64,000 nt of DNA from Knoellia koreensis. GTDB lineage: Bacteria; Actinomycetota; Actinomycetes; Actinomycetales; Dermatophilaceae. The stretch covers positions 736,976 through 800,975 of the forward strand of contig NZ_JABEPQ010000001.1 of assembly GCF_013041615.1 (NCBI RefSeq), written 5' to 3'. Position 1 is the stretch's first letter, and every line of letters starts with the position of its first letter. Positions 1 through 64,000 of the stretch are shown in pieces. Under the pieces are notes generated by a model. That model saw nothing but the letters and a program-made list of their open reading frames with translations. It did not search any database and was not told the origin of the DNA. The position numbers and the translations under genes were made by a program.

Positions 1-583
1 AGTCGAACTGGGGAGTGTTCAGGGCCGGCATCTGCACCATCGTGATGCGCACGTGGGAGCGGTCGTGCAGGAGCTCGCACCGCACTGACTCGGTGAAGCC
101 CTGGATGGCGTGCTTGGCGCCGCAGTAGACGCTCTGCAGTGGGATCCCGCGGTAGGCCAGGGCCGAACCGACCTGAACGATGACCCCGCGATCGCGAGGG
201 ACCATGTGCCGCAACGCTTCTCGGGTGCCCCAGACGAACCCGAGGTAGGTGACCTCGGTCGCCCGGCGGAACTCCTCCGGCGTGACCTGGGTGAACGGCG
301 CGAATACCGACGCGAAGGCCACGTTGACCCACACGTCCACCGGTCCGAGCTCGCGTTCCACGCGCTGCGCGGCCGCCTCGACGGCGTCCGCATCGGCGAC
401 GTCGACGCTGATCGGCAGCGCCGTGCCACCGGCGTCCCGGACCTCGCCGGCCGCGCCGTCCAGTCCCTCGACTCCCCGTGCCAACAGCGCCACCGCTGCA
501 CCCGTCCGGGCGAACTCGACCGCGGTCGCCCTGCCGACGCCTGCGCTGGCACCGGTCACGACGACCACCTTGCGGGGGCTCAC
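1..583 (-). CDS. SDR family oxidoreductase (3' end outside window)
   Basis: Short-chain dehydrogenase with a Rossmann fold; substrate unknown. The N-terminus has the cofactor motif TGASAGVG and the later part has the catalytic pair YCGAK within the stretch around AYRGIPLQSVYCGAKHA. About 194 residues are visible; related actinobacterial proteins usually run past 300. The usual NNAG-type motif reads NVAF here. GTG start at 583-581 overlaps the stop of the upstream GH13 gene (GTGA), so the two are probably co-translated. It is the last visible gene of the sigma factor-GH13-SDR operon. The family call is firm; the role is not. Confidence 0.85.
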   Translation of the reverse strand, partial: MSPRKVVVVTGASAGVGRATAVEFARTGAAVALLARGVEGLDGAAGEVRDAGGTALPISVDVADADAVEAAAQRVERELGPVDVWVNVAFASVFAPFTQVTPEEFRRATEVTYLGFVWGTREALRHMVPRDRGVIVQVGSALAYRGIPLQSVYCGAKHAIQGFTESVRCELLHDRSHVRITMVQMPALNTPQFD

Positions 584-2259
584 ACGCCCACCCCGGCAAC
601 GTCCGTCGCGTCGGAGGCGTCGAGCCGCAACCACCGATATCCCCACGGTTCCAACGGGATCCGGCTCGGACTTGCCTTGGCCTCGCCCCCGGGGCTGAGC
701 AGGTCGACGACGGTCTCGGAGTCCAGGTCGACCCCCGCCGAGGCGTCGGGAACCCTCCGCTCGGACACGTTGTGGAACGTCACGACTCGCTGCCCGAGCC
801 AGGTCGAACGCAGGCCGAGCACCGAGTCCTCGGCCGTCGGCAGCACCTCTGTGGCGCCGAACCCGATCTCCGCGCACTCGCGTCGGACGTGGACCAGCTG
901 ACGGGTGGCCTCCAGCAACGAACCGGCCACGTGCCGCTGGGCGGCGACCGACGCGCCCTCCCGGACATTCCCGGCACGCCTCGCCCAGCGGTGCGGCGAC
1001 GCGTCGGAGAAGCCCCCGTCATCCTCCTCCGTCCACCGCATCGGCACCCGAGTCGCGAGCCGGCCCGGCAGCTCCAGGTCGTCGGCCAGCCCGACCTCGT
1101 CGCCGTACTGCAGCACGGGAACCCCGGGGATCGCGTGGACGAGTGAGTGCACCAGTCGGATGCGGTCGTCGTCGTGGCGCAGCAGCGATGCGAGGCGACG
1201 TCGCAGCCCGCGCCCGTAGATCCACCCCACCCCGTCGGGCGCGAACACCGCCCGCACCTGCTCGACCTCGTCGGCGGTGAGCACCTGTTCGAGGGTGAGC
1301 TCGTCGTGGGTACGGGCGAACACGGCATACGAGCAGGAGTCCGGCACGTCGGGGCGTGCCCGGATGGCCCGCTCAAGGGGTGCCGCACTCCCCTGCGCCA
1401 GCCCCAGCCACACGGCGCCCTGCACCGCGAAGTCGAACAGCAGCTGCACCTCCGACTCGTCGTGTGGACAGTTGGGGTCGCCGAAGAACGCCCGCTGCTC
1501 GTCCGGCGGCAGGTTGGCCTCGCCGAGCAGCACCGCGTCGCCGCGGCGCCGGCTGAGGAAGTCGCGGACCGTGCGCAGGTCGCGGTGGCGTCGCCGGCCG
1601 TCGTCACCGCGGCCGGGCTTGTCGATGAGGAACGGCAGGGAGTCGACGCGGAAACCGTCGAGCCCCAGCTCGAGCCAGAACCCGATGACCTTGTGGATCT
1701 CGTCGTGCACCTGCGGGGTCCCGAACGCGAGGTCGGGCTGGAAGTCGTGGTACCGGTGGAAGTACCACTCCCCGGCCTCCTCGTCGAAGGTCCACGTCTC
1801 CTTCTGCTCTCCCGGGAAGATCGGCTCCGGTCGGTCGCTCGGGGGTGGCTGCTCGCGCGACCAGACGTAGTAGCCGCGCCGCGGGCTGCGCGCGTCGGAC
1901 CGGGCTTCGCGGAACCACGGGTGCTCGTCGCTCGTGTGGTTGACGACGAGGTCCATGACGACGCGTATGCCGTGGTCGTGCGCCGTGCGCACCATCTCCA
2001 CCAGGTCGCCGGCCGTGCCGAGCCTGGGATCGACCCCGTAGTAGTCGGCCACGTCGTACCCGTCGTCCCTCATCGGCGACGGGTGGAACGGCGTGAGCCA
2101 CAGGCAGCCGATGCCCAGCTCGCGCAGGTACGACATCCGCCGGGTCAGCCCGGTGAAGTCGCCCCAGCCGTCACCGTCGGAGTCGCTGTAGGTCTTGACG
2201 TCGAGTGCGTACCAGACCGTGTTGCGCCACCAAGCATCGCTGACTGCCTTGTCCGCCAT
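580..2259 (-). CDS. GH13 alpha-amylase family enzyme, trehalose-synthase-like
   Basis: A 559-residue cytosolic-looking glycoside hydrolase family 13 protein with no signal peptide. The TIM-barrel signatures are present: GDGWGDF near residue 30, the DLVVNH region near 103-108, nucleophile Asp206 in DGFRVD, acid/base Glu247 in LLGEAN, and transition-state Asp319 in RTHDE. Overall sequence resembles trehalose synthase (maltose alpha-D-glucosyltransferase) and related intracellular enzymes, so interconversion of maltose-type sugars and trehalose is the likely role; a plain alpha-glucosidase is also possible. It starts 6 bases after the sigma-factor stop, and its stop overlaps the SDR start, indicating one operon. 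The link to a stress-type sigma factor fits an osmolyte role (inference). Confidence 0.85.
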   Translation of the reverse strand: MADKAVSDAWWRNTVWYALDVKTYSDSDGDGWGDFTGLTRRMSYLRELGIGCLWLTPFHPSPMRDDGYDVADYYGVDPRLGTAGDLVEMVRTAHDHGIRVVMDLVVNHTSDEHPWFREARSDARSPRRGYYVWSREQPPPSDRPEPIFPGEQKETWTFDEEAGEWYFHRYHDFQPDLAFGTPQVHDEIHKVIGFWLELGLDGFRVDSLPFLIDKPGRGDDGRRRHRDLRTVRDFLSRRRGDAVLLGEANLPPDEQRAFFGDPNCPHDESEVQLLFDFAVQGAVWLGLAQGSAAPLERAIRARPDVPDSCSYAVFARTHDELTLEQVLTADEVEQVRAVFAPDGVGWIYGRGLRRRLASLLRHDDDRIRLVHSLVHAIPGVPVLQYGDEVGLADDLELPGRLATRVPMRWTEEDDGGFSDASPHRWARRAGNVREGASVAAQRHVAGSLLEATRQLVHVRRECAEIGFGATEVLPTAEDSVLGLRSTWLGQRVVTFHNVSERRVPDASAGVDLDSETVVDLLSPGGEAKASPSRIPLEPWGYRWLRLDASDATDVAGVGV

Positions 2260-2265
2260 GGGATC

Positions 2266-3051
2266 TCAGGCCGCCTCCTCGGTGTCGACGAGGGTGTGGC
2301 GCAGTCGCTCGAGGATGCCGGTCAGCAGTCGCGAGACCTGCATCTGGCTCACCCCGATCTCGGCCCCGATCTCGGCCTGGGTCCGCTCCTCCACGAACCG
2401 CAGGTGCAGGATCCGCTGCTCGCGGTCGGTCAGCTGCAGCAGGGCGGAGTGCAGCGCGTGGCGGGTCACGACCGCCTCCATCTCGTCGCGCTCGTCCGGC
2501 ACCTGCAGCGGCAGGCCGTCGGCGCCACCGGACTCCAGCGAGGTCGTGCGGTAGACCCGGGTCGCGGTTCGAGCAGAGTCCAGCAGGGACGGCGTCGCAC
2601 CGACAGCGGCGGCGATCTCGGCCTCGGTGGGCTCGCGCATCAGCTCATGCCGCAGCCGCTCGTGCGTGGTCGCGATGGCGGCACGCGCCTCCTGCAGCCG
2701 TCGCGGCGGTCGCACGGCCCAGCCGTGGTCGCGGAAGTGTCGCTTGAGCTCACCCAGCACGGTGGGGACGGCGTATGCCGCGAACGCGTTCCCCTTGTCG
2801 CTGTTGTAGCCGCGAATCGCCTTGACCAGGGCCAACCGGGCCACCTGGGTGAGGTCGTCCTGGTCGATGCCGCGACCGCGGTACCGGCGCGCCGCGCTGT
2901 CGGCCATGTCGAGGGTGAGCGTCACGAGCTCCTGCTCGAGCGCGCGCCGCGCTGCGGATCGCTTGCACCGGCCCAGCTCGTCGAGCAACTGCTCGACTCG
3001 GTCGGTCGAGGTGAGGGCAGAGGGGTCAGCAAAAGTCGTGCGGGGCTCCAT
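2266..3051 (-). CDS. RNA polymerase sigma factor, SigB/SigF/SigG family
   Basis: A 261-residue group 3 sigma-70 factor. Region 2 lies at about residues 60-112 (DDLTQVARLALVKAIRGYN), region 3 follows, and region 4 near the C-terminus has the helix-turn-helix TQAEIGAEIGVSQMQVSRLL. This layout is that of the stress and development sigma factors of Gram-positives. ATG at 3051 was chosen because GAAGGA sits about 8 bases upstream; a longer reading frame to 3144 lacks a ribosome site. No anti-sigma or antagonist gene is adjacent. Several promoters in this window match what this family recognises (GTTT-N15-GGGTA), so local genes may be its targets (inference). Confidence 0.9.
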   Translation of the reverse strand: MEPRTTFADPSALTSTDRVEQLLDELGRCKRSAARRALEQELVTLTLDMADSAARRYRGRGIDQDDLTQVARLALVKAIRGYNSDKGNAFAAYAVPTVLGELKRHFRDHGWAVRPPRRLQEARAAIATTHERLRHELMREPTEAEIAAAVGATPSLLDSARTATRVYRTTSLESGGADGLPLQVPDERDEMEAVVTRHALHSALLQLTDREQRILHLRFVEERTQAEIGAEIGVSQMQVSRLLTGILERLRHTLVDTEEAA

Positions 3052-3165
3052 GTCGTCGTCCTTCTCGGAAGAGGATCGGGCCCCGCTTTTGGACCTGTCA
3101 CCACGTGGTTCCCTCAGACAAACACGACGAATCGGACCTCGCAACCCGTGCAGCGAACTTTGTCC

Positions 3166-4029
3166 TCAGCCCTGCCTCGCCGACGTGGCGATCCCGTCGA
3201 GGATGTGCCGTTGCGCGAAGGCGAACGCGATGATCATGGGCAGCGTCGCGATCAACGTGGCCGCCATCGCGATCTCCCAGTGGTACTCCCCGCTCAGGGC
3301 ATAGGAGTCGATGATCTGCTTGAGCCCGCGGGGCATGGTGAAGTACTCCGGCGTCTGCAGGTAGATCAACGGCTTCATGAGGTCCGACCAGCTCGCCTTG
3401 AGCTCGAAGACGAAGACGATGACCAGCGCGGGGCGGCACAGCGGCAGCGCGATCCGCCGGAACAGCCCGAAGTAGCCGCACCCATCGACCCGCGCTGCCT
3501 CGAACAGCTCGCGTGGCACGCCCAAGAAGAACTGGCGCAGCAGGAAGATGTAGAACGCCGTCCCGAAGAGGTTCTGGCCCCAGAGCGGCACCTGGGTGTC
3601 GACGAGGCCGATGCGGTTCCAGATCAGGTAGACCGGGATCATCGTCACCGCGCCCGGCAGCATCATCGTGGACAGCACCAGCCCGAACAGCAGCCCGCGG
3701 AACCGGAACCGGAAGTAGGCGAACCCGAACGCCACGAGCGCACTCGAGATGGTCACGGCCGTCGCCGCCATGATGCCGACCGTGACCGAGTTGAGGAGCC
3801 AGCGCAGCACCGGTCCGGCCTGCCACACCTCGACGAAGTTCGACCACTGCACGTGCCGGGGGATCAGCCGGTTGTCGAAGACCTCCGACTTCGGCTTGAG
3901 GGACGCGCTCACCAACCACAGCAACGGATAGACGAACGCGGCCGTCGCCGCGAGGAGCACGACGAGGTATGCCGCGTGAGCCAGCCGGGGCGCGAGTCGC
4001 GGGCTCGGTGCCAGACCGGGCCCGCTCAC
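3166..4029 (-). CDS. Carbohydrate ABC transporter permease (MalG type)
   Basis: A 287-residue inner-membrane permease with about six transmembrane segments, CUT1 family. The EAA loop that docks the ATPase is visible as EAARVDGCGYFGLFRRIALP. It pairs with the permease encoded just upstream and the binding protein before that. GTG start at 4029 overlaps the upstream stop (GTGA). No ATPase gene is present in the locus, as is common in actinobacteria where a shared MsiK-type ATPase serves many transporters. The sugar is unknown. The 114 bases to the sigma gene separate the two operons. Confidence 0.92.
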   Translation of the reverse strand: MSGPGLAPSPRLAPRLAHAAYLVVLLAATAAFVYPLLWLVSASLKPKSEVFDNRLIPRHVQWSNFVEVWQAGPVLRWLLNSVTVGIMAATAVTISSALVAFGFAYFRFRFRGLLFGLVLSTMMLPGAVTMIPVYLIWNRIGLVDTQVPLWGQNLFGTAFYIFLLRQFFLGVPRELFEAARVDGCGYFGLFRRIALPLCRPALVIVFVFELKASWSDLMKPLIYLQTPEYFTMPRGLKQIIDSYALSGEYHWEIAMAATLIATLPMIIAFAFAQRHILDGIATSARQG

Positions 4030-5033
4030 CGCTGGTCCCCTTCGTAGTGGACGAACCGGTTGCCGACACGCAGCTGCACGAGCGTGATGAGCAGGATGAT
4101 GACGAACAGCAGCCACGCCATCGCCGACGCGTAGCCCATCTTGAAGTACTGGAACGCGTTCTGGAACAGGTAGACCATGAAGACGAGGGACTCGTCGGAG
4201 GCCGTCGCCTTCTGCTGCGGCCCATAGAACATCGTGTACGCCTGGTCGAACATCTGAAGCGCCGCAATGGTGTTCGTGATGACGGTGAAGAACACCGCGC
4301 CCGAGATCATCGGCAACGTGACGTGGAAGAACCGCCGCACCGGCCCCGCCCCGTCGAGCTGCGCCGCCTCGTAGAGCTGCCGCGGCACGTTCTTGATCGC
4401 GGCCAGGTAGATGACGATCGTGCCGCCCATTGACCACAGGCTCACCATCGCCAGGGACGGCTTGAGCCAGTTGGGGTCGGTGGTCCAGTTGGGGCCGTCG
4501 ATGCCGAACCAGCCGAGCACGGTGTTGACCAGGCCCGTCTGCCCGTTGAGCAGCAACAGGAACAGGGCTGCGGCCGCGACTGCCGGCGTCATCTCGGGCA
4601 GGTAGAACGCTGTCCGGAAGAAGCCACTCGCGCGGCCCACGCGCGCCAGCAGCATCGCCAGCCCGAGCGCGACGCACGTCCCGACGGGGACGAACAACGC
4701 GGCATACACGAAGGTGTTGAGGAGGGACTGCGCGACGCGGGGGTCCTCGAGCAGCTGGCGGTAGTTGTCGGCGCCGACGCCGCGTGTCTGCCCCACCAGG
4801 GAGTAGTCCGTGAACGACAGGACGAGGCTGGCCAGCATCGGGCCGGCCGTGAAGACGAGGAACCCGACCACCCACGGCGCAATGAACATCCACGCCGCGC
4901 GCGTCTCCCGCGCCTGGTTGGACTGCCCTCGACGACCACCGCGCGCAGCCAGCCTGCCCGGGAGCGGTAACGAGGCGCGCGAGCGACCATGCGCTTCGCC
5001 GAGCGACTCGCGCGGCGCCAGCAGCTCACCCAC
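4026..5033 (-). CDS. Carbohydrate ABC transporter permease (MalF/UgpA type)
   Basis: A 335-residue membrane permease with a basic cytoplasmic N-terminus, then about six transmembrane segments starting around AAWMFIAPWVVGFLVF, and an EAA loop reading YEAAQLDGAGPVRRFFHVTLP. The start was set at GTG 5033-5031, which overlaps the binding-protein stop by 8 bases; longer reading frames run deep into the upstream gene. It forms the transmembrane channel with the downstream permease. Confidence 0.88.
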   Translation of the reverse strand: MGELLAPRESLGEAHGRSRASLPLPGRLAARGGRRGQSNQARETRAAWMFIAPWVVGFLVFTAGPMLASLVLSFTDYSLVGQTRGVGADNYRQLLEDPRVAQSLLNTFVYAALFVPVGTCVALGLAMLLARVGRASGFFRTAFYLPEMTPAVAAAALFLLLLNGQTGLVNTVLGWFGIDGPNWTTDPNWLKPSLAMVSLWSMGGTIVIYLAAIKNVPRQLYEAAQLDGAGPVRRFFHVTLPMISGAVFFTVITNTIAALQMFDQAYTMFYGPQQKATASDESLVFMVYLFQNAFQYFKMGYASAMAWLLFVIILLITLVQLRVGNRFVHYEGDQR

Positions 5034-6417
5034 GGTTGGCCTTGTCGAACGCGGTCTTGGCCTCCTCCTGGGCGCGGTCGAGTGCCTGTTGTGCTGGCTG
5101 ACCACCCAGCGCACGCGCGACGGCGCTCTTCCACGCCGCGTCGATCTCGGCGCCGGCCGGGGAGGGGTTGAGGGCCGTCGCCTTGTCGAGCGTGCCGTAG
5201 AACGTCTTGATGGCCTGGTCGAAGCCGGGGTTGGGAGCAGTGGTGAGGTACTTGTCGCGGATCTGGTCGTCGGCCGCCTTGTTGGCGGTGAACAGGCCGG
5301 TGAAGAAGCTCTTGTCCTGCTTGACCTTGGCCATCCGAGCCTCGGCTGCCTTCATCCACGTGTCCGTCGACGTCATCGTCTTCATCCACGCACAGGCTGC
5401 CTTGGGATTCTTGGCACCCTTGGGGATGGCCCAGGTCGAGCCGCCGAGGGTGCTGACCTGGGCGCCCTCTCGGTTGGTGACGGGCGTGGCCGCGAGCTGG
5501 AGCCCTGCGGGGATGGAGTCGCGCAGCACGTTGACGTACCAGTTCTCCATGGGGAAGGCCGTGATCGTGCCCTTGGTGAGCGGGTTGGTGTCACCGAAGA
5601 TGTCGAAGGAGTCGCGGAACGCCTTGAAGTTGGTCCAGCCGCCCTGGTCCTTGACGAGCTTCACCGCGTAGTCGAGGGCTTCGACCGCCTTGGGGTCGTT
5701 GAGGTTCGGGGAGCCGTCGTCCTTGACCAGGGTGGCTCCGTTGATCTGCGCCCAGAGGGGGAACGAGTCGGGCAGCTTCGGGTCGTAGCCGACGCGCTTG
5801 ATCTTGCTGCCGGACTGCTCGTAGAGCTTCTTTGCGGTCTGCTCCAACGCGTTCCAGTCCTTGGTCTGGATCTGCGCGGGGTCGATGCCGGCCGCCTTGA
5901 GCGACTTGGCGTCGACCAGGTTGACCGCGACGATGTAGAACTCAGGGATCCCGTAGACGGTGTCCTTGAACGTCACTGACTGCACCGCGGCCGGGCGGTA
6001 CTGCCCCATGTCGATCGACTGGCCCTTGACGCAGTCGGTCAGCGGTTGCACCACGCCTTTGGCTGCGTAGGTACCGATGAGCTGGCGGTCCATGTAGACC
6101 AGGTCGGGTGGGTTGCCGCTCGAGAGCGCGGTGAGGAACTGCTGCGCGTCGAACTCGCCCTTGTTCTGGGCCACCTCCACCTTGGGGTATGCCGCCTTGA
6201 AGGCGGCGATGCGCGACTGGCCCACCTCGTCCTCGCCGCCGAAACCCATGATCGACAGGCGACCCGACGGCATACCGCTCATGGCACCTCCCGACGAGCC
6301 TCCCGAACTGCCGTCGTCGCCGCCGCCCGAATCCTTCGACCCGACCCCCGCGCACGCGGTGAGGGTCAGGACCCCCGCCAGGGCGAGTGCTGCCGTGGTC
6401 GTGCTGCGTCGAGACAT
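5026..6417 (-). CDS. Extracellular sugar-binding lipoprotein of ABC transporter
   Basis: A 463-residue CUT1 solute-binding protein. The N-terminus is a lipoprotein signal peptide with lipobox LTAC (Cys22), followed by a Gly/Ser-rich linker, so the mature protein is tethered to the outer face of the membrane. ATG at 6417 has GGGAGGTGGAG upstream; an in-frame codon at 6444 is less likely. It leads the three-gene transporter operon. Upstream are two LacI-type operator-like sites and a SigF-type promoter, so control by sugar and stress is likely. Ligand unknown. Confidence 0.92.
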   Translation of the reverse strand: MSRRSTTTAALALAGVLTLTACAGVGSKDSGGGDDGSSGGSSGGAMSGMPSGRLSIMGFGGEDEVGQSRIAAFKAAYPKVEVAQNKGEFDAQQFLTALSSGNPPDLVYMDRQLIGTYAAKGVVQPLTDCVKGQSIDMGQYRPAAVQSVTFKDTVYGIPEFYIVAVNLVDAKSLKAAGIDPAQIQTKDWNALEQTAKKLYEQSGSKIKRVGYDPKLPDSFPLWAQINGATLVKDDGSPNLNDPKAVEALDYAVKLVKDQGGWTNFKAFRDSFDIFGDTNPLTKGTITAFPMENWYVNVLRDSIPAGLQLAATPVTNREGAQVSTLGGSTWAIPKGAKNPKAACAWMKTMTSTDTWMKAAEARMAKVKQDKSFFTGLFTANKAADDQIRDKYLTTAPNPGFDQAIKTFYGTLDKATALNPSPAGAEIDAAWKSAVARALGGQPAQQALDRAQEEAKTAFDKANRG

Positions 6418-6456
6418 GAGCTCCACCTCCCGGCGCCCTGCCACGGTGGCGGCGCC

Positions 6457-6470
6457 GAGAAGCGTTTACC
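6457..6470 (-). promoter_or_regulatory. LacI-type operator-like site 1
   Basis: On the minus strand the bases read GGTAAACGCTTCTC, with the central CG and A/T-rich flanks typical of LacI-family operators. It overlaps the -10 of the candidate SigF-type promoter, a placement suited to repression. Inferred from pattern only. Confidence 0.4.
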
Positions 6471-6490
6471 CGCCCGTCAGCCGGAGAAAC
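6466..6490 (-). promoter_or_regulatory. SigB/SigF-type promoter candidate for the ABC transporter operon
   Basis: Minus strand: GTTT at 6490-6487, 15-base spacer, GGGTAA at 6471-6466. The spacing equals that of the two better matches upstream of the 12837 and 22204 genes. It would give a leader of about 40 bases before the ATG at 6417. Confidence 0.45.
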
Positions 6491-6497
6491 GGTTCTC
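6484..6497 (-). promoter_or_regulatory. LacI-type operator-like site 2
   Basis: GAGAACCGTTTCTC on the minus strand: a near-palindrome with arms GAGAA/TTCTC around a central CCGT. It lies 27 bases upstream of site 1, overlapping the -35 region. The pair suggests cooperative repressor binding. Confidence 0.4.
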
Positions 6498-6507
6498 GGT
6501 GGAGAAG

Positions 6508-7470
6508 TCAGGAAGGGGCGCTCGTCAGCTCCGGCAGCACCTCACGCCCATAGAAGTCGATCATGTCGGCGTACGCCGGGCCCATGTTGGCGACGTAGAC
6601 GGTGTCGAAACCCGCCTCCACGAAGGGCGCGATGGCCTCGACGTGGTCCTTGACGTCGTTCCCGGCGGCGACGGACGAGGCCGTCGACTCCCGGGTCACC
6701 AGGGTCGAGGCCTGCTCGAAGTGCTGGGGCGAGGGCAGCACCTGGGCGAGCTCCCCGGGCAGGCCCTGGTTGGCCCACAGCCGGTGCGCCGTCTCGACGC
6801 CCTCTTCCTTCGTGGGCGCCCAGGCCACCTTGGTCATCGCGACGGCAGGGGCGTCCGCGCCCTTGGCCGCACGGAACGCGCGAACCGACTCGGCGTCGGG
6901 CTGGGTCGTGATGAAGCCGTCCCCGATCCGGATGGCGACCTCGAGCGCCCTGGGCCCGAAGGCGGACACGTAGACAGGCGGTGCCTGGTCGAGTGTGTAG
7001 AGCCGGGCCGTGTCCACGGTGTAGTGCCTGCCCCGGTGCGACACGACCTCTCCGCCGAACAGCTCACGGATCACCCCGACCGCTTCCTCGAGCATCTCCA
7101 GCCGCTCGGCCGCATGGGGCCACGGGCCACCGAGGATGTGCTCGTTGAGCGCCTCGCCCGACCCGACGCCCAGCACGAAGCGGCCGTCGAGCATCACCGA
7201 GGAGGTGGCGGCGGCCTGCGCCACGACCGCAGGGTGGACCCGCACGGTCGGGCACGTCACGGCGGTGAGCACGGGCAGCGAACAGGCCTGCGACAGGGCA
7301 CCGATCACCGACCACACGAAGGGACTCTGGCCCTGCGCGTCGTTCCACGGGTGGTAGTGGTCGCTGATGCACAGCGCCTCGAAACCGGCCTCCTGCGCCA
7401 GCACTGCCTGCTCGACCAGCTGGTGCGGCAAGTACTCCTCGCTGGACAGGAAATAGCCGAACCGCGTCAC
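6508..7470 (-). CDS. F420-dependent LLM-class oxidoreductase (G6PDH-like)
   Basis: A 320-residue luciferase-like TIM-barrel protein. The N-terminus (MTRFGYFLSSEEYLP) and the SDHYHPW motif near residue 40 are typical of F420-dependent glucose-6-phosphate dehydrogenase and its TIGR03557-type paralogues. It would transfer hydride between an alcohol or hemiacetal substrate and deazaflavin F420; the substrate here is unknown. Its ATG (7470) overlaps the stop of the upstream whiB gene, so expression should follow whiB. Confidence 0.85.
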   Translation of the reverse strand: MTRFGYFLSSEEYLPHQLVEQAVLAQEAGFEALCISDHYHPWNDAQGQSPFVWSVIGALSQACSLPVLTAVTCPTVRVHPAVVAQAAATSSVMLDGRFVLGVGSGEALNEHILGGPWPHAAERLEMLEEAVGVIRELFGGEVVSHRGRHYTVDTARLYTLDQAPPVYVSAFGPRALEVAIRIGDGFITTQPDAESVRAFRAAKGADAPAVAMTKVAWAPTKEEGVETAHRLWANQGLPGELAQVLPSPQHFEQASTLVTRESTASSVAAGNDVKDHVEAIAPFVEAGFDTVYVANMGPAYADMIDFYGREVLPELTSAPS

Positions 7471-7802
7471 GAAGCCGCCTCCAACGGGGTCGGCGTCAGG
7501 GCGGGTGCCGGGGCGAACACGGGGAACGGGGCCACCCCGGCGCGGATCTCAGCGCGCTCATGGGCGGTGGTGCCGCCCCACACGCCGTAGTCCTCGGCGG
7601 CGAGCGCGTGCCGCAGGCACTGCTGGATCACCGGACAGCGGTGGCACACCTCCTTGGCGGCGCGTTCCTGGCGCTCGCGCCGCCCACCGCGGGAGTTCTC
7701 CATGTCGAAGAACTCCTCCACCGGCAACGCGCGGCACAGGGCGTGGTCCTGCCACTCGTACTCGTCGATCAGCGGCTTGGGCAGTCGTACTGGCTTGCGC
7801 AT
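7467..7802 (-). CDS. WhiB-family iron-sulfur transcriptional regulator
   Basis: A 111-residue Wbl protein. Four cluster-binding cysteines follow the family pattern: Cys23, then Cys53-x2-Cys56-x5-Cys62, followed by the G-[VI]-W-G-G turn at 73-77 and a short basic tail. Family members bind a 4Fe-4S cluster and usually act with the principal sigma factor. ATG at 7802 has GAAGGGGGATGAC just upstream; an in-frame codon at 7835 is unlikely. The leader contains a weak SigF-type promoter. The stop overlaps the start of the F420 oxidoreductase. Confidence 0.93.
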   Translation of the reverse strand: MRKPVRLPKPLIDEYEWQDHALCRALPVEEFFDMENSRGGRRERQERAAKEVCHRCPVIQQCLRHALAAEDYGVWGGTTAHERAEIRAGVAPFPVFAPAPALTPTPLEAAS

Positions 7803-7860
7803 GTCATCCCCCTTCGGGGTGCGTGCCGAGGGCATGGGGTTCAGCCGTCAACCGATGACG

Positions 7861-7885
7861 TGCCCCACCGCCACGCTCCCCAAAC
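7861..7885 (-). promoter_or_regulatory. Weak SigB/SigF-type promoter upstream of whiB
   Basis: Minus strand: GTTT at 7885-7882, 15-base spacer, GGGGCA at 7866-7861. The -10 departs from GGGTAC, but the sequence after it (CGTCATCGGT) is the same as at the 12837 promoter, which supports relatedness. Confidence 0.4.
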
Positions 7886-7944
7886 GTGTGTCTCGCGAGG
7901 GAATGTGGACGACCACGCGCACGGCCACAGGGCCGGTTGGTGGC

Positions 7945-7966
7945 TCGGGCAATCAGGACAGTAGAG
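7945..7966 (+). promoter_or_regulatory. Candidate promoter for the GAF-ANTAR gene at 8042
   Basis: TAGAGT near 7961-7966 fits an actinobacterial -10 box; a TTGGTG-like -35 lies about 19 bases upstream. It would give a leader of about 70 bases. The divergent whiB promoter lies just to the left. Confidence 0.35.
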
Positions 7967-8041
7967 TCCTCCCCGCGGGAGCGTCAGCGGCCAAACCACG
8001 TGCCGGACTGGGCGAGCCGTCGTTCCTTCGGAGCAACCTCG

Positions 8042-8749
8042 ATGAACCCCACTGGACCCTCGGGTGAAGTCGCCGGACCGGGCTTGGCGCGTGAGTTCGC
8101 CGAGCTGGCTCGGGTGCTGCAGGCCGAGAGCGGTCGGCTCGGCACCCTGCAGACGGTGTGCGAGCTCGCCGTGAAGGTCATCGACGCCGACCACGCCTCG
8201 GTGGCGATCAGGCGGGGTGCGGCCTTCCGGACCGTGGCTGCCACCAGCGACGTGCCCGAGCTCGTCGACCGGCTCCAGCTCGAGACGGGCGAGGGTCCTT
8301 CCGTCGACCGCGTCGCCCACGAGTCGCTGGTGAGCGAGGACCTCGCCGCCGAGCCCCGCTGGCCCGACTTCGGCCGACGGGCCGCCGACGAGGCCCACGT
8401 GCGCAGCATGCTGTCCAACCGGCTCTTCGTGCGCGACGGGTCGATCGGGTTGCTCAACGTGTATGCCGCGCGGCCGCAGGCCTTCGACGAACGTGACGTG
8501 GTGGTCGCCGGGGTCTTCGCCGCCCACGCCGCCGTGGCCCTCCAGGCCGCCGAGGAGCAGGAGCGCGCCGACAACCTGGAGATCGCCCTGCGCAACAGCA
8601 GGCGCATCGGCACGGCCATCGGCATCCTCATGCATGAGCGCCGGGTCGACGAGCAGGGTGCGTTCGACCTGCTCCGCCAGCGCAGCCAGCAGACCAACCG
8701 CAAGCTCGCGGACATCGCCGACGAGGTTGTCTACACCGGCACCCTCTGA
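8042..8749 (+). CDS. GAF and ANTAR domain protein (RNA-binding antiterminator type)
   Basis: A 235-residue cytosolic regulator. An N-terminal GAF sensor domain covers about residues 20-165. A C-terminal ANTAR domain follows (RRIGTAIGILMHERRVDEQG, then DLLRQRSQQTNRKLADIAD). ANTAR domains bind paired hexaloop hairpins in nascent RNA and prevent termination. ATG at 8042 has GGAG about 8 bases upstream; the longer frame to 7886 runs through the promoter. It is the first of three such paralogues within 10 kb. Confidence 0.88.
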   Translation: MNPTGPSGEVAGPGLAREFAELARVLQAESGRLGTLQTVCELAVKVIDADHASVAIRRGAAFRTVAATSDVPELVDRLQLETGEGPSVDRVAHESLVSEDLAAEPRWPDFGRRAADEAHVRSMLSNRLFVRDGSIGLLNVYAARPQAFDERDVVVAGVFAAHAAVALQAAEEQERADNLEIALRNSRRIGTAIGILMHERRVDEQGAFDLLRQRSQQTNRKLADIADEVVYTGTL

Positions 8750-8785
8750 CGCAGCCCGCGTTCACGGTCCCACCCCCCGGCGGAT

Positions 8786-8813
8786 CGGGGCGGCTGCTGG
8801 CTCAACCGCCCCG
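8786..8813 (+). terminator. Hairpin after the GAF-ANTAR gene
   Basis: CGGGGCGG (8786-8793) pairs with CCGCCCCG (8806-8813) around a 12-base loop. It sits 37 bases after the stop at 8749. There is no T-run, as is common for actinobacterial terminators. Confidence 0.5.
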
Positions 8814-8971
8814 ACCCTCCGGCGCGCTCCCGGTTGTCTCGTCAGGGGGCGACCAGCCCACACCTACCCGGCCGCTCCAGCGCTCATTCCCCCGAGTTTT
8901 GCCGGTTGCGCTGCAGGCGAGGGGGTAACTCCTTGGTGTCCAACCGCATTCGCCGCCAGCCGAGGGGATCC

Positions 8972-9646
8972 ATGAGCGCCCGGTCCGGAGTTCTTTTCGA
9001 CGTCGACGGCACCCTCGTCGACACGACCTACATCCACACGATCTGCTGGGCGCAGGCTCTTGCCGAGGCGGGCTTCCACCCACCCATGGCGCGCGTGCAC
9101 CGCGCGGTCGGCATGGGCGCCGACCTACTGGTGGGCCACGTCCTCGGGGCCGACCTCGACCCGTCGGTCGTGCAGTCCATCACCGATGGGCACGACGGCC
9201 GCTTCGAGCAGTGGTACGACGACGTGGTGCCACTGCCCGGTGCCCGCTCCCTGCTCGCACACTGCGCCGGCCGCGGCATGGCGGTCGTGCTGGCATCGTC
9301 GTCCAGCGCCAAGGACCTCGACGCCATGCGCCGAGCCCTCGGAGCCGACGCGTTCGTCACCGCGGCGACGTCGTCGCAGGACGCCGAGCAGTCCAAGCCC
9401 AGCCCGGACATCCTCGCCGCGGCGATCGACCAAGCGGGCCTGGACCCGGACCGCACGGTGGCCGTGGGCGACTCGGTGTGGGACGCCGAGGCCGCCAGCT
9501 CGATCGGTGTCGAGTTCGTCGGGGTCGAGTCCGGCGGCTACAGCCGCGCCGAACTGCAGGACGCCGGCGCGGTCCACGTCGGGGCCGACCCACTGGCCCT
9601 GCTCGCCGCGTTCGCGCGGACGCCGCTCGCCCGCCTCGTCGGGTGA
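8972..9646 (+). CDS. HAD-superfamily phosphatase (phosphoglycolate-phosphatase-like)
   Basis: A 224-residue haloacid-dehalogenase hydrolase. Motif I is FDVDGTLVD near the N-terminus, with the two catalytic aspartates; motif II serine is in LASSS; motif III lysine is in SKPSPD; motif IV is GDSVWDAEAA. An alpha-helical cap follows motif I, as in subfamily IA phosphatases such as beta-phosphoglucomutase and Gph. Substrate unknown. ATG at 8972 has GAGGGG upstream. It stands alone on the plus strand between the GAF-ANTAR gene and a minus-strand operon. Confidence 0.85.
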   Translation: MSARSGVLFDVDGTLVDTTYIHTICWAQALAEAGFHPPMARVHRAVGMGADLLVGHVLGADLDPSVVQSITDGHDGRFEQWYDDVVPLPGARSLLAHCAGRGMAVVLASSSSAKDLDAMRRALGADAFVTAATSSQDAEQSKPSPDILAAAIDQAGLDPDRTVAVGDSVWDAEAASSIGVEFVGVESGGYSRAELQDAGAVHVGADPLALLAAFARTPLARLVG

Positions 9647-9670
9647 GCCCCACTGACGGCGACCAGGCCG

Positions 9671-10510
9671 TCAGTCCACGTCGTGCGGGTGCCGCAGCAC
9701 GGCATACTCCCCCGCCCGCAGCTCTCCCCGCTCCCAGTCGATCTCGGCGACGTCACCGAGGTGCAGGTGCCGGTCGCTGCGGTGACAGGCCCGCAACAGC
9801 CAACGCACCAGTCGCGGCCCCTGGGGCGTGAGGGTGTAGCCGAGCTCCTGGCCGAGGTGGCGCGGTGAACAGATGACGTCGAGCACCCGCAACGGGCCGA
9901 GCCCGTCGCCGTGTCCGTGCTCGCGCCCACCGACACGTTCAGCGGTCACCTCGATGACCTCACCCAGCGCGCCGCCGTCGGACGTCAGAGCCCGCAGCGC
10001 CAGCAGCTCGCTCACCGTGTGCTGCCCGTCGCGCAGGGGGACCCCGATGCCGTCGGCCGGACGCAGGTCCGGGCGGTCGGGACGGTCCGGGTCGGACTCG
10101 CCACCCATGGCACCGGGGATGCGCGCCAGCACGTGCCTTCGCAACCACAGCTCCAACCGCTGCTCCTGCGCCAGGATGCGGCCTGCCCGCGTGTCGACGC
10201 GTACCGCGGAGTCGAGCCGCACGACGCGCTCGAGCGGGACCACCAGCTGGCGCGGTTCCGGCTCGGTGCGCAGCCGTCGCCAGGCGTCACCGAGCAGCCG
10301 CCCACCCCACCCGCCGAGACGGCCACCCAGGGCTGCCGGCCCGCTGAGGAACCCCACGACGAACAGTCCCTCGGGGGTCTCCTCGAGCGCGAGGTCGTCG
10401 ACGTTGCCCAGCAGCTGTCCCTGCTCCCCCACGATCTGGTGGTCGAGCAGGCGCAGCACCACACCGAACCGGTCGGCGTCGACCTCCCAGCCGCCCGTCG
10501 CCGGCGTCAC
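9671..10510 (-). CDS. PRC-barrel-like protein partnered with NRAMP-like transporter
   Basis: A 279-residue soluble protein without signal peptide or membrane segments. Two stretches look like PRC-barrel folds: an N-terminal DHQIVGEQGQLLGNVDDLAL and a C-terminal RHLHLGDVAEIDWERGELRA. The middle is charged and proline-rich. GTG at 10510 overlaps the stop of the transporter gene, so the two are translationally coupled. It may sense or modulate metal transport (inference from context). It is the last gene of the operon. Confidence 0.65.
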   Translation of the reverse strand: MTPATGGWEVDADRFGVVLRLLDHQIVGEQGQLLGNVDDLALEETPEGLFVVGFLSGPAALGGRLGGWGGRLLGDAWRRLRTEPEPRQLVVPLERVVRLDSAVRVDTRAGRILAQEQRLELWLRRHVLARIPGAMGGESDPDRPDRPDLRPADGIGVPLRDGQHTVSELLALRALTSDGGALGEVIEVTAERVGGREHGHGDGLGPLRVLDVICSPRHLGQELGYTLTPQGPRLVRWLLRACHRSDRHLHLGDVAEIDWERGELRAGEYAVLRHPHDVD

Positions 10511-11736
10511 TGCCCGGCTCCGGTGATGACCATGAGCGGGATCGCCGCCACGGACGCGACGACCACGAGGACGAGGTAGACGGTGCCGAGGCTGTTGGCG
10601 AGCCACCCGTTGACGTGTCGCCCCATGTAGGTGCGGTCGTTGGCCACGACGAGGATCGGCAGGTAGGTCAGCGGCAGGGCTATGGCGCTGAACACGACGC
10701 TGTACTCGGTGACCATGACCGGGTCGACGGTGGTGAGCAGGATGCCGACCGCCGCGATGCACGACAACACCACCACGACGTGGAACCGCGCGGCCCGCAA
10801 CGGCTCGACGAACTTGCCCCACTGCCAGCCGAAGTACTGCGCGATGCTGTAGCCGACCGACAGCCCGGTCTCGCAGGCCGCGCCGAAGGTTGCGGCGAAG
10901 AAGCCCAGCAACGCAAACGCGAGGGCGAGCTTGCCGCCTGCCACCACGACAGGCAGCGCCACCTGGCCCAGGGTCTCGACCTCGATGCCCCGCGGTAGGA
11001 GCACGGTGGCAGCGACCGCCGCGATCGACAGTGACAGCAGCCCACCCAGCGGGAAGCCGATGAAGACGTTGGCGCGCATGGTGCCGAGCTCGCGCGGAGT
11101 CCAGTGCTCCTCGATCCCGCCCGAGGAGAAGAAGAAGACCTCGTAGGGCGTCATGGCGGCTCCGAAGAGCGCTACGGCGTAGTAGGCGTAGACGGCCCAG
11201 TCCTCAGTCACGGGCACGCTGGGATGCATTGCGGCAGAGGCGAGCCCGCCCCAGTCCGGTCCCAGCTTCCACAGGGCGACCGCGAAGACGACGAGCGCAA
11301 GACCGGCCAGCCCGAACACGTTCTCCAGCACCGCGAACTTCACCCGCCACAGCACCAGCCACACGGCGACACCGACGACGGGCACCCACAGGAGGTGGCT
11401 CACGCTCGTCGCGAGCTCCAGGGCCAGGGCGACGCCCCCGATCTCGGCGGTGAGGGTGAGGAAGGTGACCGCCATCGAGCCGACGAGGTTGAGCAGGCCG
11501 GCCCGCGGCCCGAGGCGCTCACGGACGAGGTCGAAGGTCGCCCGCCCGCTCACGGCAGCGACGCGACCACTCATCTCGGCAAAGACGCAGATCCCCACGA
11601 CCCCGACGAGCACGACCCACGCGAGGCTCATTCCGAACCGGGCCCCGACCAGCGCGTTGGTGACGAGGTCACCGATGTCGACGAAGCCGCCGATCGCGGT
11701 GAGGATGCCCAAGGCAACCGCGAAGAGGCGCTTCAC
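10507..11736 (-). CDS. NRAMP-related metal transporter, divergent
   Basis: A 409-residue integral membrane protein with about 11 transmembrane segments and NRAMP-like order. The canonical metal site is altered: TM1 reads DIGD (residues 20-23) where NRAMP has DPGN, and TM6 reads AAMTPYE where NRAMP has MPH. The later helix ETGLSVGYSIAQY resembles the conserved NRAMP transport motif region. GTG at 11736 overlaps the lipoprotein stop. A change of substrate, for example magnesium instead of manganese or loss of ion coupling, is a reasonable inference but unproven. Confidence 0.78.
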   Translation of the reverse strand: MKRLFAVALGILTAIGGFVDIGDLVTNALVGARFGMSLAWVVLVGVVGICVFAEMSGRVAAVSGRATFDLVRERLGPRAGLLNLVGSMAVTFLTLTAEIGGVALALELATSVSHLLWVPVVGVAVWLVLWRVKFAVLENVFGLAGLALVVFAVALWKLGPDWGGLASAAMHPSVPVTEDWAVYAYYAVALFGAAMTPYEVFFFSSGGIEEHWTPRELGTMRANVFIGFPLGGLLSLSIAAVAATVLLPRGIEVETLGQVALPVVVAGGKLALAFALLGFFAATFGAACETGLSVGYSIAQYFGWQWGKFVEPLRAARFHVVVVLSCIAAVGILLTTVDPVMVTEYSVVFSAIALPLTYLPILVVANDRTYMGRHVNGWLANSLGTVYLVLVVVASVAAIPLMVITGAGQ

Positions 11737-12197
11737 CGCAGCGTCACCGCCGTCGCATCGAGGTCGTCGAGCACGGAGGACATCTGCTGCGTGGCCTGTT
11801 TGGCTGCGTCGACATCGTTGCGGGACAACGCGATCCGTCCCGATGCCGCGGCCTGCTCGGCACGGTCGAGGACGGGCAGCACTCGCGCGCGCACGGAATC
11901 GGCGCGCGGTTCCGGTGGGTCGAGTGCGGCGAATCCGTCGACCACCCCTGACATCGCGGTGTCGGCGTCCCCGACGAGGACCGAGGTGGCCGGACTCGGC
12001 GACCGCCCTCCGGCCCACTCCTGGAGTGCCAGTTGGATCGTGGCCAGGTTGCTCGTCGCCCCCGCCACCGAGGTCGACGCCTCCTCGCGGTATGCCGCGA
12101 GGTCGCCGGGACTGCCGCAGGCCACGAGCGCGGGGCTGGCCACCGCCAGGACGACGAGCCCGAGTGCCGCGCGCCGTGACGCATTCACGTCGCCCAT
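11733..12197 (-). CDS. Small helical lipoprotein, unknown function
   Basis: 154 residues with a lipoprotein signal peptide ending in lipobox ALVAC (Cys27). The mature part is predicted mostly helical, Ala-rich and without cysteines, resembling small periplasmic four-helix proteins. ATG at 12197 begins one base after the stop of the upstream reductase, and its own stop overlaps the transporter start (GTGA). Position suggests a surface partner of the NRAMP-like transporter. I do not recognise a named family. Confidence 0.7.
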   Translation of the reverse strand: MGDVNASRRAALGLVVLAVASPALVACGSPGDLAAYREEASTSVAGATSNLATIQLALQEWAGGRSPSPATSVLVGDADTAMSGVVDGFAALDPPEPRADSVRARVLPVLDRAEQAAASGRIALSRNDVDAAKQATQQMSSVLDDLDATAVTLR

Positions 12198-12198
12198 G

Positions 12199-12837
12199 TC
12201 AGGCGATCGCCGGGTAGGAGTTCCCCCTGAGCAACCGCGCCAGGTGTGCGGCGTTCGCCGCTGCGGTCGCTGTCGTGCCTGCCGTCGACTTCGGTGTGCG
12301 GTCGAGGTCCTGGTAGTCGGTCTTGCCCATGGCCACACCATTCCAGTAAGTAACGCCCTGCGCAGGAATGGTGAACCCCACGTCGCTCAGCGACTGGTAG
12401 AGAATTCCGGTGATGTGGTGGGCCCCGTCCTCGTTGCCGACGACGACGGCGACCGCCACCTTCCCGAAGGTCAGCGGGCGTCCCTGGTCGTCGGTCTCCG
12501 ACAGCTCCGCGTCGAGCCGTTCGAGGATGCGTTGGGCGACGCTGGAGTGCTGGCCGAGCCACGTGGGGGTGGCGAGCACGAGGATGTCTGACTCGAGCAG
12601 CTGGGCCCGCAGCTGTGGCCAGGCGTCGCCATCCCCCATGTCCTTCTCGACGCCGGGCCTGATGTCGTAGTCCACGGCCCGCACCACGCTGCAAGTGACC
12701 CCGTGACCGCCGAGAGCGTCGAGGACCTGCCGGGCCAGCAGCTCGGTGCTCGACGGCGCAGGCGACGGTTTGAGAGAGCACGTGAGGGCCAGCGCCCGGA
12801 GCGGTTGGTCCTCGGCGTCCTGGGAGGTCGGAGTCAT
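12199..12837 (-). CDS. Flavodoxin-like NADPH-dependent FMN reductase
   Basis: A 212-residue flavodoxin-fold protein. The FMN phosphate loop is LTCSLKPSPAPSSTELL near residues 18-34, and ATPTWLGQHSS near residue 90 is the second flavin loop of this reductase family. It likely reduces flavins or quinones with NAD(P)H. ATG at 12837 has no Shine-Dalgarno; a GGGTAC -10 box ends 9 bases before it, so the transcript is probably leaderless. It heads the operon with the lipoprotein, NRAMP-like and PRC-barrel genes. Confidence 0.85.
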   Translation of the reverse strand: MTPTSQDAEDQPLRALALTCSLKPSPAPSSTELLARQVLDALGGHGVTCSVVRAVDYDIRPGVEKDMGDGDAWPQLRAQLLESDILVLATPTWLGQHSSVAQRILERLDAELSETDDQGRPLTFGKVAVAVVVGNEDGAHHITGILYQSLSDVGFTIPAQGVTYWNGVAMGKTDYQDLDRTPKSTAGTTATAAANAAHLARLLRGNSYPAIA

Positions 12838-12846
12838 ACCGATGAC

Positions 12847-12871
12847 GTACCCGCACGGCGGCGCTCCAAAC
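12847..12871 (-). promoter_or_regulatory. SigB/SigF-type promoter, leaderless
   Basis: Minus strand: GTTT at 12871-12868, 15-base spacer, GGGTAC at 12852-12847, then 9 bases to the ATG at 12837. This is a full match to the SigB/SigF consensus form GTTT-N15-GGGTA. The same arrangement occurs before the gene starting at 22204. Confidence 0.7.
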
Positions 12872-12882
12872 CGCTGCGACGC

Positions 12883-13947
12883 TCAGGCCATCGGGCGGCG
12901 TGAGACCGGTCCGTGCCGGAGCAGGTTGACCAGCTGCTCCGTCCAGCGACGCGGTCGCAAGGCAGCCGTCTCGGTCCCCGTCTGGGCAGCCATGCCTGCG
13001 ACGGCCTGGGTGAGCACGTCCCGCGGATCGTGCCGCGGCGACCACTCGAGCTCGCGCCGTGCCCGCTCGCTCGAGAGCACCGGGACATCCCACGCCATGT
13101 CGAGCCACCCGGGGTCGACCGGCTGCAGGCGCAGTCGCCAGGCCAGCGCGGCGAGCAGGCGCAGGGCCTGCCACGGCAGGTGCACCGGTGTGGCGTCCAG
13201 CGCCCGGGCGACGTCGGCCCTGGTCAGCACCGGTTCGGCAGCGAGGTTGAACGGGCCGGGCACAACGCCCTCCACGGCAGACACGATCCCGGCGGCGATG
13301 TCCTCGGTGTGCGTCACCTGCACCCGGAAGTCCCGGTCCAGAGGCAGCAGGGGCAGGTGGGCGACCAGCTGTGCGGGCAGCAGGCTCGGCAGGGTGTAGC
13401 GGTCGAGTGCGCCGCCGATGTCGCCGCGCGCGAACAGCGACGGACGGACCCTCGTCACGACCGGGCCGCTGTCGCCCTCGGCCTCGTGGGCGTCGAGCAG
13501 CTGTTCGGCGGCCGCCTTGTCGCGGCTGTAGGTGAGGTCGGCCGTGCCGCCCCTGGGCCATGTCTCGTCGACGGGTCCCGCACCACGCCCGGGCGAGTAG
13601 ACGCCGACGGACGAGACGTGCACGAGGTGGTGCACGCCTTCGGCGCGCGCCGCCCGGAGGACGGCGTCGGTGCCGCCGATGTCCAGGGCTTCGAGGTATG
13701 CCGTGTCGCGCGTCGGCTGGAAGCCCCACGCCGTGTGCACGACAGCGTCGGCGCCGGCGAGGACGGGCCGGAGCGCGCCCTGCGCGCCCCTCTTGCTCAG
13801 GTCGACGGCATACCAACGCAGGGTGTCGTCCGTGGAGGCACCGGGCACCCGGCGGGCGACGCCGCGCACCTCGTGCCCACGATCGAGGAGCTGGCGGGTG
13901 ACGACGGAACCGATGTTGCCGGTGGCGCCGGTCACGGCGACGATCAC
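12883..13947 (-). CDS. NAD-dependent epimerase/dehydratase family protein
   Basis: A 354-residue extended SDR. It opens with the dinucleotide motif VTGATGNIG, has HVSSVGVYSP in the active-site region and YSRDK as the Tyr-Lys pair. The C-terminal half is the variable substrate domain, so the sugar or lipid substrate cannot be read. GTG at 13947 overlaps the stop of the helical protein upstream. It is the last gene of a three-gene operon headed by an alcohol dehydrogenase. Confidence 0.85.
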   Translation of the reverse strand: MIVAVTGATGNIGSVVTRQLLDRGHEVRGVARRVPGASTDDTLRWYAVDLSKRGAQGALRPVLAGADAVVHTAWGFQPTRDTAYLEALDIGGTDAVLRAARAEGVHHLVHVSSVGVYSPGRGAGPVDETWPRGGTADLTYSRDKAAAEQLLDAHEAEGDSGPVVTRVRPSLFARGDIGGALDRYTLPSLLPAQLVAHLPLLPLDRDFRVQVTHTEDIAAGIVSAVEGVVPGPFNLAAEPVLTRADVARALDATPVHLPWQALRLLAALAWRLRLQPVDPGWLDMAWDVPVLSSERARRELEWSPRHDPRDVLTQAVAGMAAQTGTETAALRPRRWTEQLVNLLRHGPVSRRPMA

Positions 13948-14474
13948 GGCCGGTCCTCGACCGTGCGGTCCGGCAGCAGCACGTCTGGGGCCATGGCGAG
14001 CCGCATCTCCTCCAGCCGTTGCCGCTGGTCGTGCGCCCGCTGGAGCAGGCGGTCGAGGTGGGCCGCCGGAAGGCGGGCGTCCAGGTCGGCGAGGGTGCGC
14101 AACGACTCCCACACCAGCGCCTTGGCCTGCACCGCCGCGCTGAGCGCCTCGAGCTCCAGGTAGTCGGAGAGGCGAGACCGCTGGAGCAGGGAACCGTTGG
14201 GCTTCAGTCGTCCCGCCCGCTCGGCCAGCGCGACAAGGCGCTCCTGCCACGCCGACCGCTCGATGCCGAGGCTCACCATGACGGCGAGCAGGGCCGCTCG
14301 GTCCTCCGCCTCCTGGTCGGCGAGGGCGGTGAGCTCACGGCGCACGTGGGCGTCGCTCTGGCCCTGGGCTGACCTGCGGAAGAGGTCGAGTCCGCCCCTG
14401 GACGCGCTGTAGTGGTTGCGCAGGTATCGAGCCAGCGAGTCCGGTGGGCGCCGGACCTCTTGGCCGGCGCTCAT
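13944..14474 (-). CDS. Helical, ferritin-like hypothetical protein
   Basis: 176 residues, almost entirely helical and charged. The opening LARYLRNHYSASRGGLDLFR and repeated long amphipathic helices resemble ferritin-like or MiaE-like bundles seen in actinobacteria. I see no clear ExxH metal motif, so catalytic metal binding is not supported. ATG at 14474 overlaps the dehydrogenase stop (ATGA). Confidence 0.6.
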   Translation of the reverse strand: MSAGQEVRRPPDSLARYLRNHYSASRGGLDLFRRSAQGQSDAHVRRELTALADQEAEDRAALLAVMVSLGIERSAWQERLVALAERAGRLKPNGSLLQRSRLSDYLELEALSAAVQAKALVWESLRTLADLDARLPAAHLDRLLQRAHDQRQRLEEMRLAMAPDVLLPDRTVEDRP

Positions 14475-15673
14475 GCCGGCTGCGGCGCTGCGCCGGGACG
14501 CAGGACGACCTTGACGAAGCCGTCGCTCTTGGCCTGGAACTTCTCATACGCCATGGCCGCCTCCTCCAGCGGCAGGTGGTGGGAGGCGAAGTCGTCGACA
14601 CCGAGCGGGTCGGCATCGGTGAGCAGCGGCACGATCTGCGGAACCCAGCGCTTGACGTTGGCCTGGCCCATACGTAGCTGCACCTGCTTGTCGAAGAGCG
14701 TGAGCATCGGCATCGGATCGGTCTGCCCGCCGTAGACGCCGGAGATCGAGATGGTGCCGCCCCGCCGGACGGCGTCGATGGCGGTGCTCAGTGCGGCCAG
14801 CCGGTCGACACCAGCGTGCTGCATGAGCTTCTCCCCCACCGCATCCGGCAACAGGCCGGCCGCACGCTGCGCCACCTTGGCACCGGGGCTCCCGTGCGCC
14901 TCCATGCCCACGGCGTCGATGACCGCGTCGGCTCCCCGACCATGGGTGAGGTCTCGCACCATGTCACCCACCGAGTCGACGGAGTCGAGGTCGATGACGT
15001 CCACACCGCGGGCCCGGGCCCGGGCGAGGCGCTCGGGCACCCGGTCCACGCCGATGACGTGCTCGACGCCCCGGTGGCGGGCGATGCGGCAGGCCATGTC
15101 GCCGATCGGGCCGAGGCCCAGGACGAGCAGGGTCCCCTCCCGTGGGCACGCGGCATACTCCACGCCCTGCCACGCGGTCGGAAGGACGTCGGAGAGGAAG
15201 ACGAAACGGTCGTCCGGCGGGCCCTCCGGCACGACCACGTGGGTGTACTGCGCCTGCGGCACCCGCAGGTACTCCGCCTGCCCGCCAGGTATCTCGCCGT
15301 AGAGCTTGGAGTAGCCGAAAAGCGCTGCGCCCGTGTTGTATTCGCGCACCTGCGTGGTCTCGCACTGGCTTCCCAGGCCCTGCTCACACATCCAGCAGTG
15401 ACCGCAGCAGACCTGGAAGGGAACGACCACCCGGTCACCGCGGCGCAGCTCACCCGTGTCGCCGCCCACCTCCTCCACCACACCCATGGCCTCGTGACCG
15501 AGCACGTCACCGGGTGTCATGAAGGCACCGAGAACCTCGTAGAGATGCAGGTCGGACCCGCAGATGTTGGTGCTGGTCACGCGCACGATTGCGTCGGTCG
15601 GCTGCTCGATGACGGGGTCGGGAACGTCCTCGACTCGCACGTCGCGGCGGCCCTGCCAGGTCACGGCTCTCAC
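14471..15673 (-). CDS. Zinc-dependent alcohol dehydrogenase (formaldehyde dehydrogenase-like)
   Basis: A 400-residue MDR-family enzyme. Catalytic zinc ligands lie in NICGSDLH and GHEAMG; the structural zinc site is the cysteine cluster CCGHCWMCEQGLGSQC; the cofactor loop is VLGLGPIGDMA. The long insert after the Rossmann core matches glutathione-independent formaldehyde and related dehydrogenases. GTG at 15673 has GAGGAGC upstream. It heads an operon with the helical protein and the epimerase. Substrate uncertain. Confidence 0.88.
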   Translation of the reverse strand: MRAVTWQGRRDVRVEDVPDPVIEQPTDAIVRVTSTNICGSDLHLYEVLGAFMTPGDVLGHEAMGVVEEVGGDTGELRRGDRVVVPFQVCCGHCWMCEQGLGSQCETTQVREYNTGAALFGYSKLYGEIPGGQAEYLRVPQAQYTHVVVPEGPPDDRFVFLSDVLPTAWQGVEYAACPREGTLLVLGLGPIGDMACRIARHRGVEHVIGVDRVPERLARARARGVDVIDLDSVDSVGDMVRDLTHGRGADAVIDAVGMEAHGSPGAKVAQRAAGLLPDAVGEKLMQHAGVDRLAALSTAIDAVRRGGTISISGVYGGQTDPMPMLTLFDKQVQLRMGQANVKRWVPQIVPLLTDADPLGVDDFASHHLPLEEAAMAYEKFQAKSDGFVKVVLRPGAAPQPA

Positions 15674-15771
15674 GGTCAGCTCCTCGAGTGGTGGGGGTCT
15701 GTTCCTCTGCGTACCCGTCCACGGAGGGGGCCATGCACGCGAATGTCGTGACCGTGACGCACCATTGACGC

Positions 15772-16476
15772 ATGACGTCATCCCCCACCCCCTTGATCCG
15801 CACCGTCTTCAGTGAGCTGGCGGACCGGATCTACGGCGGCGACTCCACGCAGGACGTGCTGGACGACGCCGTGCACCTCACGGCTCGTCTCCTCCCTGGC
15901 GCCGACCACGTGTGCATCTCCACGCTGATGCCCGACCGCTCCCTGCTCACCCGAGCCGCGACGGACGAAGTCGCCCTGCACATGGACGCCCTGGAGACCG
16001 AGGCCCAGGAGGGGCCGTGCCTCGACGCCATCGAGGCGGATGCCGTCCAGCGCGACCCTGACATCGCCCGCAACACCCCGTGGCCGCGGCTCCAGCGGCT
16101 CGTCCTGGGACGCACCCCCGTGCGGGGCATGCTGGGCTACCGCCTGCTGACGGACACCGGCCAGCAGTCGGCGCTCGACATCTTCTCCGACCGCCCGGGC
16201 GTGCTCACCACAGACGTGGCCGACCAGGGCGCGCTCATCGCCTCCTTCGTGTCGGTCGCGCTCACCGCGGCCGGTCGCCGGGACACCGCCGATGACCTGC
16301 GCCGCGGTCTCGACGACGACCGCGAGGTCGGCAAGGCCGTGGGGCTGCTCATGGCCAGCCACCGCATCCCCGAGGAGCGAGCCATGGCCCTGCTCGAGGA
16401 GGTGTCCCGCACCACGGGCGAACGCTTGGCCGTGGTGGCTCGCGATCTCACGGAGCGTCACGGCCGTCAGAGCTGA
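15772..16476 (+). CDS. GAF and ANTAR domain protein
   Basis: 234 residues. The GAF domain spans roughly 20-165 and contains the EAQEGPCLDAIE motif shared with the paralogue at 17437. The ANTAR domain (REVGKAVGLLMASHRIPEERA, then ERLAVVARDLTE) closes the protein. Likely an RNA-binding antiterminator responding to a small molecule or redox cue. Its 3' end overlaps the convergent DUF72 gene by 29 bases. Confidence 0.87.
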   Translation: MTSSPTPLIRTVFSELADRIYGGDSTQDVLDDAVHLTARLLPGADHVCISTLMPDRSLLTRAATDEVALHMDALETEAQEGPCLDAIEADAVQRDPDIARNTPWPRLQRLVLGRTPVRGMLGYRLLTDTGQQSALDIFSDRPGVLTTDVADQGALIASFVSVALTAAGRRDTADDLRRGLDDDREVGKAVGLLMASHRIPEERAMALLEEVSRTTGERLAVVARDLTERHGRQS

Positions 16477-17290
16477 GTCGCTCGAGCAGCGCAACCGCGT
16501 CGTGGGGCGCGTGCCCCTCGGCGTCGTTGTCGAAGTACACGTGGACCGACTCGTGGTCGGTCAACCACCCGCGAACTCGACGTGCCCACTGGTCCAGCGA
16601 CCCGGCATACCCACTGCGGTAGAGGTCGGGGCGCCCGTGCAGGCGCACGTAACGGAAGTCCGCGGTGTCCGCGTCGACCCGCAGCAGCCCGGCGCCGTCG
16701 CTGAGGACCGTGGCCACGCCGTGCTCACGCAGCAGCCGCCTCGCAGCCGGGGTGTCGAAGCTCGGGTGCCTTGGCTCGAGGGCGTGCCGGATGCGGTGGT
16801 CGCCGGTGGCGTCGGTCACCGGCTCCTTCACGCGTGCATCATGGCGTCCCGCCAGGGCTGCAGCGCGAATCGTGGTGTGCGGCAACAGGTCCAGGAACGC
16901 CCCGACCCCTTCTCGGTCGAACTCAAGAGATGCGGGCAGCTGCCACAGGACAGGCCCGAGCCGGGGTCCGAGCAGCAGCGGACCGGACGCCCAGAAGTTC
17001 GCCAGGGCCTGCTCGACCTTGCCCAGGCGCAGCAGGTGGGTGATGTAGCGGCTGCCCTTCAGGGCGAAGTCCACCTGCGGGCGGACCTGCTGCGCCCACT
17101 TCTGGAACGACGAGGCCCGCTGCAGGGAGTAGAAGGTCGCGTTGACCTCGAGCGATGTCACGCGGTCGCCGAGGTGGGCGAGCTCGTCGCGGTGCCGCAG
17201 CCCGGGCGGAAAGAAGTCACCGCGCCAGGACGCATAGGCCCAGCCCGAGGTCCCCACCCGTGTGCCCGGTCCAGGGCTGCGCGCTGACAC
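16448..17290 (-). CDS. DUF72 family protein
   Basis: A 280-residue TIM-barrel protein of the YecE/DUF72 family; the function is unknown. Family features seen are the N-terminal GTSGWAYASWRGDFFP, VEVNATFYSLQ (here LEVNATFYSLQ) and RLHGR-x-LY in the C-terminal half. GTG start at 17290. It is a single gene, convergent with the GAF-ANTAR gene on its left and divergent from another GAF-ANTAR gene on its right. Confidence 0.88.
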   Translation of the reverse strand: MSARSPGPGTRVGTSGWAYASWRGDFFPPGLRHRDELAHLGDRVTSLEVNATFYSLQRASSFQKWAQQVRPQVDFALKGSRYITHLLRLGKVEQALANFWASGPLLLGPRLGPVLWQLPASLEFDREGVGAFLDLLPHTTIRAAALAGRHDARVKEPVTDATGDHRIRHALEPRHPSFDTPAARRLLREHGVATVLSDGAGLLRVDADTADFRYVRLHGRPDLYRSGYAGSLDQWARRVRGWLTDHESVHVYFDNDAEGHAPHDAVALLERLSSDGRDAP

Positions 17291-17436
17291 GGCGTCCCCC
17301 TACCCCGCAGCCGACCGAGAATGCGCTGCCGACCCCGGGTGCGGTCCCGCCGAAGGGGGCTACGCTCAGGGGTGCAGGGGACGGCGAGTCGAGCAACGGC
17401 GCAGCCGTATCCGGCGCGAGGGACGGAGCACCGAGC

Positions 17437-18192
17437 ATGGCCAGCAGTCCCAGTGATGCCCACATGGCGCTGCTCGGAACGCAGTTCGCCGACCTCAGCG
17501 CGGCCCTGATGAGGGACGACGACACCGGGCTCGACCCCCAGCGTGTGGTGCGGTTCGCCACGCGGTCCATCCCCAACACGGAGCACTGCGGCGTGACCCT
17601 CCTACGCCCGGGGCACGCCCCCCGGACCATGACCACCACGGGCGAGCTCCCCCAACAGGTCGACGAGCTGCAGTATGCCGTTCACGAGGGGCCCTGCCTC
17701 GACGCCTCCGAGACCGACATGGTCGCCATCACCGGTGACCTGGACAAGGACGAACGCTGGCCGGTGTTCGGTCCCCGGTGTGCCGAGGAGACCGGTGTGC
17801 AGAGCATGCTCTCGGTGCGCCTGGCGCTGGCGGCGGAGGACCAGGCCGCGATGAACTTCTACTCCCGGGGCCGCAACGCGTTCACCGAGCTCGACGTCGG
17901 CGTCGCCTCCATCTTCGCCCCCTACGCCGCCCTGGCCGTCGAGCAGACCCTGCGTGAGCAGGACGCGGCCAACTTCCACAAGGCGTTGTCGAGCAGCCGC
18001 CAGATCGGCACGGCCATTGGCATCATCATGGCCCGCAAGCTCGTCACCTCCGACGAGGCGTTCGACATCCTGCGGCGGGCCAGCCAGGACCTCAACCGCA
18101 AGCTGCGCGACCTCGCGGCCGAGGTGCAGGAGACGGGTGCGCTGCCGACCACGAGGGAGAAGGACCCGGCGTCGTCGTCCGAGGGCGGCTGA
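17437..18192 (+). CDS. GAF and ANTAR domain protein
   Basis: 251 residues. GAF domain at about 15-175 with HEGPCLDASETD, ANTAR at about 185-235 (RQIGTAIGIIMARKLVTSDEA, NRKLRDLAAEV) and a short acidic/Ser tail. ATG at 17437 has GGAG upstream; a TACGCT -10 box at about 17360 gives a 65-base leader. It is the third paralogue in the window and closest to the 15772 gene. Confidence 0.87.
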   Translation: MASSPSDAHMALLGTQFADLSAALMRDDDTGLDPQRVVRFATRSIPNTEHCGVTLLRPGHAPRTMTTTGELPQQVDELQYAVHEGPCLDASETDMVAITGDLDKDERWPVFGPRCAEETGVQSMLSVRLALAAEDQAAMNFYSRGRNAFTELDVGVASIFAPYAALAVEQTLREQDAANFHKALSSSRQIGTAIGIIMARKLVTSDEAFDILRRASQDLNRKLRDLAAEVQETGALPTTREKDPASSSEGG

Positions 18193-18246
18193 TCCGAGCC
18201 GGCGGAGTGGGCGCGGGGTGGTGGGCGCTGGGCGTGGAGCCCCGGT

Positions 18247-18900
18247 TCAGCTGGCGTCTCCCTCACCGAGGTCCATGGTCGCGGTCGCCGGGAGGGCGAT
18301 GGTGTGCGCGGTGTGCGTCACCTTGGCCGCGAGGTATGCCGCGTTGGCAACGGACAAGTGCACGCCTGTGGGGATGACGCGCCGCACCGACACCCCGAGT
18401 CCGCGCAGCTGGCGCGCCTTGTCCGGGTTGTTGCTCAGCAGGTCGATCCGGCTGACCTGCAACGCCTCGAGCATCTGCGCAGCGACGGTGTAGTCGCGCT
18501 GGTCCTCGGCGTACCCGAGGGCGACGTTGGCCTCGTAGGTGTCGAGCCCGGCGTCCTGCAGGGTGTAGGCGTCGAGCTTGGCCGCGAGGCCGATGCCCCG
18601 GCCCTCCTGGCGCAGGTAGAGCAGGTAGCCGCCGTGCCGGTCCAGCTCGCAGACCGCCTCGTTGAGCTGCGGCCCGCAGTCGCACCGCTGGCTGCCGAAG
18701 ACGTCACCGGTGAGGCACTCGGAATGCACTCGTACCAAAGGGATTCCGGTGGGCCGGCCAAAACCCAAGGCGACGTGGTCGCGCCCATCGATGAGGCCGT
18801 CGAAGGTGAAGAACCGCGCGATGGTGCCATCGTGGCCGCGCGGGGAGACCGGCACCTCGACCTGGCTGCGCAGGCTCGCTGCGGGTGGGCGGGTGCTCAT
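18247..18900 (-). CDS. ribA: GTP cyclohydrolase II (RibA-type)
   Basis: 217 residues, a stand-alone GTP cyclohydrolase II without the RibB half. Zinc ligands are the three cysteines of HSECLTGDVFGSQRCDC; RQEGRGIGL carries the catalytic arginine. It opens GTP to 2,5-diamino-6-ribosylamino-4(3H)-pyrimidinone 5'-phosphate, the first step of riboflavin and some pterin-like products. ATG at 18900 overlaps the stop of the RibD-type reductase. The rest of the riboflavin set is absent, so this copy probably serves the five-gene cluster. Confidence 0.93.
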   Translation of the reverse strand: MSTRPPAASLRSQVEVPVSPRGHDGTIARFFTFDGLIDGRDHVALGFGRPTGIPLVRVHSECLTGDVFGSQRCDCGPQLNEAVCELDRHGGYLLYLRQEGRGIGLAAKLDAYTLQDAGLDTYEANVALGYAEDQRDYTVAAQMLEALQVSRIDLLSNNPDKARQLRGLGVSVRRVIPTGVHLSVANAAYLAAKVTHTAHTIALPATATMDLGEGDAS

Positions 18901-19682
18901 GCGCCACCCCCGTCCGCGGACGGCACGAACCGGTCCGACAGGGCGTACCGCAGGAGGGCGACGTCACCAACCTGGTGGACCGAGGCCAGCGTCGCGCGTC
19001 GGTCGGCGGTCCACGGGAAGGCGCCGTCAGCCACGAGGCGCGGGGCGCTGGAGTCGCCCACGAACAGTGGCGCCACGGCCAGCTGGAGCTCGTCCGCCAG
19101 GCCCGACTGAAGCACCTGGGTCACGACACTCGACCCGCCCTCCACGAGCACTCGGGCGGCGCCCCGTCGGGCGAGGTCGGCGAGCACCGCACCGAGCGCC
19201 CCGTCCGCACCGGCGTCGACGACGGTGGCCACGCTGGCCAGCCGCTCCCGGGCGCTTTTCACCGCTGTGCTCGGGCAGTAGACGAGTCGTTGCGCATCGC
19301 CCTCGGTGAAGAACGCGGCCCCCGGGTCGAGGCGCCCGCTGCGGGTGACGGCGACCTTGACCGGCGAGGCGCCACGGCCCTGCGCGAGCCGGGCGGCGCG
19401 GCGCCCGGCCGAACGCACCACCAGGCGGGGGTTGTCACGCCGGATCGTCTCGGCGCCCACGAGGATCGCGTCGCTGTCGGCCCGTTCGGCGTCGACCCGG
19501 TCGAAGTCTGCGGTGTTGGACAGCAGCAGCCGCTCCGGTCCGGCGTCGTCGAGGTAACCGTCGATGCTCATGCAGCAGCTCAGCACCGTGTAGGGCCGCT
19601 GCGCCGCCGTCTGTGTCCGCGCCTCGTCCGGGATCGTCCCCACGGACGGGTCTGCGCTCGCCGTCGTGGCACTCGTCGTCAT
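18897..19682 (-). CDS. RibD C-terminal-type (DHFR-like) pyrimidine reductase
   Basis: 261 residues matching the reductase half of RibD, with no deaminase half. Features: SCCMSIDGYLD near the N-terminus, DAILVGAETIRRDNPRL, and the C-terminal VLVEGGSSV. It would reduce the ribosyl group of the RibA product or a pterin-like relative with NADPH. The first about 28 residues are a low-complexity Ala/Thr extension. Overlaps its neighbours on both sides (ATGA), within the five-gene operon. Confidence 0.88.
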   Translation of the reverse strand: MTTSATTASADPSVGTIPDEARTQTAAQRPYTVLSCCMSIDGYLDDAGPERLLLSNTADFDRVDAERADSDAILVGAETIRRDNPRLVVRSAGRRAARLAQGRGASPVKVAVTRSGRLDPGAAFFTEGDAQRLVYCPSTAVKSARERLASVATVVDAGADGALGAVLADLARRGAARVLVEGGSSVVTQVLQSGLADELQLAVAPLFVGDSSAPRLVADGAFPWTADRRATLASVHQVGDVALLRYALSDRFVPSADGGGA

Positions 19683-20785
19683 GCCCGTGCTCCTTCGTTC
19701 CCCGTTGACAGCTCCCCTACCCGCGCGAGCCGCGGCTCACCCGTCACCGCCGACAGCACTGCCTCTGCAGTGGCGTCCCACCCGGCCAGCTCGGACCGCC
19801 GACGCCGCGCCCCGGCCCGCAGGCGCGAACGGTGGCCGGGCTCGGTCAGCCAGCGCCGCAGCGCCGTGGCCAGGGCCGCGGGGTCGCCCGGCGGCACGAG
19901 CACGCCGGCGCCGGCGGGCCCGTGGTCACCGAGCGCCTCGGGCACCCCTCCCACGTCGGGCGCGATGACGGGTATGCCGCGGGCGAGTGCCTCGCTCACG
20001 ACCATCCCGTAGGTCTCGTGCCGGGACGGCACCACGAGAAGGTCGGCCGCGGCATACCTGACGTCGAGCGCCTCCGGCGAGAGCGGGCCGGTGAAGGCGA
20101 CCCGTCGGGTGAGGTGGGTTTCGACGACGCCCTGACGCACCGCCGCCCACCACGCCGGCGCCACGTCGAGGGGCCCGACGCAGGTGCAGGTCCAGTCGAG
20201 GTCGGAGAGGCCGCGCAGGGCGGCGAGGAGGATGTCGTGGCCCTTGAGCGGGGTGACGGCTGCGACACACAGGAGGTTGGTGCCGGCGCTGGTGCCGGCC
20301 GTGAGGGCGGCACGGTCCGCCCCCGGTGTCGCGACCCAGACGCGCGCCGGGTCGACGCCGTAGCCGGACACGACCTGGTCGGCCGCCCAGCGGCTGGTGG
20401 TGACGACGCCGTCCACGGCCCGTAGCACCCGCCCCTCGCGCATGGCCACTCCCTGGTCTGCGTCGGGCACCAGGCCGAAGGGCAGGTGGACGAGGAGCGT
20501 GATGGTCAGCCGTGAGGCGAGGGGCAGGAGGACGTCGTCGGCACCCGAGGCCACTGCACCATCGACGATAACCGTTGCCCCGTCAGGGATTTCGTGCAGG
20601 GTGGCCGTGAGCGCGGCAAGGCCGGGTCCGGTGCGGGTGGGCCATGGGCCGGGGACGCCGTGGTCGTGGACATGCCAGCCGAGGCCGACCAGGGCGGTGG
20701 CGAGGAGCCGGTCGTAACGGCTCCCCCCGCTGGGCCGGTCCGGGTCGTCGACCCAGCCGGGCAGCACGAGGTGCAGCTCGTTCAC
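19679..20785 (-). CDS. Family 4 glycosyltransferase
   Basis: 368 residues, GT-B fold. The C-terminal nucleotide-sugar site has [24 protein letters not shown], the family's E-x7-E pattern; the N-terminal half is the acceptor domain. GTG at 20785 overlaps the PTPS stop. Being embedded among pterin/pyrimidine enzymes, it may glycosylate their product (inference). No membrane anchor is visible. Confidence 0.87.
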
Positions 20786-21180
20786 AGGCGTCGCTCGTAG
20801 CTCGCCCAGGCGATGTGGGACTCGGCGAGACGCACGCCCAAGGTCTCGACCTCGCGTGCCGATGCCCCGAGCCGACCCTCCTCGACGAGACTTGCCAGCC
20901 GGTCCGCGACGTGCCGCGCCAGCACCTCGGTGGTGGTGTTGACTCCGGCGAACTCCGGCTCCTCGTCGAGGTTGCGGTAGGTGAGGGCGCTCACGACCTC
21001 GTGCAGGGCCTCGCTCGCCAGGCCGATGTCGACGACGACGCCGTCGGCGTCGAGGTCGGACCGGTGGAAGGTCGCGTCGACGACAAAGGTCGCCCCGTGG
21101 AGGCGCTGGGCCGGCCCGAACGCCTCTCCGTGGAAGCTGTGCGCCACCATCATGTGGTCACGCACGGTCACGCTGAACAT
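20782..21180 (-). CDS. 6-pyruvoyl-tetrahydropterin synthase/QueD family, atypical
   Basis: 132 residues with the T-fold of PTPS/Que[16 protein letters not shown], later VVVDIG and [13 protein letters not shown]. Compared with QueD, the catalytic Cys four residues before the HGH motif is Ala24, and HGH itself reads HGA (His28, Ala30), so one zinc ligand is also lost; His14 is kept. A normal 6-carboxytetrahydropterin synthase reaction is therefore doubtful. The ATG lies 23 bases inside the end of the dehydrogenase gene. Confidence 0.82.
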
Positions 21181-22204
21181 CTGCGTCTCCTTCGGGGTGG
21201 TCGATCACGTGGCACAGGGCCGGCAGGGTGCCGTCGCTGAGGCGGGCCAGCACGTCCGGCAGCTCGTCAAAGGTGGAGCGGCCGGTGAGGAGCGCGTCGA
21301 ATGCGTTGTCCCGCAACAGTTCCAAGGCAAGGACCAGGCGGTCCGCGGTGGTGCGGCTGTCGCGCCGGGCCGGTGCGACGGAGCCGACCTGGCTGGCGCG
21401 GATGGCGAGCCGTCCGGAGTGGAAGGCACCGCCAAGCGAGACGGTGACGTCGCGTATGCCGTACCAGCTCAGCTCGAGGGCGGTCCCCTCCGGTCGCAGG
21501 AGGTCGAGCGCGAGCTGGAGTCCCTCGGACGTGGCGCTGGTGTGCACGACGGTGTCGAGGTCGGCGAGCACGGCCCGCGCGGCCGAGGCCGCGACGAACC
21601 CGACCCCGAGGTCTGCGGCCACGTCGCTGCGAGTCTCGTCGACGTCGACGAGGGTCACCTGGGTGCCGGGGACGGAGGCCGCGAGCCGGGCGACCGAACA
21701 ACCGACCATGCCTGCCCCGACGACGGCGAGTCGGTCGCCGACAAGGACGGGCGCGTCCCACACTGCGTTGAGCGCCGTCTCGACGGTCCCGGCGAGCACC
21801 GCGCGGCGTGGTGGCACGCCGTCGGGGACGACCGTGACCTGGTCGGCGGGCACGACGAACCGCGTCTGGTGCGGGTGGAGGCTGAAGACGGTGCGACCCC
21901 GCAGCTCCTTCGGCCCCTCCTCGACCACGCCCACCGTGAGGTAGCCGTACTTGACCGGCCCCGGGAAGTCGCCCTCCTGGTGCGGTGCCCGCATCGCGGC
22001 ATACTGGCTGGGCGGCACCTCGCCCCGGAAGACGAGCGTCTCGGTCCCCCGGCTGACACCCGAGTGCAGGCTGCGCACGAGCACCTCGCCCGGTCCTGGC
22101 CGGGGCAGGTCGGTGGCCCTGATCTGCGCATGCAGGGGACGGTCCACCCACAGGGCGCGCGTCGTCATCCGGGCAGGCCGGGACGGGTGACCGTTGTCGC
22201 TCAC
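21158..22204 (-). CDS. Zinc-binding dehydrogenase (MDR family) heading the pterin-like cluster
   Basis: 348 residues, medium-chain dehydrogenase fold with the cofactor loop [15 protein letters not shown]. Classical structural zinc cysteines are absent and the GHE motif is not evident; the region [17 protein letters not shown] is typical of a subgroup found beside PTPS-like and GT4 genes. Start set at GTG 22204 because a SigF-type -10 box ends 9 bases before it; an ATG at 22168 is the alternative. It heads a five-gene operon running to ribA. Confidence 0.8.
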
Positions 22205-22213
22205 ACCGGTGAC

Positions 22214-22238
22214 GTACCCGAGGAACGGCTCCCCAAAC
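22214..22238 (-). promoter_or_regulatory. SigB/SigF-type promoter, leaderless
   Basis: Minus strand: GTTT at 22238-22235, 15-base spacer, GGGTAC at 22219-22214, then 9 bases (GTCACCGGT) to the GTG at 22204. Nearly identical to the promoter at 12847-12871 in spacing and in the bases after the -10. Confidence 0.7.
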
Positions 22239-22274
22239 CGCGTGACGGTCCGTGGGTTGCCCCTGCATCCACGC

Positions 22275-22316
22275 AAACGGCCCCTGACCTGCGTGTCCGC
22301 TGGCCAGGGGCCGTTT
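22275..22316. terminator. Terminator hairpin at the left chromosomal junction
   Basis: AAACGGCCCCTG (22275-22286) and CAGGGGCCGTTT (22305-22316) form a perfect 12-bp stem with an 18-base loop. It was presumably the original terminator of the tRNA cluster before integration. The copy at 30381-30418 is similar but not identical. Confidence 0.75.
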
Positions 22317-22346
22317 CGTGCTGGTGGGCGATACTGGGTTTGAACC
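22314..22346. repeat. attL: 33-bp direct repeat with tRNA-Val 3' remnant
   Basis: A 33-bp sequence identical to 30418-30450. The last 22 bases (22325-22346) are the 3' end of tRNA-Val (acceptor strand and T-arm); the sequence then diverges from tRNA. This is the left boundary of the integrated element, 163 bases from the integrase start. Confidence 0.9.
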
Positions 22347-22431
22347 TGATTCCATCCGCTTGGCGGAATCTGTGCCCGACCTGCTGAAATGCCTTCTGTC
22401 CTGCGGGTATTCGTCACATTAGCGCGTGTCA

Positions 22432-22461
22432 CTGACAGACACAAGCGGACACGTTTAGACT
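22432..22461 (+). promoter_or_regulatory. Integrase promoter candidate
   Basis: CTGACA (22432-22437), 18-base spacer, TAGACT (22456-22461). It lies beside the arm-type repeats, so integrase binding could repress it. The GTG start of int is 49 bases downstream. Confidence 0.5.
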
Positions 22462-22465
22462 CTCA

Positions 22466-22485
22466 TCCGACACGTATCCGACACG
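22466..22485. repeat. Integrase arm-type repeat, left copy
   Basis: TCCGACACGTATCCGACACG: two copies of TCCGACACG spaced by TA. The same 20 bp occurs at 30348-30367 near the other end, in the same orientation. A related CGGACACG lies at about 22446-22453. Position on both arms of the reconstructed attP suggests integrase or excisionase binding. Confidence 0.65.
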
Positions 22486-22509
22486 GAATGCGAATCAGGG
22501 TGAGGACCA

Positions 22510-23631
22510 GTGGCGCACAAGAGGGCCGCGGCGAAGCGCGGATTCGGCCAGATCACAAGGCTTCCGAGCGGTCGTCTCCGCGCCCGCTACACCGGCCCTG
22601 ACGGCCAGTTGCACAACGGCCCCGCCACGTTCGAGACGACCGGCGACGCCGAGGCTTGGCTGGTCGACGAGCGACGGCTGATCAGCGCTGGACTGTGGTC
22701 CTCCCCCAAGGCGCGCGCCCGCTCGAAGGCGACGACGTTCGGTGAGTATGCCGAGCGGTGGATGGCACGGCGCGAGTTGAAGCCGCGCACGGCGTCGCAC
22801 TACCGGTCGCTCCTCGATCGACACATCCTGCCGACGTTCGCCCAGGTGCCTCTCAAGGGCATCACGAGCGAGTCGGTGCGCGAGTGGCATGCCGACCTCG
22901 ATCGGTCCAAGCCGGTCCTGCGCTCGCACGCCTATGGGCTGCTGCGCACCATCCTCGGGACGGCTGTGACCGACGAGAAGATCCCCGCCAACCCAGCGCA
23001 CATCCGCGGCGCCGGCACCGCGCGACGGACACGGAAGATCAAGCCAGCCACGCTGCCCGAGCTGGAGACCTTGACGGCCGCGATGCCCGTCAAGTACCGC
23101 CCCATGGTGATGCTCTCGAGCTGGTGCGCACTCCGGTTCGGTGAAGTCACCGAACTGCGAAGGCGCGACCTCGACCTGAAGGCCGGGGTCATCCGCGTCC
23201 GCCGTGGCGTCGTCCGAGCGGACGGCCAGAAGGTGATCGGCTCCCCCAAGTCCGAAGCGGGAACCCGCGATGTCGCGATCCCTCCGCACCTGATCCCTAT
23301 GCTGAAAGCGCACCTCGACTCGATGCCGATGCGAGGCCGGGATGCGCTGCTCTTCCCTGCCGCAGACGGTGAGTCGCACATAGCCCCGTCGACGCTCTAC
23401 CGCGTGTTCTATCCGGCGCGTAAGGCTGCTGGCCGGCCGGACCTGCGGTGGCACGACCTTCGCCACACCGGCGCTGTGTTGGCCGCTCAGACGGGCGCGA
23501 CGCTGGCCGAGCTCATGGGGCGGCTGGGGCACTCCACGCCCCAGGCTGCGCTGCGCTACCAGCACGCCGCCCAGGAGCGGGACGCGCAGATCGCGGCGCT
23601 GCTCTCGAAGATGGCCGAGGCGTCGAAATGA
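22510..23631 (+). CDS. int: Tyrosine recombinase (phage integrase)
   Basis: 373 residues. An N-terminal arm-binding domain (about 1-65) is followed by a SAM-like core-binding domain (about 75-165) and the catalytic domain. Catalytic residues are Arg209 (ALRFGE), His315 and Arg318 (HDLRH), His341 (GHS) and nucleophile Tyr350 (LRYQH). It would integrate the element at the 3' end of tRNA-Val. GTG start at 22510. The stop overlaps the next gene (ATGA). Confidence 0.96.
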   Translation: MAHKRAAAKRGFGQITRLPSGRLRARYTGPDGQLHNGPATFETTGDAEAWLVDERRLISAGLWSSPKARARSKATTFGEYAERWMARRELKPRTASHYRSLLDRHILPTFAQVPLKGITSESVREWHADLDRSKPVLRSHAYGLLRTILGTAVTDEKIPANPAHIRGAGTARRTRKIKPATLPELETLTAAMPVKYRPMVMLSSWCALRFGEVTELRRRDLDLKAGVIRVRRGVVRADGQKVIGSPKSEAGTRDVAIPPHLIPMLKAHLDSMPMRGRDALLFPAADGESHIAPSTLYRVFYPARKAAGRPDLRWHDLRHTGAVLAAQTGATLAELMGRLGHSTPQAALRYQHAAQERDAQIAALLSKMAEASK

Positions 23632-24002
23632 CCTCGCCGCGCATCAAGCTCGTATGCGACGACCCGTCGCATGAGGGCAGGGTCGTCCTCGTGCGCGCGT
23701 TCCCCCTCGTCACGATCGAGGGCCGCGAGGATCCCGTGCCGCTCCTCTTTCCTGATGGGTCGCGTGACTTCGTTCGCGGCGCCGACAACGAGCCGTTGGG
23801 CGAGCGCAAGGTCAAGGATCTGCTCGCGATGGAGGAGCGCGGCGAGAGCGTCCGTTGGGGCTATGTCTTCACCTGCCCGGCGTGCGAACACTCACCTGTG
23901 TCGGTGCGGTCGGATCGCCTCCGGGTGATCCTCAAGGGCATGGCTGGACACGGCGTGTCGAGTTTGACCATGCGAGGACTTAGGGCATTGTTGGCCGCGT
24001 AA
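23628..24002 (+). CDS. Hypothetical protein with zinc-ribbon-like cysteines
   Basis: 124 residues, unknown family. Contains VCDDPSH near the N-terminus and TCPACEH in the second half, which could chelate zinc. The ATG overlaps the integrase stop (ATGA), so it is coupled to integrase. The position between int and the excisionase-like gene suggests a role in element control. Confidence 0.6.
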   Translation: MTSPRIKLVCDDPSHEGRVVLVRAFPLVTIEGREDPVPLLFPDGSRDFVRGADNEPLGERKVKDLLAMEERGESVRWGYVFTCPACEHSPVSVRSDRLRVILKGMAGHGVSSLTMRGLRALLAA

Positions 24003-24041
24003 GAGCACCCTGGAAGGTGCAGGTTTGTCCTGCTCCCGGAG

Positions 24042-24269
24042 GTGCTTTTCTTGTCTCGGCCGAAGTCACCCAACGCTCCAGCCGGTCGACGCCTCGTCGC
24101 CATTGCTGACGCGGCACGTTATGCCGGGGTCCACCCACGCACGATCCGTCGACGGATCGCAGACGGCTCCCTCACGGGTTTCCGCATGGGGCCGCGCCTT
24201 ATCCGCGTCGACCTCGACCAGCTCGACGACCTGCTCGTGCCGATCCCGGCCGCCGGCGGTGCCGCGTGA
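24042..24269 (+). CDS. Excisionase-like helix-turn-helix protein
   Basis: 75 residues. A MerR/Xis-type winged helix: VAIADAARYAGVHPRTIRRR followed by the wing GFRMGPRLIRVDLDQLDDLL. Such small proteins act as excisionases or repressors in actinophage elements. GTG start; its stop overlaps the next gene (GTGA). Confidence 0.78.
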   Translation: MLFLSRPKSPNAPAGRRLVAIADAARYAGVHPRTIRRRIADGSLTGFRMGPRLIRVDLDQLDDLLVPIPAAGGAA

Positions 24270-24961
24270 CGACCGCTGCAGTCGAGGTCCGCACGTCATC
24301 GAACGACATCCGCAACGACTGGCGCGACCTCATCTGGACGAGCGGGCTCACCTCGTCGGAGAGGCTGGTCGCGCTGTGCTTCGCCTCTCACGCCAAGCCC
24401 CACGGCAGGAACGTGTGGGTCACCACGAAGCGTGGCGCGTTCCTCACTGACCTGAGCACCCGGACGTGGGAGCGGTCGACGGCCACGCTTGTCCGCCTCG
24501 GGTGGATGCAGCTCACCCGGCCGGCCAGGTCGGGACGAGACGGAGGGCGCGCCGCCGAGTACAACCTCCGTCTCGTCTGCCCCGTCCGTGAGCGCTCAGT
24601 GAGTCCTCATGCGTCGGGAATGGCCGTCACAGTGTCGGACATTCCGGGGAATGAGCGTCACCGTGTCAAGAAAGACCGTCACAGTGGCGACCCAACCCCT
24701 ACGGAACCCCTGCAGAAGACGGGAACCCCTGCAGATTCCGCTCTGACGAGCGGGCCTTCACAGGCAGTGGGCCGACTGACGTCGACCCCGCGCGATTGGG
24801 CGCAGCTCGAAGACGACTACGACGCGTTCGAGGCCTACTTGGAGGAAGAACTCGGCGGGCTGTGCGGTGACGAATATTCGACCGCCGCCGGCATGTGGGA
24901 GGACCGGCAGCACCCGAAAGCAATCCGCAACAAGATCGCGAAGCAGAGGCGGCAGTCATGA
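24266..24961 (+). CDS. Winged-helix protein, phage replication-initiator-like
   Basis: 231 residues. The N-terminal about 100 residues form a helix-turn-helix domain (LTSSERLVALCFASHA, LSTRTWERSTATLVRLGWMQ) of the type found in phage and plasmid replication proteins. A disordered polar linker and an acidic helical C-terminus follow. No helicase or primase motifs are seen. Translationally coupled on both sides. Confidence 0.6.
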   Translation: MTTAAVEVRTSSNDIRNDWRDLIWTSGLTSSERLVALCFASHAKPHGRNVWVTTKRGAFLTDLSTRTWERSTATLVRLGWMQLTRPARSGRDGGRAAEYNLRLVCPVRERSVSPHASGMAVTVSDIPGNERHRVKKDRHSGDPTPTEPLQKTGTPADSALTSGPSQAVGRLTSTPRDWAQLEDDYDAFEAYLEEELGGLCGDEYSTAAGMWEDRQHPKAIRNKIAKQRRQS

Positions 24962-25170
24962 CGCGGCCGGCCTTCACGCGAGTCGTCACAATCCACTTCG
25001 GCCCAGGCGACGTGACGCGCATGACCGTCGACGAGGCTGCCTCCCGCTGCGGCCTCACCGTTCCCGAACTGCTCGACTCGACGCGCCAGCTCGTGGAATC
25101 CGGTTTCCTGACGCCACGACCTGACGGCAGCTACGACGCCACGTTCCCTCATCCGGGGGCCGCATCGTGA
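24958..25170 (+). CDS. Small hypothetical protein with putative HTH
   Basis: 70 residues. The stretch MTVDEAASRCGLTVPELLDS and then VESGFL has the shape of a small winged helix. ATG overlaps the previous stop, and its stop overlaps the WhiB-like start. No named family recognised. Confidence 0.5.
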   Translation: MTRPAFTRVVTIHFGPGDVTRMTVDEAASRCGLTVPELLDSTRQLVESGFLTPRPDGSYDATFPHPGAAS

Positions 25171-25415
25171 GCGCCGTCGAGCGGCTGGACGCCGCCGTGA
25201 TCGACCTGGCCGAGGCTGGCCGTCCGGTGCCGTGCACCGGGCGCCCCGAGTGGACGTCAGACCGCACTGAGGATGCCGAGTTCGCGGCATACCACTGCCG
25301 CTGCTGCGAGCTGATCGAGCTGTGCGCCGCCGCAGCAGTCGAGCTCGATGCGCATGGCGGTGTGTGGGGTGGCGCCTGGCGCCGTCTGCCGACGACTCGA
25401 CGGAGGGCATCGTGA
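25167..25415 (+). CDS. Phage-borne WhiB-like protein
   Basis: 82 residues. Cysteines fit the Wbl pattern: Cys23, then Cys44-x2-Cys47-x5-Cys53, followed by GGVWGG at 64-69. An additional Cys46 is unusual. The basic DNA-binding tail is short. Mycobacteriophage TM4 gp49 is a precedent for a phage WhiB protein that blocks a host WhiB and excludes other phages; the same role here is an inference. GTG overlaps the previous stop. Confidence 0.85.
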   Translation: MSAVERLDAAVIDLAEAGRPVPCTGRPEWTSDRTEDAEFAAYHCRCCELIELCAAAAVELDAHGGVWGGAWRRLPTTRRRAS

Positions 25416-25852
25416 GCGCGCACATCGACCCGGCGTGGTGGGCGAGCGCGCCAGAACCGGAGCCGTCGCGCAGGTCCTCGTCGACGGATTGGCGCTCGCG
25501 GCGTGGCCGTCCGGTGCCCGGTCTGGCTCGGATCGTCCGTGACCTGGGTGGGCGCTGCCCGTTGTGTGAGCACTTCATCTGCACACCGGACTGTGTGCGC
25601 CGTGCCGCGCCGCTGCCGCTCGAACAGACCGTGACCGGCACTCGGATGCCGGATCGCCCCCAACGTCGAAACACCGTCAACGACGGATTGACACCAACCA
25701 GCGGCAACGCGAACCCGTTGCCGCACAGCCAAACCCGCGCCCAAGAGCGCGGAGACAGGAGAAATCGCATGACCAGAACTGAGGTGGCCGTGCCGGACGA
25801 CGGCGGTCGCGAGCAGGTGAAGTGGGACGTCGCTGACGTGTTGGGGGTGTGA
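25412..25852 (+). CDS. Hypothetical protein with a Cys-rich motif
   Basis: 146 residues, unknown. RCPLCEHFICTPDC near residue 55 could bind zinc. The second half is low-complexity. An internal in-frame ATG at about 25770 has a strong AGGAG site 8 bases upstream, so a 27-residue C-terminal product (MTRTEVAVPDDGG...) may also be made. GTG start overlaps the WhiB-like stop. Confidence 0.45.
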   Translation: MSAHIDPAWWASAPEPEPSRRSSSTDWRSRRGRPVPGLARIVRDLGGRCPLCEHFICTPDCVRRAAPLPLEQTVTGTRMPDRPQRRNTVNDGLTPTSGNANPLPHSQTRAQERGDRRNRMTRTEVAVPDDGGREQVKWDVADVLGV

Positions 25853-26541
25853 CTGTGGCCACGCAACCGGACCCGTTCCCGTCGCTGCGGCGGCGCATCG
25901 AGGCGCTGGAGTCTGAGGTTCGCACATTGCGGTCGCGGAACCCGTTCTTCGGCACAGGGTTTCACCCGACCGCGAACAACGGCATCGAGTCGGACGACTT
26001 CGACGGCGACATTGACGCGGCCGATGCCGGTACGAAGGGGTGGGCGCTCAACGCCGCCCGCGCGGCTCTCGGTGAGCTGATCCTGCGGCCGGGGTCGATC
26101 GGTAACGACGCGCTCACGAACCCTGTAGGTGTCGGTGCGATCTTCGACTTCCTGCAGGGCTTCTCCCTCACGACGGCACTGACGAACATTCGCACCACCA
26201 ACCTCGTGGTACCTCCCGGCTTCAGCCGCGCCGCCATCTCCATCGCCACCCGCGTTTACGCGATCAACCCACGCACGACCGGTGGCTACGACGGGGCCGG
26301 TGGTGACTACCTCTACGGGCAAGCGAACATCTCCGGCTTCAACGGTTTCGCGCTCCCGCTGGCCGTCAGTGGCAGCGGAGGGAGCGGCACCAACGTGTCG
26401 CCGTTCTCCGTCGTCCTATCCGACCTCGACGCCGGCTCGACCATCCCCGTACAGATTGCCGCCGCAACCAATTTCGCCTCGTGGGCTGCCAACCCGGCCA
26501 ACACTGCCGAAGTCAGCGGCTCAGTCATGTGGTTCCGCTAG
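25849..26541 (+). CDS. Fibre- or minor-tail-like protein
   Basis: 230 residues. A short coiled coil (LRRRIEALESEVRTLR, about 12-28) leads into a Gly/Ala/Ser-rich, beta-rich body without cysteines. This layout recurs in actinophage minor tail or fibre proteins. No tail-tube or tape-measure genes accompany it. GTG overlaps the previous stop. Confidence 0.5.
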   Translation: MTVATQPDPFPSLRRRIEALESEVRTLRSRNPFFGTGFHPTANNGIESDDFDGDIDAADAGTKGWALNAARAALGELILRPGSIGNDALTNPVGVGAIFDFLQGFSLTTALTNIRTTNLVVPPGFSRAAISIATRVYAINPRTTGGYDGAGGDYLYGQANISGFNGFALPLAVSGSGGSGTNVSPFSVVLSDLDAGSTIPVQIAAATNFASWAANPANTAEVSGSVMWFR

Positions 26542-26553
26542 AAGGAGGCAACC

Positions 26554-26862
26554 ATGTCAGACCTGACCAACACCACACCGCCACCCGTACTGCCGACCAA
26601 CGCCCCACGCGTAAACGGCTCACCATGGCTCTGCGAAGACACCGCTGCGCCGGCGCAGGCACCACAGATCGCGGAGCCGCCACACTCGGCCGACACGTCA
26701 CCCAAGACGGAGTCGGCAACGTCGACGCTCGCGGCCCGCGAGTGCGCTTGGCCCGATTGCACCAGCATCGCTGGGGTGAGCCTTATGTGCGACGCCTGCA
26801 AGGAAGCCGGGCACACCGTCGAAGACCTCCAGAGGGTATGGGAGCAGGAGGCGTCGCGGTGA
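26554..26862 (+). CDS. Small protein with zinc-finger-like C-terminus
   Basis: 102 residues. Pro/Thr/Ala-rich first 60 residues, then ECAWPDCTSIAGVSLMCDAC, a CxxxxC...CxxC pattern that could hold zinc. ATG has an excellent AGAAGGAGG site. The stop overlaps the next start (GTGA). Function unknown. Confidence 0.55.
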   Translation: MSDLTNTTPPPVLPTNAPRVNGSPWLCEDTAAPAQAPQIAEPPHSADTSPKTESATSTLAARECAWPDCTSIAGVSLMCDACKEAGHTVEDLQRVWEQEASR

Positions 26863-27446
26863 GCAACACCTTGACGTCGCTGCTGGCCCAGGTGCCCGAC
26901 CACGTGCTGTTCACGGGACCGCGATCGCCGGCAAAGCAGGCCGTGCGGGAGGAGAAGCTGAGGCGGTGGCTCGAGCAGCGCGGCGCGCAGCCGACGCCTG
27001 AACAGCTCGAGGCCGAGCGCGAACGGCGCCGCGGGAACTCCCCGGACCCGACCCCGCCTGGCACGGTCCGCATCCGTCGCCTGTCCGGCTGGCACCGCCG
27101 ATTCCGGCCCGAGCGTCCCGGGTGGGTGTGGGACCCGGCGCACGTGCAGGCCGAGGTTGACGGATGGCGCGTCTACGCGAACTCCCGCGTCGGGTGGGAG
27201 TGCACGTGCCCCGACAGCGCGTGCGCCCACGTCGAGGCCGTCGCCGCGGTGATCCACCCCGAAGTTCTGGCCGAGCTCGACGAGCCGGCACCACCCCGAA
27301 GGAAGAAGGGAAGCAATGACCAGCAAGGTCGAGAACGACAAGCCGCAGGAGCCCGAGGAGGGCGCACCAGCCGAGCCGCAACCGGGCGAGCAGCAGACAC
27401 AGCCCGCGCAGGAGACGACGTCCGGGCAAGCCACGGAAGAGGGTGA
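26859..27446 (+). CDS. SWIM-type zinc-finger-like protein
   Basis: 195 residues. ECTCPDSACAHV near residue 112 fits the SWIM pattern CxCx(n)CxH, often DNA or protein binding. The N-terminal half has a charged helix. Its last 131 bases overlap the scaffold-like gene in another frame; the real C-terminus may still be this long. GTG overlaps the previous stop. Confidence 0.5.
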   Translation: MSNTLTSLLAQVPDHVLFTGPRSPAKQAVREEKLRRWLEQRGAQPTPEQLEAERERRRGNSPDPTPPGTVRIRRLSGWHRRFRPERPGWVWDPAHVQAEVDGWRVYANSRVGWECTCPDSACAHVEAVAAVIHPEVLAELDEPAPPRRKKGSNDQQGRERQAAGARGGRTSRAATGRAADTARAGDDVRASHGRG

Positions 27447-27828
27447 GCAGGGCGACGTCAAAGCCCAGGGGCGCGAGGCAGCCAAGTACCGGCGTCAACT
27501 GCGTGACGTCGAGGCCGAGCGCGACCAGCTCCGCGAACGTCTGGAGGCCGAGCAGCGCGCCACCGTCGAGCGCATCGCCACCGACCGGTCCGGAGGCCGG
27601 CTGGAGAAGCCCGACGCGTTGTGGGCCAACGGCTCTGCCGTGGCGGACCTGCTCGACGACGCCGGCCGGGTGGACCACGCCAAGGTCGTCGCCGCGTGTG
27701 AGGCAGCGGCGTCCTCGCTCGGCGTGAAGCTCAAGCCGCACCCGCTCACCGTGCCCGGCGAAGGGTCTATCCCGACGACGCAGCCCACGACTGGATGGGC
27801 CGACGCGTTCAAACCTGAGCCGGTCTGA
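27316..27828 (+). CDS. Scaffolding-like head-assembly protein
   Basis: 170 residues. Acidic Glu/Gln/Pro-rich first 50 residues, a coiled coil (AKYRRQLRDVEAERDQLRER, about 55-90), then a small C-terminal domain. Length, acidity and position just before the capsid gene match actinophage scaffolding proteins. ATG has GAAGGGAAG upstream. Confidence 0.65.
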   Translation: MTSKVENDKPQEPEEGAPAEPQPGEQQTQPAQETTSGQATEEGEQGDVKAQGREAAKYRRQLRDVEAERDQLRERLEAEQRATVERIATDRSGGRLEKPDALWANGSAVADLLDDAGRVDHAKVVAACEAAASSLGVKLKPHPLTVPGEGSIPTTQPTTGWADAFKPEPV

Positions 27829-27841
27829 CACCCGAATGCCC

Positions 27842-27964
27842 TAGACTGGCGGTGGAGCGAGAGCCACGGCAGCGCCGCACTCGCTCCACCGCCAGCCCCA
27901 GCGGGGCAGCACGGTAAGGCCAGGGGCCACCGCGCAGAACACACCAACCGTTCTCGTGGTGGCC
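27842..27964 (+). promoter_or_regulatory. Tandem hairpins and -10-like box between scaffold and capsid genes
   Basis: TAGACT at 27842-27847 could be a -10. Hairpin 1: perfect 16-bp stem, 27846-27861 with 27880-27895, 18-base loop. Hairpin 2: GGCCACC (27925-27931) and AGAAC (27936-27940) pair with GTTCT (27950-27954) and GGTGGCC (27958-27964), followed by TTAT. It may attenuate scaffold transcription or tune the scaffold/capsid ratio (inference). Confidence 0.5.
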
Positions 27965-27995
27965 TTATCTGTGGCCGCCGGAAAGGCGTCACAAC

Positions 27996-28838
27996 ATGAC
28001 CGCCGTGAAGACCAGCACCACCCCCGAGGGAATGCACCTCGACGTCAAGGGATTCCCCGCCGCCGAGATCCTGCCCGAGGCACTCATCATCACCAGCTCG
28101 ACCAAGGCCGGTTTCGTCGACGGCGACGAGCCCGCCGTCCGCGTCCCGTTCGTCGACTTCGACGACGACGCCGCGTTCGTGCCCGAAGGAGCCGCGATCA
28201 CCGAGGCCGACCCGGACATGTCAGAGGTCGTGGTCAACACCGGCAAGGTCGCCGTCCTCGCCCGCGTCAGCCGCGAGCAGTGGGAGACCGGGGACGCAGC
28301 CGACATTCTGTCCAGCAGCGTGCAGCGGGCACTGCTGCGCAAGGCCAACGGCGCGTTCCTCGCGCAGCCCGCACCAGTGGCACCCGCCGTGACCCCACCT
28401 GCCGGCCTGCTGAACCTGGCCCCCACCGATGGCGGCGCCATCGCCGCCGACCTCGACGAGCTGGCCGACGCGGTCGCCACGATCGAGGGCGCCAACGGTG
28501 CAGCGACGAACATCATCGCCGCACCCGACGCGTGGGCCGCACTGTCCAAGCTGAAGACGCAGACCGGCTCCAACGCCTCGCTCCTCGGCGCCGGCACCGA
28601 CGCCGCCACCCGGCAGCTCCTCGGCATCCCGGTCAAGGTGTCCAACGCGATGCCGTCCGGCGACCTGCTCGTCATCGACAAGACCGCGGTCCTGTCCGCC
28701 TACGGCGAGGTCAAGCTCGCCCTGTCCGAGCACGCGTTCTTCGCCAGCGACAGCCTCGGCGTGCGAGCCACGTTCCGGTTCGGGCAGAAGCTCGTCGACC
28801 CGGCCCGCGTGGTCAAGGTCGCCGTCACCCTCGCCTGA
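27996..28838 (+). CDS. Phage major capsid protein (HK97-fold type)
   Basis: 280 residues. The order of segments matches small HK97-type actinophage capsids: N-arm, VPFVDFDDDAAFVPEGAAITEAD (E-loop region), NTGKVAVLARVSREQWETG, A-domain helices, and NIIAAPDAWAALSKLKT. The C-terminal half has VRATFRFGQKLVDPARVVKV. Probably forms the particle shell. No prohead protease is adjacent. ATG preceded by GAAAGG. Confidence 0.82.
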   Translation: MTAVKTSTTPEGMHLDVKGFPAAEILPEALIITSSTKAGFVDGDEPAVRVPFVDFDDDAAFVPEGAAITEADPDMSEVVVNTGKVAVLARVSREQWETGDAADILSSSVQRALLRKANGAFLAQPAPVAPAVTPPAGLLNLAPTDGGAIAADLDELADAVATIEGANGAATNIIAAPDAWAALSKLKTQTGSNASLLGAGTDAATRQLLGIPVKVSNAMPSGDLLVIDKTAVLSAYGEVKLALSEHAFFASDSLGVRATFRFGQKLVDPARVVKVAVTLA

Positions 28839-28841
28839 CCC

Positions 28842-29090
28842 GTGGACGCCGAGCCGCTACTCAAGGTGGCGACCCGGGTGCACGTCGGGATGCCGCACCA
28901 GTCGGACGAGGCAACCGTCCAGTGCTGGTGCGGCACCACGGCACCCACGAGCGAGGCAACACAGGTCGGCACCATCCCCGGCACCACCTGGCGAGATCTC
29001 TCACTCGCAGGCGTGTTCAGCCCAACGGTCCGACCGTGCCAGCCCTGCCTGGTCGCACGGGGATTCGCGCACGGCGCGTCCATCCCCTGA
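28842..29090 (+). CDS. Small cysteine-motif protein after capsid
   Basis: 82 residues, GTG start three bases after the capsid stop. CWC and CQPC pairs suggest a zinc site. No family recognised; location suggests a head-related or regulatory role. Confidence 0.5.
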   Translation: MDAEPLLKVATRVHVGMPHQSDEATVQCWCGTTAPTSEATQVGTIPGTTWRDLSLAGVFSPTVRPCQPCLVARGFAHGASIP

Positions 29091-29124
29091 CCGACCCGGG
29101 GCCACCCCACCCCCACCACCCCCT

Positions 29125-29149
29125 CGGCGTCGCATCTCTGGCATAGCGA
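29125..29149. repeat. 25-bp direct repeat flanking HNH gene, left copy
   Basis: Begins CGGCGTCGCATC and ends GGCATAGCGA; identical to 29539-29563. It is followed about 15 bases later by a C-run and T-run. Confidence 0.85.
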
Positions 29150-29195
29150 CACGAGAGGGAGCCACCCCTTTTTTTCTCAGGAAGGACAGCCCCCG

Positions 29196-29504
29196 ATGTC
29201 GACCAGCAGGACCGGCACCGCGCAGTGGAAGCGCCTGCGCACCCGCCTCCTCCGGGCGCGCGACCACACCTGCCACTGGTGCGGTCGCGCACTACGCCAG
29301 ACCGCCGCACGCGGCGAGGTGGACGCGATCGAGATCGACCACGTTCTGCCCGTCGCCACCCACCCGCAACTGGAGTTCGACGAGTCCAACCTCGTGCTCG
29401 CCTGCTACGGGTGCAACCGCAGCAAGGGCAAGCGCAGCACCGTGAGGGAACAGCCCCGCCCGACGACCGAACCGCGACGGTACGAGACCTGGCGCACATG
29501 GTGA
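29196..29504 (+). CDS. HNH endonuclease
   Basis: 102 residues. CHWCGR and CYGCNRSKG form the zinc knuckle; the catalytic core is EIDHVLPVATHPQLEFDESN, with the HNH-type His in IDHV and Asn in ESNL. Phage HNH proteins often assist terminase-driven DNA cutting near cos; no terminase is present here. ATG has AGGAAGGA upstream. It is flanked by 25-bp direct repeats. Confidence 0.9.
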   Translation: MSTSRTGTAQWKRLRTRLLRARDHTCHWCGRALRQTAARGEVDAIEIDHVLPVATHPQLEFDESNLVLACYGCNRSKGKRSTVREQPRPTTEPRRYETWRTW

Positions 29505-29538
29505 CAAGCCCCCGGGGGAGGGACCCCCTTCAAGGCTC

Positions 29539-29563
29539 CGGCGTCGCATCTCTGGCATAGCGA
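29539..29563. repeat. 25-bp direct repeat flanking HNH gene, right copy
   Basis: Identical to 29125-29149 in the same orientation, again followed by a C-run and a run of T. Together they bracket the HNH gene. Confidence 0.85.
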
Positions 29564-29604
29564 TCGCCCCCCATCCATTTTTTTTCCTCTTCCCGGGGGC
29601 GGCA

Positions 29605-29641
29605 CTGAGCCCCCGACCGTCGTGCCGGCGCGGGGGCTCAG
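29605..29641. terminator. Bidirectional terminator between convergent element genes
   Basis: CTGAGCCCCCG (29605-29615) pairs with CGGGGGCTCAG (29631-29641), an 11-bp perfect stem with a 15-base loop. It lies between the rightward structural genes and the leftward gene ending at 29655. Confidence 0.75.
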
Positions 29642-29654
29642 GTGGTTGGTGCGG

Positions 29655-29897
29655 TCAGTTGTCGTGGAGGTCGCGGCAGGAGAACCCACAGCGCAGCTCG
29701 TGCCGGACCGCCTCTAGCGTCTCGATCGCGCGGGTAAGGACCATCACAGCGCTGGTGTCGTTCGGCCGCTCGATCTCGATGTGGTCGGCGTCGCTCAGGC
29801 GGATCAGGACGGCACCGTGGGGCGCGTCTCCGAGGTTGGTGGTGTCGGTGCTGTCGACGAACGTCATGTCCTCGCTGAGGGTGCTGGTCGTGCTCAT
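29655..29897 (-). CDS. Small hypothetical protein near attR
   Basis: 80 residues, acidic, with two cysteines near the end (RCGFSCRD). No family recognised. ATG has AAAGGAA upstream. It is transcribed against the structural genes, like an accessory (moron-type) gene expressed from the integrated state. Confidence 0.6.
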   Translation of the reverse strand: MSTTSTLSEDMTFVDSTDTTNLGDAPHGAVLIRLSDADHIEIERPNDTSAVMVLTRAIETLEAVRHELRCGFSCRDLHDN

Positions 29898-29919
29898 GGT
29901 GCGTTCCTTTCCGGTTGGC

Positions 29920-30324
29920 TTACTTGGTTGGGGTGCAGGCGGTGGTGCCGCAGATGTTCGGCGCGTTGCCGGGGATGACGGGCGGCGGCTGCGGCGGTCG
30001 GGTGGTGCTGACGGGCTGAGCCGTCGTGCTGGCCGGCTGAGGCGACGTGTCGCTGGTGGCCGGTGACGACGTGTCGGCTGGTGCCGGCGCGACCTTTCGA
30101 GCCGTCGTGGTGCGCGGCCGCTGAGGTGTCGCCGTGGTGGTGCTCGACGGCTGCGGCGTGACTGTCGTCGTGGCGCTGGTGGTGGCTGGTGTGGTGGCGA
30201 CGACCTGGCGCAGCTCGGTCGTCTGCGGTTCGTCGTGGTGGCTCAGCGCGAGCGCGAACCCGCCTCCAAGTGCTCCCGCCGCGACGAGGGTCAGTGCCCC
30301 CGTCGCGATTGCTCGGAATGCCAT
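29920..30324 (-). CDS. Membrane-anchored Thr/Pro-rich surface protein
   Basis: 134 residues. One N-terminal hydrophobic segment (ATGALTLVAAGALGGGFALAL, no lipobox) is followed by a long Thr/Ser/Pro-rich linker and a small C-terminal patch with two cysteines (NICGTTACTP). It is probably exported and tethered. ATG has GGAGACC upstream. Location next to attR and opposite strand suggest a host-expressed accessory role such as altering the cell surface or superinfection; this is speculation. Confidence 0.65.
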   Translation of the reverse strand: MAFRAIATGALTLVAAGALGGGFALALSHHDEPQTTELRQVVATTPATTSATTTVTPQPSSTTTATPQRPRTTTARKVAPAPADTSSPATSDTSPQPASTTAQPVSTTRPPQPPPVIPGNAPNICGTTACTPTK

Positions 30325-30347
30325 GGTGGTCTCCTTCCGGGCCACCG

Positions 30348-30367
30348 TCCGACACGTATCCGACACG
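30348..30367. repeat. Integrase arm-type repeat, right copy
   Basis: Same 20 bp as 22466-22485 in the same orientation, 50 bases from attR. With the left copy it brackets the core in the reconstructed circular attP. Confidence 0.65.
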
Positions 30368-30380
30368 CGCCGGGAAAGAC

Positions 30381-30418
30381 GAAGGCCCCTGACTGGCGTT
30401 TCCGCTGGTCAGGGGCCT
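30381..30418 (-). terminator. Element-borne terminator for the tRNA cluster
   Basis: AAGGCCCCTGAC (30381-30392) and GTCAGGGGCCTT (30407-30418), a 12-bp stem. It lies just after the 3' end of tRNA-Val in the direction of transcription. It resembles the displaced host terminator at 22275-22316 in stem and loop, so the element replaces the tRNA terminator as well as the tRNA end. Confidence 0.75.
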
Positions 30419-30450
30419 TTTCGTGCTGGTGGGCGATACTGGGTTTGAAC
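30418..30450. repeat. attR: 33-bp direct repeat
   Basis: Identical to 22314-22346; contains the 22 3'-terminal bases of the intact tRNA-Val gene and 11 downstream bases. Right boundary of the element. Confidence 0.9.
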
Positions 30451-30501
30451 CAGTGACCTCTTCCGTGTCAAGGAAGCGCGCTACCACTGCGCCAATCGCC
30501 C
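30429..30501 (-). tRNA. tRNA-Val (GAC)
   Basis: 73 bases. Acceptor GGGCGAT/ATCGCCC, anticodon stem CTTCC/GGAAG with loop TTGACAC giving anticodon GAC, T-loop GGTTCAAACCC. CCA is not encoded. Its 3' end is the integration target. Confidence 0.95.
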
Positions 30502-30540
30502 TAGTCGGGTTGCGACTCCACATGCTGGCAGAGCCGGTCG

Positions 30541-30611
30541 AGGTGGAGACGGGATTTGAACCCGTGTACGCGGCTTTGCAGGCCGCTGCCTCGCCTCTCG
30601 GCCACTCCACC
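30541..30611 (-). tRNA. tRNA-Cys (GCA)
   Basis: 71 bases. Acceptor GGTGGAG/CTCCACC with U at the discriminator position, as in tRNA-Cys. Anticodon loop CTGCAAA gives GCA. T-loop GGTTCAAATCC. Confidence 0.95.
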
Positions 30612-30633
30612 GTGAAGGCGGTCAAACCCTCCG

Positions 30634-30706
30634 AGCGGATGACCGGGCTCGAACCGGCGACCTCAACCTTGGCAAGGTTGCGCTCTACCAACTGAGCTAC
30701 ATCCGC
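30634..30706 (-). tRNA. tRNA-Gly (GCC)
   Basis: 73 bases. Acceptor GCGGATG/CATCCGC, anticodon stem CAACC/GGTTG with loop TTGCCAA giving GCC, T-loop GGTTCGAGCCC. It is first in the Gly-Cys-Val cluster, all transcribed leftward. Confidence 0.95.
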
Positions 30707-30766
30707 ATTACACGCGCTATTGGTGTCTGAGGTGGGCTTTCACCCGCCTGCGCGTGCGGACAGACA

Positions 30767-31942
30767 TTATCCGATCCGGCGACTCGTCTCCAAATCGGCT
30801 CTCACGCGTGTCATTCGTTCGCCCTCCGACGGGTCCTCCCCCTCCTCCCGGAGCGGGGTGAGCGGCCGGTGCGCCTCAAGTCGCAGGCCCTCCATCGAGG
30901 TGCTGAGCAGGTGCTCGGCGTCGTCCAGTCGTGCTGCGACGGCCGCCTCGTCGTCGCGGTCCCGTGCGTCGTTCTCGTCCGCCGTGCCGTTGTCCCGCGC
31001 CTCGGCGACCTTGCCCTTGACCCACTCCATCGTCTGCACGCGCAGCGTCGGCCGCTCCTCGACCGGGTAGAGCTTGCGGATCGCGGCGTTGAGCGCGGCA
31101 CCGATGAGGATGGCGATGGCCAGGGCGTAGAGCCAGATCAGCAGCACGATCGGCGTGGACAGCGGCCCGTAGATCGACGTCGACTGGTCGCCCAGCGACG
31201 CCGAGATGGTGCCGCGCAGGACGAACGACGCCAGCACCCAGATCGCCAGCGTCAGGGCCGCGCCGGGGATGTCACGACGCCACGGCGTCTGCCGCGGGGT
31301 GGAGATGTGGAACAGCGTCGTCACGCTCGCCACCGTGAGCAGCACAACGACCGGCCAGTAGAGCAGCGCGAGGAAGCGCAGATCCTGCGGCAACAGCCCC
31401 GACAGCCACGTCGGGCCGATCACGACGAGCGGCACGATGAGCACGCCCACGACCAGCGACAGGAAGTAGAGGCTGAGGGAGAGCGCCCGAGTCTGCACGA
31501 TCCCCCGCACGCCGGACTGGCCGTACATGATCGAGATCGTGTCGACGAACACGTTGAGTGCACGTGACCCCGACCAGATGGACAGCACGAACCCGATCGA
31601 GATGAGGTCGAACCGTCCGTTCTGGAGCACGTCGCGAGCCGTGGGGACGATGGTGGTGTCCACGATGGACCCGACGAGAAACTGCTCCGCGAATCGCTGG
31701 ATGCCGTCCAGCAAGCTGGTCTGGATGTTCCGCCCGAGCCAGCTGCCGACGTAACCGACGCCGCCGAAGAGTCCCAGCACCAACGGTGGCAGGGACAGCA
31801 GCATGAAGAAGCCGGCCTCCGACGCCAACCCCGTCACGCGGTACTTCATGCACACCCGGATCGTCTCGATCACCAGTCGTGCGAAGGGCAGCGCACCAGG
31901 GACGCGCAGCAGCTCGCGTCGCACCCGGGCCCGGAATGTCAC
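30767..31942 (-). CDS. YihY/BrkB-family inner-membrane protein
   Basis: 391 residues with about six transmembrane segments in the first 285, then a charged cytoplasmic tail (EENDARDRDDE-type acidic region in ARDNGTADENDARDRDDE). YihY/BrkB proteins (once misnamed RNase BN) are of unknown function; transport or membrane organisation has been proposed. The tail of about 90 residues is longer than usual. Divergent from the acyl-CoA dehydrogenase. Confidence 0.88.
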   Translation of the reverse strand: MTFRARVRRELLRVPGALPFARLVIETIRVCMKYRVTGLASEAGFFMLLSLPPLVLGLFGGVGYVGSWLGRNIQTSLLDGIQRFAEQFLVGSIVDTTIVPTARDVLQNGRFDLISIGFVLSIWSGSRALNVFVDTISIMYGQSGVRGIVQTRALSLSLYFLSLVVGVLIVPLVVIGPTWLSGLLPQDLRFLALLYWPVVVLLTVASVTTLFHISTPRQTPWRRDIPGAALTLAIWVLASFVLRGTISASLGDQSTSIYGPLSTPIVLLIWLYALAIAILIGAALNAAIRKLYPVEERPTLRVQTMEWVKGKVAEARDNGTADENDARDRDDEAAVAARLDDAEHLLSTSMEGLRLEAHRPLTPLREEGEDPSEGERMTRVRADLETSRRIG

Positions 31943-31962
31943 GCGTTCACGGTATCCCGGCC

Positions 31963-31968
31963 TACAGT
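31963..31968 (+). promoter_or_regulatory. -10 box of a leaderless promoter
   Basis: TACAGT at 31963-31968, six bases before the GTG at 31975. The same -10/N6/GTG arrangement occurs at 47495 and 48138. Confidence 0.55.
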
Positions 31969-31974
31969 GCGATC

Positions 31975-33621
31975 GTGCCCACCCACGCCGTCACCAACCA
32001 GGTCCCACCCCTGCCCGAGACCAACACCGTCACCGCCAACCCCGCTCTCGCGGAAGGACTTCGACGTTGGGCGGGCGACGCGGCATACGACGAGGTCGTC
32101 GCCCTGGGTGAGCGGGCAGGGAGCGACGAGGCGCGCGAATGGGCCGTGCAGGCCAACGAGTTCGGGCCGCGGCTGCGCACCCACTCCCCTCGCGGCGAAC
32201 GCATCGACGAAGTCGAGTTCCACCCCGCCTGGCACGAGCTCATGCGGGTCGGCGTCGGCGCCGGACTCACCGCCACGCCCTGGCTCGCCGCCCCGGGCAG
32301 CGGCGACCACGTGCGCCGCGCGGCCGGGTTCATGGCGTGGTCGGAGAACGAACAGGGGCACGGGTGCCCCATCTCGATGTCGTATGCCGCGGCGCCGGCG
32401 CTGGCGTCGACGCCCGCCTTGGCTGATCGCTGGGTCCCCGGACTCGCCTCTCGCACCTACGACTTCGGCCTGCGCCCGCTCTCGTCCAAGGGCGGCGTCA
32501 TCGCCGGGATGGGCATGACCGAGAAGCAGGGCGGGTCGGACGTGCGCGCCAACACGACGCGCGCCGTGGCCATTCCGGATGGCCCGATCGAGGGCGGCGC
32601 GACCTACCGCCTCACGGGCCACAAGTGGTTCTGCTCGGCGCCGATGAGCGACGCGTTCCTCGTCCTCGCGCAGACCGACGCAGGGGTCGGCTGCTTCCTC
32701 GTGCCTCGCATCCTCGACGACGGGTCGCGCAATCTCTTTGCGCTGCAACGGTTGAAGGACAAGCTCGGCAACCGGTCCAACGCCAGCTCCGAGGTCGAGC
32801 TCGACGGCACGTGGGGCGCGCTCGTCGGCGACGAGGGACGCGGCATACGCACGATCCTCGACATGGTGGCGTCCACCCGGCTCGACTGCATCCTCGGCTC
32901 CGCAGCCACGATGCGGGCGGCACTCGTGCGCGCCATCCACCACGCGCGGCACCGCTCCGCCTTCGGTGCGCTGCTCGTCGACCAGCCGCTCATGCAGAAC
33001 GTGCTCGCCGACCTGGCCCTCGAGGTCGAGGCGGCCACGACGCTCGGCCTGCGGCTGGCCCACGCGGTCGACGAGGGTGACACGGCGCTGTCGCGGCTCG
33101 GGGTCGGCGTGGGCAAGTACTGGGTGTGCAAGCGCACCGCGCCGATGGTCGCGGAGGCGCTGGAGTGCTTGGGCGGCAACGGATACGTCGAGGAGAACGG
33201 CTTGGCGAGGCTCTACCGCGAGGCGCCCCTCAACTCGATCTGGGAAGGCTCGGGCAACGTCAACGCCCTCGACGTGCTGCGGGCCATCGGACGCGAACCG
33301 CTGGCGGTCGAGGCGTTCCGCAAGGAGGTCCAGCTCGGCGTCGGCCACAGCGCGGTCCTCGACCGTGCGATCGACCAGGTCGACGAGCTCGTCGCTCTCG
33401 CCACGCAACCGGAGGGGGTAGCCGGTGCCCGACGCATCGTCGAGCACCTCGCGACGACCCTCCAGGCTTCCCTGCTCGTGCGGCACGCGCCCGACGCCGT
33501 CGCCGAGGCGTTCATCGCCTCACGGCTCGGCGGCGACCACGGCGCGACGTTCGGCACCCTCGACGCCGGCCTCACCGCGACCAGCGCCCGCACGATCATC
33601 GACCGCGCGTGGGTCCGCTGA
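31975..33621 (+). CDS. Acyl-CoA dehydrogenase (AidB/isovaleryl-CoA type)
   Basis: 548 residues, longer than ordinary acyl-CoA dehydrogenases and like AidB. FAD-binding MTEKQGGSDV, GHKWFCSAPM, and the C-terminal ECLGGNGYVEENGLARLYRE with LNSIWEGSGNV are present. It may oxidise short branched acyl-CoAs or act as an AidB-like protein in alkylation protection. GTG at 31975 was chosen for the leaderless promoter just before it. Stop is 3 bases from the stop of the convergent lipoprotein gene. Confidence 0.88.
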   Translation: MPTHAVTNQVPPLPETNTVTANPALAEGLRRWAGDAAYDEVVALGERAGSDEAREWAVQANEFGPRLRTHSPRGERIDEVEFHPAWHELMRVGVGAGLTATPWLAAPGSGDHVRRAAGFMAWSENEQGHGCPISMSYAAAPALASTPALADRWVPGLASRTYDFGLRPLSSKGGVIAGMGMTEKQGGSDVRANTTRAVAIPDGPIEGGATYRLTGHKWFCSAPMSDAFLVLAQTDAGVGCFLVPRILDDGSRNLFALQRLKDKLGNRSNASSEVELDGTWGALVGDEGRGIRTILDMVASTRLDCILGSAATMRAALVRAIHHARHRSAFGALLVDQPLMQNVLADLALEVEAATTLGLRLAHAVDEGDTALSRLGVGVGKYWVCKRTAPMVAEALECLGGNGYVEENGLARLYREAPLNSIWEGSGNVNALDVLRAIGREPLAVEAFRKEVQLGVGHSAVLDRAIDQVDELVALATQPEGVAGARRIVEHLATTLQASLLVRHAPDAVAEAFIASRLGGDHGATFGTLDAGLTATSARTIIDRAWVR

Positions 33622-33624
33622 CCT

Positions 33625-34896
33625 TCAGCCAGTCTGTGCAGCGTGCCTCGAAACGGCTCGGGCCAGTTCGGCGACATCGCGTTGGACGTCGGTGGCTGAC
33701 TTGCCACCGAACCCACTTGCCTGCACGACAGCCGCACCCGAGCTGAAGACTGCCTCGGCGAGGTACTCAGGCTTCTGCCCAGGCCAGTTCAGCCGCCAGA
33801 CGAGGATGAACCCACCGTCGCCCAGGTCGGCAGTCTTCACCGGCAGCACCTCGCCGGGCACAGACATCGTGGGGTACTTCTTCGTGAACCTGCCGCTGCA
33901 CGCCGCCATGACCTTGCGGATCCCCGTCGCACGGGCCTTGGCAGCCGCGGCATCAGGAGCGAGTTCAAGGTCGACGACTCCGACTGGCTCGGGCGCGCCC
34001 GTCACGCCCTTCTGCTTCACGCTGCGTTCGACCCACAGGGCAGCAGCCCTGGCTGGGGCGAACGTCGGGCGGTCAGAGCGGGGACAGGCCGAAGAGGGGG
34101 CGTGAGCGGGCCGCGTGGTCCACCCCTTGCCAGTGACTCGGGCCAACAACGCCTTGGCTGCGAGCAGACCTCGTGACCCCGCCGGATCAGCCACCACCGG
34201 CACAGCGCGGGCGGCGTCCGCGACGCAACCGGTTGCGGACGTCTGCACCGCCTTGGACGACGGCCCCAACGCGCTGCAGAGCACCACGACGTTCTGGACC
34301 CGCGCTGCAGTGATGGCCTGGTACCTCGTGATGGCGTCACCGTCCGCCTGCTCCAGCTGCCCCATGGTTGCGGACGAGCCGGGCGCAGACACCTTGATGG
34401 CCGTCCGCTTCAGGTCGCCCTGGTCCTTGCACTTCTGCCACGCCTGGATGCGCTCGTCCATGAACTTCGCCGCCGACGGCGACGGGTCGAGGAGCATGAC
34501 CGCCGAAACCGAGCGGGCCACCCCTTTGACCTCGCCCTGGACCGGTGCGTCCGGGGTGCTGTACTGCAACGCCTCCGACTGCACCAGCCACGATCGTGCG
34601 TCACTCGGGGAGAAGCCGCCATCGGAACTGCACAAGGAGACGCTGTCGAATCCGGACTGCTGTTTCGGGTTCAGGTCACCGTCGGCCATCCTCAGCCCGA
34701 GCCACGCAACCACACGCGCCTGATCCCGGTCGAGCCGCACGGTGGGCTGCGGGTATGCCGCGGTCGTGGGCTTGGGCGTGGACGTGGACGTGCGCGTGAC
34801 GTCCGGCTGGCCCGAACACGCCGTCAAGACGAGAACACCAACCAGCGCCAGCGGGATTGCGCGCACTGAACGGCGCGGCAAGAACGTCGAGGTCAT
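33625..34896 (-). CDS. Lipoprotein with PknH-like sensor-type domains
   Basis: 423 residues. Signal peptide with lipobox LTAC (Cys27), a Thr/Pro linker, then two domains of about 180 residues each that look like the extracellular sensor domain of PknH-type kinases: paired cysteines (SLCSSDGG, WQKCKDQG, VVLCS, TGCVAD in the first; SACPRSD, MAACSGR in the second). No kinase domain is attached. Function unknown; cell-envelope sensing is likely. Confidence 0.75.
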   Translation of the reverse strand: MTSTFLPRRSVRAIPLALVGVLVLTACSGQPDVTRTSTSTPKPTTAAYPQPTVRLDRDQARVVAWLGLRMADGDLNPKQQSGFDSVSLCSSDGGFSPSDARSWLVQSEALQYSTPDAPVQGEVKGVARSVSAVMLLDPSPSAAKFMDERIQAWQKCKDQGDLKRTAIKVSAPGSSATMGQLEQADGDAITRYQAITAARVQNVVVLCSALGPSSKAVQTSATGCVADAARAVPVVADPAGSRGLLAAKALLARVTGKGWTTRPAHAPSSACPRSDRPTFAPARAAALWVERSVKQKGVTGAPEPVGVVDLELAPDAAAAKARATGIRKVMAACSGRFTKKYPTMSVPGEVLPVKTADLGDGGFILVWRLNWPGQKPEYLAEAVFSSGAAVVQASGFGGKSATDVQRDVAELARAVSRHAAQTG

Positions 34897-34935
34897 GCCT
34901 CGAGTCTGGCGAGAGAGCCGGTCGGGCCCGGTGGG

Positions 34936-34944
34936 TTATCCACA
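34936..34944 (+). promoter_or_regulatory. Perfect DnaA box
   Basis: TTATCCACA, the consensus 9-mer, in the 88-base gap between the lipoprotein and ppk2 genes. It stands alone; I found no second box nearby, so it is not an origin. It may be a DnaA-titrating or regulatory site. Confidence 0.5.
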
Positions 34945-34984
34945 GGGGGCCGAGACGCGGGCGGTGATCGCGCCGGCGTGGAGC

Positions 34985-35935
34985 TCAGGTCTCGGCGAGA
35001 CGCTGCTGCTGCTCGGCCACGTCGAAGTCGGCCGGCGGCCACTGCGGGTCCATCCGTTCGAGGTGCTCGAGCACGAGGTTCTGCACCGCCAGCCGGGCGT
35101 ACCACTTGCGGTCGGCCGGGACGACGAACCACGGGGCCTCGTCGGTCGACGTCCGGTCGAGCACGGCCTGGTAGGCCTCCTGGTAGTCCGGCCAGCGCTC
35201 GCGCTCGTCGATGTCGCCGGGGTTGAACTTCCAGTACTTGTCAGGCCGGTCGAGCCGCTCCCCGAGCCGGGCCTTCTGCTCGTCGGAGGAGATGTGCAGC
35301 ATGACCTTGATGATCGTGGTGCCGTCCTCGACCGCCTTGGCCTCGAAGTTGTTGATCTGGCCGTACCGGCGTGACCACGTCGCGCGCGGGACCAGGTCGT
35401 GGACGCGCACGATGAGGACGTCCTCGTACTGCGACCGGTCGAAGACGCCGATCTGGCCGGGGTTCGGCAGGGCGTTGCGGATGCGCCACAGGAAGGGGTG
35501 CCGCTTCTCCTCGGCACTCGGCGCCTTGAACGCCGTGTACTTCACGCCCTGCGGGTCCATCTGCCCCACGACGTGGCGCATGATGCCGCCCTTGCCGGAG
35601 GTGTCCATTCCCTGCACCACCAACAGCAACGAGCGGTTGCCGCCGCCCTTGGACTCGGCGTACAGCCGCTCCTGGAGGTCGCCGATCTCACCGGCCCGGG
35701 CCGCCAGCGCGGCCTCACCGTCGGCCTTGTCGCCGTCGAACCCCGGTGTGGAGCGCGGGTCCAGGTCCGCCAGCACGAAGCCGTCGTCGACCCGGAGCGC
35801 GTCGATGAACGACGCGGGTGCGGACGCCTTGACGGCCTTCGACTTCTTCGACGCCTTGCCCGCCTTGTCGTCCTTGGACTTCTTCAGCTTGTCAGGCTTC
35901 TTCAGCTTGTCCTTGCCCTTGCCCTTCTTGGCCAT
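34985..35935 (-). CDS. ppk2: Polyphosphate kinase 2 family protein
   Basis: 316 residues. A Lys-rich N-terminus (about 40 residues, KKGKGKDKLKKPDKLKKS) precedes the PPK2 core. Walker A GMDTSGKGG is near 109-117, Walker B FDRSQYEDVL follows, and lid-type YWKFN lies later. PPK2 enzymes phosphorylate nucleotides with polyphosphate. The Lys-rich tail may bind polyphosphate or nucleic acid. ATG at 35935 chosen; a TTG at 35947 would add four residues. Confidence 0.9.
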   Translation of the reverse strand: MAKKGKGKDKLKKPDKLKKSKDDKAGKASKKSKAVKASAPASFIDALRVDDGFVLADLDPRSTPGFDGDKADGEAALAARAGEIGDLQERLYAESKGGGNRSLLLVVQGMDTSGKGGIMRHVVGQMDPQGVKYTAFKAPSAEEKRHPFLWRIRNALPNPGQIGVFDRSQYEDVLIVRVHDLVPRATWSRRYGQINNFEAKAVEDGTTIIKVMLHISSDEQKARLGERLDRPDKYWKFNPGDIDERERWPDYQEAYQAVLDRTSTDEAPWFVVPADRKWYARLAVQNLVLEHLERMDPQWPPADFDVAEQQQRLAET

Positions 35936-35947
35936 GAGGGCATCCAA

Positions 35948-36949
35948 TCACCGGTTGCCGTGTGCCGCGAGCGACGTGAGCCGCGAGATGGCCCGGTAGT
36001 ACTTCTTGCGGTACCCCCCGGCCAGCATCTCCGGTGAGAAGATCTCGTGCAGCGGTGTCCCGCTCGCGAAGACCGGGATCTTGGCGTCGTAGAGCCGGTC
36101 GACGAGCACCACGAGCCGCAGCGCGACGGCCTGGTCGGTCACCGGTCGCACGTGGGTCCACCCCACTGCGGTGACGCCGTCGAGCATCGCCCGGTAGCGG
36201 CTCGGATGCACGGTGGACAGGTGTCGGGTCACGTCGACGAAGTGGTCGAGCAGCGCCGAGTCGGCTGCCGTGGCGGCCACGACCTCCTCCTCCGAAAGGG
36301 GTGCCGGACTGCCCAGCGCGTCGGTGTGGCGGTAGTCGGGCCCGTCGATCGTCAGCACCTCGAACCGCGACGACAACGCCTGGATCTCGCGCAGGAAGTC
36401 CTCGGCCGCGAACCGTCCTTCCCCCAAGGCGTCCGGCAGCGTGTTCGACGTCGCAGCCAGGGACACACCTGCCTCCGTCAGCCGGCCCAGCAGGGTGGCC
36501 ATCAGCACCGTGTCACCGGGGTCGTCCAGCTCGAACTCGTCGATGCACACCAGCTGGTGCGTGCTCAGCGCGTCGACGGTGGGCTGGAACCCCAGTGCCC
36601 CCACGAGATTCGTGTACTCGACGAACGTTCCGAACGCCTTCGTCCCCTCCGCCGCGTGCCACAGCGACGCCAGCAGGTGCGTCTTGCCCACGCCGAACCC
36701 GCCGTCGAGGTAGATCCCCTTCGCCTCGGTCGCCTTCGCGCGGCCAAACCCCCATCGGCGCCCCGGGCGCGGACCCAGCCCATCGGCATACTCCTCGAGG
36801 CGTGCCACGGCGGCGGCCTGGCTCGGGTGCTCGGGGCCCGGCCGGTAGGTGCCGAACCGCTCGGCGTCGAAGCGCGGCGGCGGCACCAGCTCGCGGACGA
36901 GGCGGTCGCGGTCGAGTCGGGGCGAGCGTTCGGTGATGGAGCCGGGCAC
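35948..36949 (-). CDS. zapE: Cell division ATPase ZapE / AFG1-like
   Basis: 333 residues, P-loop ATPase of the AFG1/ZapE family. Walker A GGFGVGKTHLL, Walker B LVCIDEFELDD, sensor ATSNTLPD, C-terminal FASGTPLHEIF and YRKKYYRAISRL. In other bacteria ZapE acts at the division site and mitochondrial AFG1 in protein quality control. GTG at 36949 has a TACGCT -10 box 7 bases upstream (leaderless). Divergent from the pyrimidine reductase. Confidence 0.9.
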   Translation of the reverse strand: MPGSITERSPRLDRDRLVRELVPPPRFDAERFGTYRPGPEHPSQAAAVARLEEYADGLGPRPGRRWGFGRAKATEAKGIYLDGGFGVGKTHLLASLWHAAEGTKAFGTFVEYTNLVGALGFQPTVDALSTHQLVCIDEFELDDPGDTVLMATLLGRLTEAGVSLAATSNTLPDALGEGRFAAEDFLREIQALSSRFEVLTIDGPDYRHTDALGSPAPLSEEEVVAATAADSALLDHFVDVTRHLSTVHPSRYRAMLDGVTAVGWTHVRPVTDQAVALRLVVLVDRLYDAKIPVFASGTPLHEIFSPEMLAGGYRKKYYRAISRLTSLAAHGNR

Positions 36950-36992
36950 GCTGTGCAGCGTAATGACGGCCCGAGTGCGGCACACTGCCGCC

Positions 36993-37718
36993 ATGCGCAT
37001 CCTCCTGGGGCCAGACGGTTCCCCCGCCCTCGGCAGCGAGCTCGACGACGCGCAGCTGAGAGAGGCGTATGCCGCGCCGCCGGACCGCGCGTGGCTGCGG
37101 GTCAACTTCGTGGCGACGTTGGACGGTGCGGTCACCGGCGACGACGGGCGCTCCGGCAGCATCAACACCGAGGCCGACGGGCGCGTGTTCCGCATGCTGC
37201 GCGACCTCGCCGACGTCGTGGTGGTCGGGGCCGGCACGGTGCGCGCCGAGCAGTACCCGGTGCTGCGGGACGAGGACCCGCAGGCGCCGCCGTTCGTCGT
37301 GGTGAGCCACGCGGGTGAGCTGCCGCCGACCATCGCCGCGATGACGTCGCCACCGGGGTCGGCCCTGCTCGTGACGCGAGCCCAGGCCGACACCGCCGCC
37401 CTCGGCCGGGCGCGCGACGTGCTCGGTGACGAGCACGTGGTCATCGCGGGCGATGAGGCAGTGGACCTCGCCATCATGCGAAAGCAGCTGGAGGACAGAG
37501 GTTTTCGCGACATCCTGTCCGAAGGCGGACCCACACTCTTCGGCTGCATGCTCGAGGCCGGCATCGTCGACGAGGTTGACCTCTCGTGGGCGCCACGGAT
37601 CGTCGGCGGCACCCACCAGCGGATCGTGCGGGCCGGTGACCTCACCCTCGACCTGGACCCGACCGTCCTCGTCGAGGAGGACGGCACGGTCATGGGCCGC
37701 TGGTTCGTGCGGCGCTGA
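36993..37718 (+). CDS. RibD C-terminal-type pyrimidine reductase family protein
   Basis: 241 residues. VNFVATLDGAVTGDDGRSGS and VVVVGAGTVRAEQYP are the cofactor and substrate motifs; LSEGGPTLFG closes the site. It lacks a deaminase half. It is the second such protein in the window but belongs to a different subfamily from the one at 18897. It may reduce riboflavin-pathway or deazaflavin-related pyrimidines, or something else; no neighbour settles it. The intergenic gap with zapE is 43 bases. Confidence 0.85.
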   Translation: MRILLGPDGSPALGSELDDAQLREAYAAPPDRAWLRVNFVATLDGAVTGDDGRSGSINTEADGRVFRMLRDLADVVVVGAGTVRAEQYPVLRDEDPQAPPFVVVSHAGELPPTIAAMTSPPGSALLVTRAQADTAALGRARDVLGDEHVVIAGDEAVDLAIMRKQLEDRGFRDILSEGGPTLFGCMLEAGIVDEVDLSWAPRIVGGTHQRIVRAGDLTLDLDPTVLVEEDGTVMGRWFVRR

Positions 37719-37737
37719 TCAAGCCCGGCCGCGACGA

Positions 37738-38910
37738 TCATCGCGCCAGGAACTCGCTCACCTCGCGGTCCCACCGCACCGCGTCGACGTTCCACTCCTT
37801 GCAGTGCCGCGCGGTGTCCCAGCGGGGCATCTCCACGAGGTCCGGTCGGGCCGCGGCCAGGGCCAGCGAGGGTCCGACGGGCACGAACTCGTCGTCGAGC
37901 GAGTGGATGAGCAGCGTCCGGTGGCGCAGCTCCCCCGCCCGCGCCACCCAGTCGGTCTGGGCCACGTCGACGGCCTCGTGCACGCCGACCAGACGCCGTG
38001 CCGACCGGCGCCCCATGAGCGCCCGGCTGAGCCCACCGATGGGCGCCGGCACCCCGTTGAGCGCCGCGTGGTGGGTGAGGACGTCGGCCCAGTCGATCAC
38101 CGGCGCGTCGAGCACCACCTCGGTGACCCGGTCGGCGAGGTGCGAGCGGGCCAGGGTCTGGAGCACGATCGCACCACCCATCGACCACCCCACGAGGGTG
38201 AGGTCGCGCGCTCCTGCCGACACGGCATACCGCATCGCGTCCTCGACGTCGCGCCACTCCGACAGGCCGAGGTTGTAGCGCCCGTCGGGTCCGCTGCGGG
38301 CGCCGAGGTCGTTGCGGTAGCTGGGAACCAGCACCGTGATGCCGAGCTCGTGCAGCGGCCGGATCGCCCGCAGCGTCTCGTGCCGCCGGGCACCGCGTCC
38401 GTGCACCAGCACGGCCCAGCGGTCGCTCGGCACCGCCGCCGGAACGACCCAGGCCGGCATCGTCCCCAGCTCGGTGTCGACGTCGACGTACTGCGTCGGC
38501 AGGCCCAGCGAACGGTCCGGCGGAGAGGCATAGTAATAGGGGTTCCAGCGGCCGAATCCCGGTGCCAGGTGGCCGAAGTCGAGCCCGAGCACCTCCCGCC
38601 GCACGCGGCCCTTCGACTCATCGAGGTCGACGATGTCACCGAGGCGCACGTGACCGTGCTCGCGGTCGAGCCAGAGGCCGTAGCGCCCCGGCACGACGGT
38701 CTCGGGCGTGACGTCGAGGGTGACGGTGTCCCGCTCGACGGTGAGGATCGAGGTGTCGTCCGGACGTCGCCGGTCAGGGGTGAGGACCCGACGGGCGAAG
38801 TATGCCGCGGCGCCGAGGCTGCTGGCCGCCGCCGTCGCGGCCAGGGCACCACCGGCGATGGCGCCGGCTGCGGCCGCCTTGCGCGCCGCTACCCGCTGGG
38901 GCGTGCCCAT
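37738..38910 (-). CDS. Alpha/beta hydrolase
   Basis: 390 residues. One N-terminal hydrophobic segment (about 14-42, Ala-rich) may anchor it in the membrane. The nucleophile elbow is GWSMGG, and the acid and His are in LIHSLDDEFVP and the C-terminal DTARHCKEW. A large insert precedes the nucleophile (RWNPYYYASPPDR region). Likely an esterase or lipase; substrate unknown. Its ATG overlaps the ligD stop by one base. Confidence 0.85.
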   Translation of the reverse strand: MGTPQRVAARKAAAAGAIAGGALAATAAASSLGAAAYFARRVLTPDRRRPDDTSILTVERDTVTLDVTPETVVPGRYGLWLDREHGHVRLGDIVDLDESKGRVRREVLGLDFGHLAPGFGRWNPYYYASPPDRSLGLPTQYVDVDTELGTMPAWVVPAAVPSDRWAVLVHGRGARRHETLRAIRPLHELGITVLVPSYRNDLGARSGPDGRYNLGLSEWRDVEDAMRYAVSAGARDLTLVGWSMGGAIVLQTLARSHLADRVTEVVLDAPVIDWADVLTHHAALNGVPAPIGGLSRALMGRRSARRLVGVHEAVDVAQTDWVARAGELRHRTLLIHSLDDEFVPVGPSLALAAARPDLVEMPRWDTARHCKEWNVDAVRWDREVSEFLAR

Positions 38911-41087
38911 CACTGCTCCCCGTCGCCGAGCACCTCGGCGAGGTCGAAGCTGACCGGTTCCTCGAGCTGCTCGTAGGTGCACGACCGCGGGTCACGGTCG
39001 GGGCGCCAGCGCGCGAACTGCGCGGTGTGGCGGAACCGGATGCCCTCCATGTGGTCGTAGCGGACCTCGACCACCCGCTCGGGCCGCAGCGGCGTGAACG
39101 ACAGGTCCTTGCCCGCGTTCCAGCGGCTGCCGGCACCGCTGGTCGGGGTGCGGCTGCCCATCTCCGGCTCGGCCCACGCCCACGGGTGGTCGCTGAAGTC
39201 GGTGACGAGCGGCTGGAGCTCCTCGAAGAGCTCCTTGCGGCGGGCCATCGGGAAGGCCCCGATGACGCCGACGCTCTGGAGCGTGCCGTCGTCGGTGTAG
39301 AGGCCGAGCAGCAGCGACCCGATCGCGTCGGGGCCGCTCTTGTGGGTGCGGTAACCCGCGACCACGCAGTCGGCCGTGCGCTCGTGCTTGATCTTGAGCA
39401 TGAGTCGCTTGTCGGGGACGTAGGCGATGTCGAGGGGCTTGGCGATGACGCCGTCGAGCCCGGCCCCCTCGAACTGCTCGAACCACTCCTGCGCCACGTC
39501 GGGGTCGCGGGTGGCGCGGGTGAGGAACACCGGTGCCTGCGCGTCGGCCAACGCGGTCTCCAGTGCCTCGCGCCGCTGCTCGAACGGCAGCCCCATGAGG
39601 TCGTCGCCGCCGAGGGACAGGAGGTCGAAGGCCACGAAGCTGGCCGGTGTCTCGACCGCCAGCTTCTTGACCCGGCTGGCCGCGGGGTGGATGCGCTGCT
39701 GGAGCGCGTCGAAGTCGAGCCGGTCCCCCGTCTCGGGACTGATGAGGACGATCTCGCCGTCGATGACGGCCTGGTCGGGGAAGTTGGCCTTGACCGCCTC
39801 GACCACCTCCGGGAAGTAGCGCGTCATCGGCTTCTCGTTGCGGCTGCCGATCTCGACCTCGTCACCCGAGCGGAAGATGATCGACCGGAAACCGTCCCAC
39901 TTCGGCTCGAAGAGGTGCTCGCCGTCGCGCGGGATCGCCTTGACCGGCTTGGCCAGCATCGGTGGCACCGGCGGCACGACCGGGCCCCACAGCTTGCGCA
40001 GGTCGGCGTCGCGGTCGGCCTTCGGCGTCATGTACTCATCGTCGGTCTTGTCCTTGCGGCGCTTGCTCGGCTGCACCCGCGGCGGTTCTCCCGGCATCTT
40101 CGGGTAGTCCGGCGGGAAGTTCAGCTCACCCAGCCCGCGCTCGTGGACGTCCTTGTCCCACAAGACAATCGCCGTCGACACGTCACCGACGGCCTCGTCC
40201 ATCCCCGCCCACGCGTCGCCGTCGGATGCGAGGATCCCCGGCACCGTCCGGACGGTGAAGTCCGCAGGGGTGACGTCGCGCAACGCCTCCCAGCTCACCG
40301 GCATACTCACCGGCGCACCCGGCAGGGGGCGCGGGCTGTAGGCAGACGCGATGGTGCGGTCACGACACGCCTGGTTGAAGTCGACGAAGACGCGCTCGCC
40401 CCGCTCCTCCTTCCACCAGCTCGTGGTGACGAGGTCGGGCAGGCGACGCTCGAGCTCGCGCGCGATGCCGATGACGCCGTGGCGCACGTCGAGGAACTCG
40501 TGCGTCGGCGCCACCCGCACGAAGACGTGGACGCCCCGGTTGCCGGACGTCTTGGCCCACCCCGTGAGCCCGATCTCGGCGAGCACCTCGCGCAGGGCGT
40601 ATGCCGCCTCGACCGCGTCCTTGAAGTCGCGCCCCGGTTGGGGGTCGAGGTCGATCCGCAGCTCGTCCGGGTTGTCGACGTTGTCGGTCCGCACGGGCCA
40701 GGGGTGAAAGGTGACGGTGTTCATCTGCACCGCCCAGACGGCGGTGGCCGGTTCGTCGACGACGACCTGGAGGTGCTTGCGCCCGCTGGGGTAGGTGCAC
40801 ATCACCGGCTCGACGAACGAAGGCATGCCCTTGGGCGGGTTCTTGGTCCAGAACTCCTCACCCGTGATGCCCTCGGGGAACCGCTGGAGCGTGACCGGGC
40901 GGTGCACGAGGGCGCGCATGAGACCGTCGGTGACGTCCACGGCATACTGCGCGAGCTGGAGCTTGGTGACACCGCCCGGCGTGGCCTCGTCGTCGGGCCA
41001 GATCAGCCGGTCCGGGCTCGAGATCCGCACCTGCCGGGAGCCGTCGGGGCCGCCGGGAACCTCGATCTCGGTCGCCTTCGCTGCCAT
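38910..41087 (-). CDS. ligD: LigD-type ATP-dependent DNA ligase with polymerase domain
   Basis: 725 residues. N-terminal archaeo-eukaryotic primase-like polymerase domain (about 1-315; metal site IDLDP near 145-149), a basic linker (PSKRRKDKTDDE), then an ATP-dependent ligase domain with active Lys396 in FEPKWDGFRS and a C-terminal OB fold. The 3'-phosphoesterase nuclease domain present in mycobacterial LigD is missing. LigD repairs double-strand breaks with Ku; no ku gene is in the window. Confidence 0.93.
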   Translation of the reverse strand: MAAKATEIEVPGGPDGSRQVRISSPDRLIWPDDEATPGGVTKLQLAQYAVDVTDGLMRALVHRPVTLQRFPEGITGEEFWTKNPPKGMPSFVEPVMCTYPSGRKHLQVVVDEPATAVWAVQMNTVTFHPWPVRTDNVDNPDELRIDLDPQPGRDFKDAVEAAYALREVLAEIGLTGWAKTSGNRGVHVFVRVAPTHEFLDVRHGVIGIARELERRLPDLVTTSWWKEERGERVFVDFNQACRDRTIASAYSPRPLPGAPVSMPVSWEALRDVTPADFTVRTVPGILASDGDAWAGMDEAVGDVSTAIVLWDKDVHERGLGELNFPPDYPKMPGEPPRVQPSKRRKDKTDDEYMTPKADRDADLRKLWGPVVPPVPPMLAKPVKAIPRDGEHLFEPKWDGFRSIIFRSGDEVEIGSRNEKPMTRYFPEVVEAVKANFPDQAVIDGEIVLISPETGDRLDFDALQQRIHPAASRVKKLAVETPASFVAFDLLSLGGDDLMGLPFEQRREALETALADAQAPVFLTRATRDPDVAQEWFEQFEGAGLDGVIAKPLDIAYVPDKRLMLKIKHERTADCVVAGYRTHKSGPDAIGSLLLGLYTDDGTLQSVGVIGAFPMARRKELFEELQPLVTDFSDHPWAWAEPEMGSRTPTSGAGSRWNAGKDLSFTPLRPERVVEVRYDHMEGIRFRHTAQFARWRPDRDPRSCTYEQLEEPVSFDLAEVLGDGEQ

Positions 41088-41141
41088 GATCGCGAGCCTA
41101 GTCGGACGTGTCCGGCGTCACGGGACCATTTCCGGCGCGCG

Positions 41142-41147
41142 TAGCGT
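41142..41147 (+). promoter_or_regulatory. Candidate -10 box for msrB
   Basis: TAGCGT about 70 bases before the GTG at 41218; TTTCCG upstream is a weak -35. Leader length would be about 65 bases. Confidence 0.35.
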
Positions 41148-41217
41148 TGCAGCCAGTGCCACCAAGAAGTGCCCACCCACCGAACCGGGCCATCTGAGTC
41201 CAGGAAGGCAACGAACC

Positions 41218-41643
41218 GTGAGCATGAAGAGCACCGACCGCGAGTACGCCGTGACCAAGACCGACGACCAGTGGCGCGAGGAGCTGTCGCCGGCGGAGTA
41301 CCAGGTGCTGCGTCAGGCCGGCACCGAGCGGCCGTTCGTCGGCGAGTACACCGACACCAAGACCGAGGGCGTCTACGCCTGTCGCGCCTGCGGCGCCGAG
41401 CTGTTCACCTCGGACACCAAGTTCGACAGCCACTGCGGCTGGCCGTCCTTCTACACCCCGCTCGCCGGCGACACCGTCGAGTACATCGAGGACAACAGCC
41501 TCGGCATGAAGCGGGTCGAGGTCCGCTGCGCCAACTGTGGCAGCCACCTCGGGCACGTCTTCGAGGGCGAGGGCTACGACACCCCGACCGACCAGCGGTT
41601 CTGCATCAACAGCATCAGCCTCACCCTGCGCCCCAAGCCCTGA
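41218..41643 (+). CDS. msrB: Peptide-methionine (R)-S-oxide reductase MsrB
   Basis: 141 residues. Structural zinc cysteines Cys55, Cys58, Cys104 and Cys107; catalytic Cys129 in QRFCINS; substrate motif HCGWPSF. It reduces methionine-R-sulfoxide in proteins. No second resolving Cys in the usual place, so the electron path cannot be deduced. GTG at 41218 has AGGAAGG upstream; ATG at 41224 is an alternative. Confidence 0.96.
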   Translation: MSMKSTDREYAVTKTDDQWREELSPAEYQVLRQAGTERPFVGEYTDTKTEGVYACRACGAELFTSDTKFDSHCGWPSFYTPLAGDTVEYIEDNSLGMKRVEVRCANCGSHLGHVFEGEGYDTPTDQRFCINSISLTLRPKP

Positions 41644-41751
41644 CCTCAGCTTTTACGCGTCATGCGGGAAAGCTGGCTTCGCTCGCGTTAGTAGACCGAG
41701 CGAACCTCACAGTCCCCGAGTGAAGTCGCCGTGGCTGACGGTCGTTCGGCG

Positions 41752-42186
41752 TCACAACCGGACGATCGTCGCCGGGTCCTCCTGGCCACCGAAGTACTGG
41801 TCGAGCACGGAGCGGAACACGGCCCGGTCGTCGTCGTGCTCGGCCGCGTGGGCGAACAACGTCATCGACGAACGCAGCTTGACCGCGTCGATGCCACCCA
41901 TGACGGCCTCGGCATCGCCCGCGCCGAGGTCGGCCAGCGCCTGCGCGCACTCCAGGAGCCGCGGGCCGAGCACCGGGTGGGCGAGGTAGTCGCGCGCCCC
42001 CTGCACACCGCTCAGCGCGTACCGCTGCGCCATGTCCGAGCGGCCCAGCCCGGCGACCTGCGGGAAGACGAACCACATCCAGTGGCTGCGCTTGCGCCCG
42101 GAGCGCAGTTCGGCGAGAGCCGCGGCATACGTGTCGCCTGCGTCCTGCGCGGCGACGAAGTGGGACAGGTCCGCGGGGCCGGCCAC
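41752..42186 (-). CDS. DUF1810 family protein
   Basis: 144 residues. DLSHFVAAQDAG, the RSGRKRSHWMWFVFPQ motif and the pattern SSMTLFAHA mark the DUF1810 family, a small helical protein of unknown function related to calpastatin-named entries. GTG at 42186 lies two bases after the hemQ stop, so it probably belongs to the haem operon transcript. Confidence 0.85.
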   Translation of the reverse strand: MAGPADLSHFVAAQDAGDTYAAALAELRSGRKRSHWMWFVFPQVAGLGRSDMAQRYALSGVQGARDYLAHPVLGPRLLECAQALADLGAGDAEAVMGGIDAVKLRSSMTLFAHAAEHDDDRAVFRSVLDQYFGGQEDPATIVRL

Positions 42187-42188
42187 GG

Positions 42189-42902
42189 TCAGCGCAGCGC
42201 CTGGACGAGGTCGGCGACAGCGACTCGCCGACCGGTGTGGAAGGGGATCTCCTCGCGCACGTGCCGCCGCGCGCCGGACGCGCGCAGCTCGCGCATGAGG
42301 TCGACGATGCGGTGCAGCTCCGGCGCCTCGAACGCCAGGACCCACTCGTAGTCGTTCAGCGCGAAGCTGGAGATCGTGTTGGCCCGCACGTCGGGGAAGT
42401 CACGCGCCTGCTGCCCGTGCTCGCGCAGCATGTCGCGCCGCTCGGCGTCGGGCAGGAGGTACCACTCGTAGGACCGGACGAACGGGTAGACGCACAGCCA
42501 CTCACCCGGCTGCTCGTCGGCGAGGAACGCCGGGATGTGGCTCTTGTTGAACTCGGCCGGGCGGTGCAGCGCCGCCGCCGACCAGGTGCACTCGAGCAGC
42601 GAGCCGAGACCGGTGCGCAGCAGCGCGCGGTAGGCGGCCTGCAGGTCTTCCATCTTCTCGGCGTGCCACCAGACCATGAAGTCGGCGCCCGCGCGCATGC
42701 CACCGAGGTCGTAGACGCCGCGCGTCACGACACCCTGCTCCTCCAGCGAGGCGAACAGCTCGTCGACCTCCTTGGCCATGACGTCGCGGTCGTCGCCGAG
42801 CGGCGCCGTCACCTCGAACACCGACCACAGGGCGTACCGGATCGTCTCGTTGATCTCGCGGATGCGGGCTGCGTTGGGGTTGCCGGGGTGTGGAGCGCTC
42901 AT
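42189..42902 (-). CDS. hemQ: Coproheme decarboxylase HemQ (chlorite-dismutase-like)
   Basis: 237 residues, chlorite-dismutase fold. [10 protein letters not shown], the catalytic-Tyr region [15 protein letters not shown] (Tyr139) and likely axial His162 (REHG) match Gram-positive HemQ. It performs the last step of the coproporphyrin-dependent haem route, decarboxylating coproheme to haem b with peroxide. It starts four bases after the hemY stop. Confidence 0.93.
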
Positions 42903-42906
42903 GTTC

Positions 42907-44376
42907 TCATTGTCGCTCGCCCGTGCGCCCGTCGCGCAGGTGGGTCAGGACGCCCGCGGCCGCCGCGCGCCCGCTCGCGATGCAGGCGGGGACGCCAACC
43001 CCCTGGTATGCCGCGCCGGCGACTTCCAGCCCCGGCTCACCCTGCACCCCGCGCAGGATGCGGTCCACCCGGTCGACGTGCCCGACGGTGTACTGCGGCA
43101 GCGCACCGCCCCACCGTTGCACGTGCGCGTCCACGACTCGTGGCAGCTGGCCGCCCAGTGCCTCGCTGACCTCGGCCACCGCGATGGCGACGAGCTCGTC
43201 GTCCGGTCGGTGCAGGTCCGAGGTCTCCTCGTAGCGACCCACCGAGGCGCGCAGGAACAACAGGTCATCGGCCGCGTCGGCGACCCAGCCCCATTTGCTC
43301 GAGCTGAAGGTGCTCGCCTTGATGGTGCGGCCGTCGACGGCCGGAACGAGGAAGCCCGAACCGGGCAGTGTCGCAACGGGATCCGCGCCCGGGTCGCGGG
43401 CCACGGCCAGCGAGATGATGGCCATCGAGGCGTACGGGATGTCGGCCAGCTCGCGCGCCACCTCGGGCAGCAGCGGTGCCAACAGCTTGCTCGTCGGCGT
43501 CGCCGGGACGGCCAGGACCACCGCGTCGGCGTCGATGCGCTCCGGGCTGGGACGCGGTCCCACGACGACCGACCAGCCTGCCCCTGCCACACCGTCTCCG
43601 GCCGGCGTCCGATGGAGCTCACGGGCGATGGTGCCGCTGCGGATCGTCACGCCAGCCGCGCGCAGCTGCTCAGCCAGCGCCTCGGCCAGCCTCCCGATGC
43701 CACCGTCGACACCGGCGAACACCGGGGCCGGGGCGCCGTCCCTGGCGGCGGACGACGCGGCAGCCGCCGAAGCAACGACACGCGCCGCGGTTGTGAGCGA
43801 CTCGCCCGCCTGCGCCGCGGCATACACCTGTGGCAGGCAGGCCTGGAGCGACAGCGACCGCGCCTGCCCGGCGTAGACACCGCCGAGCAACGGCTCGACG
43901 AGACGGTCGACCACGGCGTCACCGAGGCGTCGCCCGACGTATTCGCCAACCGAGACATCGGTGAAATCGCCTGTGTGCCAAGGAGTTTCGTGTTCAGCGC
44001 GCTCGACCTCGGCCGGGACGAGGATGCCCGCGGCCGACGCCGGGTCCGCCGGGATCCCCATCAGCGTGCCCCGGGGCATCGCGTGCAGCGCTCCCCTGCT
44101 CCAGATCGAGGCCCCGACGGGCGCGGGGTGCACCATCGCGTCGCCCAGCCCGGCCTCGTCGATCAACGACACTGCCTCCGGCCGACGCGCCAGGACCGAC
44201 TCGGCGCCGACGTCGATCGCGATTCCGGCCACCGGCTCGCGCCGCAGCTTGCCCCCGGGCCGGTCGGCGGCGTCCAACACGGTCACCGTGATGTCCGCAT
44301 CCGCACGCGAAAGCTCCCAGGCGCAGGCAAGCCCGGCGATCCCTCCGCCGATGACGACGACCCGTGACCCATTCAT
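42907..44376 (-). CDS. hemY: Coproporphyrinogen III / protoporphyrinogen oxidase HemY (CgoX)
   Basis: 489 residues, FAD-dependent amine-oxidase fold. The N-terminal FAD motif is [17 protein letters not shown], followed by GGKLRRE; the C-terminal [20 protein letters not shown] is the second FAD contact. With HemQ nearby it most likely oxidises coproporphyrinogen III. It and hemQ are separated from hemE by a convergent lipoprotein gene. Confidence 0.93.
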
Positions 44377-44491
44377 GCGTCCACTGTTTCAAGACCGTGA
44401 CTGTTTCGACACCACCGGGTGGGAACGTCGGCTCCACTGACCGAGTCGCAGCGGTGTCCAGCAGATCTCGCAGCCAGCCAGGGAGCCAGTC

Positions 44492-45517
44492 ATGAAACGT
44501 CCGCACGCCCGCAGCATCGTCCTCGTCTCCACCGCAGCCGCCGCACTCCTGGCCCTCACCGCTTGTGGGGGCTCGGTCAACGACAGCTCCGCCGGGACCG
44601 TCGCGTCCGACTCGGCCGCCCGCGCCCCAGATGCCAAGAACCCCAACGGTTTGGCAGCCACCGAGCAGGGTGCACCGGCCGCACCGGAATCAGGTGGCGG
44701 CAACGCCAGTGGCTCGCAGTCCTCCACGGCCAAGCCCGGCTCGAACGCCGTGAGCCCCGCCAGCCTGCGGGCCGCCCAACAGCAGCTGGCCCGCCGCGCC
44801 TCGGTCGCACTCGAGGTGAAGAACATCAACGAGGCGGTTGCCAAGGTCCGGTCCACCACCATCGCCGCCGACGGCATCGTCCTCGCCGAGAACATCGGCA
44901 CAGCCGACAAGGACGCGCCCCTCGCCGACAGCAGCCAGCTGACTGCGACGACCTACGGCGAGATCACCGTGTCCGTGCCGTCGAGCAAGCTCGACGCCGT
45001 GGTCGCCGACCTCGGCTCGGTCGGGAAGGTGATCCGGTCGACCAGCTCGAGCGAAGACGTCGGCAGCCAGATCGTCGACACGCAGTCCCGGCTGGAGACC
45101 ATGCGCGTCAGCATCGAGCGGGTTCGGGGCTACCTCGCGAACGCCAAGGACCTCAACCAGACCGTCGCCCTCGAGGCCGAGCTGACGCGTCGCCAGGCCG
45201 ACCTGGAGTCGATGGAGGCGCAGCTCGCCGCCCTCAAGGACAGCGTCGCGATGTCGCCGGTGCAGGTGAGCCTGACGACGCGTCCCGAGGTCATCGCCCC
45301 CGCCGGCACCACCGACGACGCCGGGTTCCTCGCCGGCCTCAAGGGCGGTTGGAAGGCCTTCACCGCCTCGGTCCAGGTGGTGCTGACCATCCTCGGCGCG
45401 TTGCTGCCGTTCGCCGTGCTGTTCGCGCTCGTCGGCGTCCCGGCGTGGTTGTGGTGGCGGCGCCACCGCCCGGCCCGCACCGCGCCGGCAGCGAACGCGA
45501 CGCCTAGCGCTGGCTGA
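44492..45517 (+). CDS. DUF4349 lipoprotein
   Basis: 341 residues. Signal peptide with lipobox LTAC (Cys25), a Ser/Gly/Ala-rich linker to about residue 90, the DUF4349 domain with a coiled coil (about 195-255), and a C-terminal transmembrane helix ([26 protein letters not shown]) followed by a basic tail. The family is of unknown function in the envelope. Located on the opposite strand between hemY and hemE; its end overlaps hemE by 14 bases. Confidence 0.88.
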
Positions 45518-46559
45518 CCTCGTGGACCAGCTCGACCACGCGGGTGAGCACCCCGGGGTCGGTGGTCGGCAGCACGCCGTGGCCGAGGTTGAAGATGTGC
45601 CCCGGTGCCGTCTTCCCCTCGGCCACGATGCTGCGCACCTTGGCCGCCAACGGTTCCCACGGCGCAAAGAGGAGCGCCGGGTCGAGGTTGCCCTGCACGG
45701 CATACCTATCGCCGAGGCGGGAGATCGCGTCGGTGAGGGACACGCGGTAGTCGACGCCCACGACGTCGGCGCCCGCGGCGCCCATGGCCGGGAGCAGCTC
45801 GCCGGTGCCGACCCCGAAGTGGATGGTGGGTATGCCGCGTGCCTCCACGGCCGCGAGCGCGGCGGCCGAGTGGGGCTGGACGAAGCGTTCGTAGTCGGCG
45901 CGCGGGAGGGCGCCGACCCAGGAGTCGAACAGCTGCACGGCTGACGCACCGGCGGCGGCCTGGACGTCGAGGAAGGCGCCGGAGATCTGGGCGAGCCGGG
46001 CGCACAGGTCGTTCCAGAGCTGGGGGTCGCCGTACATCAGGGCCTTGGTGTGCTCGTGGTTCTTGCTCGGTCCGCCCTCGACGAGGTAGCTGGCCAAGGT
46101 GAACGGGGCCCCGGCGAAACCGATCAGTGGCGTCGCTCCCAGCTCGCCGACGAGCTGCTGCACGGCCTCGGTGATGTAGGGCACGAGGTCGGGGGTGAGC
46201 TCGGGCAGCCGATCGAGGTCGGCGCGCGAGCGGACGGGCTGGGCGATCACCGGGCCGACGCCGGCCTTGATCTCGAGGTCGACCCCGACCGCCGCGAGCG
46301 GAACCACGATGTCGGAGAAGAAGATCGCCGCGTCGACGCCGTGACGGCGCACCGGCTGGAGCGTGATCTCCGTGACGAGGTCCGGGGTGCGGCAGGCCTC
46401 GAGCATCTCGGTGTCGGCACGGGCCTCGCGGTACTCGGGCAGCGAGCGCCCGGCTTGGCGCATGAACCACACCGGGGTGTGCGTCACCGGCTCACGGCGG
46501 GCAGCGCGGACGAGGGTCGAGTCGTGCGGGGAGGTCACGGCGGCAAGTGTCGCACGCAC
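45504..46559 (-). CDS. hemE: Uroporphyrinogen decarboxylase HemE
   Basis: 351 residues. Signature [16 protein letters not shown] near the N-terminus, [19 protein letters not shown] and FNLGHGVLP near the C-terminus. Decarboxylates uroporphyrinogen III to coproporphyrinogen III, the substrate of HemY. GTG at 46559 is used; another GTG at 46538 would shorten it by seven residues. Confidence 0.96.
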
Positions 46560-46598
46560 CGGGCCGCGCTCCGTCCGCGCATCCGCGTCGCACGTCCC

Positions 46599-47432
46599 TC
46601 AGAGCGCGATCACCGCGGCACCGACGAGCGACAGCACAGCCCCCACCTGCTGCACGACCCGCAGCCGCTCGCCGAGGACCAACCGCGCGAGCACGATCGT
46701 GACCACCGGGTAGAGCGAGGCGAGGACGCTGGCCACGCTGACCTGCCCCCGGCTGCTGGCGAGCCCGAAGAGGAAGTTGGCCGCCATGTCGGCACAGCCG
46801 ATGAGGGTCAGTGCCGGCACCTCTCGGGCCACCACCCCACCCGTGCGACGCAGCGCCAGGGCCAAGGTCGCGAAGAGGACGAACGACGTCCCGCGCATGC
46901 CCCACAGGGTCATCAACGTCGAGGTCTGGGCGCCCCGGTCGATGCAGAAGAGGGCGAACCCGAACCCGACCGCGGCGACACCGGCCAGCACCACCGGCCG
47001 GGCCGACACCGCTCCCGACAGCTCGGGGCCGGAGGCCAGCGTCACCCCGACGATCGCGACCACCATCCCGACCCAGGTCCAGGCGGCCGGCTCGTCACCC
47101 GTCGCGACGCCGAGCAGCACCGGCACGGCCACGCCCAGCGCCGCGATCGGTGCGACGACCCCCATGGTCCCGGTCGCGAGCGCGGTGTAGAAGCAGACGA
47201 GACCCGTGAGGCCGGACAGCCCCGCCGCGACCGACCACAGCGGCCACCCCGTCCACGGCACGTCACCCAGCCGGAAGAGCACGACGCCCGACACGACGGC
47301 GAAGGCCAGCGACTGGGTCCAGCCGACCACCGCGAGCGGCGGGCGGCGGCGCGAGAACAGGCCGGCGAAGAAGTCCGACGTCCCCCAACAGGCGCTGGAC
47401 GCGAGAGCGAGCAGGGCGACCACGGGAGGCAA
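46599..47432 (-). CDS. DMT-superfamily (EamA) transporter
   Basis: 277 residues, ten transmembrane segments in two EamA repeats. Small hydrophobic helices, PIAALGVAVPVLLG and LYPVVTIVLARLVLGE typify the family. Substrate unknown. TTG at 47432 or GTG at 47423 is the start; neither has a clear Shine-Dalgarno. 39 bases from hemE. Confidence 0.85.
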   Translation of the reverse strand: MPPVVALLALASSACWGTSDFFAGLFSRRRPPLAVVGWTQSLAFAVVSGVVLFRLGDVPWTGWPLWSVAAGLSGLTGLVCFYTALATGTMGVVAPIAALGVAVPVLLGVATGDEPAAWTWVGMVVAIVGVTLASGPELSGAVSARPVVLAGVAAVGFGFALFCIDRGAQTSTLMTLWGMRGTSFVLFATLALALRRTGGVVAREVPALTLIGCADMAANFLFGLASSRGQVSVASVLASLYPVVTIVLARLVLGERLRVVQQVGAVLSLVGAAVIAL

Positions 47433-47494
47433 CGCTAGCTGGACGCGACACCCCGCGCGGCGCGGCGTTCACCGTGATAACGCGCCACCCGGCA

Positions 47495-47500
47495 TACCCT
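47495..47500 (+). promoter_or_regulatory. -10 box of a leaderless promoter
   Basis: TACCCT six bases before the GTG at 47507. It overlaps a GTATGCCG-type octamer (CGGCATAC). Confidence 0.45.
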
Positions 47501-47506
47501 CGTCTG

Positions 47507-48091
47507 GTGGGCAGCCGAACGGTCCCTGGAGACCACTCCCCCGAGTTCACGCAGGCGTTGACCGATCTGCGTGGAGCGCGGTTGCGCCCCGAGATCCGGC
47601 TCACCGAGGTGCCCGCACCGCAACGGATCGCCCCGTATGCCGTGGCGCTCACGGCCGAGGTCGTGGGCGCCGCCGCGGACGAGGACGAGCTGGCGTCGGG
47701 ACGGTTCGTGCTGCTGCACGACCCCTCGATCCCGGACCCGTGGGACGGCGCCTGGCGGGCAGTGACGTTCGCGCGCGCCGAGCTCGAGCCGGAGCTCGCC
47801 AGCGACCCGATGCTCGGCGCGGTCGGGTGGTCCTGGCTGACCGACGCGCTGGACGGGCACCACGTGGGTTACACCGCCGAGGCGGGCACGGTCACGCGGG
47901 TCGTGTCGGAGAGCTTCGCCGGCCTGGCGGACCGTCCCGCGAGCGTCGAGATGGAGGTGCGCGCGTCGTGGACCCCGGTGTCCGGCAACGTCGGTGACCA
48001 CCTCCTGGCCTGGTCCGACCTGCTGTGCACCATCGCCGGGCTGCCGCCGCTGCCCGAGGGTGTCATCGCCCTGCCGGGGCCACGGCGCTGA
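47507..48091 (+). CDS. DUF3000 family protein
   Basis: 194 residues of a conserved actinobacterial family without known function (PEFTQALTDLRGARLRPEI, WSDLLCTIAGLPPLPEGV). It precedes the RNase D gene, as in many actinobacteria, which hints at a linked role in RNA handling. GTG at 47507 chosen for the leaderless -10 box. Confidence 0.85.
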   Translation: MGSRTVPGDHSPEFTQALTDLRGARLRPEIRLTEVPAPQRIAPYAVALTAEVVGAAADEDELASGRFVLLHDPSIPDPWDGAWRAVTFARAELEPELASDPMLGAVGWSWLTDALDGHHVGYTAEAGTVTRVVSESFAGLADRPASVEMEVRASWTPVSGNVGDHLLAWSDLLCTIAGLPPLPEGVIALPGPRR

Positions 48092-48137
48092 CCCTGCGTG
48101 CGGCGCTGGATCCCGGTGGTTGCAACCGGGAACCAGA

Positions 48138-48143
48138 TAGGTT
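48138..48143 (+). promoter_or_regulatory. -10 box of a leaderless promoter
   Basis: TAGGTT six bases before the GTG at 48150, identical spacing to the boxes at 31963 and 47495. Confidence 0.5.
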
Positions 48144-48149
48144 GGAACG

Positions 48150-49433
48150 GTGACCGACACCGACGACGAGCTCGAGGCCGGGCCGCTCGTCGACACTCCC
48201 ACCGCGGACGAGGACGTCGACGCGACGCCCGCGGTCCAGCTCATCCCCCTCGACATGCCTGCGGACGGCGTGCCGCCCGTGATCGACAGCGAACGCGGCC
48301 TCGACGAGGCCGCGGCGGCGATCCGGGCCGGCGAGGGTCCGGTGGCCCTCGACGCCGAACGCGCCAGCGGTTACCGCTACGGCCAGCGGGCCTACCTCGT
48401 GCAGGTGCGCCGCGACGGCTCGGGGACCTGGCTCATCGACCCGATCGCGGTGCCCGACCTGACGCCGCTCGACGATGCTATTGGCAACGCCGAGTGGATC
48501 CTGCATGCCGCGACCCAGGACCTGCCGTGCCTCGCGGAGGTGGGCCTGCGCCCCCGGCAGCTGTTCGACACCGAGCTCGCCGGTCGGCTGCTCGGCCTGC
48601 CGCGCGTCGGACTCGCCGCGGTGGTCGAGCACTACCTCGGGCTCTCGCTCGCCAAGGAGCACTCCGCCGTCGACTGGTCGACGCGCCCCCTGCCCGAACC
48701 GTGGCTGCGGTATGCCGCGCTCGACGTCGAGGTGCTGGTCGAGCTGCGCAACCTCATGGGTGTCGACCTGGCCAAGCAGGGCAAGGACGGCTGGGCGCGT
48801 GAGGAGTTCGAGGCGCTGCTCGACTTCACCGGCCCGGCTCCGCGCGTCGACCCGTGGCGCCGGACCTCCGGCATGCACAAGGTGCGTCACCGCCGCACCG
48901 TCGCCGTCGTCCGCGAGCTGTGGGAGGCACGCGACGCCATCGCCCGCGACCGCGACGTGTCCCCCGGCCGGGTCCTGCCCGACGCGGTGCTCGTCGAGAT
49001 CGCCATGGCTGGGCCACGCAGCCCCGACCAGCTGCCCGGTGGCCACCGGTCGATCCGCCGCTACCAGCGGCAGTGGTTGTCGGCGGTGTCGCGCGCCAAT
49101 GCCCTGGCCGAGGACGAGCTGCCGCCGATGACCCTGCGTTCGGACGGGCCGCCGCCCGCACGCGCCTGGGCCGAGCGCGACCCGGTCGCGGCAGCCCGGC
49201 TCGCCGACACCCGGGCGGGCCTCACCGCCTTCGCGGCCGAGCACGACATCCCGGTCGAGAACGTCATGTCGCCCGAGCCGTTGCGCCGCGTCGTGTGGAC
49301 ACCACCGTCGGACCGGTCCGAGGGGGGTTTCACCACCGCGTTGCGCGGCCTGGGTGCCCGCGGCTGGCAGACCCGGATCGTCGCGCCCCTGCTCGCCAAG
49401 GCGTTCGCCGACCACCCGGACACCGACGCCTGA
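48150..49433 (+). CDS. RNase D-like 3'-5' exonuclease with HRDC domain
   Basis: 427 residues. The DEDD exonuclease core begins at about residue 60: VALDAERASG, HAATQDLPCL, FDTELAGRLL and YAALDVEVLVEL. An HRDC-type helical domain occupies about 230-310, followed by a second helical C-terminal region. It likely trims stable RNAs. The acidic N-terminus (1-45) is disordered. GTG start with a leaderless promoter. Confidence 0.9.
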   Translation: MTDTDDELEAGPLVDTPTADEDVDATPAVQLIPLDMPADGVPPVIDSERGLDEAAAAIRAGEGPVALDAERASGYRYGQRAYLVQVRRDGSGTWLIDPIAVPDLTPLDDAIGNAEWILHAATQDLPCLAEVGLRPRQLFDTELAGRLLGLPRVGLAAVVEHYLGLSLAKEHSAVDWSTRPLPEPWLRYAALDVEVLVELRNLMGVDLAKQGKDGWAREEFEALLDFTGPAPRVDPWRRTSGMHKVRHRRTVAVVRELWEARDAIARDRDVSPGRVLPDAVLVEIAMAGPRSPDQLPGGHRSIRRYQRQWLSAVSRANALAEDELPPMTLRSDGPPPARAWAERDPVAAARLADTRAGLTAFAAEHDIPVENVMSPEPLRRVVWTPPSDRSEGGFTTALRGLGARGWQTRIVAPLLAKAFADHPDTDA

Positions 49434-49563
49434 CGGGCCGCGGCCGCGGTGACGGCTCTCACGCCGGGGCCCCGGTGACCGACACGGTTACTCGCGGGTA
49501 GCATCGCAGGCGTACGCACCGGCATACCGGTGTCTCACCCACACCCCACAAGGGAGGCCATCC

Positions 49564-50781
49564 GTGCCCCGCACTCTGCGTGAGGTCGTGTTCGTCGACG
49601 GCGTTCGCACGCCGTTCGGCAAGGCCGGGGACAAGGGCATCTACGCCCAGACCCGCGCCGACGACCTCGTCATCAAATGCATCCGTGAGCTCATGCGCCG
49701 CCACCCCGAGCTGCCGCCGGAGCGGGTCGAGGAGGTCGCGATCGCGGCCACGACCCAGATCGGCGACCAGGGGCTCACGCTGGGTCGCATCGCGGCCCTG
49801 CTGTCGGGCCTGCCGAAGACCACACCCGGCTACTCGATCGACCGCATGTGCGCCGGCGCGATGACCGCGGTGACGACGACCGCGAGCTCGATCGCCTTTG
49901 GTGCCATCGACATCGCCATCGCCGGTGGTGTCGAGCACATGGGCCGGCACCCCATGGGTGAGGGCGTCGACCCCAACCCGCGGATCGTCGCCGAGAAGCT
50001 CGTCGACCCGTCCGCACTCGTCATGGGCTCGACGGCGGAGAACCTGCACGACCGGTTCCCCGAGATCACCAAGGAGCGCAGTGACGCGTATGCCGTGTCG
50101 AGCCAGGAGAAGCTCGCGAAGGCGTATGCGAACAACCAGGTGCAGCCCGACCTCGTGCCCGTGGCGACGCGCCACCAGGAGCAGGGTTGGGGCCTCGCGA
50201 CGCAGGACGAGCCGCCGCGACCCGGCACCACGATGGACGACCTCGCCGCGCTCAAGACGCCGTTCCGCCCGCACGGCAACGTGACCGCGGGCAACGCGGC
50301 CGGGCTCAACGACGGCGCCACCGCGTGCATCCTCGCCTCCGCCGAGACCGCCGAGGAGCTCGGGCTGCCGGTGCGGATGCGGCTCGTGGACTTCGCGTTC
50401 GTCGGCGTCGAGCCGGAGGTGATGGGTGTGGGCCCGATCCCCGCGGCGGAGAAGGCGCTCGGCAAGGCCGGGCTGTCGATCGACGACATCGGGCTGTTCG
50501 AGCTGAACGAGGCGTTCGCCGTGCAGGTGCTCGCCTTCCTCGACCACTTCGGCATCGCCGACGACGACGAGCGGGTCAACAAGTACGGCGGCGCCATCGC
50601 CACCGGCCACCCGCTGGCGTCGTCCGGTGTGCGGCTCATGACGCAGCTGGCGCGCCAGTTCGAGGAGCACCCCGAGGTGCGTTACGGCATGACCGCGATG
50701 TGCATCGGTATCGGCATGGGTGGCGCGGTGATCTGGGAGAACCCCCACCACGCCGACTACGGCAAGGAGGTCGCCGCATGA
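49564..50781 (+). CDS. fadA: Acetyl-CoA C-acyltransferase (thiolase) FadA
   Basis: 405 residues, thiolase I. Active-site Cys96 in DRMCAGAM, the second pair in GHPLASSGVR and CIGIGMGGAV near the C-terminus. Cleaves 3-ketoacyl-CoA in beta-oxidation. GTG at 49564 has AAGGGAGG upstream. Its stop overlaps the fadB start (ATGA), forming the fadAB operon. Confidence 0.94.
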   Translation: MPRTLREVVFVDGVRTPFGKAGDKGIYAQTRADDLVIKCIRELMRRHPELPPERVEEVAIAATTQIGDQGLTLGRIAALLSGLPKTTPGYSIDRMCAGAMTAVTTTASSIAFGAIDIAIAGGVEHMGRHPMGEGVDPNPRIVAEKLVDPSALVMGSTAENLHDRFPEITKERSDAYAVSSQEKLAKAYANNQVQPDLVPVATRHQEQGWGLATQDEPPRPGTTMDDLAALKTPFRPHGNVTAGNAAGLNDGATACILASAETAEELGLPVRMRLVDFAFVGVEPEVMGVGPIPAAEKALGKAGLSIDDIGLFELNEAFAVQVLAFLDHFGIADDDERVNKYGGAIATGHPLASSGVRLMTQLARQFEEHPEVRYGMTAMCIGIGMGGAVIWENPHHADYGKEVAA

Positions 50782-52883
50782 GCGACGAGAAGACGTTCGA
50801 AGAGGTCGTGACCCACACGCCCGTGCGCGACATCGCGCTGCCGGGAGGCGCGGGCACCCTTGCCCTCATCACCCTCGACAACGGGTTCGACCACACCAAG
50901 CCGAACACGTTCGGTCCGGCCACCATCGAGGGGCTCAGCACGGTCGTCGCCGACCTGCGCAAGCGTGCCGAGGCCGGTGAGATCCAGGCCGTCGGCATCA
51001 CCGGCAAGCCGTTCATCTTCGCCGTCGGTGCCGACCTCAAGGCCGTGTCGCAGGCGCACACCCGCGAGCAGGCGCTCGAGGTCGCCCGAGCCGGCCACGC
51101 GGCATTCGGCGCCATCATGGACTTACCGGTGCCGACCTTCGCGTTCGTCAACGGTGCCGCGATGGGTGGCGGCGTCGAGATCGCGCTGGCGGCCGACTAC
51201 CGCACCATCTCCGCGGGCGTGCCCGCGCTGGCGCTGCCCGAGACGTTCCTCGGCCTTGTGCCCGGGTGGGGCGGCTGCTGGCTGCTGCCGAACCTCGTCG
51301 GCGTGCAGAACGCGCTCAAGGTCATCATCGACAACCCCATGAACATGAACCGCATGCTCAAGGGGCCGCAGGCGTTCGAGCTCGGGATCGCCGACGCGAT
51401 GTTCGAGCCTGCCGACTTCCTCGAGGAGTCGCTGCTGTGGGCCGCAGGCGTCGTCAAGGGTGACACCACGGTGCAGCGGCCCGAGGTCGACCGCGACGAG
51501 GCGTCGTGGGAGGCGGCCGTGAAGACGGCCAAGGGGGTCGTCGACCTCAAGACGGGCGGGCAGGCGCCCGGTCCGTATGCCGCGCTGAAGCTGGTCTCGG
51601 CCGCGCGCACGGCTTCGCGGGACGAGGGTTTCGCGGCGGAGGACGAGGTGCTCGCCGACCTGGTCATGGGTGACGAGCTGCGCGCAGGCCTGTACTCGTT
51701 CGACCTCGTGCAGCGGCGGGCCAAGCGCCCTGCCGGCGCGCCCGACAAGGCGCTGGCGCGCAAGGTCACCAAGGTCGGCATCGTCGGCGCCGGGCTCATG
51801 GCGAGCCAGCTCGCGCTGCTGTTCGCCAAGAACCTCGAGGTGCCGGTCGTGATGACCGACCTCGACGAGGAGCGCGTCGCCAAGGGCGTGGGCTACGTCC
51901 ACGGCGAGGTCGACAAGCTGCTCGCCAAGGGCCGTCTCGGCGCCGACAAGGCCAACCGGCTCAAGGGCCTGGTGACCGGCGCGACGTCCAAGGACGGGTT
52001 TGCGGACGCCGACTTCGTGCTCGAAGCGGTCTTCGAGGAGATGTCGGTCAAGAAGCAGGTCTGGCAGGAAGTGGAAGCAGTGGTCGAGCCGACTGCGGTC
52101 CTGGCGACCAACACGAGCTCGCTGTCGATCACCGAGATGGCGTCCGACCTGGAGCACCCCGAGCGGGTCGTGGGCTTCCACTTCTTCAACCCGGTGGCGG
52201 TCATGCCCCTGCTCGAGATCATCAAGGGCGAGCAGACCGACGACGCTACTCTCGCAACGGCTTTCGCCACCGGCAAGGGCCTGAAGAAGACGACGATCCT
52301 CGTCAAGGACTCCCCCAGCTTCATCGTCAACCGGCTCCTCGGCCGGTTCATGGGCGAGGTCGCGAAGGTCGTCGACGAGGGGACGCCGATCGAGGTCGCG
52401 GACAGGGCGTTCGCCGGTCTCGCGCCGATGCCGCCGTACGTCCTGCTCGGTCTCGTCGGCCCGGCGATCGCGTTGCACAACAACGAGACGCTGGCCAAGG
52501 CCTTCCCCGACCGCTTCTACGTGTCGGAGAACCTGCGCAAGCTGGTGGCCGCCAAGAAGCCGGCGATCTACATCTGGCCCGAGGGCAAGCCGGTCGTCGA
52601 CCCCGAGGTCGAGGCGCTGTTCGACAAGCCGGCCGACCCGGTGGTGCTGACCACGGAGGAGGTCCGCGAGCGGGTGCTCGGTGTCCTCGCCGACGAGGCA
52701 CGCCGGATGCTCGACGAGGGCGTCGCGCAGGCCCCGATGGACCTCGACCTGGCGATGATCACCGGTGCCGGGTTCCAGTTCTGGAACGGCGGCCTCACCC
52801 CGCTGCTCGACCGTGAGGGTGTGTCCGAGAAGGTCACCGGCCAGCGGTTCCTGCCGCCGGGTGTGGCCAGCGTCCCCGCCTGA
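50778..52883 (+). CDS. fadB: Beta-oxidation multienzyme FadB (enoyl-CoA hydratase / 3-hydroxyacyl-CoA dehydrogenase)
   Basis: 701 residues. N-terminal crotonase domain (about 1-300; oxyanion-hole FVNGAAMGGGVEIALA, LPETFLGLVPG), then the NAD-binding dehydrogenase domain (GIVGAGLMASQLALL near 335; HFFNPVAVMPLLEII) and the C-terminal 3HCDH domains. Together with FadA it completes the beta-oxidation cycle. A large hairpin at 52931 follows. Confidence 0.95.
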   Translation: MSDEKTFEEVVTHTPVRDIALPGGAGTLALITLDNGFDHTKPNTFGPATIEGLSTVVADLRKRAEAGEIQAVGITGKPFIFAVGADLKAVSQAHTREQALEVARAGHAAFGAIMDLPVPTFAFVNGAAMGGGVEIALAADYRTISAGVPALALPETFLGLVPGWGGCWLLPNLVGVQNALKVIIDNPMNMNRMLKGPQAFELGIADAMFEPADFLEESLLWAAGVVKGDTTVQRPEVDRDEASWEAAVKTAKGVVDLKTGGQAPGPYAALKLVSAARTASRDEGFAAEDEVLADLVMGDELRAGLYSFDLVQRRAKRPAGAPDKALARKVTKVGIVGAGLMASQLALLFAKNLEVPVVMTDLDEERVAKGVGYVHGEVDKLLAKGRLGADKANRLKGLVTGATSKDGFADADFVLEAVFEEMSVKKQVWQEVEAVVEPTAVLATNTSSLSITEMASDLEHPERVVGFHFFNPVAVMPLLEIIKGEQTDDATLATAFATGKGLKKTTILVKDSPSFIVNRLLGRFMGEVAKVVDEGTPIEVADRAFAGLAPMPPYVLLGLVGPAIALHNNETLAKAFPDRFYVSENLRKLVAAKKPAIYIWPEGKPVVDPEVEALFDKPADPVVLTTEEVRERVLGVLADEARRMLDEGVAQAPMDLDLAMITGAGFQFWNGGLTPLLDREGVSEKVTGQRFLPPGVASVPA

Positions 52884-52930
52884 CGCGACTCGGTGCCGCT
52901 GGGGCGGCATCCGGCCGCGATCCGGCGCCG

Positions 52931-52993
52931 GTATGCCGACCGGCCGGCAACGAGTGGAGGCGCGCCCCACTCGTTGCCGGCCACGCGGCATAC
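52931..52993. terminator. Large inverted repeat after fadB, ends are GTATGCCG octamers
   Basis: GTATGCCG (52931-52938), 3 bases, a 16-bp perfect stem (52942-52957 with 52967-52982), 9-base loop, 3 bases, CGGCATAC (52986-52993). The outer octamers pair with each other. Probably the fadAB terminator, with no T-run. Confidence 0.7.
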
Positions 52994-53127
52994 CCACGTC
53001 ATCTGACGCCTCCGTGCCGAGCGTGCCCTAACGAGTGGTGGACGACCGCAGACTGGTCCGTCCGCACACCACAGGTTCGGGGGCAACTGTGGTCCGGCGC
53101 CACATGCCTGCCGGTGGGCGCCAGACC

Positions 53128-53133
53128 TAGTCT
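53128..53133 (+). promoter_or_regulatory. -10 box of a leaderless promoter
   Basis: TAGTCT, seven bases before the ATG at 53141. Confidence 0.5.
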
Positions 53134-53140
53134 CGCCGTC

Positions 53141-53917
53141 ATGCCGATGACGCCCGCGCTGCTCGACCTGTCCGGACGCACCGCGCTCGTCACGGGGGCC
53201 GCCAGCGGCATCGGGGCCGCCTGCGTCGACCGGCTCGCCGCCGCGGGCGCCAAGGTGTACGCCGTCGACCGCGACTCCGCGGCCCTCGACGAGCTGGGTG
53301 CGCGGCTGGGTGGCGCATCGAGCGTGGTCCCCCTCGTGACGGACCTGGCCGACCTCGATGCGGTCGACGCCCTGCCAACCGACGCGGACGTGCTCGTCAA
53401 CAACGCGGGCATCCAGCACGTCAGCCCGATCGAGGAGTTCCCGACCGACACCTGGGACCTCATCATCCGGCTCATGCTGACCTCGCCCTTCCGCCTCGTC
53501 CGGCGCACGCTCCCCCACATGTACGCCCAGGAGTGGGGCCGCATCATCAACGTCTCGAGCGTCCACGGCCTGCGCGCCAGCGCCTACAAGTCCGCCTACG
53601 TCGCGGCCAAGCACGGCCTCGAGGGGCTGTCGAAGGTGACCGCCCTCGAGGGTGGCGAGCACGGCGTCACGAGCAACTGCGTCAACCCGGCATACGTGCG
53701 AACTCCCTTGGTGGAGAAGCAGATTGCCGACCAGGCCCGCACGCACGGCATCGACGAGGACCAGGTCGTCGAGCAGGTCATGCTCGCGCCGGTGGCGCGC
53801 AAGCGGCTGGTCGAGCCGGCCGAGGTGGCTGAGCTCGTGGCCTTCCTGTGCAGCCCGGCGGCGGAGTCGGTGACCGGGTCGTCGTTCTCCATGGATGGCG
53901 GATGGACGGCCCACTGA
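53141..53917 (+). CDS. 3-hydroxybutyrate dehydrogenase
   Basis: 258 residues, classical SDR: TGAASGIG, NNAGIQHVSPIEEFP, catalytic Ser in INVSSVHGL and the YVAAKHG pair, then the C-terminal SSFSMDGGWTAH. The sequence is characteristic of D-3-hydroxybutyrate dehydrogenases, which oxidise hydroxybutyrate to acetoacetate. Context beside fadAB and a PucR-like regulator fits. ATG at 53141 with a leaderless promoter. Confidence 0.9.
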   Translation: MPMTPALLDLSGRTALVTGAASGIGAACVDRLAAAGAKVYAVDRDSAALDELGARLGGASSVVPLVTDLADLDAVDALPTDADVLVNNAGIQHVSPIEEFPTDTWDLIIRLMLTSPFRLVRRTLPHMYAQEWGRIINVSSVHGLRASAYKSAYVAAKHGLEGLSKVTALEGGEHGVTSNCVNPAYVRTPLVEKQIADQARTHGIDEDQVVEQVMLAPVARKRLVEPAEVAELVAFLCSPAAESVTGSSFSMDGGWTAH

Positions 53918-54015
53918 CCGGCACCGACCTGGACTGGTACGGCGACACGGGGGTCGACGAGACCGCCTCCGCCGACCGCCCCACGACTCCCGCGAGCCGC
54001 CTAGGATCGCCTGCG

Positions 54016-55836
54016 ATGGACGACGACGACCTCGCCCTGCGACTGCTGCGCATGCTGGCCGAGAACTCGCCCGCCTCCGAGCTCGGTGCGGTGGAGGACT
54101 CCGAGGCCCGCAGCCTGGCGTTGCGGATCCGGGCTGCCTTCGACTCCCGCGGTCGCCGCGAGGCCGAGCTGACGGCGCTCGTCGACACCGCCCGCGACCT
54201 CGCCGCCCTGCGCGACCCCAGCGGGGTGCTCGACGCGATCGTGCGCCGGGCGCGGGCCCTGCTGGGCACCGACGTCAGCTACCTCACCCTCTACGACCCG
54301 GTCGCCGGCGACACCTACATGCGCGCCACCGACGGCTCGGTGAGCGCGGACTTCCAGGCGCTGCGGCTGACCCGCGGCGACGGGCTGGGCGGCCTCGTCG
54401 CCAAGACCCACAAGCCCTACTGGAGCCCCGACTACCCCAACGACGAACGTTTCCAGCACACCGGCGCCATCGACCACGCCGTCGGCGACGAGGGGCTCAT
54501 CTCCATCTGCGGCACACCCCTGCTCGTCGAGGACCAGTTCGTCGGGGTGCTCTTCGCGGCCAACCGCAGCCCGCGGCCCTTCTCCGCTGACCAGGTCGCG
54601 TTGCTCGGCTCGCTCGCAGCGCTGGCCGCCGTGTCGATCGTGCAGACCCGGACCGCCGAGGAGGTGCGCCGCCACACCCTTGGCGTCGAGCGGGCGGCCG
54701 CCGCGCACGACCGGTTCGCCGAGCTGGTCCTGGCCGGCGGTGGCGTCGACGACATCACCAAGGCCCTGGGCGACCTGCTCGGCGGCTGGGTCGTGCTGGT
54801 CGGCTCCGAGGGCGAGCTGCTCAGCAGCCACGGGTCCGTACCCCTCAGCGACGACGAGGCGTCCGCCCTGGCCACCTCACCCATCGCCCGCGAGCCGGGG
54901 GGCACCGGCCGCCTGGCACACGACCCGACCCGCGACGTGTGGGCGGTCGGCGTCAAGGCGCCACAGACTGCCCTTGGCGTGCTCGCCCTCGGCGGGGTGG
55001 GCCGGCTCGACGACGCCGACCAGCGCACGGTCGAGCGGGCCGCGGTGGTGAGCGCCCTCGTGCTGCTGTTCGAGCGCACTGCGGCGGAGGCGGAGCAGCG
55101 GGTGCGCACCGACCTGGTGTCCGACCTCGTCGGGGGCCGCGGTGAGCCACAGACCCTGGCCGCGCGGGCCCGCTCGCAGGGCATCGACCCCACCGCACCG
55201 CACGTCGTCCTCGTCGCCCACGCCGACGACGCCACTCCTCGCCGCACGTTGCTGCTCGCTGCCCATGCCGCCGCGGGGCCGGGTTCGGTGGTCGGTGAGA
55301 ACGACGGTCATGTCGTGGCGCTCCTTCCCTCCACCGAACCTCAGGGCGCAGCCGCCGAGCTGGCCCGCCGCCTCACCTCGCTCGGCACCGTCACGGTGGG
55401 TGCGGCCGGACCGGTCACCCTCCTCGAGGACGTGCCGGCGGTCTGGCACGAGGCGGTCCGCACCGTGGGCGCCATGACCGCCCTCGGCCTCAGCGGTCAG
55501 GGCGCCAGCGCCACCCACCTGGGCTTCGCCGGGCTGGTGGTCGGCTCGGAGCCCAACATCGGCGACTACATCCGCAGCCAGCTCGGGCCCCTGCTCGACT
55601 ACGACGAGCGTCGCGGCTCCGAGCTGGTCAAGACGTTGCGCGCCTACTTCGACGCCGGCGCCAGCCCCCGGCACGCGGCGACGACGCTGCACGTCCACGT
55701 CAACACCGTGAGCCAGCGGCTCGAACGCATCTCCTCGCTGCTGGGCAGCGACTGGCACCAGCCCGACGCCTCGCTCGAGCTCCAGCTGGCGCTGCGGCTC
55801 CTGCGCCTCAGCGAAGGCGCGACTCCAGCGACGTAG
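54016..55836 (+). CDS. GAF-containing PucR/CdaR-family transcriptional regulator
   Basis: 606 residues. GAF domain at about 60-215, a middle GGDEF-like/CdaR region, and a PucR-type C-terminal helix-turn-helix ([37 protein letters not shown]). Regulators of this type control neighbouring catabolic genes, here probably the hydroxybutyrate dehydrogenase. ATG at 54016 has TAGGAT eight bases upstream; an in-frame ATG at 53902 inside the previous gene is less likely. The 3' end overlaps dxs by 29 bases. Confidence 0.85.
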
Positions 55837-57676
55837 CCACCGCGTCGGCCGTCAGGCCGATCTCCTCGAGCACCTCGCCGCGCGACGCGTGGTCGAGGAA
55901 CCGCTTCGGTATGCCGTGCACGTGCACCGGCACGTCGATGCCCGCCTGGCGCAGCGCGAGGGTGACGGCCGCGCCGATGCCACCGCTCTCGAGGTTGTCC
56001 TCGACGACCGCGACCGCGCCGGCCGACCGGGTCAGCTCGACGAGGTCGTCGCTCACCGGCAGCACCCACCGCGGGTCGACCGCCGTGACGGAGTGGCCCT
56101 GCGCCTCGAGCTTGGCCGCGACATCGACCGCCATCGACGCGAACGACCCGACGCCGACCACCAGCAGGTCGCACGAGTCCGGCGACGTCTCGTGCAGCAC
56201 GTCGACCGTGCCGGCCTGCCGCAGGGCGGGCACCGCCGGACCCACGTCACCCTTGGGGAAGCGCAGCACCGTCGGGCCGTCGGACACCTCGAGCGCCTCG
56301 CGCAGCTGCACCCGCACCTGCTGCCCGTCCCGGGGGGCTGCGAGCCGCAGCCCGGGCACGATCGAGGAGATCGTCATGTCCCACATCCCGTTGTGCGACG
56401 GGCCATCCGAGCCTGTGACACCCGCCCGGTCGAGTACGAAGGTCACGCCCGCCTTGTGCAGCGCGCAGTCCATGAGCAGCTGGTCGAACGCCCGGTTGAG
56501 GAACGTCGCGTAGACCGCAACCACGGGGTGGAGCCCAGCGAACGCGAGCCCGCTGGCCATCGTCACGGCGTGCTGCTCGGCGATGCCGACGTCGAAGACC
56601 CGGTCGGGGTAGGCCGCGGCGAAGCCGTCGAGCCCGACGGGGATGAGCATGGCGGCCGTCAGCGCGACGACGTCGTCGCGCTCCTTACCGACCTGCACCA
56701 TCTCGTCGTTGAACTCGTCGGTCCAGATGCGACCCGACACCTCGAACGGCAGCCCCGTCTCGGGGTTGATCTTGCCGATGCCGTGCATGTGGTCGTTGAG
56801 GTCGTCGAGGGCGTGCTGGTACCCGCGCCCCTTCTGGGTGATGACGTGGACCAGGACCGGGCCGCCGAAGGACCGCGCACGTCGCAGCGCCTGCTCGAGC
56901 GCCTGCTCGTCGTGGCCGTCGACCGGTCCGAGGTACTTCAGGCCCAGGTCCTCGAACATCCCTTGCGGCGCAACGATGTCCTTGAGGCCCTTCTTCATCC
57001 CGTGCAGGGTCTCGTACATCGCCCCACCCACGACCGGCGTGCGCGAAAGGGTGTTCTTGCCCCAGTCGAGGAAGCGCTCGTAGCCGCGGGTCGTGCGCAG
57101 TGTCGCCAGGTGGTCGGCGAGCCCGCCGATGGTGGGCGCGTAGGACCGCTCGTTGTCGTTGACGACGATGGTCAGGGGCAGGTCCTTGTCGGCGGCGATG
57201 TTGTTGATCGCCTCCCAGGCCATGCCGCCGGTGAGTGCCCCGTCACCGATGACCGCGACGGTATGCCGCCCACGCTCGCCGCGCAGGCGCCTCGCCTTGG
57301 CGATGCCGTCGGCCCACGACAGGGCCGTGGAGGCGTGCGAGTTCTCGACGACGTCGTGGTCGGACTCCGAACGGCTCGGGTAGCCGGACAGGCCGCCGGA
57401 CTTCTTGAGCCGGCTGAAGTCGTGCCGTCCGGTGAGCAGCTTGTGCACGTAGGACTGGTGGCCCGTGTCGAAGACGATCGTGTCGTTCGGGCTGTCGAAG
57501 ACGCGGTGCAGCGCGATGGTCAGCTCGACGACGCCGAGGTTGGGGCCCAGGTGGCCGCCGGTCTTGGACACCTCGGCCACGAGGAACGTGCGAACCTCCT
57601 CGGCCAGCTCCGTGAGCTGCGCAGGGCTGAGCGCCTTGAGGTCGGCCGGGCTCGTGATGGTCTCGAGCAGTGCCAC
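55808..57676 (-). CDS. dxs: 1-deoxy-D-xylulose-5-phosphate synthase Dxs
   Basis: 622 residues, thiamine-diphosphate enzyme. ThDP site [13 protein letters not shown] and the following [24 protein letters not shown] near the N-terminus; [18 protein letters not shown] in the central domain; transketolase C-domain at the end. Makes DXP, the first step of the MEP isoprenoid route. GTG at 57676 with AAAGGA upstream. Convergent with the regulator. Confidence 0.96.
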
Positions 57677-57716
57677 CGGGATGCGTCCTTTCGCCGGGTC
57701 AGGCAACTGCCTGAGT

Positions 57717-59777
57717 CTAAGCGGAGTGGACCACCGACACCGAGTCGGGCAGGCCGCTGACCTCCACCTTCCCGGCCTGGTCGACCACGACCTCGAACGG
57801 CACGGTCCCCCACCGCAGCCCACGCACGCTCAACGCGCCGAAGGGTGCCGTCGCCGGTGGCCGCACCATGAGCCGGCCACCGGGGAAGTCCGCCTCGAGG
57901 CCGAGCGCAGAGGTCAGGAGGGCACCGACCGACGCCGCCGACCAGGCCTGGGGCCGGCACGAGGCGGGGTACGGCGCCGGGGCGTCGATGAGCGGCGTGC
58001 CGGAGTAGAGCTCGGGCCAGCGGCGGTCGAATGCCGCGCCGGAGGCGACGAGGGTCTGTGCGACAGCGCCGGCGAGGTCGCCGAGACCCTCACGGGACAG
58101 GCCGATCGCGGCGATGGCCGTGTCGTGGGTCCAGATCGACCCGGTGTGGTAGCCGATCGGGTTGAACCCGCCGGTGTCCGTCGACATCGTGCGGATGCCG
58201 AACCGGTCGAGCAGCCCGGGCGAGGTGAGCCGGTCCGCGACGACCTTGGCCTCGTCGGGTGTCAGCGCGCCGGTGCCGAGGACGTGGCCCATGTTCGAGC
58301 CCACGCCGTCGACCGGCGCAGCCCCACCGTCGAGCGCCATCGCGAGGTAGCGACCGTCGGCGTCCTCGACCCAGAAGCGGTCGCGGATCCGCTCGGTGAC
58401 GTCCTGCGCCTCGGCTCGCCAGCGGGCAGCCCCTTCGACGCCCAGTGCGTCGAGGAGGTCAGCCGCGCCGGAGAGCGCCTCCACGGCATACGCCTGGGCC
58501 TCGACGAGCGCGATGGGCGCCTCGGCGACGCGGCCGTCCCGCATGCGCATGGAGTCGCCGGAGTCCTTCCAGCCCTGGTTGGCGAGGCCGTGACCGCTGG
58601 TGTCGATGTACTTCAGCAGCCCGTCGGAATCGGGTCGGCCGGGCCCCGTGAGCCAACCGAGTGCCGCCTCGAGGTTGGGGAGCAGCGCGCGCACCTGGTC
58701 CTCGGGCAGGCCCCAGCGCCAGGCGTCGACGAGGAGACAGACCCACAGCGCCGTCGCGTCGACGGTGCCGTAGTAGAGCGGCGGGAGCTGCATGGTCTCG
58801 CCGGGCGCCCCGTATGCCGTGCGGCGCACCTCGTGCGCGATCTTGCCGGGCTGTTCGGCCGTCTCGGTGTCGTCCTTGGTGCCCTGACGTCGCGCGAGGG
58901 CGCGCAGCGTGCCGGCGGCGAGCTCGGTGCCGAAGGGCAGGGTCAGCCGCGCGGCCCAGATCGAGTCACGACCGAAAAGCGTGAGGTACCAAGGGGTTCC
59001 GGCAGCAGCGAACACGTCGTCCGGACCCATGGGGTCACGCAGCAGCAGGTGCCTCAGGTCGGCCAGCGACTCGGTCACGAGCGGTCCGAGACGCGGGTCG
59101 TCGGCCTCGACCGCGACGTCGTCCCATGCGACGGCGTCGAGCCCGGGGTCCGCGTCGAGCGCGCTCGTCTGGCGCCGGGTGGTCTCGACGGAGACGGTGA
59201 GCTCGAGCGCGCCACCGGGCGCCAGCTCGAAGGCCTGCTCGGCCTTTCCCACGCCACCGTCACAGGTCGTCGACGCGTCGACCCGGATGCTCACCGTGTG
59301 CCGTGGCGTGTCGATCCGCAGGCCCCCTCCCTCCGCGCCCACGGGGAGCAGCGGTCCGTCGAGGCGGCCCGACTTGACCGTGGCGATGTCGGCACCGTCG
59401 GCGCCGAGCTCGACCCGCAGCACCCCCGTCACCGGCGTCGCCGCGCGCGACACGACCCGCACCGTCTCGGCCAGGCCGCCGTCAACCAGCTCGCGGGAGC
59501 GCTGCACCTCGACCGTCGGGTCGGCACCGGGGTCGCCGAGGTCCCTCGCCGAGGAGAGGAACTGCGCACGACCGGCACGCGCCTGCCCGCCCACGGCGCT
59601 GGGCTCGACACCGCTGACCGTCACGACCAGCCGGCTGAGCACGCGTTCGTCGTCGACGTAGAGGCCCTGGGCCGTGCCCGTCCGGACCTGCCCGTCCTGC
59701 GCGGAGAGCAGGGTCACGTTGCCCCGCACCGTGGTGGCCAGGTCGTGCAACCACGGTTGGCGGTACGGACTGGCCAT
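57717..59777 (-). CDS. Glycogen-debranching-type glucosidase (amylo-alpha-1,6-glucosidase-like)
   Basis: 686 residues. N-terminal beta-sandwich debranching domain (about 1-225) and a C-terminal (alpha/alpha)6 barrel with [27 protein letters not shown] and [16 protein letters not shown]. Actinobacterial homologues act on branched glucans or oligosaccharides. No signal peptide. ATG has AAGGAG upstream. It is divergent from the LacI gene; the palindrome between them should control both. Confidence 0.85.
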
Positions 59778-59852
59778 GAGGGCGGCTCCTTCGACACTGA
59801 CGACGGAATGCTTGACGGGTGGTCCCGGCTGGGCCATTCTTCCGGTGGACAC

Positions 59853-59870
59853 GATTTGAACGTTCAAATC
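59853..59870. promoter_or_regulatory. 18-bp perfect LacI-type palindrome
   Basis: GATTTGAACGTTCAAATC, fully self-complementary with the central CG of LacI-family operators. It lies in the 147-base divergent promoter region between the glucosidase and lacI genes, so autoregulation and control of the glucosidase are likely. Confidence 0.75.
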
Positions 59871-59924
59871 CGGTGGTTCGGGCAACCGTCCCACCACTGA
59901 CCAGCACTTCGCAAGGGAGCGAAC

Positions 59925-61052
59925 GTGGCGACGAGACCGGCACGGCAGGGCGATCGGGTGACGATCGTCGACGTCGCCGCGGCGGCCGGCGTCTCCCGCC
60001 AGACGGTGAGCAACGCGCTCAACAAGCCGCACCTGCTCGCGGCCGAGACCCTGGAGAAGGTCCACGCCGCCATCAACGACCTCGGCTTCGCCCCGAACGT
60101 GGCAGCCCAGCAGCTGCGCCGCCGGCGGGCCAGCGCGTACGGCTTCGAGGTCAACCCCTCCGGCGCCGGGCGCATGGGGCACATCCTCGACGGCTTCCTC
60201 GTCGAGATGACCGCGGCCGCTCCGGACCACGCCGCCCACCTCGTGACCTTCGCCCCCGAGCTCGACCGGCTGATCGAGGGCTACGACCGGCTCCTCGGCA
60301 CCGGCCTCGTCGACGGCTTCGTCCTCGGCGACACCCGCCACGGTGATCCGCGGCCCGACTGGCTCCTCGAGCAGGGCGTGCCGTTCGTGACGTTCGGGCG
60401 GATCTGGGACCGGCCCGACCTCGACGGCTGGGTCGACGTCGACGGCCGCGCCGGCGTGCGCCTCGGTGTCGAGCACCTGCTGTCGCAGGGGTACGAGCGG
60501 GTCGCCTGGCTCGGCTGGCCCGACGGCTCCCCCGTCGGTGACGACCGCCGCGCCGGGTGGCTCGACGGGCTGACCGCCTCGGGCCACGACGCCGATGCGT
60601 CGATGGCCGTCGAGTCGGTGCAGGACCTCTCGCAGGCCACTGCCGCGGCCGAGCGGCTGCTGCGCGGGCTGAAGGGCCGCGGCGCCATCGTCTGCGCATC
60701 GGATCTGTTGGCCCTCGGCGCAATCCGCGCGATCCGCAACCACGACCTGCGGCTCGGCACCGACATCGGCGTCGTCGGCTTCGACGACACCGACGTGGCC
60801 GAGGCCCTCTCCCTCACCAGCCTGAGACAGCCGCTGCGGCCCGCGGCGGAGGCCGCCTGGCGCATCCTCGCCAGCGGCCACCAGAGCCGGCCACACGGCA
60901 TACCCGGCGCCGCGGCCACGGACGACGAGGGCGACGGCCACGCCGAGAGGACCGCCCTCCTGCCACCCACCCTGACCATCCGTGCGAGCAGCACACCAGA
61001 GCCGTCCGGCACCCCCACCGGACGCACCACCCGAAGGAGCAGCACATCATGA
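59925..61052 (+). CDS. LacI-family transcriptional regulator
   Basis: 375 residues. N-terminal LacI helix-turn-helix (VTIVDVAAAAGVSRQTVSNAL) and hinge, then the periplasmic-binding-like effector domain (about 70-335). The last about 40 residues are an added low-complexity tail. GTG at 59925 has AAGGGAG upstream. Its stop overlaps the binding-protein start, so repressor and transporter share a transcript. The effector is probably the transported sugar. Confidence 0.93.
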   Translation: MATRPARQGDRVTIVDVAAAAGVSRQTVSNALNKPHLLAAETLEKVHAAINDLGFAPNVAAQQLRRRRASAYGFEVNPSGAGRMGHILDGFLVEMTAAAPDHAAHLVTFAPELDRLIEGYDRLLGTGLVDGFVLGDTRHGDPRPDWLLEQGVPFVTFGRIWDRPDLDGWVDVDGRAGVRLGVEHLLSQGYERVAWLGWPDGSPVGDDRRAGWLDGLTASGHDADASMAVESVQDLSQATAAAERLLRGLKGRGAIVCASDLLALGAIRAIRNHDLRLGTDIGVVGFDDTDVAEALSLTSLRQPLRPAAEAAWRILASGHQSRPHGIPGAAATDDEGDGHAERTALLPPTLTIRASSTPEPSGTPTGRTTRRSSTS

Positions 61053-62293
61053 GGCGCACCCCCATCCTCGCCGTCGCCCTGGCGGCCACCTCCGCACTCG
61101 CCCTGAGTGCCTGTGGCGGAGGCGGCGGCTTCAGCAGCAACTCGGCCACCCAGAACTCCAAGAGCGGTCCGGTCAAGCTGACCATGATGATCGGCAGCTC
61201 CGGTGACGCCGAGACGGCCGCGGTCAAGGAGGCCACCTCGGCCTGGGCGAAGAAGACCGGCAACACCGTCGAGGTCATCGCGGCCTCCGACCTCGGGCAG
61301 CAGCTCGGCCAGGCGTTCGCCAGCTCGAGCCCGCCCGACCTCTTCTACACCGACGCCTCGAAGATCGGCACCTATGCCAAGGCGGGCAACCTCTTCGCCT
61401 ATGGCGACCAGGTCAAGGACGCCGGGTTCGTCGACTCGCTCGTGCAGTCGTTCACCTACGACGGCAAGTTCTACTGCGCGCCGAAGGACTCCTCGACGCT
61501 CGGGCTGCAGATCAACACCGACCTGTGGAAGAAGGCCGGACTCACCGACGCCGACATCCCCAAGGACTGGGCCGGCCTCGAGACCGTCGCCAAGAAGCTC
61601 ACCTCGGGCAACGTCACCGGCCTGGTCATCGGCAACGACATCAACCGCTCCGGCGCGTTCATGAAGCAGGCCGGCGGCTGGGTCGTCACCGACGGCAAGA
61701 TGAGCGCCGACGCCGCCGGCAACCTCCAGGGCCTGCAGGAGGTGCAGAAGATGATGAAGGACGGGTCCCTCAAGTTCAACACCCAGACCAAGCCGGCCGC
61801 GGGCTGGGGTGGCGAGGCGTTCGGCAAGGGCCTGGCCGCCATGACCATCGAGGGCAACTGGATCGCCGGTGGCATGAAGGACTTCCCCAACATCAAGTAC
61901 AAGACCGTCGAGCTGCCGGCCGGCCCGGCCGGCAAGGGCACCCTGACGTTCACCAACTGCTGGGGCATCGCAGCCAAGTCGCCCAACCAGGCGCAGGCCG
62001 TCGAGCTGGTGAAGTCACTCATCACGCCCGAGCAGCAGATGAAGTTCGCCGACGCGTTCGGCGTCATGCCGTCGACGACCGAGGGCCTCAAGCAGTTCGG
62101 TGAGAAGTACCCGGACAGCAAGGCCTTCGTGGACGGCGCGGCCTACGGGCAGGGACCGGTCAACCTCGCCGGCCTCGACGAGGTCATCGGCAAGTTCAAC
62201 AGCCAGCTCGGGACCATGACCGGCACCTCCGGCGACCCGAAGGCATGGCTGTCCGACCTGCAGAAGAACGGCACCGCCGCACTCGCCGGCTGA
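61049..62293 (+). CDS. Sugar-binding lipoprotein of ABC transporter
   Basis: 414 residues, CUT1 solute-binding protein. Signal peptide with lipobox LSAC (Cys22) and Gly-rich linker; substrate-binding fold with DLFYTDASKIGTYAK and MTIEGNWIAGGM. ATG with GAAGGAG upstream overlaps the lacI stop. A hairpin follows before the permease genes, which may keep its mRNA more abundant than the permease part. Confidence 0.93.
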   Translation: MRRTPILAVALAATSALALSACGGGGGFSSNSATQNSKSGPVKLTMMIGSSGDAETAAVKEATSAWAKKTGNTVEVIAASDLGQQLGQAFASSSPPDLFYTDASKIGTYAKAGNLFAYGDQVKDAGFVDSLVQSFTYDGKFYCAPKDSSTLGLQINTDLWKKAGLTDADIPKDWAGLETVAKKLTSGNVTGLVIGNDINRSGAFMKQAGGWVVTDGKMSADAAGNLQGLQEVQKMMKDGSLKFNTQTKPAAGWGGEAFGKGLAAMTIEGNWIAGGMKDFPNIKYKTVELPAGPAGKGTLTFTNCWGIAAKSPNQAQAVELVKSLITPEQQMKFADAFGVMPSTTEGLKQFGEKYPDSKAFVDGAAYGQGPVNLAGLDEVIGKFNSQLGTMTGTSGDPKAWLSDLQKNGTAALAG

Positions 62294-62319
62294 CCCGTCC
62301 GGCCCGACTCCCCCCGATC

Positions 62320-62361
62320 GCGGGCGGCGTGCGAACGACCCTCATCTCGCACGCCGTCCGC
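62320..62361 (+). repeat. Intra-operon hairpin between binding protein and permease
   Basis: 15-base arms (62320-62334 and 62347-62361) with one G-T mismatch and a 12-base loop, about 25 bases after the binding-protein stop. Likely a 3' mRNA stabiliser or partial terminator. Confidence 0.65.
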
Positions 62362-62364
62362 TCC

Positions 62365-62403
62365 CACCCGGCCTACCCACCCGGCAGACCCACCCGGCAT
62401 ACC
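62365..62403 (+). repeat. Three tandem 13-bp repeats
   Basis: CACCCGGCctacc, CACCCGGCagacc, CACCCGGCatacc in direct succession just before the permease ribosome site. The last copy contains a GTATGCCG-type octamer on the complementary strand. Confidence 0.75.
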
Positions 62404-62414
62404 CAGGAGAAGTG

Positions 62415-63488
62415 ATGAGGAGAACCACCCCCGGTGGCAAGGGAATTCGCGGCCGCGAGGGCATCGCCGGATGGCTGTTCGTCAGCCCGATGATCATCAT
62501 CCTCGGCCTGTTCCTCGTCATCCCGGTCGTCATGGCCCTGTGGGTGAGCCTCACCAACTGGAACGGCTCGGTGAACCCGTTCCAGGGCGGCCCGGGCGCG
62601 CAGTTCGTGGGGGTGCGCAACTACACCGACCTGTTCGCCAAGGACGGCCTGACCCGCTCGAACTTCATGCAGTCGATCGGCAACACGTTCTGGTACGTGC
62701 TGTTCGTCGTGCCGCTGCAGACCGCACTCGCGCTCGGCCTGGCGCTGCTGGTCAACACCAAGATGCTCAAGGCCAAGGGCTTCTTCCGCACCGCCTTCTA
62801 CTTCCCGTCGGTCACGAGCTCGATCGCGATCTCGACGGTCTTCCTCTTCCTGTTCTCCTCCACCGGTGCCGTCAACGCGCTCCTCGGGGCGATCGGCCTC
62901 GGGCAGCCCAACTGGTTCAGCGACTCCCGCGGCCTGGTCCACCTGCTGTTGGGTGCCGTCGGCGTCGACAACCCGTCGTGGGCGCAGGGTGAGGTCCTCG
63001 GGCGCACGCTGTGGGACTGGTTCTCGGGCCCGTCGGTGGCGCTGACGGTCATCATCTTCCTCGTCGTCTGGACGACCTCGGGCACGTTCATGCTGATGTT
63101 CATCGCGGCACTGCAGGACCTGCCGGTCGAGGTCGACGAGGCGGCCGCGCTCGACGGCACGAGCGGCTGGCAGAAGCTGCGCCACGTGACGATCCCGATG
63201 ATCCGGCCCACGCTCTTCCTCGTCATCACCCTCGGCCTCATCGGCACGTGGCAGGTGTTCGACCAGATCTACGTCATGGGCAAGGGCAACCCGGACGGCA
63301 CGACGCTGACCCCGGCCTACCTCAGCTACCAGCAGAGCTTCGGCAACTTCAAGTACGGCTCGGGTGCGGCCATGGCGTTCGTCGTCTTCGCGATCATCGT
63401 CGTCCTCACCCGCATCCAGCGCTGGGCTCTCTCCGACAAGGACGAGCGCCGACCACTCCTGCGCCGGCGGAAGGCGGTCACCCGATGA
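62415..63488 (+). CDS. Carbohydrate ABC transporter permease (MalF type)
   Basis: 357 residues, about six transmembrane segments after a short basic N-terminus; EAA loop DEAAALDGTSGWQKLRHVTIP. A roughly 40-residue insertion (NWFSDSRGLVHLLLGAVGVD to GRTLWDWF) lengthens an extracytoplasmic loop. ATG at 62415 has AGGAGAAGTG upstream; the adjacent GTG at 62412 is an alternative. Confidence 0.92.
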   Translation: MRRTTPGGKGIRGREGIAGWLFVSPMIIILGLFLVIPVVMALWVSLTNWNGSVNPFQGGPGAQFVGVRNYTDLFAKDGLTRSNFMQSIGNTFWYVLFVVPLQTALALGLALLVNTKMLKAKGFFRTAFYFPSVTSSIAISTVFLFLFSSTGAVNALLGAIGLGQPNWFSDSRGLVHLLLGAVGVDNPSWAQGEVLGRTLWDWFSGPSVALTVIIFLVVWTTSGTFMLMFIAALQDLPVEVDEAAALDGTSGWQKLRHVTIPMIRPTLFLVITLGLIGTWQVFDQIYVMGKGNPDGTTLTPAYLSYQQSFGNFKYGSGAAMAFVVFAIIVVLTRIQRWALSDKDERRPLLRRRKAVTR

Positions 63489-64000
63489 ACCGCCGCGTCT
63501 CCCCCGTCAAGCAGGTCGTCCTCTACGTGGCGCTGGTGCTCTTCGCGATCCTGTTCATCTACCCGTTCTTCATCCAGATCGCGACGTCGTTCAAGACCGA
63601 CCCCGACGCCGCCGCCCACCCGTTGTCGCTCATCCCGAACCCGTTCGACCTGCACGCGTGGAAGCAGATCTTCGGCCAGGGCTCGGCGTCCGTGCCGTTC
63701 CTCACCTGGATGAAGAACTCGGTCGTCATCGCCGTGGTGGTGACGGTCGCGCGAGTCTTCCTCGACAGCCTCGCCGGATATGCGTTGTCCCGCTTGCGTT
63801 TTCGCGGCCGAGGCTTCGTCTTCGCCGCGCTCCTCGCGGTGATGAGCGTGCCCAGCGTCGCGCTGTTGATCCCCAAGTTCCTCATGGTGAACTACCTCGG
63901 GATCTACGACACCTACACCGCGATGATCCTGCCCCTGATCGTCGACGGCGCGGGCGTCTTCATCATGAAGCAGTTCTTCGACTCGGTGCCAGTCTCCATC
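63485..64000 (+). CDS. Carbohydrate ABC transporter permease (MalG type), 3' end outside window
   Basis: First 172 residues only. Transmembrane segments near VLYVALVLFAILFIYPFFIQI and WMKNSVVIAVVVTV. ATG overlaps the previous stop (ATGA). Pairs with the upstream permease; the EAA loop lies beyond the window. Confidence 0.9.
   Translation, partial: MNRRVSPVKQVVLYVALVLFAILFIYPFFIQIATSFKTDPDAAAHPLSLIPNPFDLHAWKQIFGQGSASVPFLTWMKNSVVIAVVVTVARVFLDSLAGYALSRLRFRGRGFVFAALLAVMSVPSVALLIPKFLMVNYLGIYDTYTAMILPLIVDGAGVFIMKQFFDSVPVSI

Follow-up and report, generated by a model that had tools for sequence, protein, structure and literature searches.

The locus raises the question of why a single octamer, GTATGCCG, recurs throughout the 64,000-nt stretch of DNA analysed here (the window). 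An exact count finds the word 27 times on the plus and 26 times on the minus strand, or one copy per 1.2 kb, against 2.2 copies expected from a zero-order model with both strands summed. The initial annotation had estimated about 27 and 25 copies, the same spacing, about two copies per 64 kb by chance and no strand bias, and came close on each of these points. The balance extends to the 4.28-Mb genome, where 3986 copies (1983 on the plus and 2003 on the minus strand) compare with 114 of the reversed word. This strong genome-wide excess on both strands is a property looked for in the DNA uptake sequences of Neisseriaceae (DUS) and Pasteurellaceae (USS).

With gene positions taken from gene calls made in this analysis, 46 of the 53 exact matches reside within genes. 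The word had been described as recurring in several reading frames, and we find five: TAT-GCC (24 sites), GCA-TAC (12), GGC-ATA (7), ATG-CCG (2) and CAT-ACC (1). At such a GC content, the codons TAT and ATA are both disfavoured. The GGC-ATA frame is used on the plus strand at 1965-1972, 19972-19979, 21454-21461, 45830-45837 and 55909-55916 and on the minus strand at 32841-32848 and 60896-60903, the last six in order of position being those for which it had already been named. ATG-CCG is found at 6268-6275 and 40299-40306 (both minus) and CAT-ACC at 57261-57268 (plus). Further plus-strand sites are located at 2773-2780, 6187-6194, 8461-8468, 12090-12097, 13696-13703, 17673-17680, 18334-18341, 32382-32389, 34753-34760, 37067-37074, 38800-38807, 40599-40606, 43006-43013, 47635-47642, 48710-48717, 50088-50095, 51575-51582 and 58812-58819, and further minus-strand sites at 1323-1330, 4700-4707, 9700-9707, 13806-13813, 15151-15158, 16603-16610, 20050-20057, 21997-22004, 32081-32088, 36784-36791, 38223-38230, 40940-40947, 42123-42130, 43818-43825, 45698-45705, 53688-53695 and 58484-58491. 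Seven sites fall outside called genes, namely 3967-3974 (plus), 25285-25292, 47490-47497, 49520-49527 and 62395-62402 (all minus) and the two arms of an intergenic pair described below. The base following the word is C in 27 and T in 17 of the 53 cases and the next one G in 42, as had been noted.

The excess is sharp. In a second-order Markov model of 400 kb, 394 copies are observed where 8.2 are expected, while its 24 one-mismatch neighbours occur 0 to 57 times, at most about twice their expectation, and a few of them are low (GTATGGCG with 0 against 8 and GTCTGCCG with 18 against 39 expected). Measured against base composition, the octamers GTCGACGA (60 copies) and CTCGTCGA (52) are equally frequent in the window, and the codon-pair, dipeptide or composition bias that is ordinary in a GC-rich genome might be suspected as cause, the more so as 36 of the 46 genic window sites encode Tyr-Ala or Ala-Tyr. 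Synonymous codon shuffling, however, leaves 12.4 (sd 2.6) of the 297 copies observed in coding DNA, and among octamers with at least 25 copies GTATGCCG then ranks first by ratio and by z, whereas GTCGACGA and CTCGTCGA are absent from the 12 top words listed by either measure. Moreover, the word is denser between genes than within them in four sampled genomes carrying it or its variant GGATGCCG (slightly so in G044), and motif-poor relatives do without it. The shuffle rules out codon bias as the cause, and we regard this explanation as practically negligible; neither of the outcomes that the initial annotation had named as fatal to its claim, a count near Markov expectation or an enrichment due to codon pairs, was thus obtained. 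A Tyr-Ala dipeptide excess is suggestive, with ratios to expectation, given without error estimate, of 1.27 in G000, 1.11 in G089, 1.06 in G178, 1.14 in G012 and 0.86 in the motif-poor pool.

Related genomes place the word in part of a single family. It is present in all 11 genomes examined from the genus and reaches at least 400 copies in 106 of 186 Intrasporangiaceae genomes (tallied by eye), but in 0 of 361 genomes from other families of the order. A dialect differing in one base, GGATGCCG, attains at least 1500 copies in seven of the 186 genomes, which belong to three genera, and is mixed with GTATGCCG in G046 and G047; dialects in related species are likewise a feature of DUS and USS. The dialect shows an intergenic excess in both genomes sampled for it, slight in G044. 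No clear replacement word was found in the motif-poor genera g27 (16 genomes, G062 sampled) and g46 (12 genomes, G152 and G163 sampled). Another word, GTACGCCG, has at least 1000 copies in 11 of the 186 genomes and exceeds expectation in coding DNA (143 against 29.3 in G099 and 46 against 17.5 in G012). We rejected it as a third dialect, since it displays little or no intergenic excess (0.49 intergenic against 0.82 coding copies per kb in G099; 0.66 against 0.51 in G012, from six sites) and no significant same-orientation exclusion below 1 kb in either genome, and since other GTAC words are also raised beside it. In G012 it is short of same-orientation pairs at 2-3 kb (4 same against 16), its palindromic form is rare in G099 (5 against 156), and it is low in G120-G122. 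As a separate observation, GTATGACG occurs 11 times in 22 kb of one Flexivirga locus, which we regard as a mere lead. Among the literature matches listed, none for the GTATGCCG string was relevant by title and none described an iterated word of the DUS or HIP1 class in actinobacteria, in agreement with the earlier statement that no such word was known there.

The distribution of sites is interrupted in places. The longest site-free gap of the window, 25293-32080 (6.8 kb), follows the site at 25285-25292 and is prophage-like in its content of capsid and HNH genes; the integrase gene (22510-23631) is located outside the gap and carries a site at 22746-22753 (plus). Across 464 kb, the two widest intervals lacking the word correspond to a prophage-like stretch and a defence-like island, both of which look like imported DNA. 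Between genes, sites can form inverted pairs, as exemplified in the window at 52931-52993, where a plus-strand site (52931-52938) and a minus-strand site (52986-52993) face each other head-to-head between the genes at 50778-52883 and 53141-53917, enclosing a further paired stem that, judged by eye and not folded, appears terminator-like. Head-to-head pairs outnumber tail-to-tail pairs in G000 (15 against 3) and G089 (12 against 5) but barely in two GGATGCCG genomes (8 against 6 and 8 against 7). As the intergenic head-to-head hairpins of G000 share an arm, GGTATGCCGCGTGG, the word could have been carried along by a small mobile hairpin element. Yet 15 hairpins compare with 447 sites in 464 kb, most of which are genic, in several frames and with weak flanking consensus, making such spread very improbable. 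The conservation of sites, proposed earlier as a check, gave a divided answer: it is higher in motif-rich relatives (7/13, 7/11, 5/11 and 4/9) than in motif-poor ones of roughly the same identity (1/12 and 2/13), but does not rise above that of control octamers.

The most telling property of the word, and a new finding, is its orientation-specific spacing. At a mean distance of 1.04 kb in G000, the 447 sites of the 464-kb stretch divide into 222 and 225 by strand, and successive sites are of opposite orientation in 303 and of the same orientation in 143 cases. In four genomes covering both dialects, sites of the same orientation are depleted at distances of up to about 1 kb from one another, whereas opposite ones are not. 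In G000, pairs 60-250 bp apart number 10 with the same and 49 with opposite orientation, and those 250-500 bp apart 24 and 68, values reached in 0 of 2000 label shuffles in either case; the exclusion is also found in G089 and clearly in the GGATGCCG genome G178, and is weaker in G044. A purging of direct repeats was rejected as its cause, since among 87 octamers with 200-450 sites, whose median is 1.10 of expectation, only the word and three words overlapping it fall below 0.89. The two strands thus hold separate, regularly spaced sets of sites, a pattern suggesting that GTATGCCG is read in one direction; such spacing points to a one-way reader from the genome sequence alone.

The search for competence genes, also proposed earlier, was successful: ComEC is found in 180 and TadE in 181 of the 186 family genomes, and of 18 loci inspected, 16 have ComEA next to ComEC and two contain neither (20 loci were fetched and two not aimed at comEC left out). 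The machinery of natural competence expected alongside DUS or USS is therefore present, though not diagnostic, since ComEC, ComEA and TadE are equally frequent in motif-poor genomes, which removes their presence or absence as cause of motif loss. The presence of RecC, ComEC, TadE and PilM does not track the word in the 186 genomes, and no tested gene explains where it occurs. A type IVa pilus, for which PilM is taken as sign, was set aside, with PilM in only seven of 186 genomes. DUS and USS are associated with a type IV minor-pilin receptor of the ComP or ComN type, and as to such a receptor the family shows this scarcity of PilM beside a nearly universal TadE. Transformation of Micrococcus luteus is reported to depend on a Flp (Tad-type) pilus (PMC4322843, PMC6370729).

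The initial annotation had read the word as HIP1- or DUS-like, which our data support, with DUS-like providing the better fit in view of the non-palindromic sequence, the one-base dialect, the inverted intergenic pairs and the absence from import-like gaps. We see about an even chance that GTATGCCG is a DUS-like word for the recognition of self-DNA that is read directionally. The bias in uptake or recombination, the receptor and the drive behind the word are what we infer from these patterns. A putative receptor, probably tied to a route via ComEA/ComEC and the Tad pilus, would favour word-bearing conspecific DNA, which would be better taken up or recombined. If read in one orientation, plus sites would serve one strand and minus sites the other, and biased exchange would multiply sites until each strand has one per about 2 kb; another one closer than about 1 kb on that strand would add little. 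Drift of the receptor could then change the word into the GGATGCCG dialect, and where its preference is lost, the word would decay. Several observations count against a self tag. A drive acting on uptake of whole fragments should make opposite neighbours likewise dispensable, contrary to what we observe, and uptake in H. influenzae is reported in PMC1939737 to be independent of word orientation. The equal frequency of the competence genes in motif-poor genomes, the weak pair excess in GGATGCCG genomes, the control-level conservation and the lack of a clear replacement word in the sampled g27 and g46 genomes weigh in the same direction.

Two other readers could account for the directional pattern. 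A Chi-like recombination signal might be recognized by an enzyme other than RecBCD, such as a helicase-nuclease of the AdnAB/AddAB type, which would travel inward from a DNA break and react a single time to the word when meeting it in one particular orientation. Both strands would then require separate, regularly spaced sets; a one-way translocating reader predicts both the same-orientation exclusion and the independence of the orientations, as seen. RecBCD itself is an unlikely reader and was rejected, since it is not found wherever the word is enriched: RecC, detected in 89 of 186 genomes, is unrelated to the word, 10 of the 11 genus genomes bear the word without a RecC match, and 15 of 16 g27 genomes contain RecC without the word. 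Whereas PMC8022716 describes E. coli Chi as nearly restricted to the leading strand, neighbouring sites alternate here and show no strand bias in sampled stretches, with no chromosome polarity in the 464 kb as judged by strand counts and the orientation of neighbours. Neither the loss from whole genera nor the existence of a dialect inside a family would be expected of a general repair signal, and we consider a Chi-like role rather unlikely. Alternatively, an orphan methyltransferase or repair enzyme could modify one strand per site in a mark of the HIP1 kind, needed on each strand every 1 to 2 kb, with biased repair creating sites. As a non-palindromic word would mark only one strand, each orientation would be required in its own right, which matches the observed pattern. 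The A at position 3 is identical in both dialects, and PMC4390886 ties HIP1 to orphan methyltransferases and a model of repair. HIP1 is a palindrome, though, and a ratchet driven by repair should use up near matches, whereas the one-mismatch class is near expectation, even if the low counts of GTATGGCG, GTCTGCCG and, in G120-G122, GTACGCCG would fit it; we judge such a mark distinctly unlikely.

The comparison with known systems delineates what a directional self tag would share with them. DUS resemble GTATGCCG in being non-palindromic, in occurring about once per kb with dialects a few bases apart, in forming inverted intergenic pairs, which in DUS act as terminators, and in being under-represented in strain-specific insertions (PMC3630211, PMC2397512). 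The DUS spacing of 1.1 to 1.5 kb is near that in G000, and PMC2397512 reports a head-to-head excess for Neisseria terminators resembling that in G000 and G089. Parts of PMC2346458 and PMC1939737 find no general orientation bias of DUS along the genome. GTATGCCG differs in its unrelated sequence, its Gram-positive host, the scarcity of PilM in the family and an exclusion limited to the same orientation. USS likewise lie about 1 kb apart, occur in either orientation and form inverted pairs at gene ends (PMC7811141), but their uptake is described as orientation-independent (PMC1939737), unlike the separate sets formed by the orientations of GTATGCCG. HIP1 of cyanobacteria (GCGATCGC) is also an octamer iterated across one lineage with unproven function, but is palindromic and linked to orphan methyltransferases (PMC4390886), whereas GTATGCCG differs from its own reverse complement. 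Chi (GCTGGTGG and others) is an asymmetric octamer with orientation-dependent effect, but replication-polarised (PMC8022716), whereas the alternating GTATGCCG does not require RecC.

Passages of PMC12616744 describe sequence-specific DNA uptake from two Gram-negative families only. Tentatively, and with somewhat less than even confidence, we propose that GTATGCCG defines a further lineage of self-DNA tags, the third to have arisen independently and the first in Gram-positives, with a strand-specific one-way reader and an evenly spaced set of its own for each strand. If true, the self-tagging of genomes would have arisen again, in actinobacterial cells mostly devoid of the usual type IVa pilus. 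One octamer, one dialect and natural losses would offer a simple handle for receptor discovery, and orientation-specific spacing can be sought in Neisseria, Haemophilus and cyanobacteria.

The initial annotation had put the octamer GTATGCCG at about 27 copies on the plus and about 25 on the minus strand of the window; the exact counts are 27 and 26, the former agreeing with the estimate and the latter differing by one. Throughout the genome of Knoellia koreensis (G000, 4,282,418 bases), the word is found 1983 and 2003 times on the two strands, or once per 1.07 kb, compared to 54 and 60 copies of the reversed word used as control. The excess persists in both comparisons that the annotation had proposed, with 394 copies in a further 400 kb of this genome vs 8.2 expected from a second-order Markov model and 297 copies in coding DNA vs 12.4 (sd 2.6) after shuffling of synonymous codons, where GTATGCCG shows the highest ratio and z among octamers with at least 25 copies. 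Since its 24 one-mismatch words, with 0 to 57 copies each, do not exceed about twice their expectation, every base of the eight matters. Among the matches listed from an open-licence library, no paper concerns an iterated word of this kind from actinobacteria.

For the dxs gene of the window, the closest named relatives come from Pedococcus and Phycicoccus (86-88% protein identity), in a family termed Intrasporangiaceae in NCBI and Dermatophilaceae in some schemes, including several of the records of dxs relatives; the genus of the window is probably Pedococcus. All 11 genomes of the genus contain between 625 and 3986 copies of GTATGCCG, and at least 400 are found in 106 of the 186 family genomes (as counted by eye from the table), with a maximum of 4724 in G110. 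In an order-wide sample of 396 genomes, 35 of which by eye belong to the Intrasporangiaceae, none of the 361 from other families exceeds 180 copies, the reversed control standing at 195 there. Within genera, the word is in places sharply lost, as in G018 (37 copies vs 1251-1660 in its four sisters) and G124 (50 copies vs at least 394 in 30 relatives).

Alignments with relatives, the main ones covering 14 to 17 kb at about 80% identity, show sites retained at motif-rich loci (7/13 in L002, 7/11 in L003, 5/11 in L005 and 4/9 in L008 in long alignments; 1/3 in L009, 1/3 in L014, 2/6 in L017, 2/3 in L038 and 2/5 in L053 in shorter ones) and few retained at motif-poor loci (1/12 in L001 and 2/13 in L004 in long alignments, 0/4 in L006 in a shorter one). 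The difference between rich and poor relatives suggests that site turnover follows the state of the genome. The conservation that the annotation had proposed to look for is no stronger than that of control octamers, such as GTCGACGA (6/15 against L002 and 9/16 against L003), and because these are kept at similar rates, it is by itself no proof of selection.

Replacement words were sought in 20-kb samples of motif-poor genomes (20 fetched and 17 analysed, with three of less than 4 kb left out), and two candidates were then counted genome-wide. GGATGCCG, which differs from GTATGCCG by one base, reaches at least 1500 copies in 7 of the 186 genomes, from three genera (G027, G028, G044-G047 and G178), the next-highest count being 1336 in G158. 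Among the named loci compared, it is the top octamer of the Humibacillus sp. DSM 29435 locus (19 copies vs 1.85). It exceeds codon-aware expectation in G178 (280 vs 56.5) and G044 (220 vs 35.8), and is denser in intergenic regions of the former (2.17 vs 0.80 per kb) and slightly so in those of the latter (1.56 vs 1.31 per kb). G046 and G047 carry in addition about 1200 copies of GTATGCCG apiece, as if in transition between dialects. GTACGCCG is frequent in 11 of the 186 genomes; in the two sampled, the orientation of its sites has no significant influence on spacing at distances under 1 kb, and intergenic DNA is enriched in it slightly or not at all, so that it was rejected as a dialect. In the GTATGCCG-rich genomes G120, G121 and G122, its counts of 58, 46 and 33 lie below those of its reversed control (134, 123 and 160), which would fit a conversion of near-match sites into GTATGCCG. 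Samples of 20-60 kb from several motif-poor genomes revealed no clear replacement word. GGTCTACG is raised in 60 kb of G018 (23 vs 1.9) and CGATGTCG in 40 kb of G101 (30 vs 4.4), and GTATGACG, found 11 times vs 0.3 expected beside 9 copies of GTATGCCG in a 22-kb locus of Flexivirga meconopsidis (L030), is a possible further dialect.

In the window genome, GTATGCCG is denser in intergenic (1.87 per kb) than in genic DNA (0.85), with intergenic sites following the longer consensus GGTATGCCGCGTGG. In 464 kb of this genome, 13 of 21 neighbouring pairs at most 60 bases apart are intergenic and head-to-head, one such pair lying at 52931-52993 of the window, and for loops of up to 45 bases, 15 head-to-head pairs compare to 3 tail-to-tail pairs. 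The respective numbers are 12 vs 5 in G089, 8 vs 6 and 8 vs 7 in the GGATGCCG genomes G178 and G044, and 1 and 0 in each of the GTACGCCG genomes G099 and G012. The longest site-free gaps in the same 464 kb extend over 6.8 and 8.9 kb. The shorter is a prophage-like stretch with Phage_capsid and HNH Pfam domains and a phage integrase gene beyond it, and the longer encompasses a defence-like island (L104:4051-8750, equivalent to G000:C1:865051-869750) with genes for a KAP NTPase (ATPase), an IrrE-like peptidase, multiubiquitin and ThiF/DUF6791 proteins. Since both gaps fall on such stretches, import-like DNA appears, in these two cases, to be devoid of the word. Window positions 22510-32080, a prophage-like region or remnant with integrase, capsid and HNH genes and few called coding sequences in between, hold only two sites in 9.6 kb (22746 and 25285). 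Elsewhere in the window, 38910-41087 encodes a bacterial end-joining protein with LigD-type DNA ligase and polymerase domains.

Beyond what had been annotated, the spacing of sites is orientation-specific. Neighbours alternate, with 303 opposite and 143 same-orientation pairs in the 464 kb (36 and 16 in the window, where pairs below 1 kb number 22 and 5). For distances of 60-250, 250-500 and 500-1000 bp, observed-to-expected ratios in this genome are 0.24, 0.45 and 0.63 for same-orientation pairs vs 1.20, 1.26 and 0.96 for opposite ones, and as few same-orientation pairs were obtained in 0, 0 and 10 of 2000 shuffles of orientation labels. The deficit recurs for GTATGCCG in G089 (3, 75 and 0 of 2000) and for GGATGCCG in G178 (35, 569 and 8) and, more weakly, in G044 (20, 49 and 12); at these distances it is not significant for GTACGCCG in the small samples of G099 (615, 100 and 889; 156 sites) and G012 (992, 741 and 347; 52 sites). 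Among 87 similarly frequent octamers of the window genome, values below 0.89 were confined to GTATGCCG and three words overlapping it. Direct-repeat loss and general spacing do not account for an effect limited to one orientation. It is accounted for if a second site in the same orientation is redundant to a reader working one way.

Iterated words are named as three kinds, Chi, uptake words and HIP1, in PMC4390886. HIP1 is palindromic and on that ground set apart from GTATGCCG. The Chi site of RecBCD was rejected, since RecC, matched in 89 of the 186 genomes, is unrelated to the word and lacks a match in 10 of 11 genus members; it was matched in G000 and in none of G001-G010. Two live rivals are a Chi-like site of another nuclease, to which we give a low probability, and a strand mark, which is to us slightly less likely still. 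An uptake word fits the density of GTATGCCG, its unpolarised distribution, its one-base dialect, the inverted pairing of its sites and their lack in stretches that resemble imports. In Neisseria, inverted pairs of the DUS are said to act as terminators (PMC2397512). Of competence genes, which the annotation had suggested looking for, comEC and comEA were found in family genomes together with a part of a Tad pilus, though motif-poor genomes contain them as well; a Flp/Tad-type pilus is described as necessary for transformation of Micrococcus luteus in PMC4322843 and PMC6370729. In contrast to the orientation-specific spacing observed here, uptake in H. influenzae is said to ignore word orientation (PMC1939737). 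Because simple uptake of fragments would make opposite neighbours equally redundant, a reader treating the strands apart is called for, which would act during uptake or in recombination following it. Our preferred reading, at even odds, is thus that GTATGCCG is a DUS-like word, which would be read strand-specifically in uptake or the ensuing recombination.
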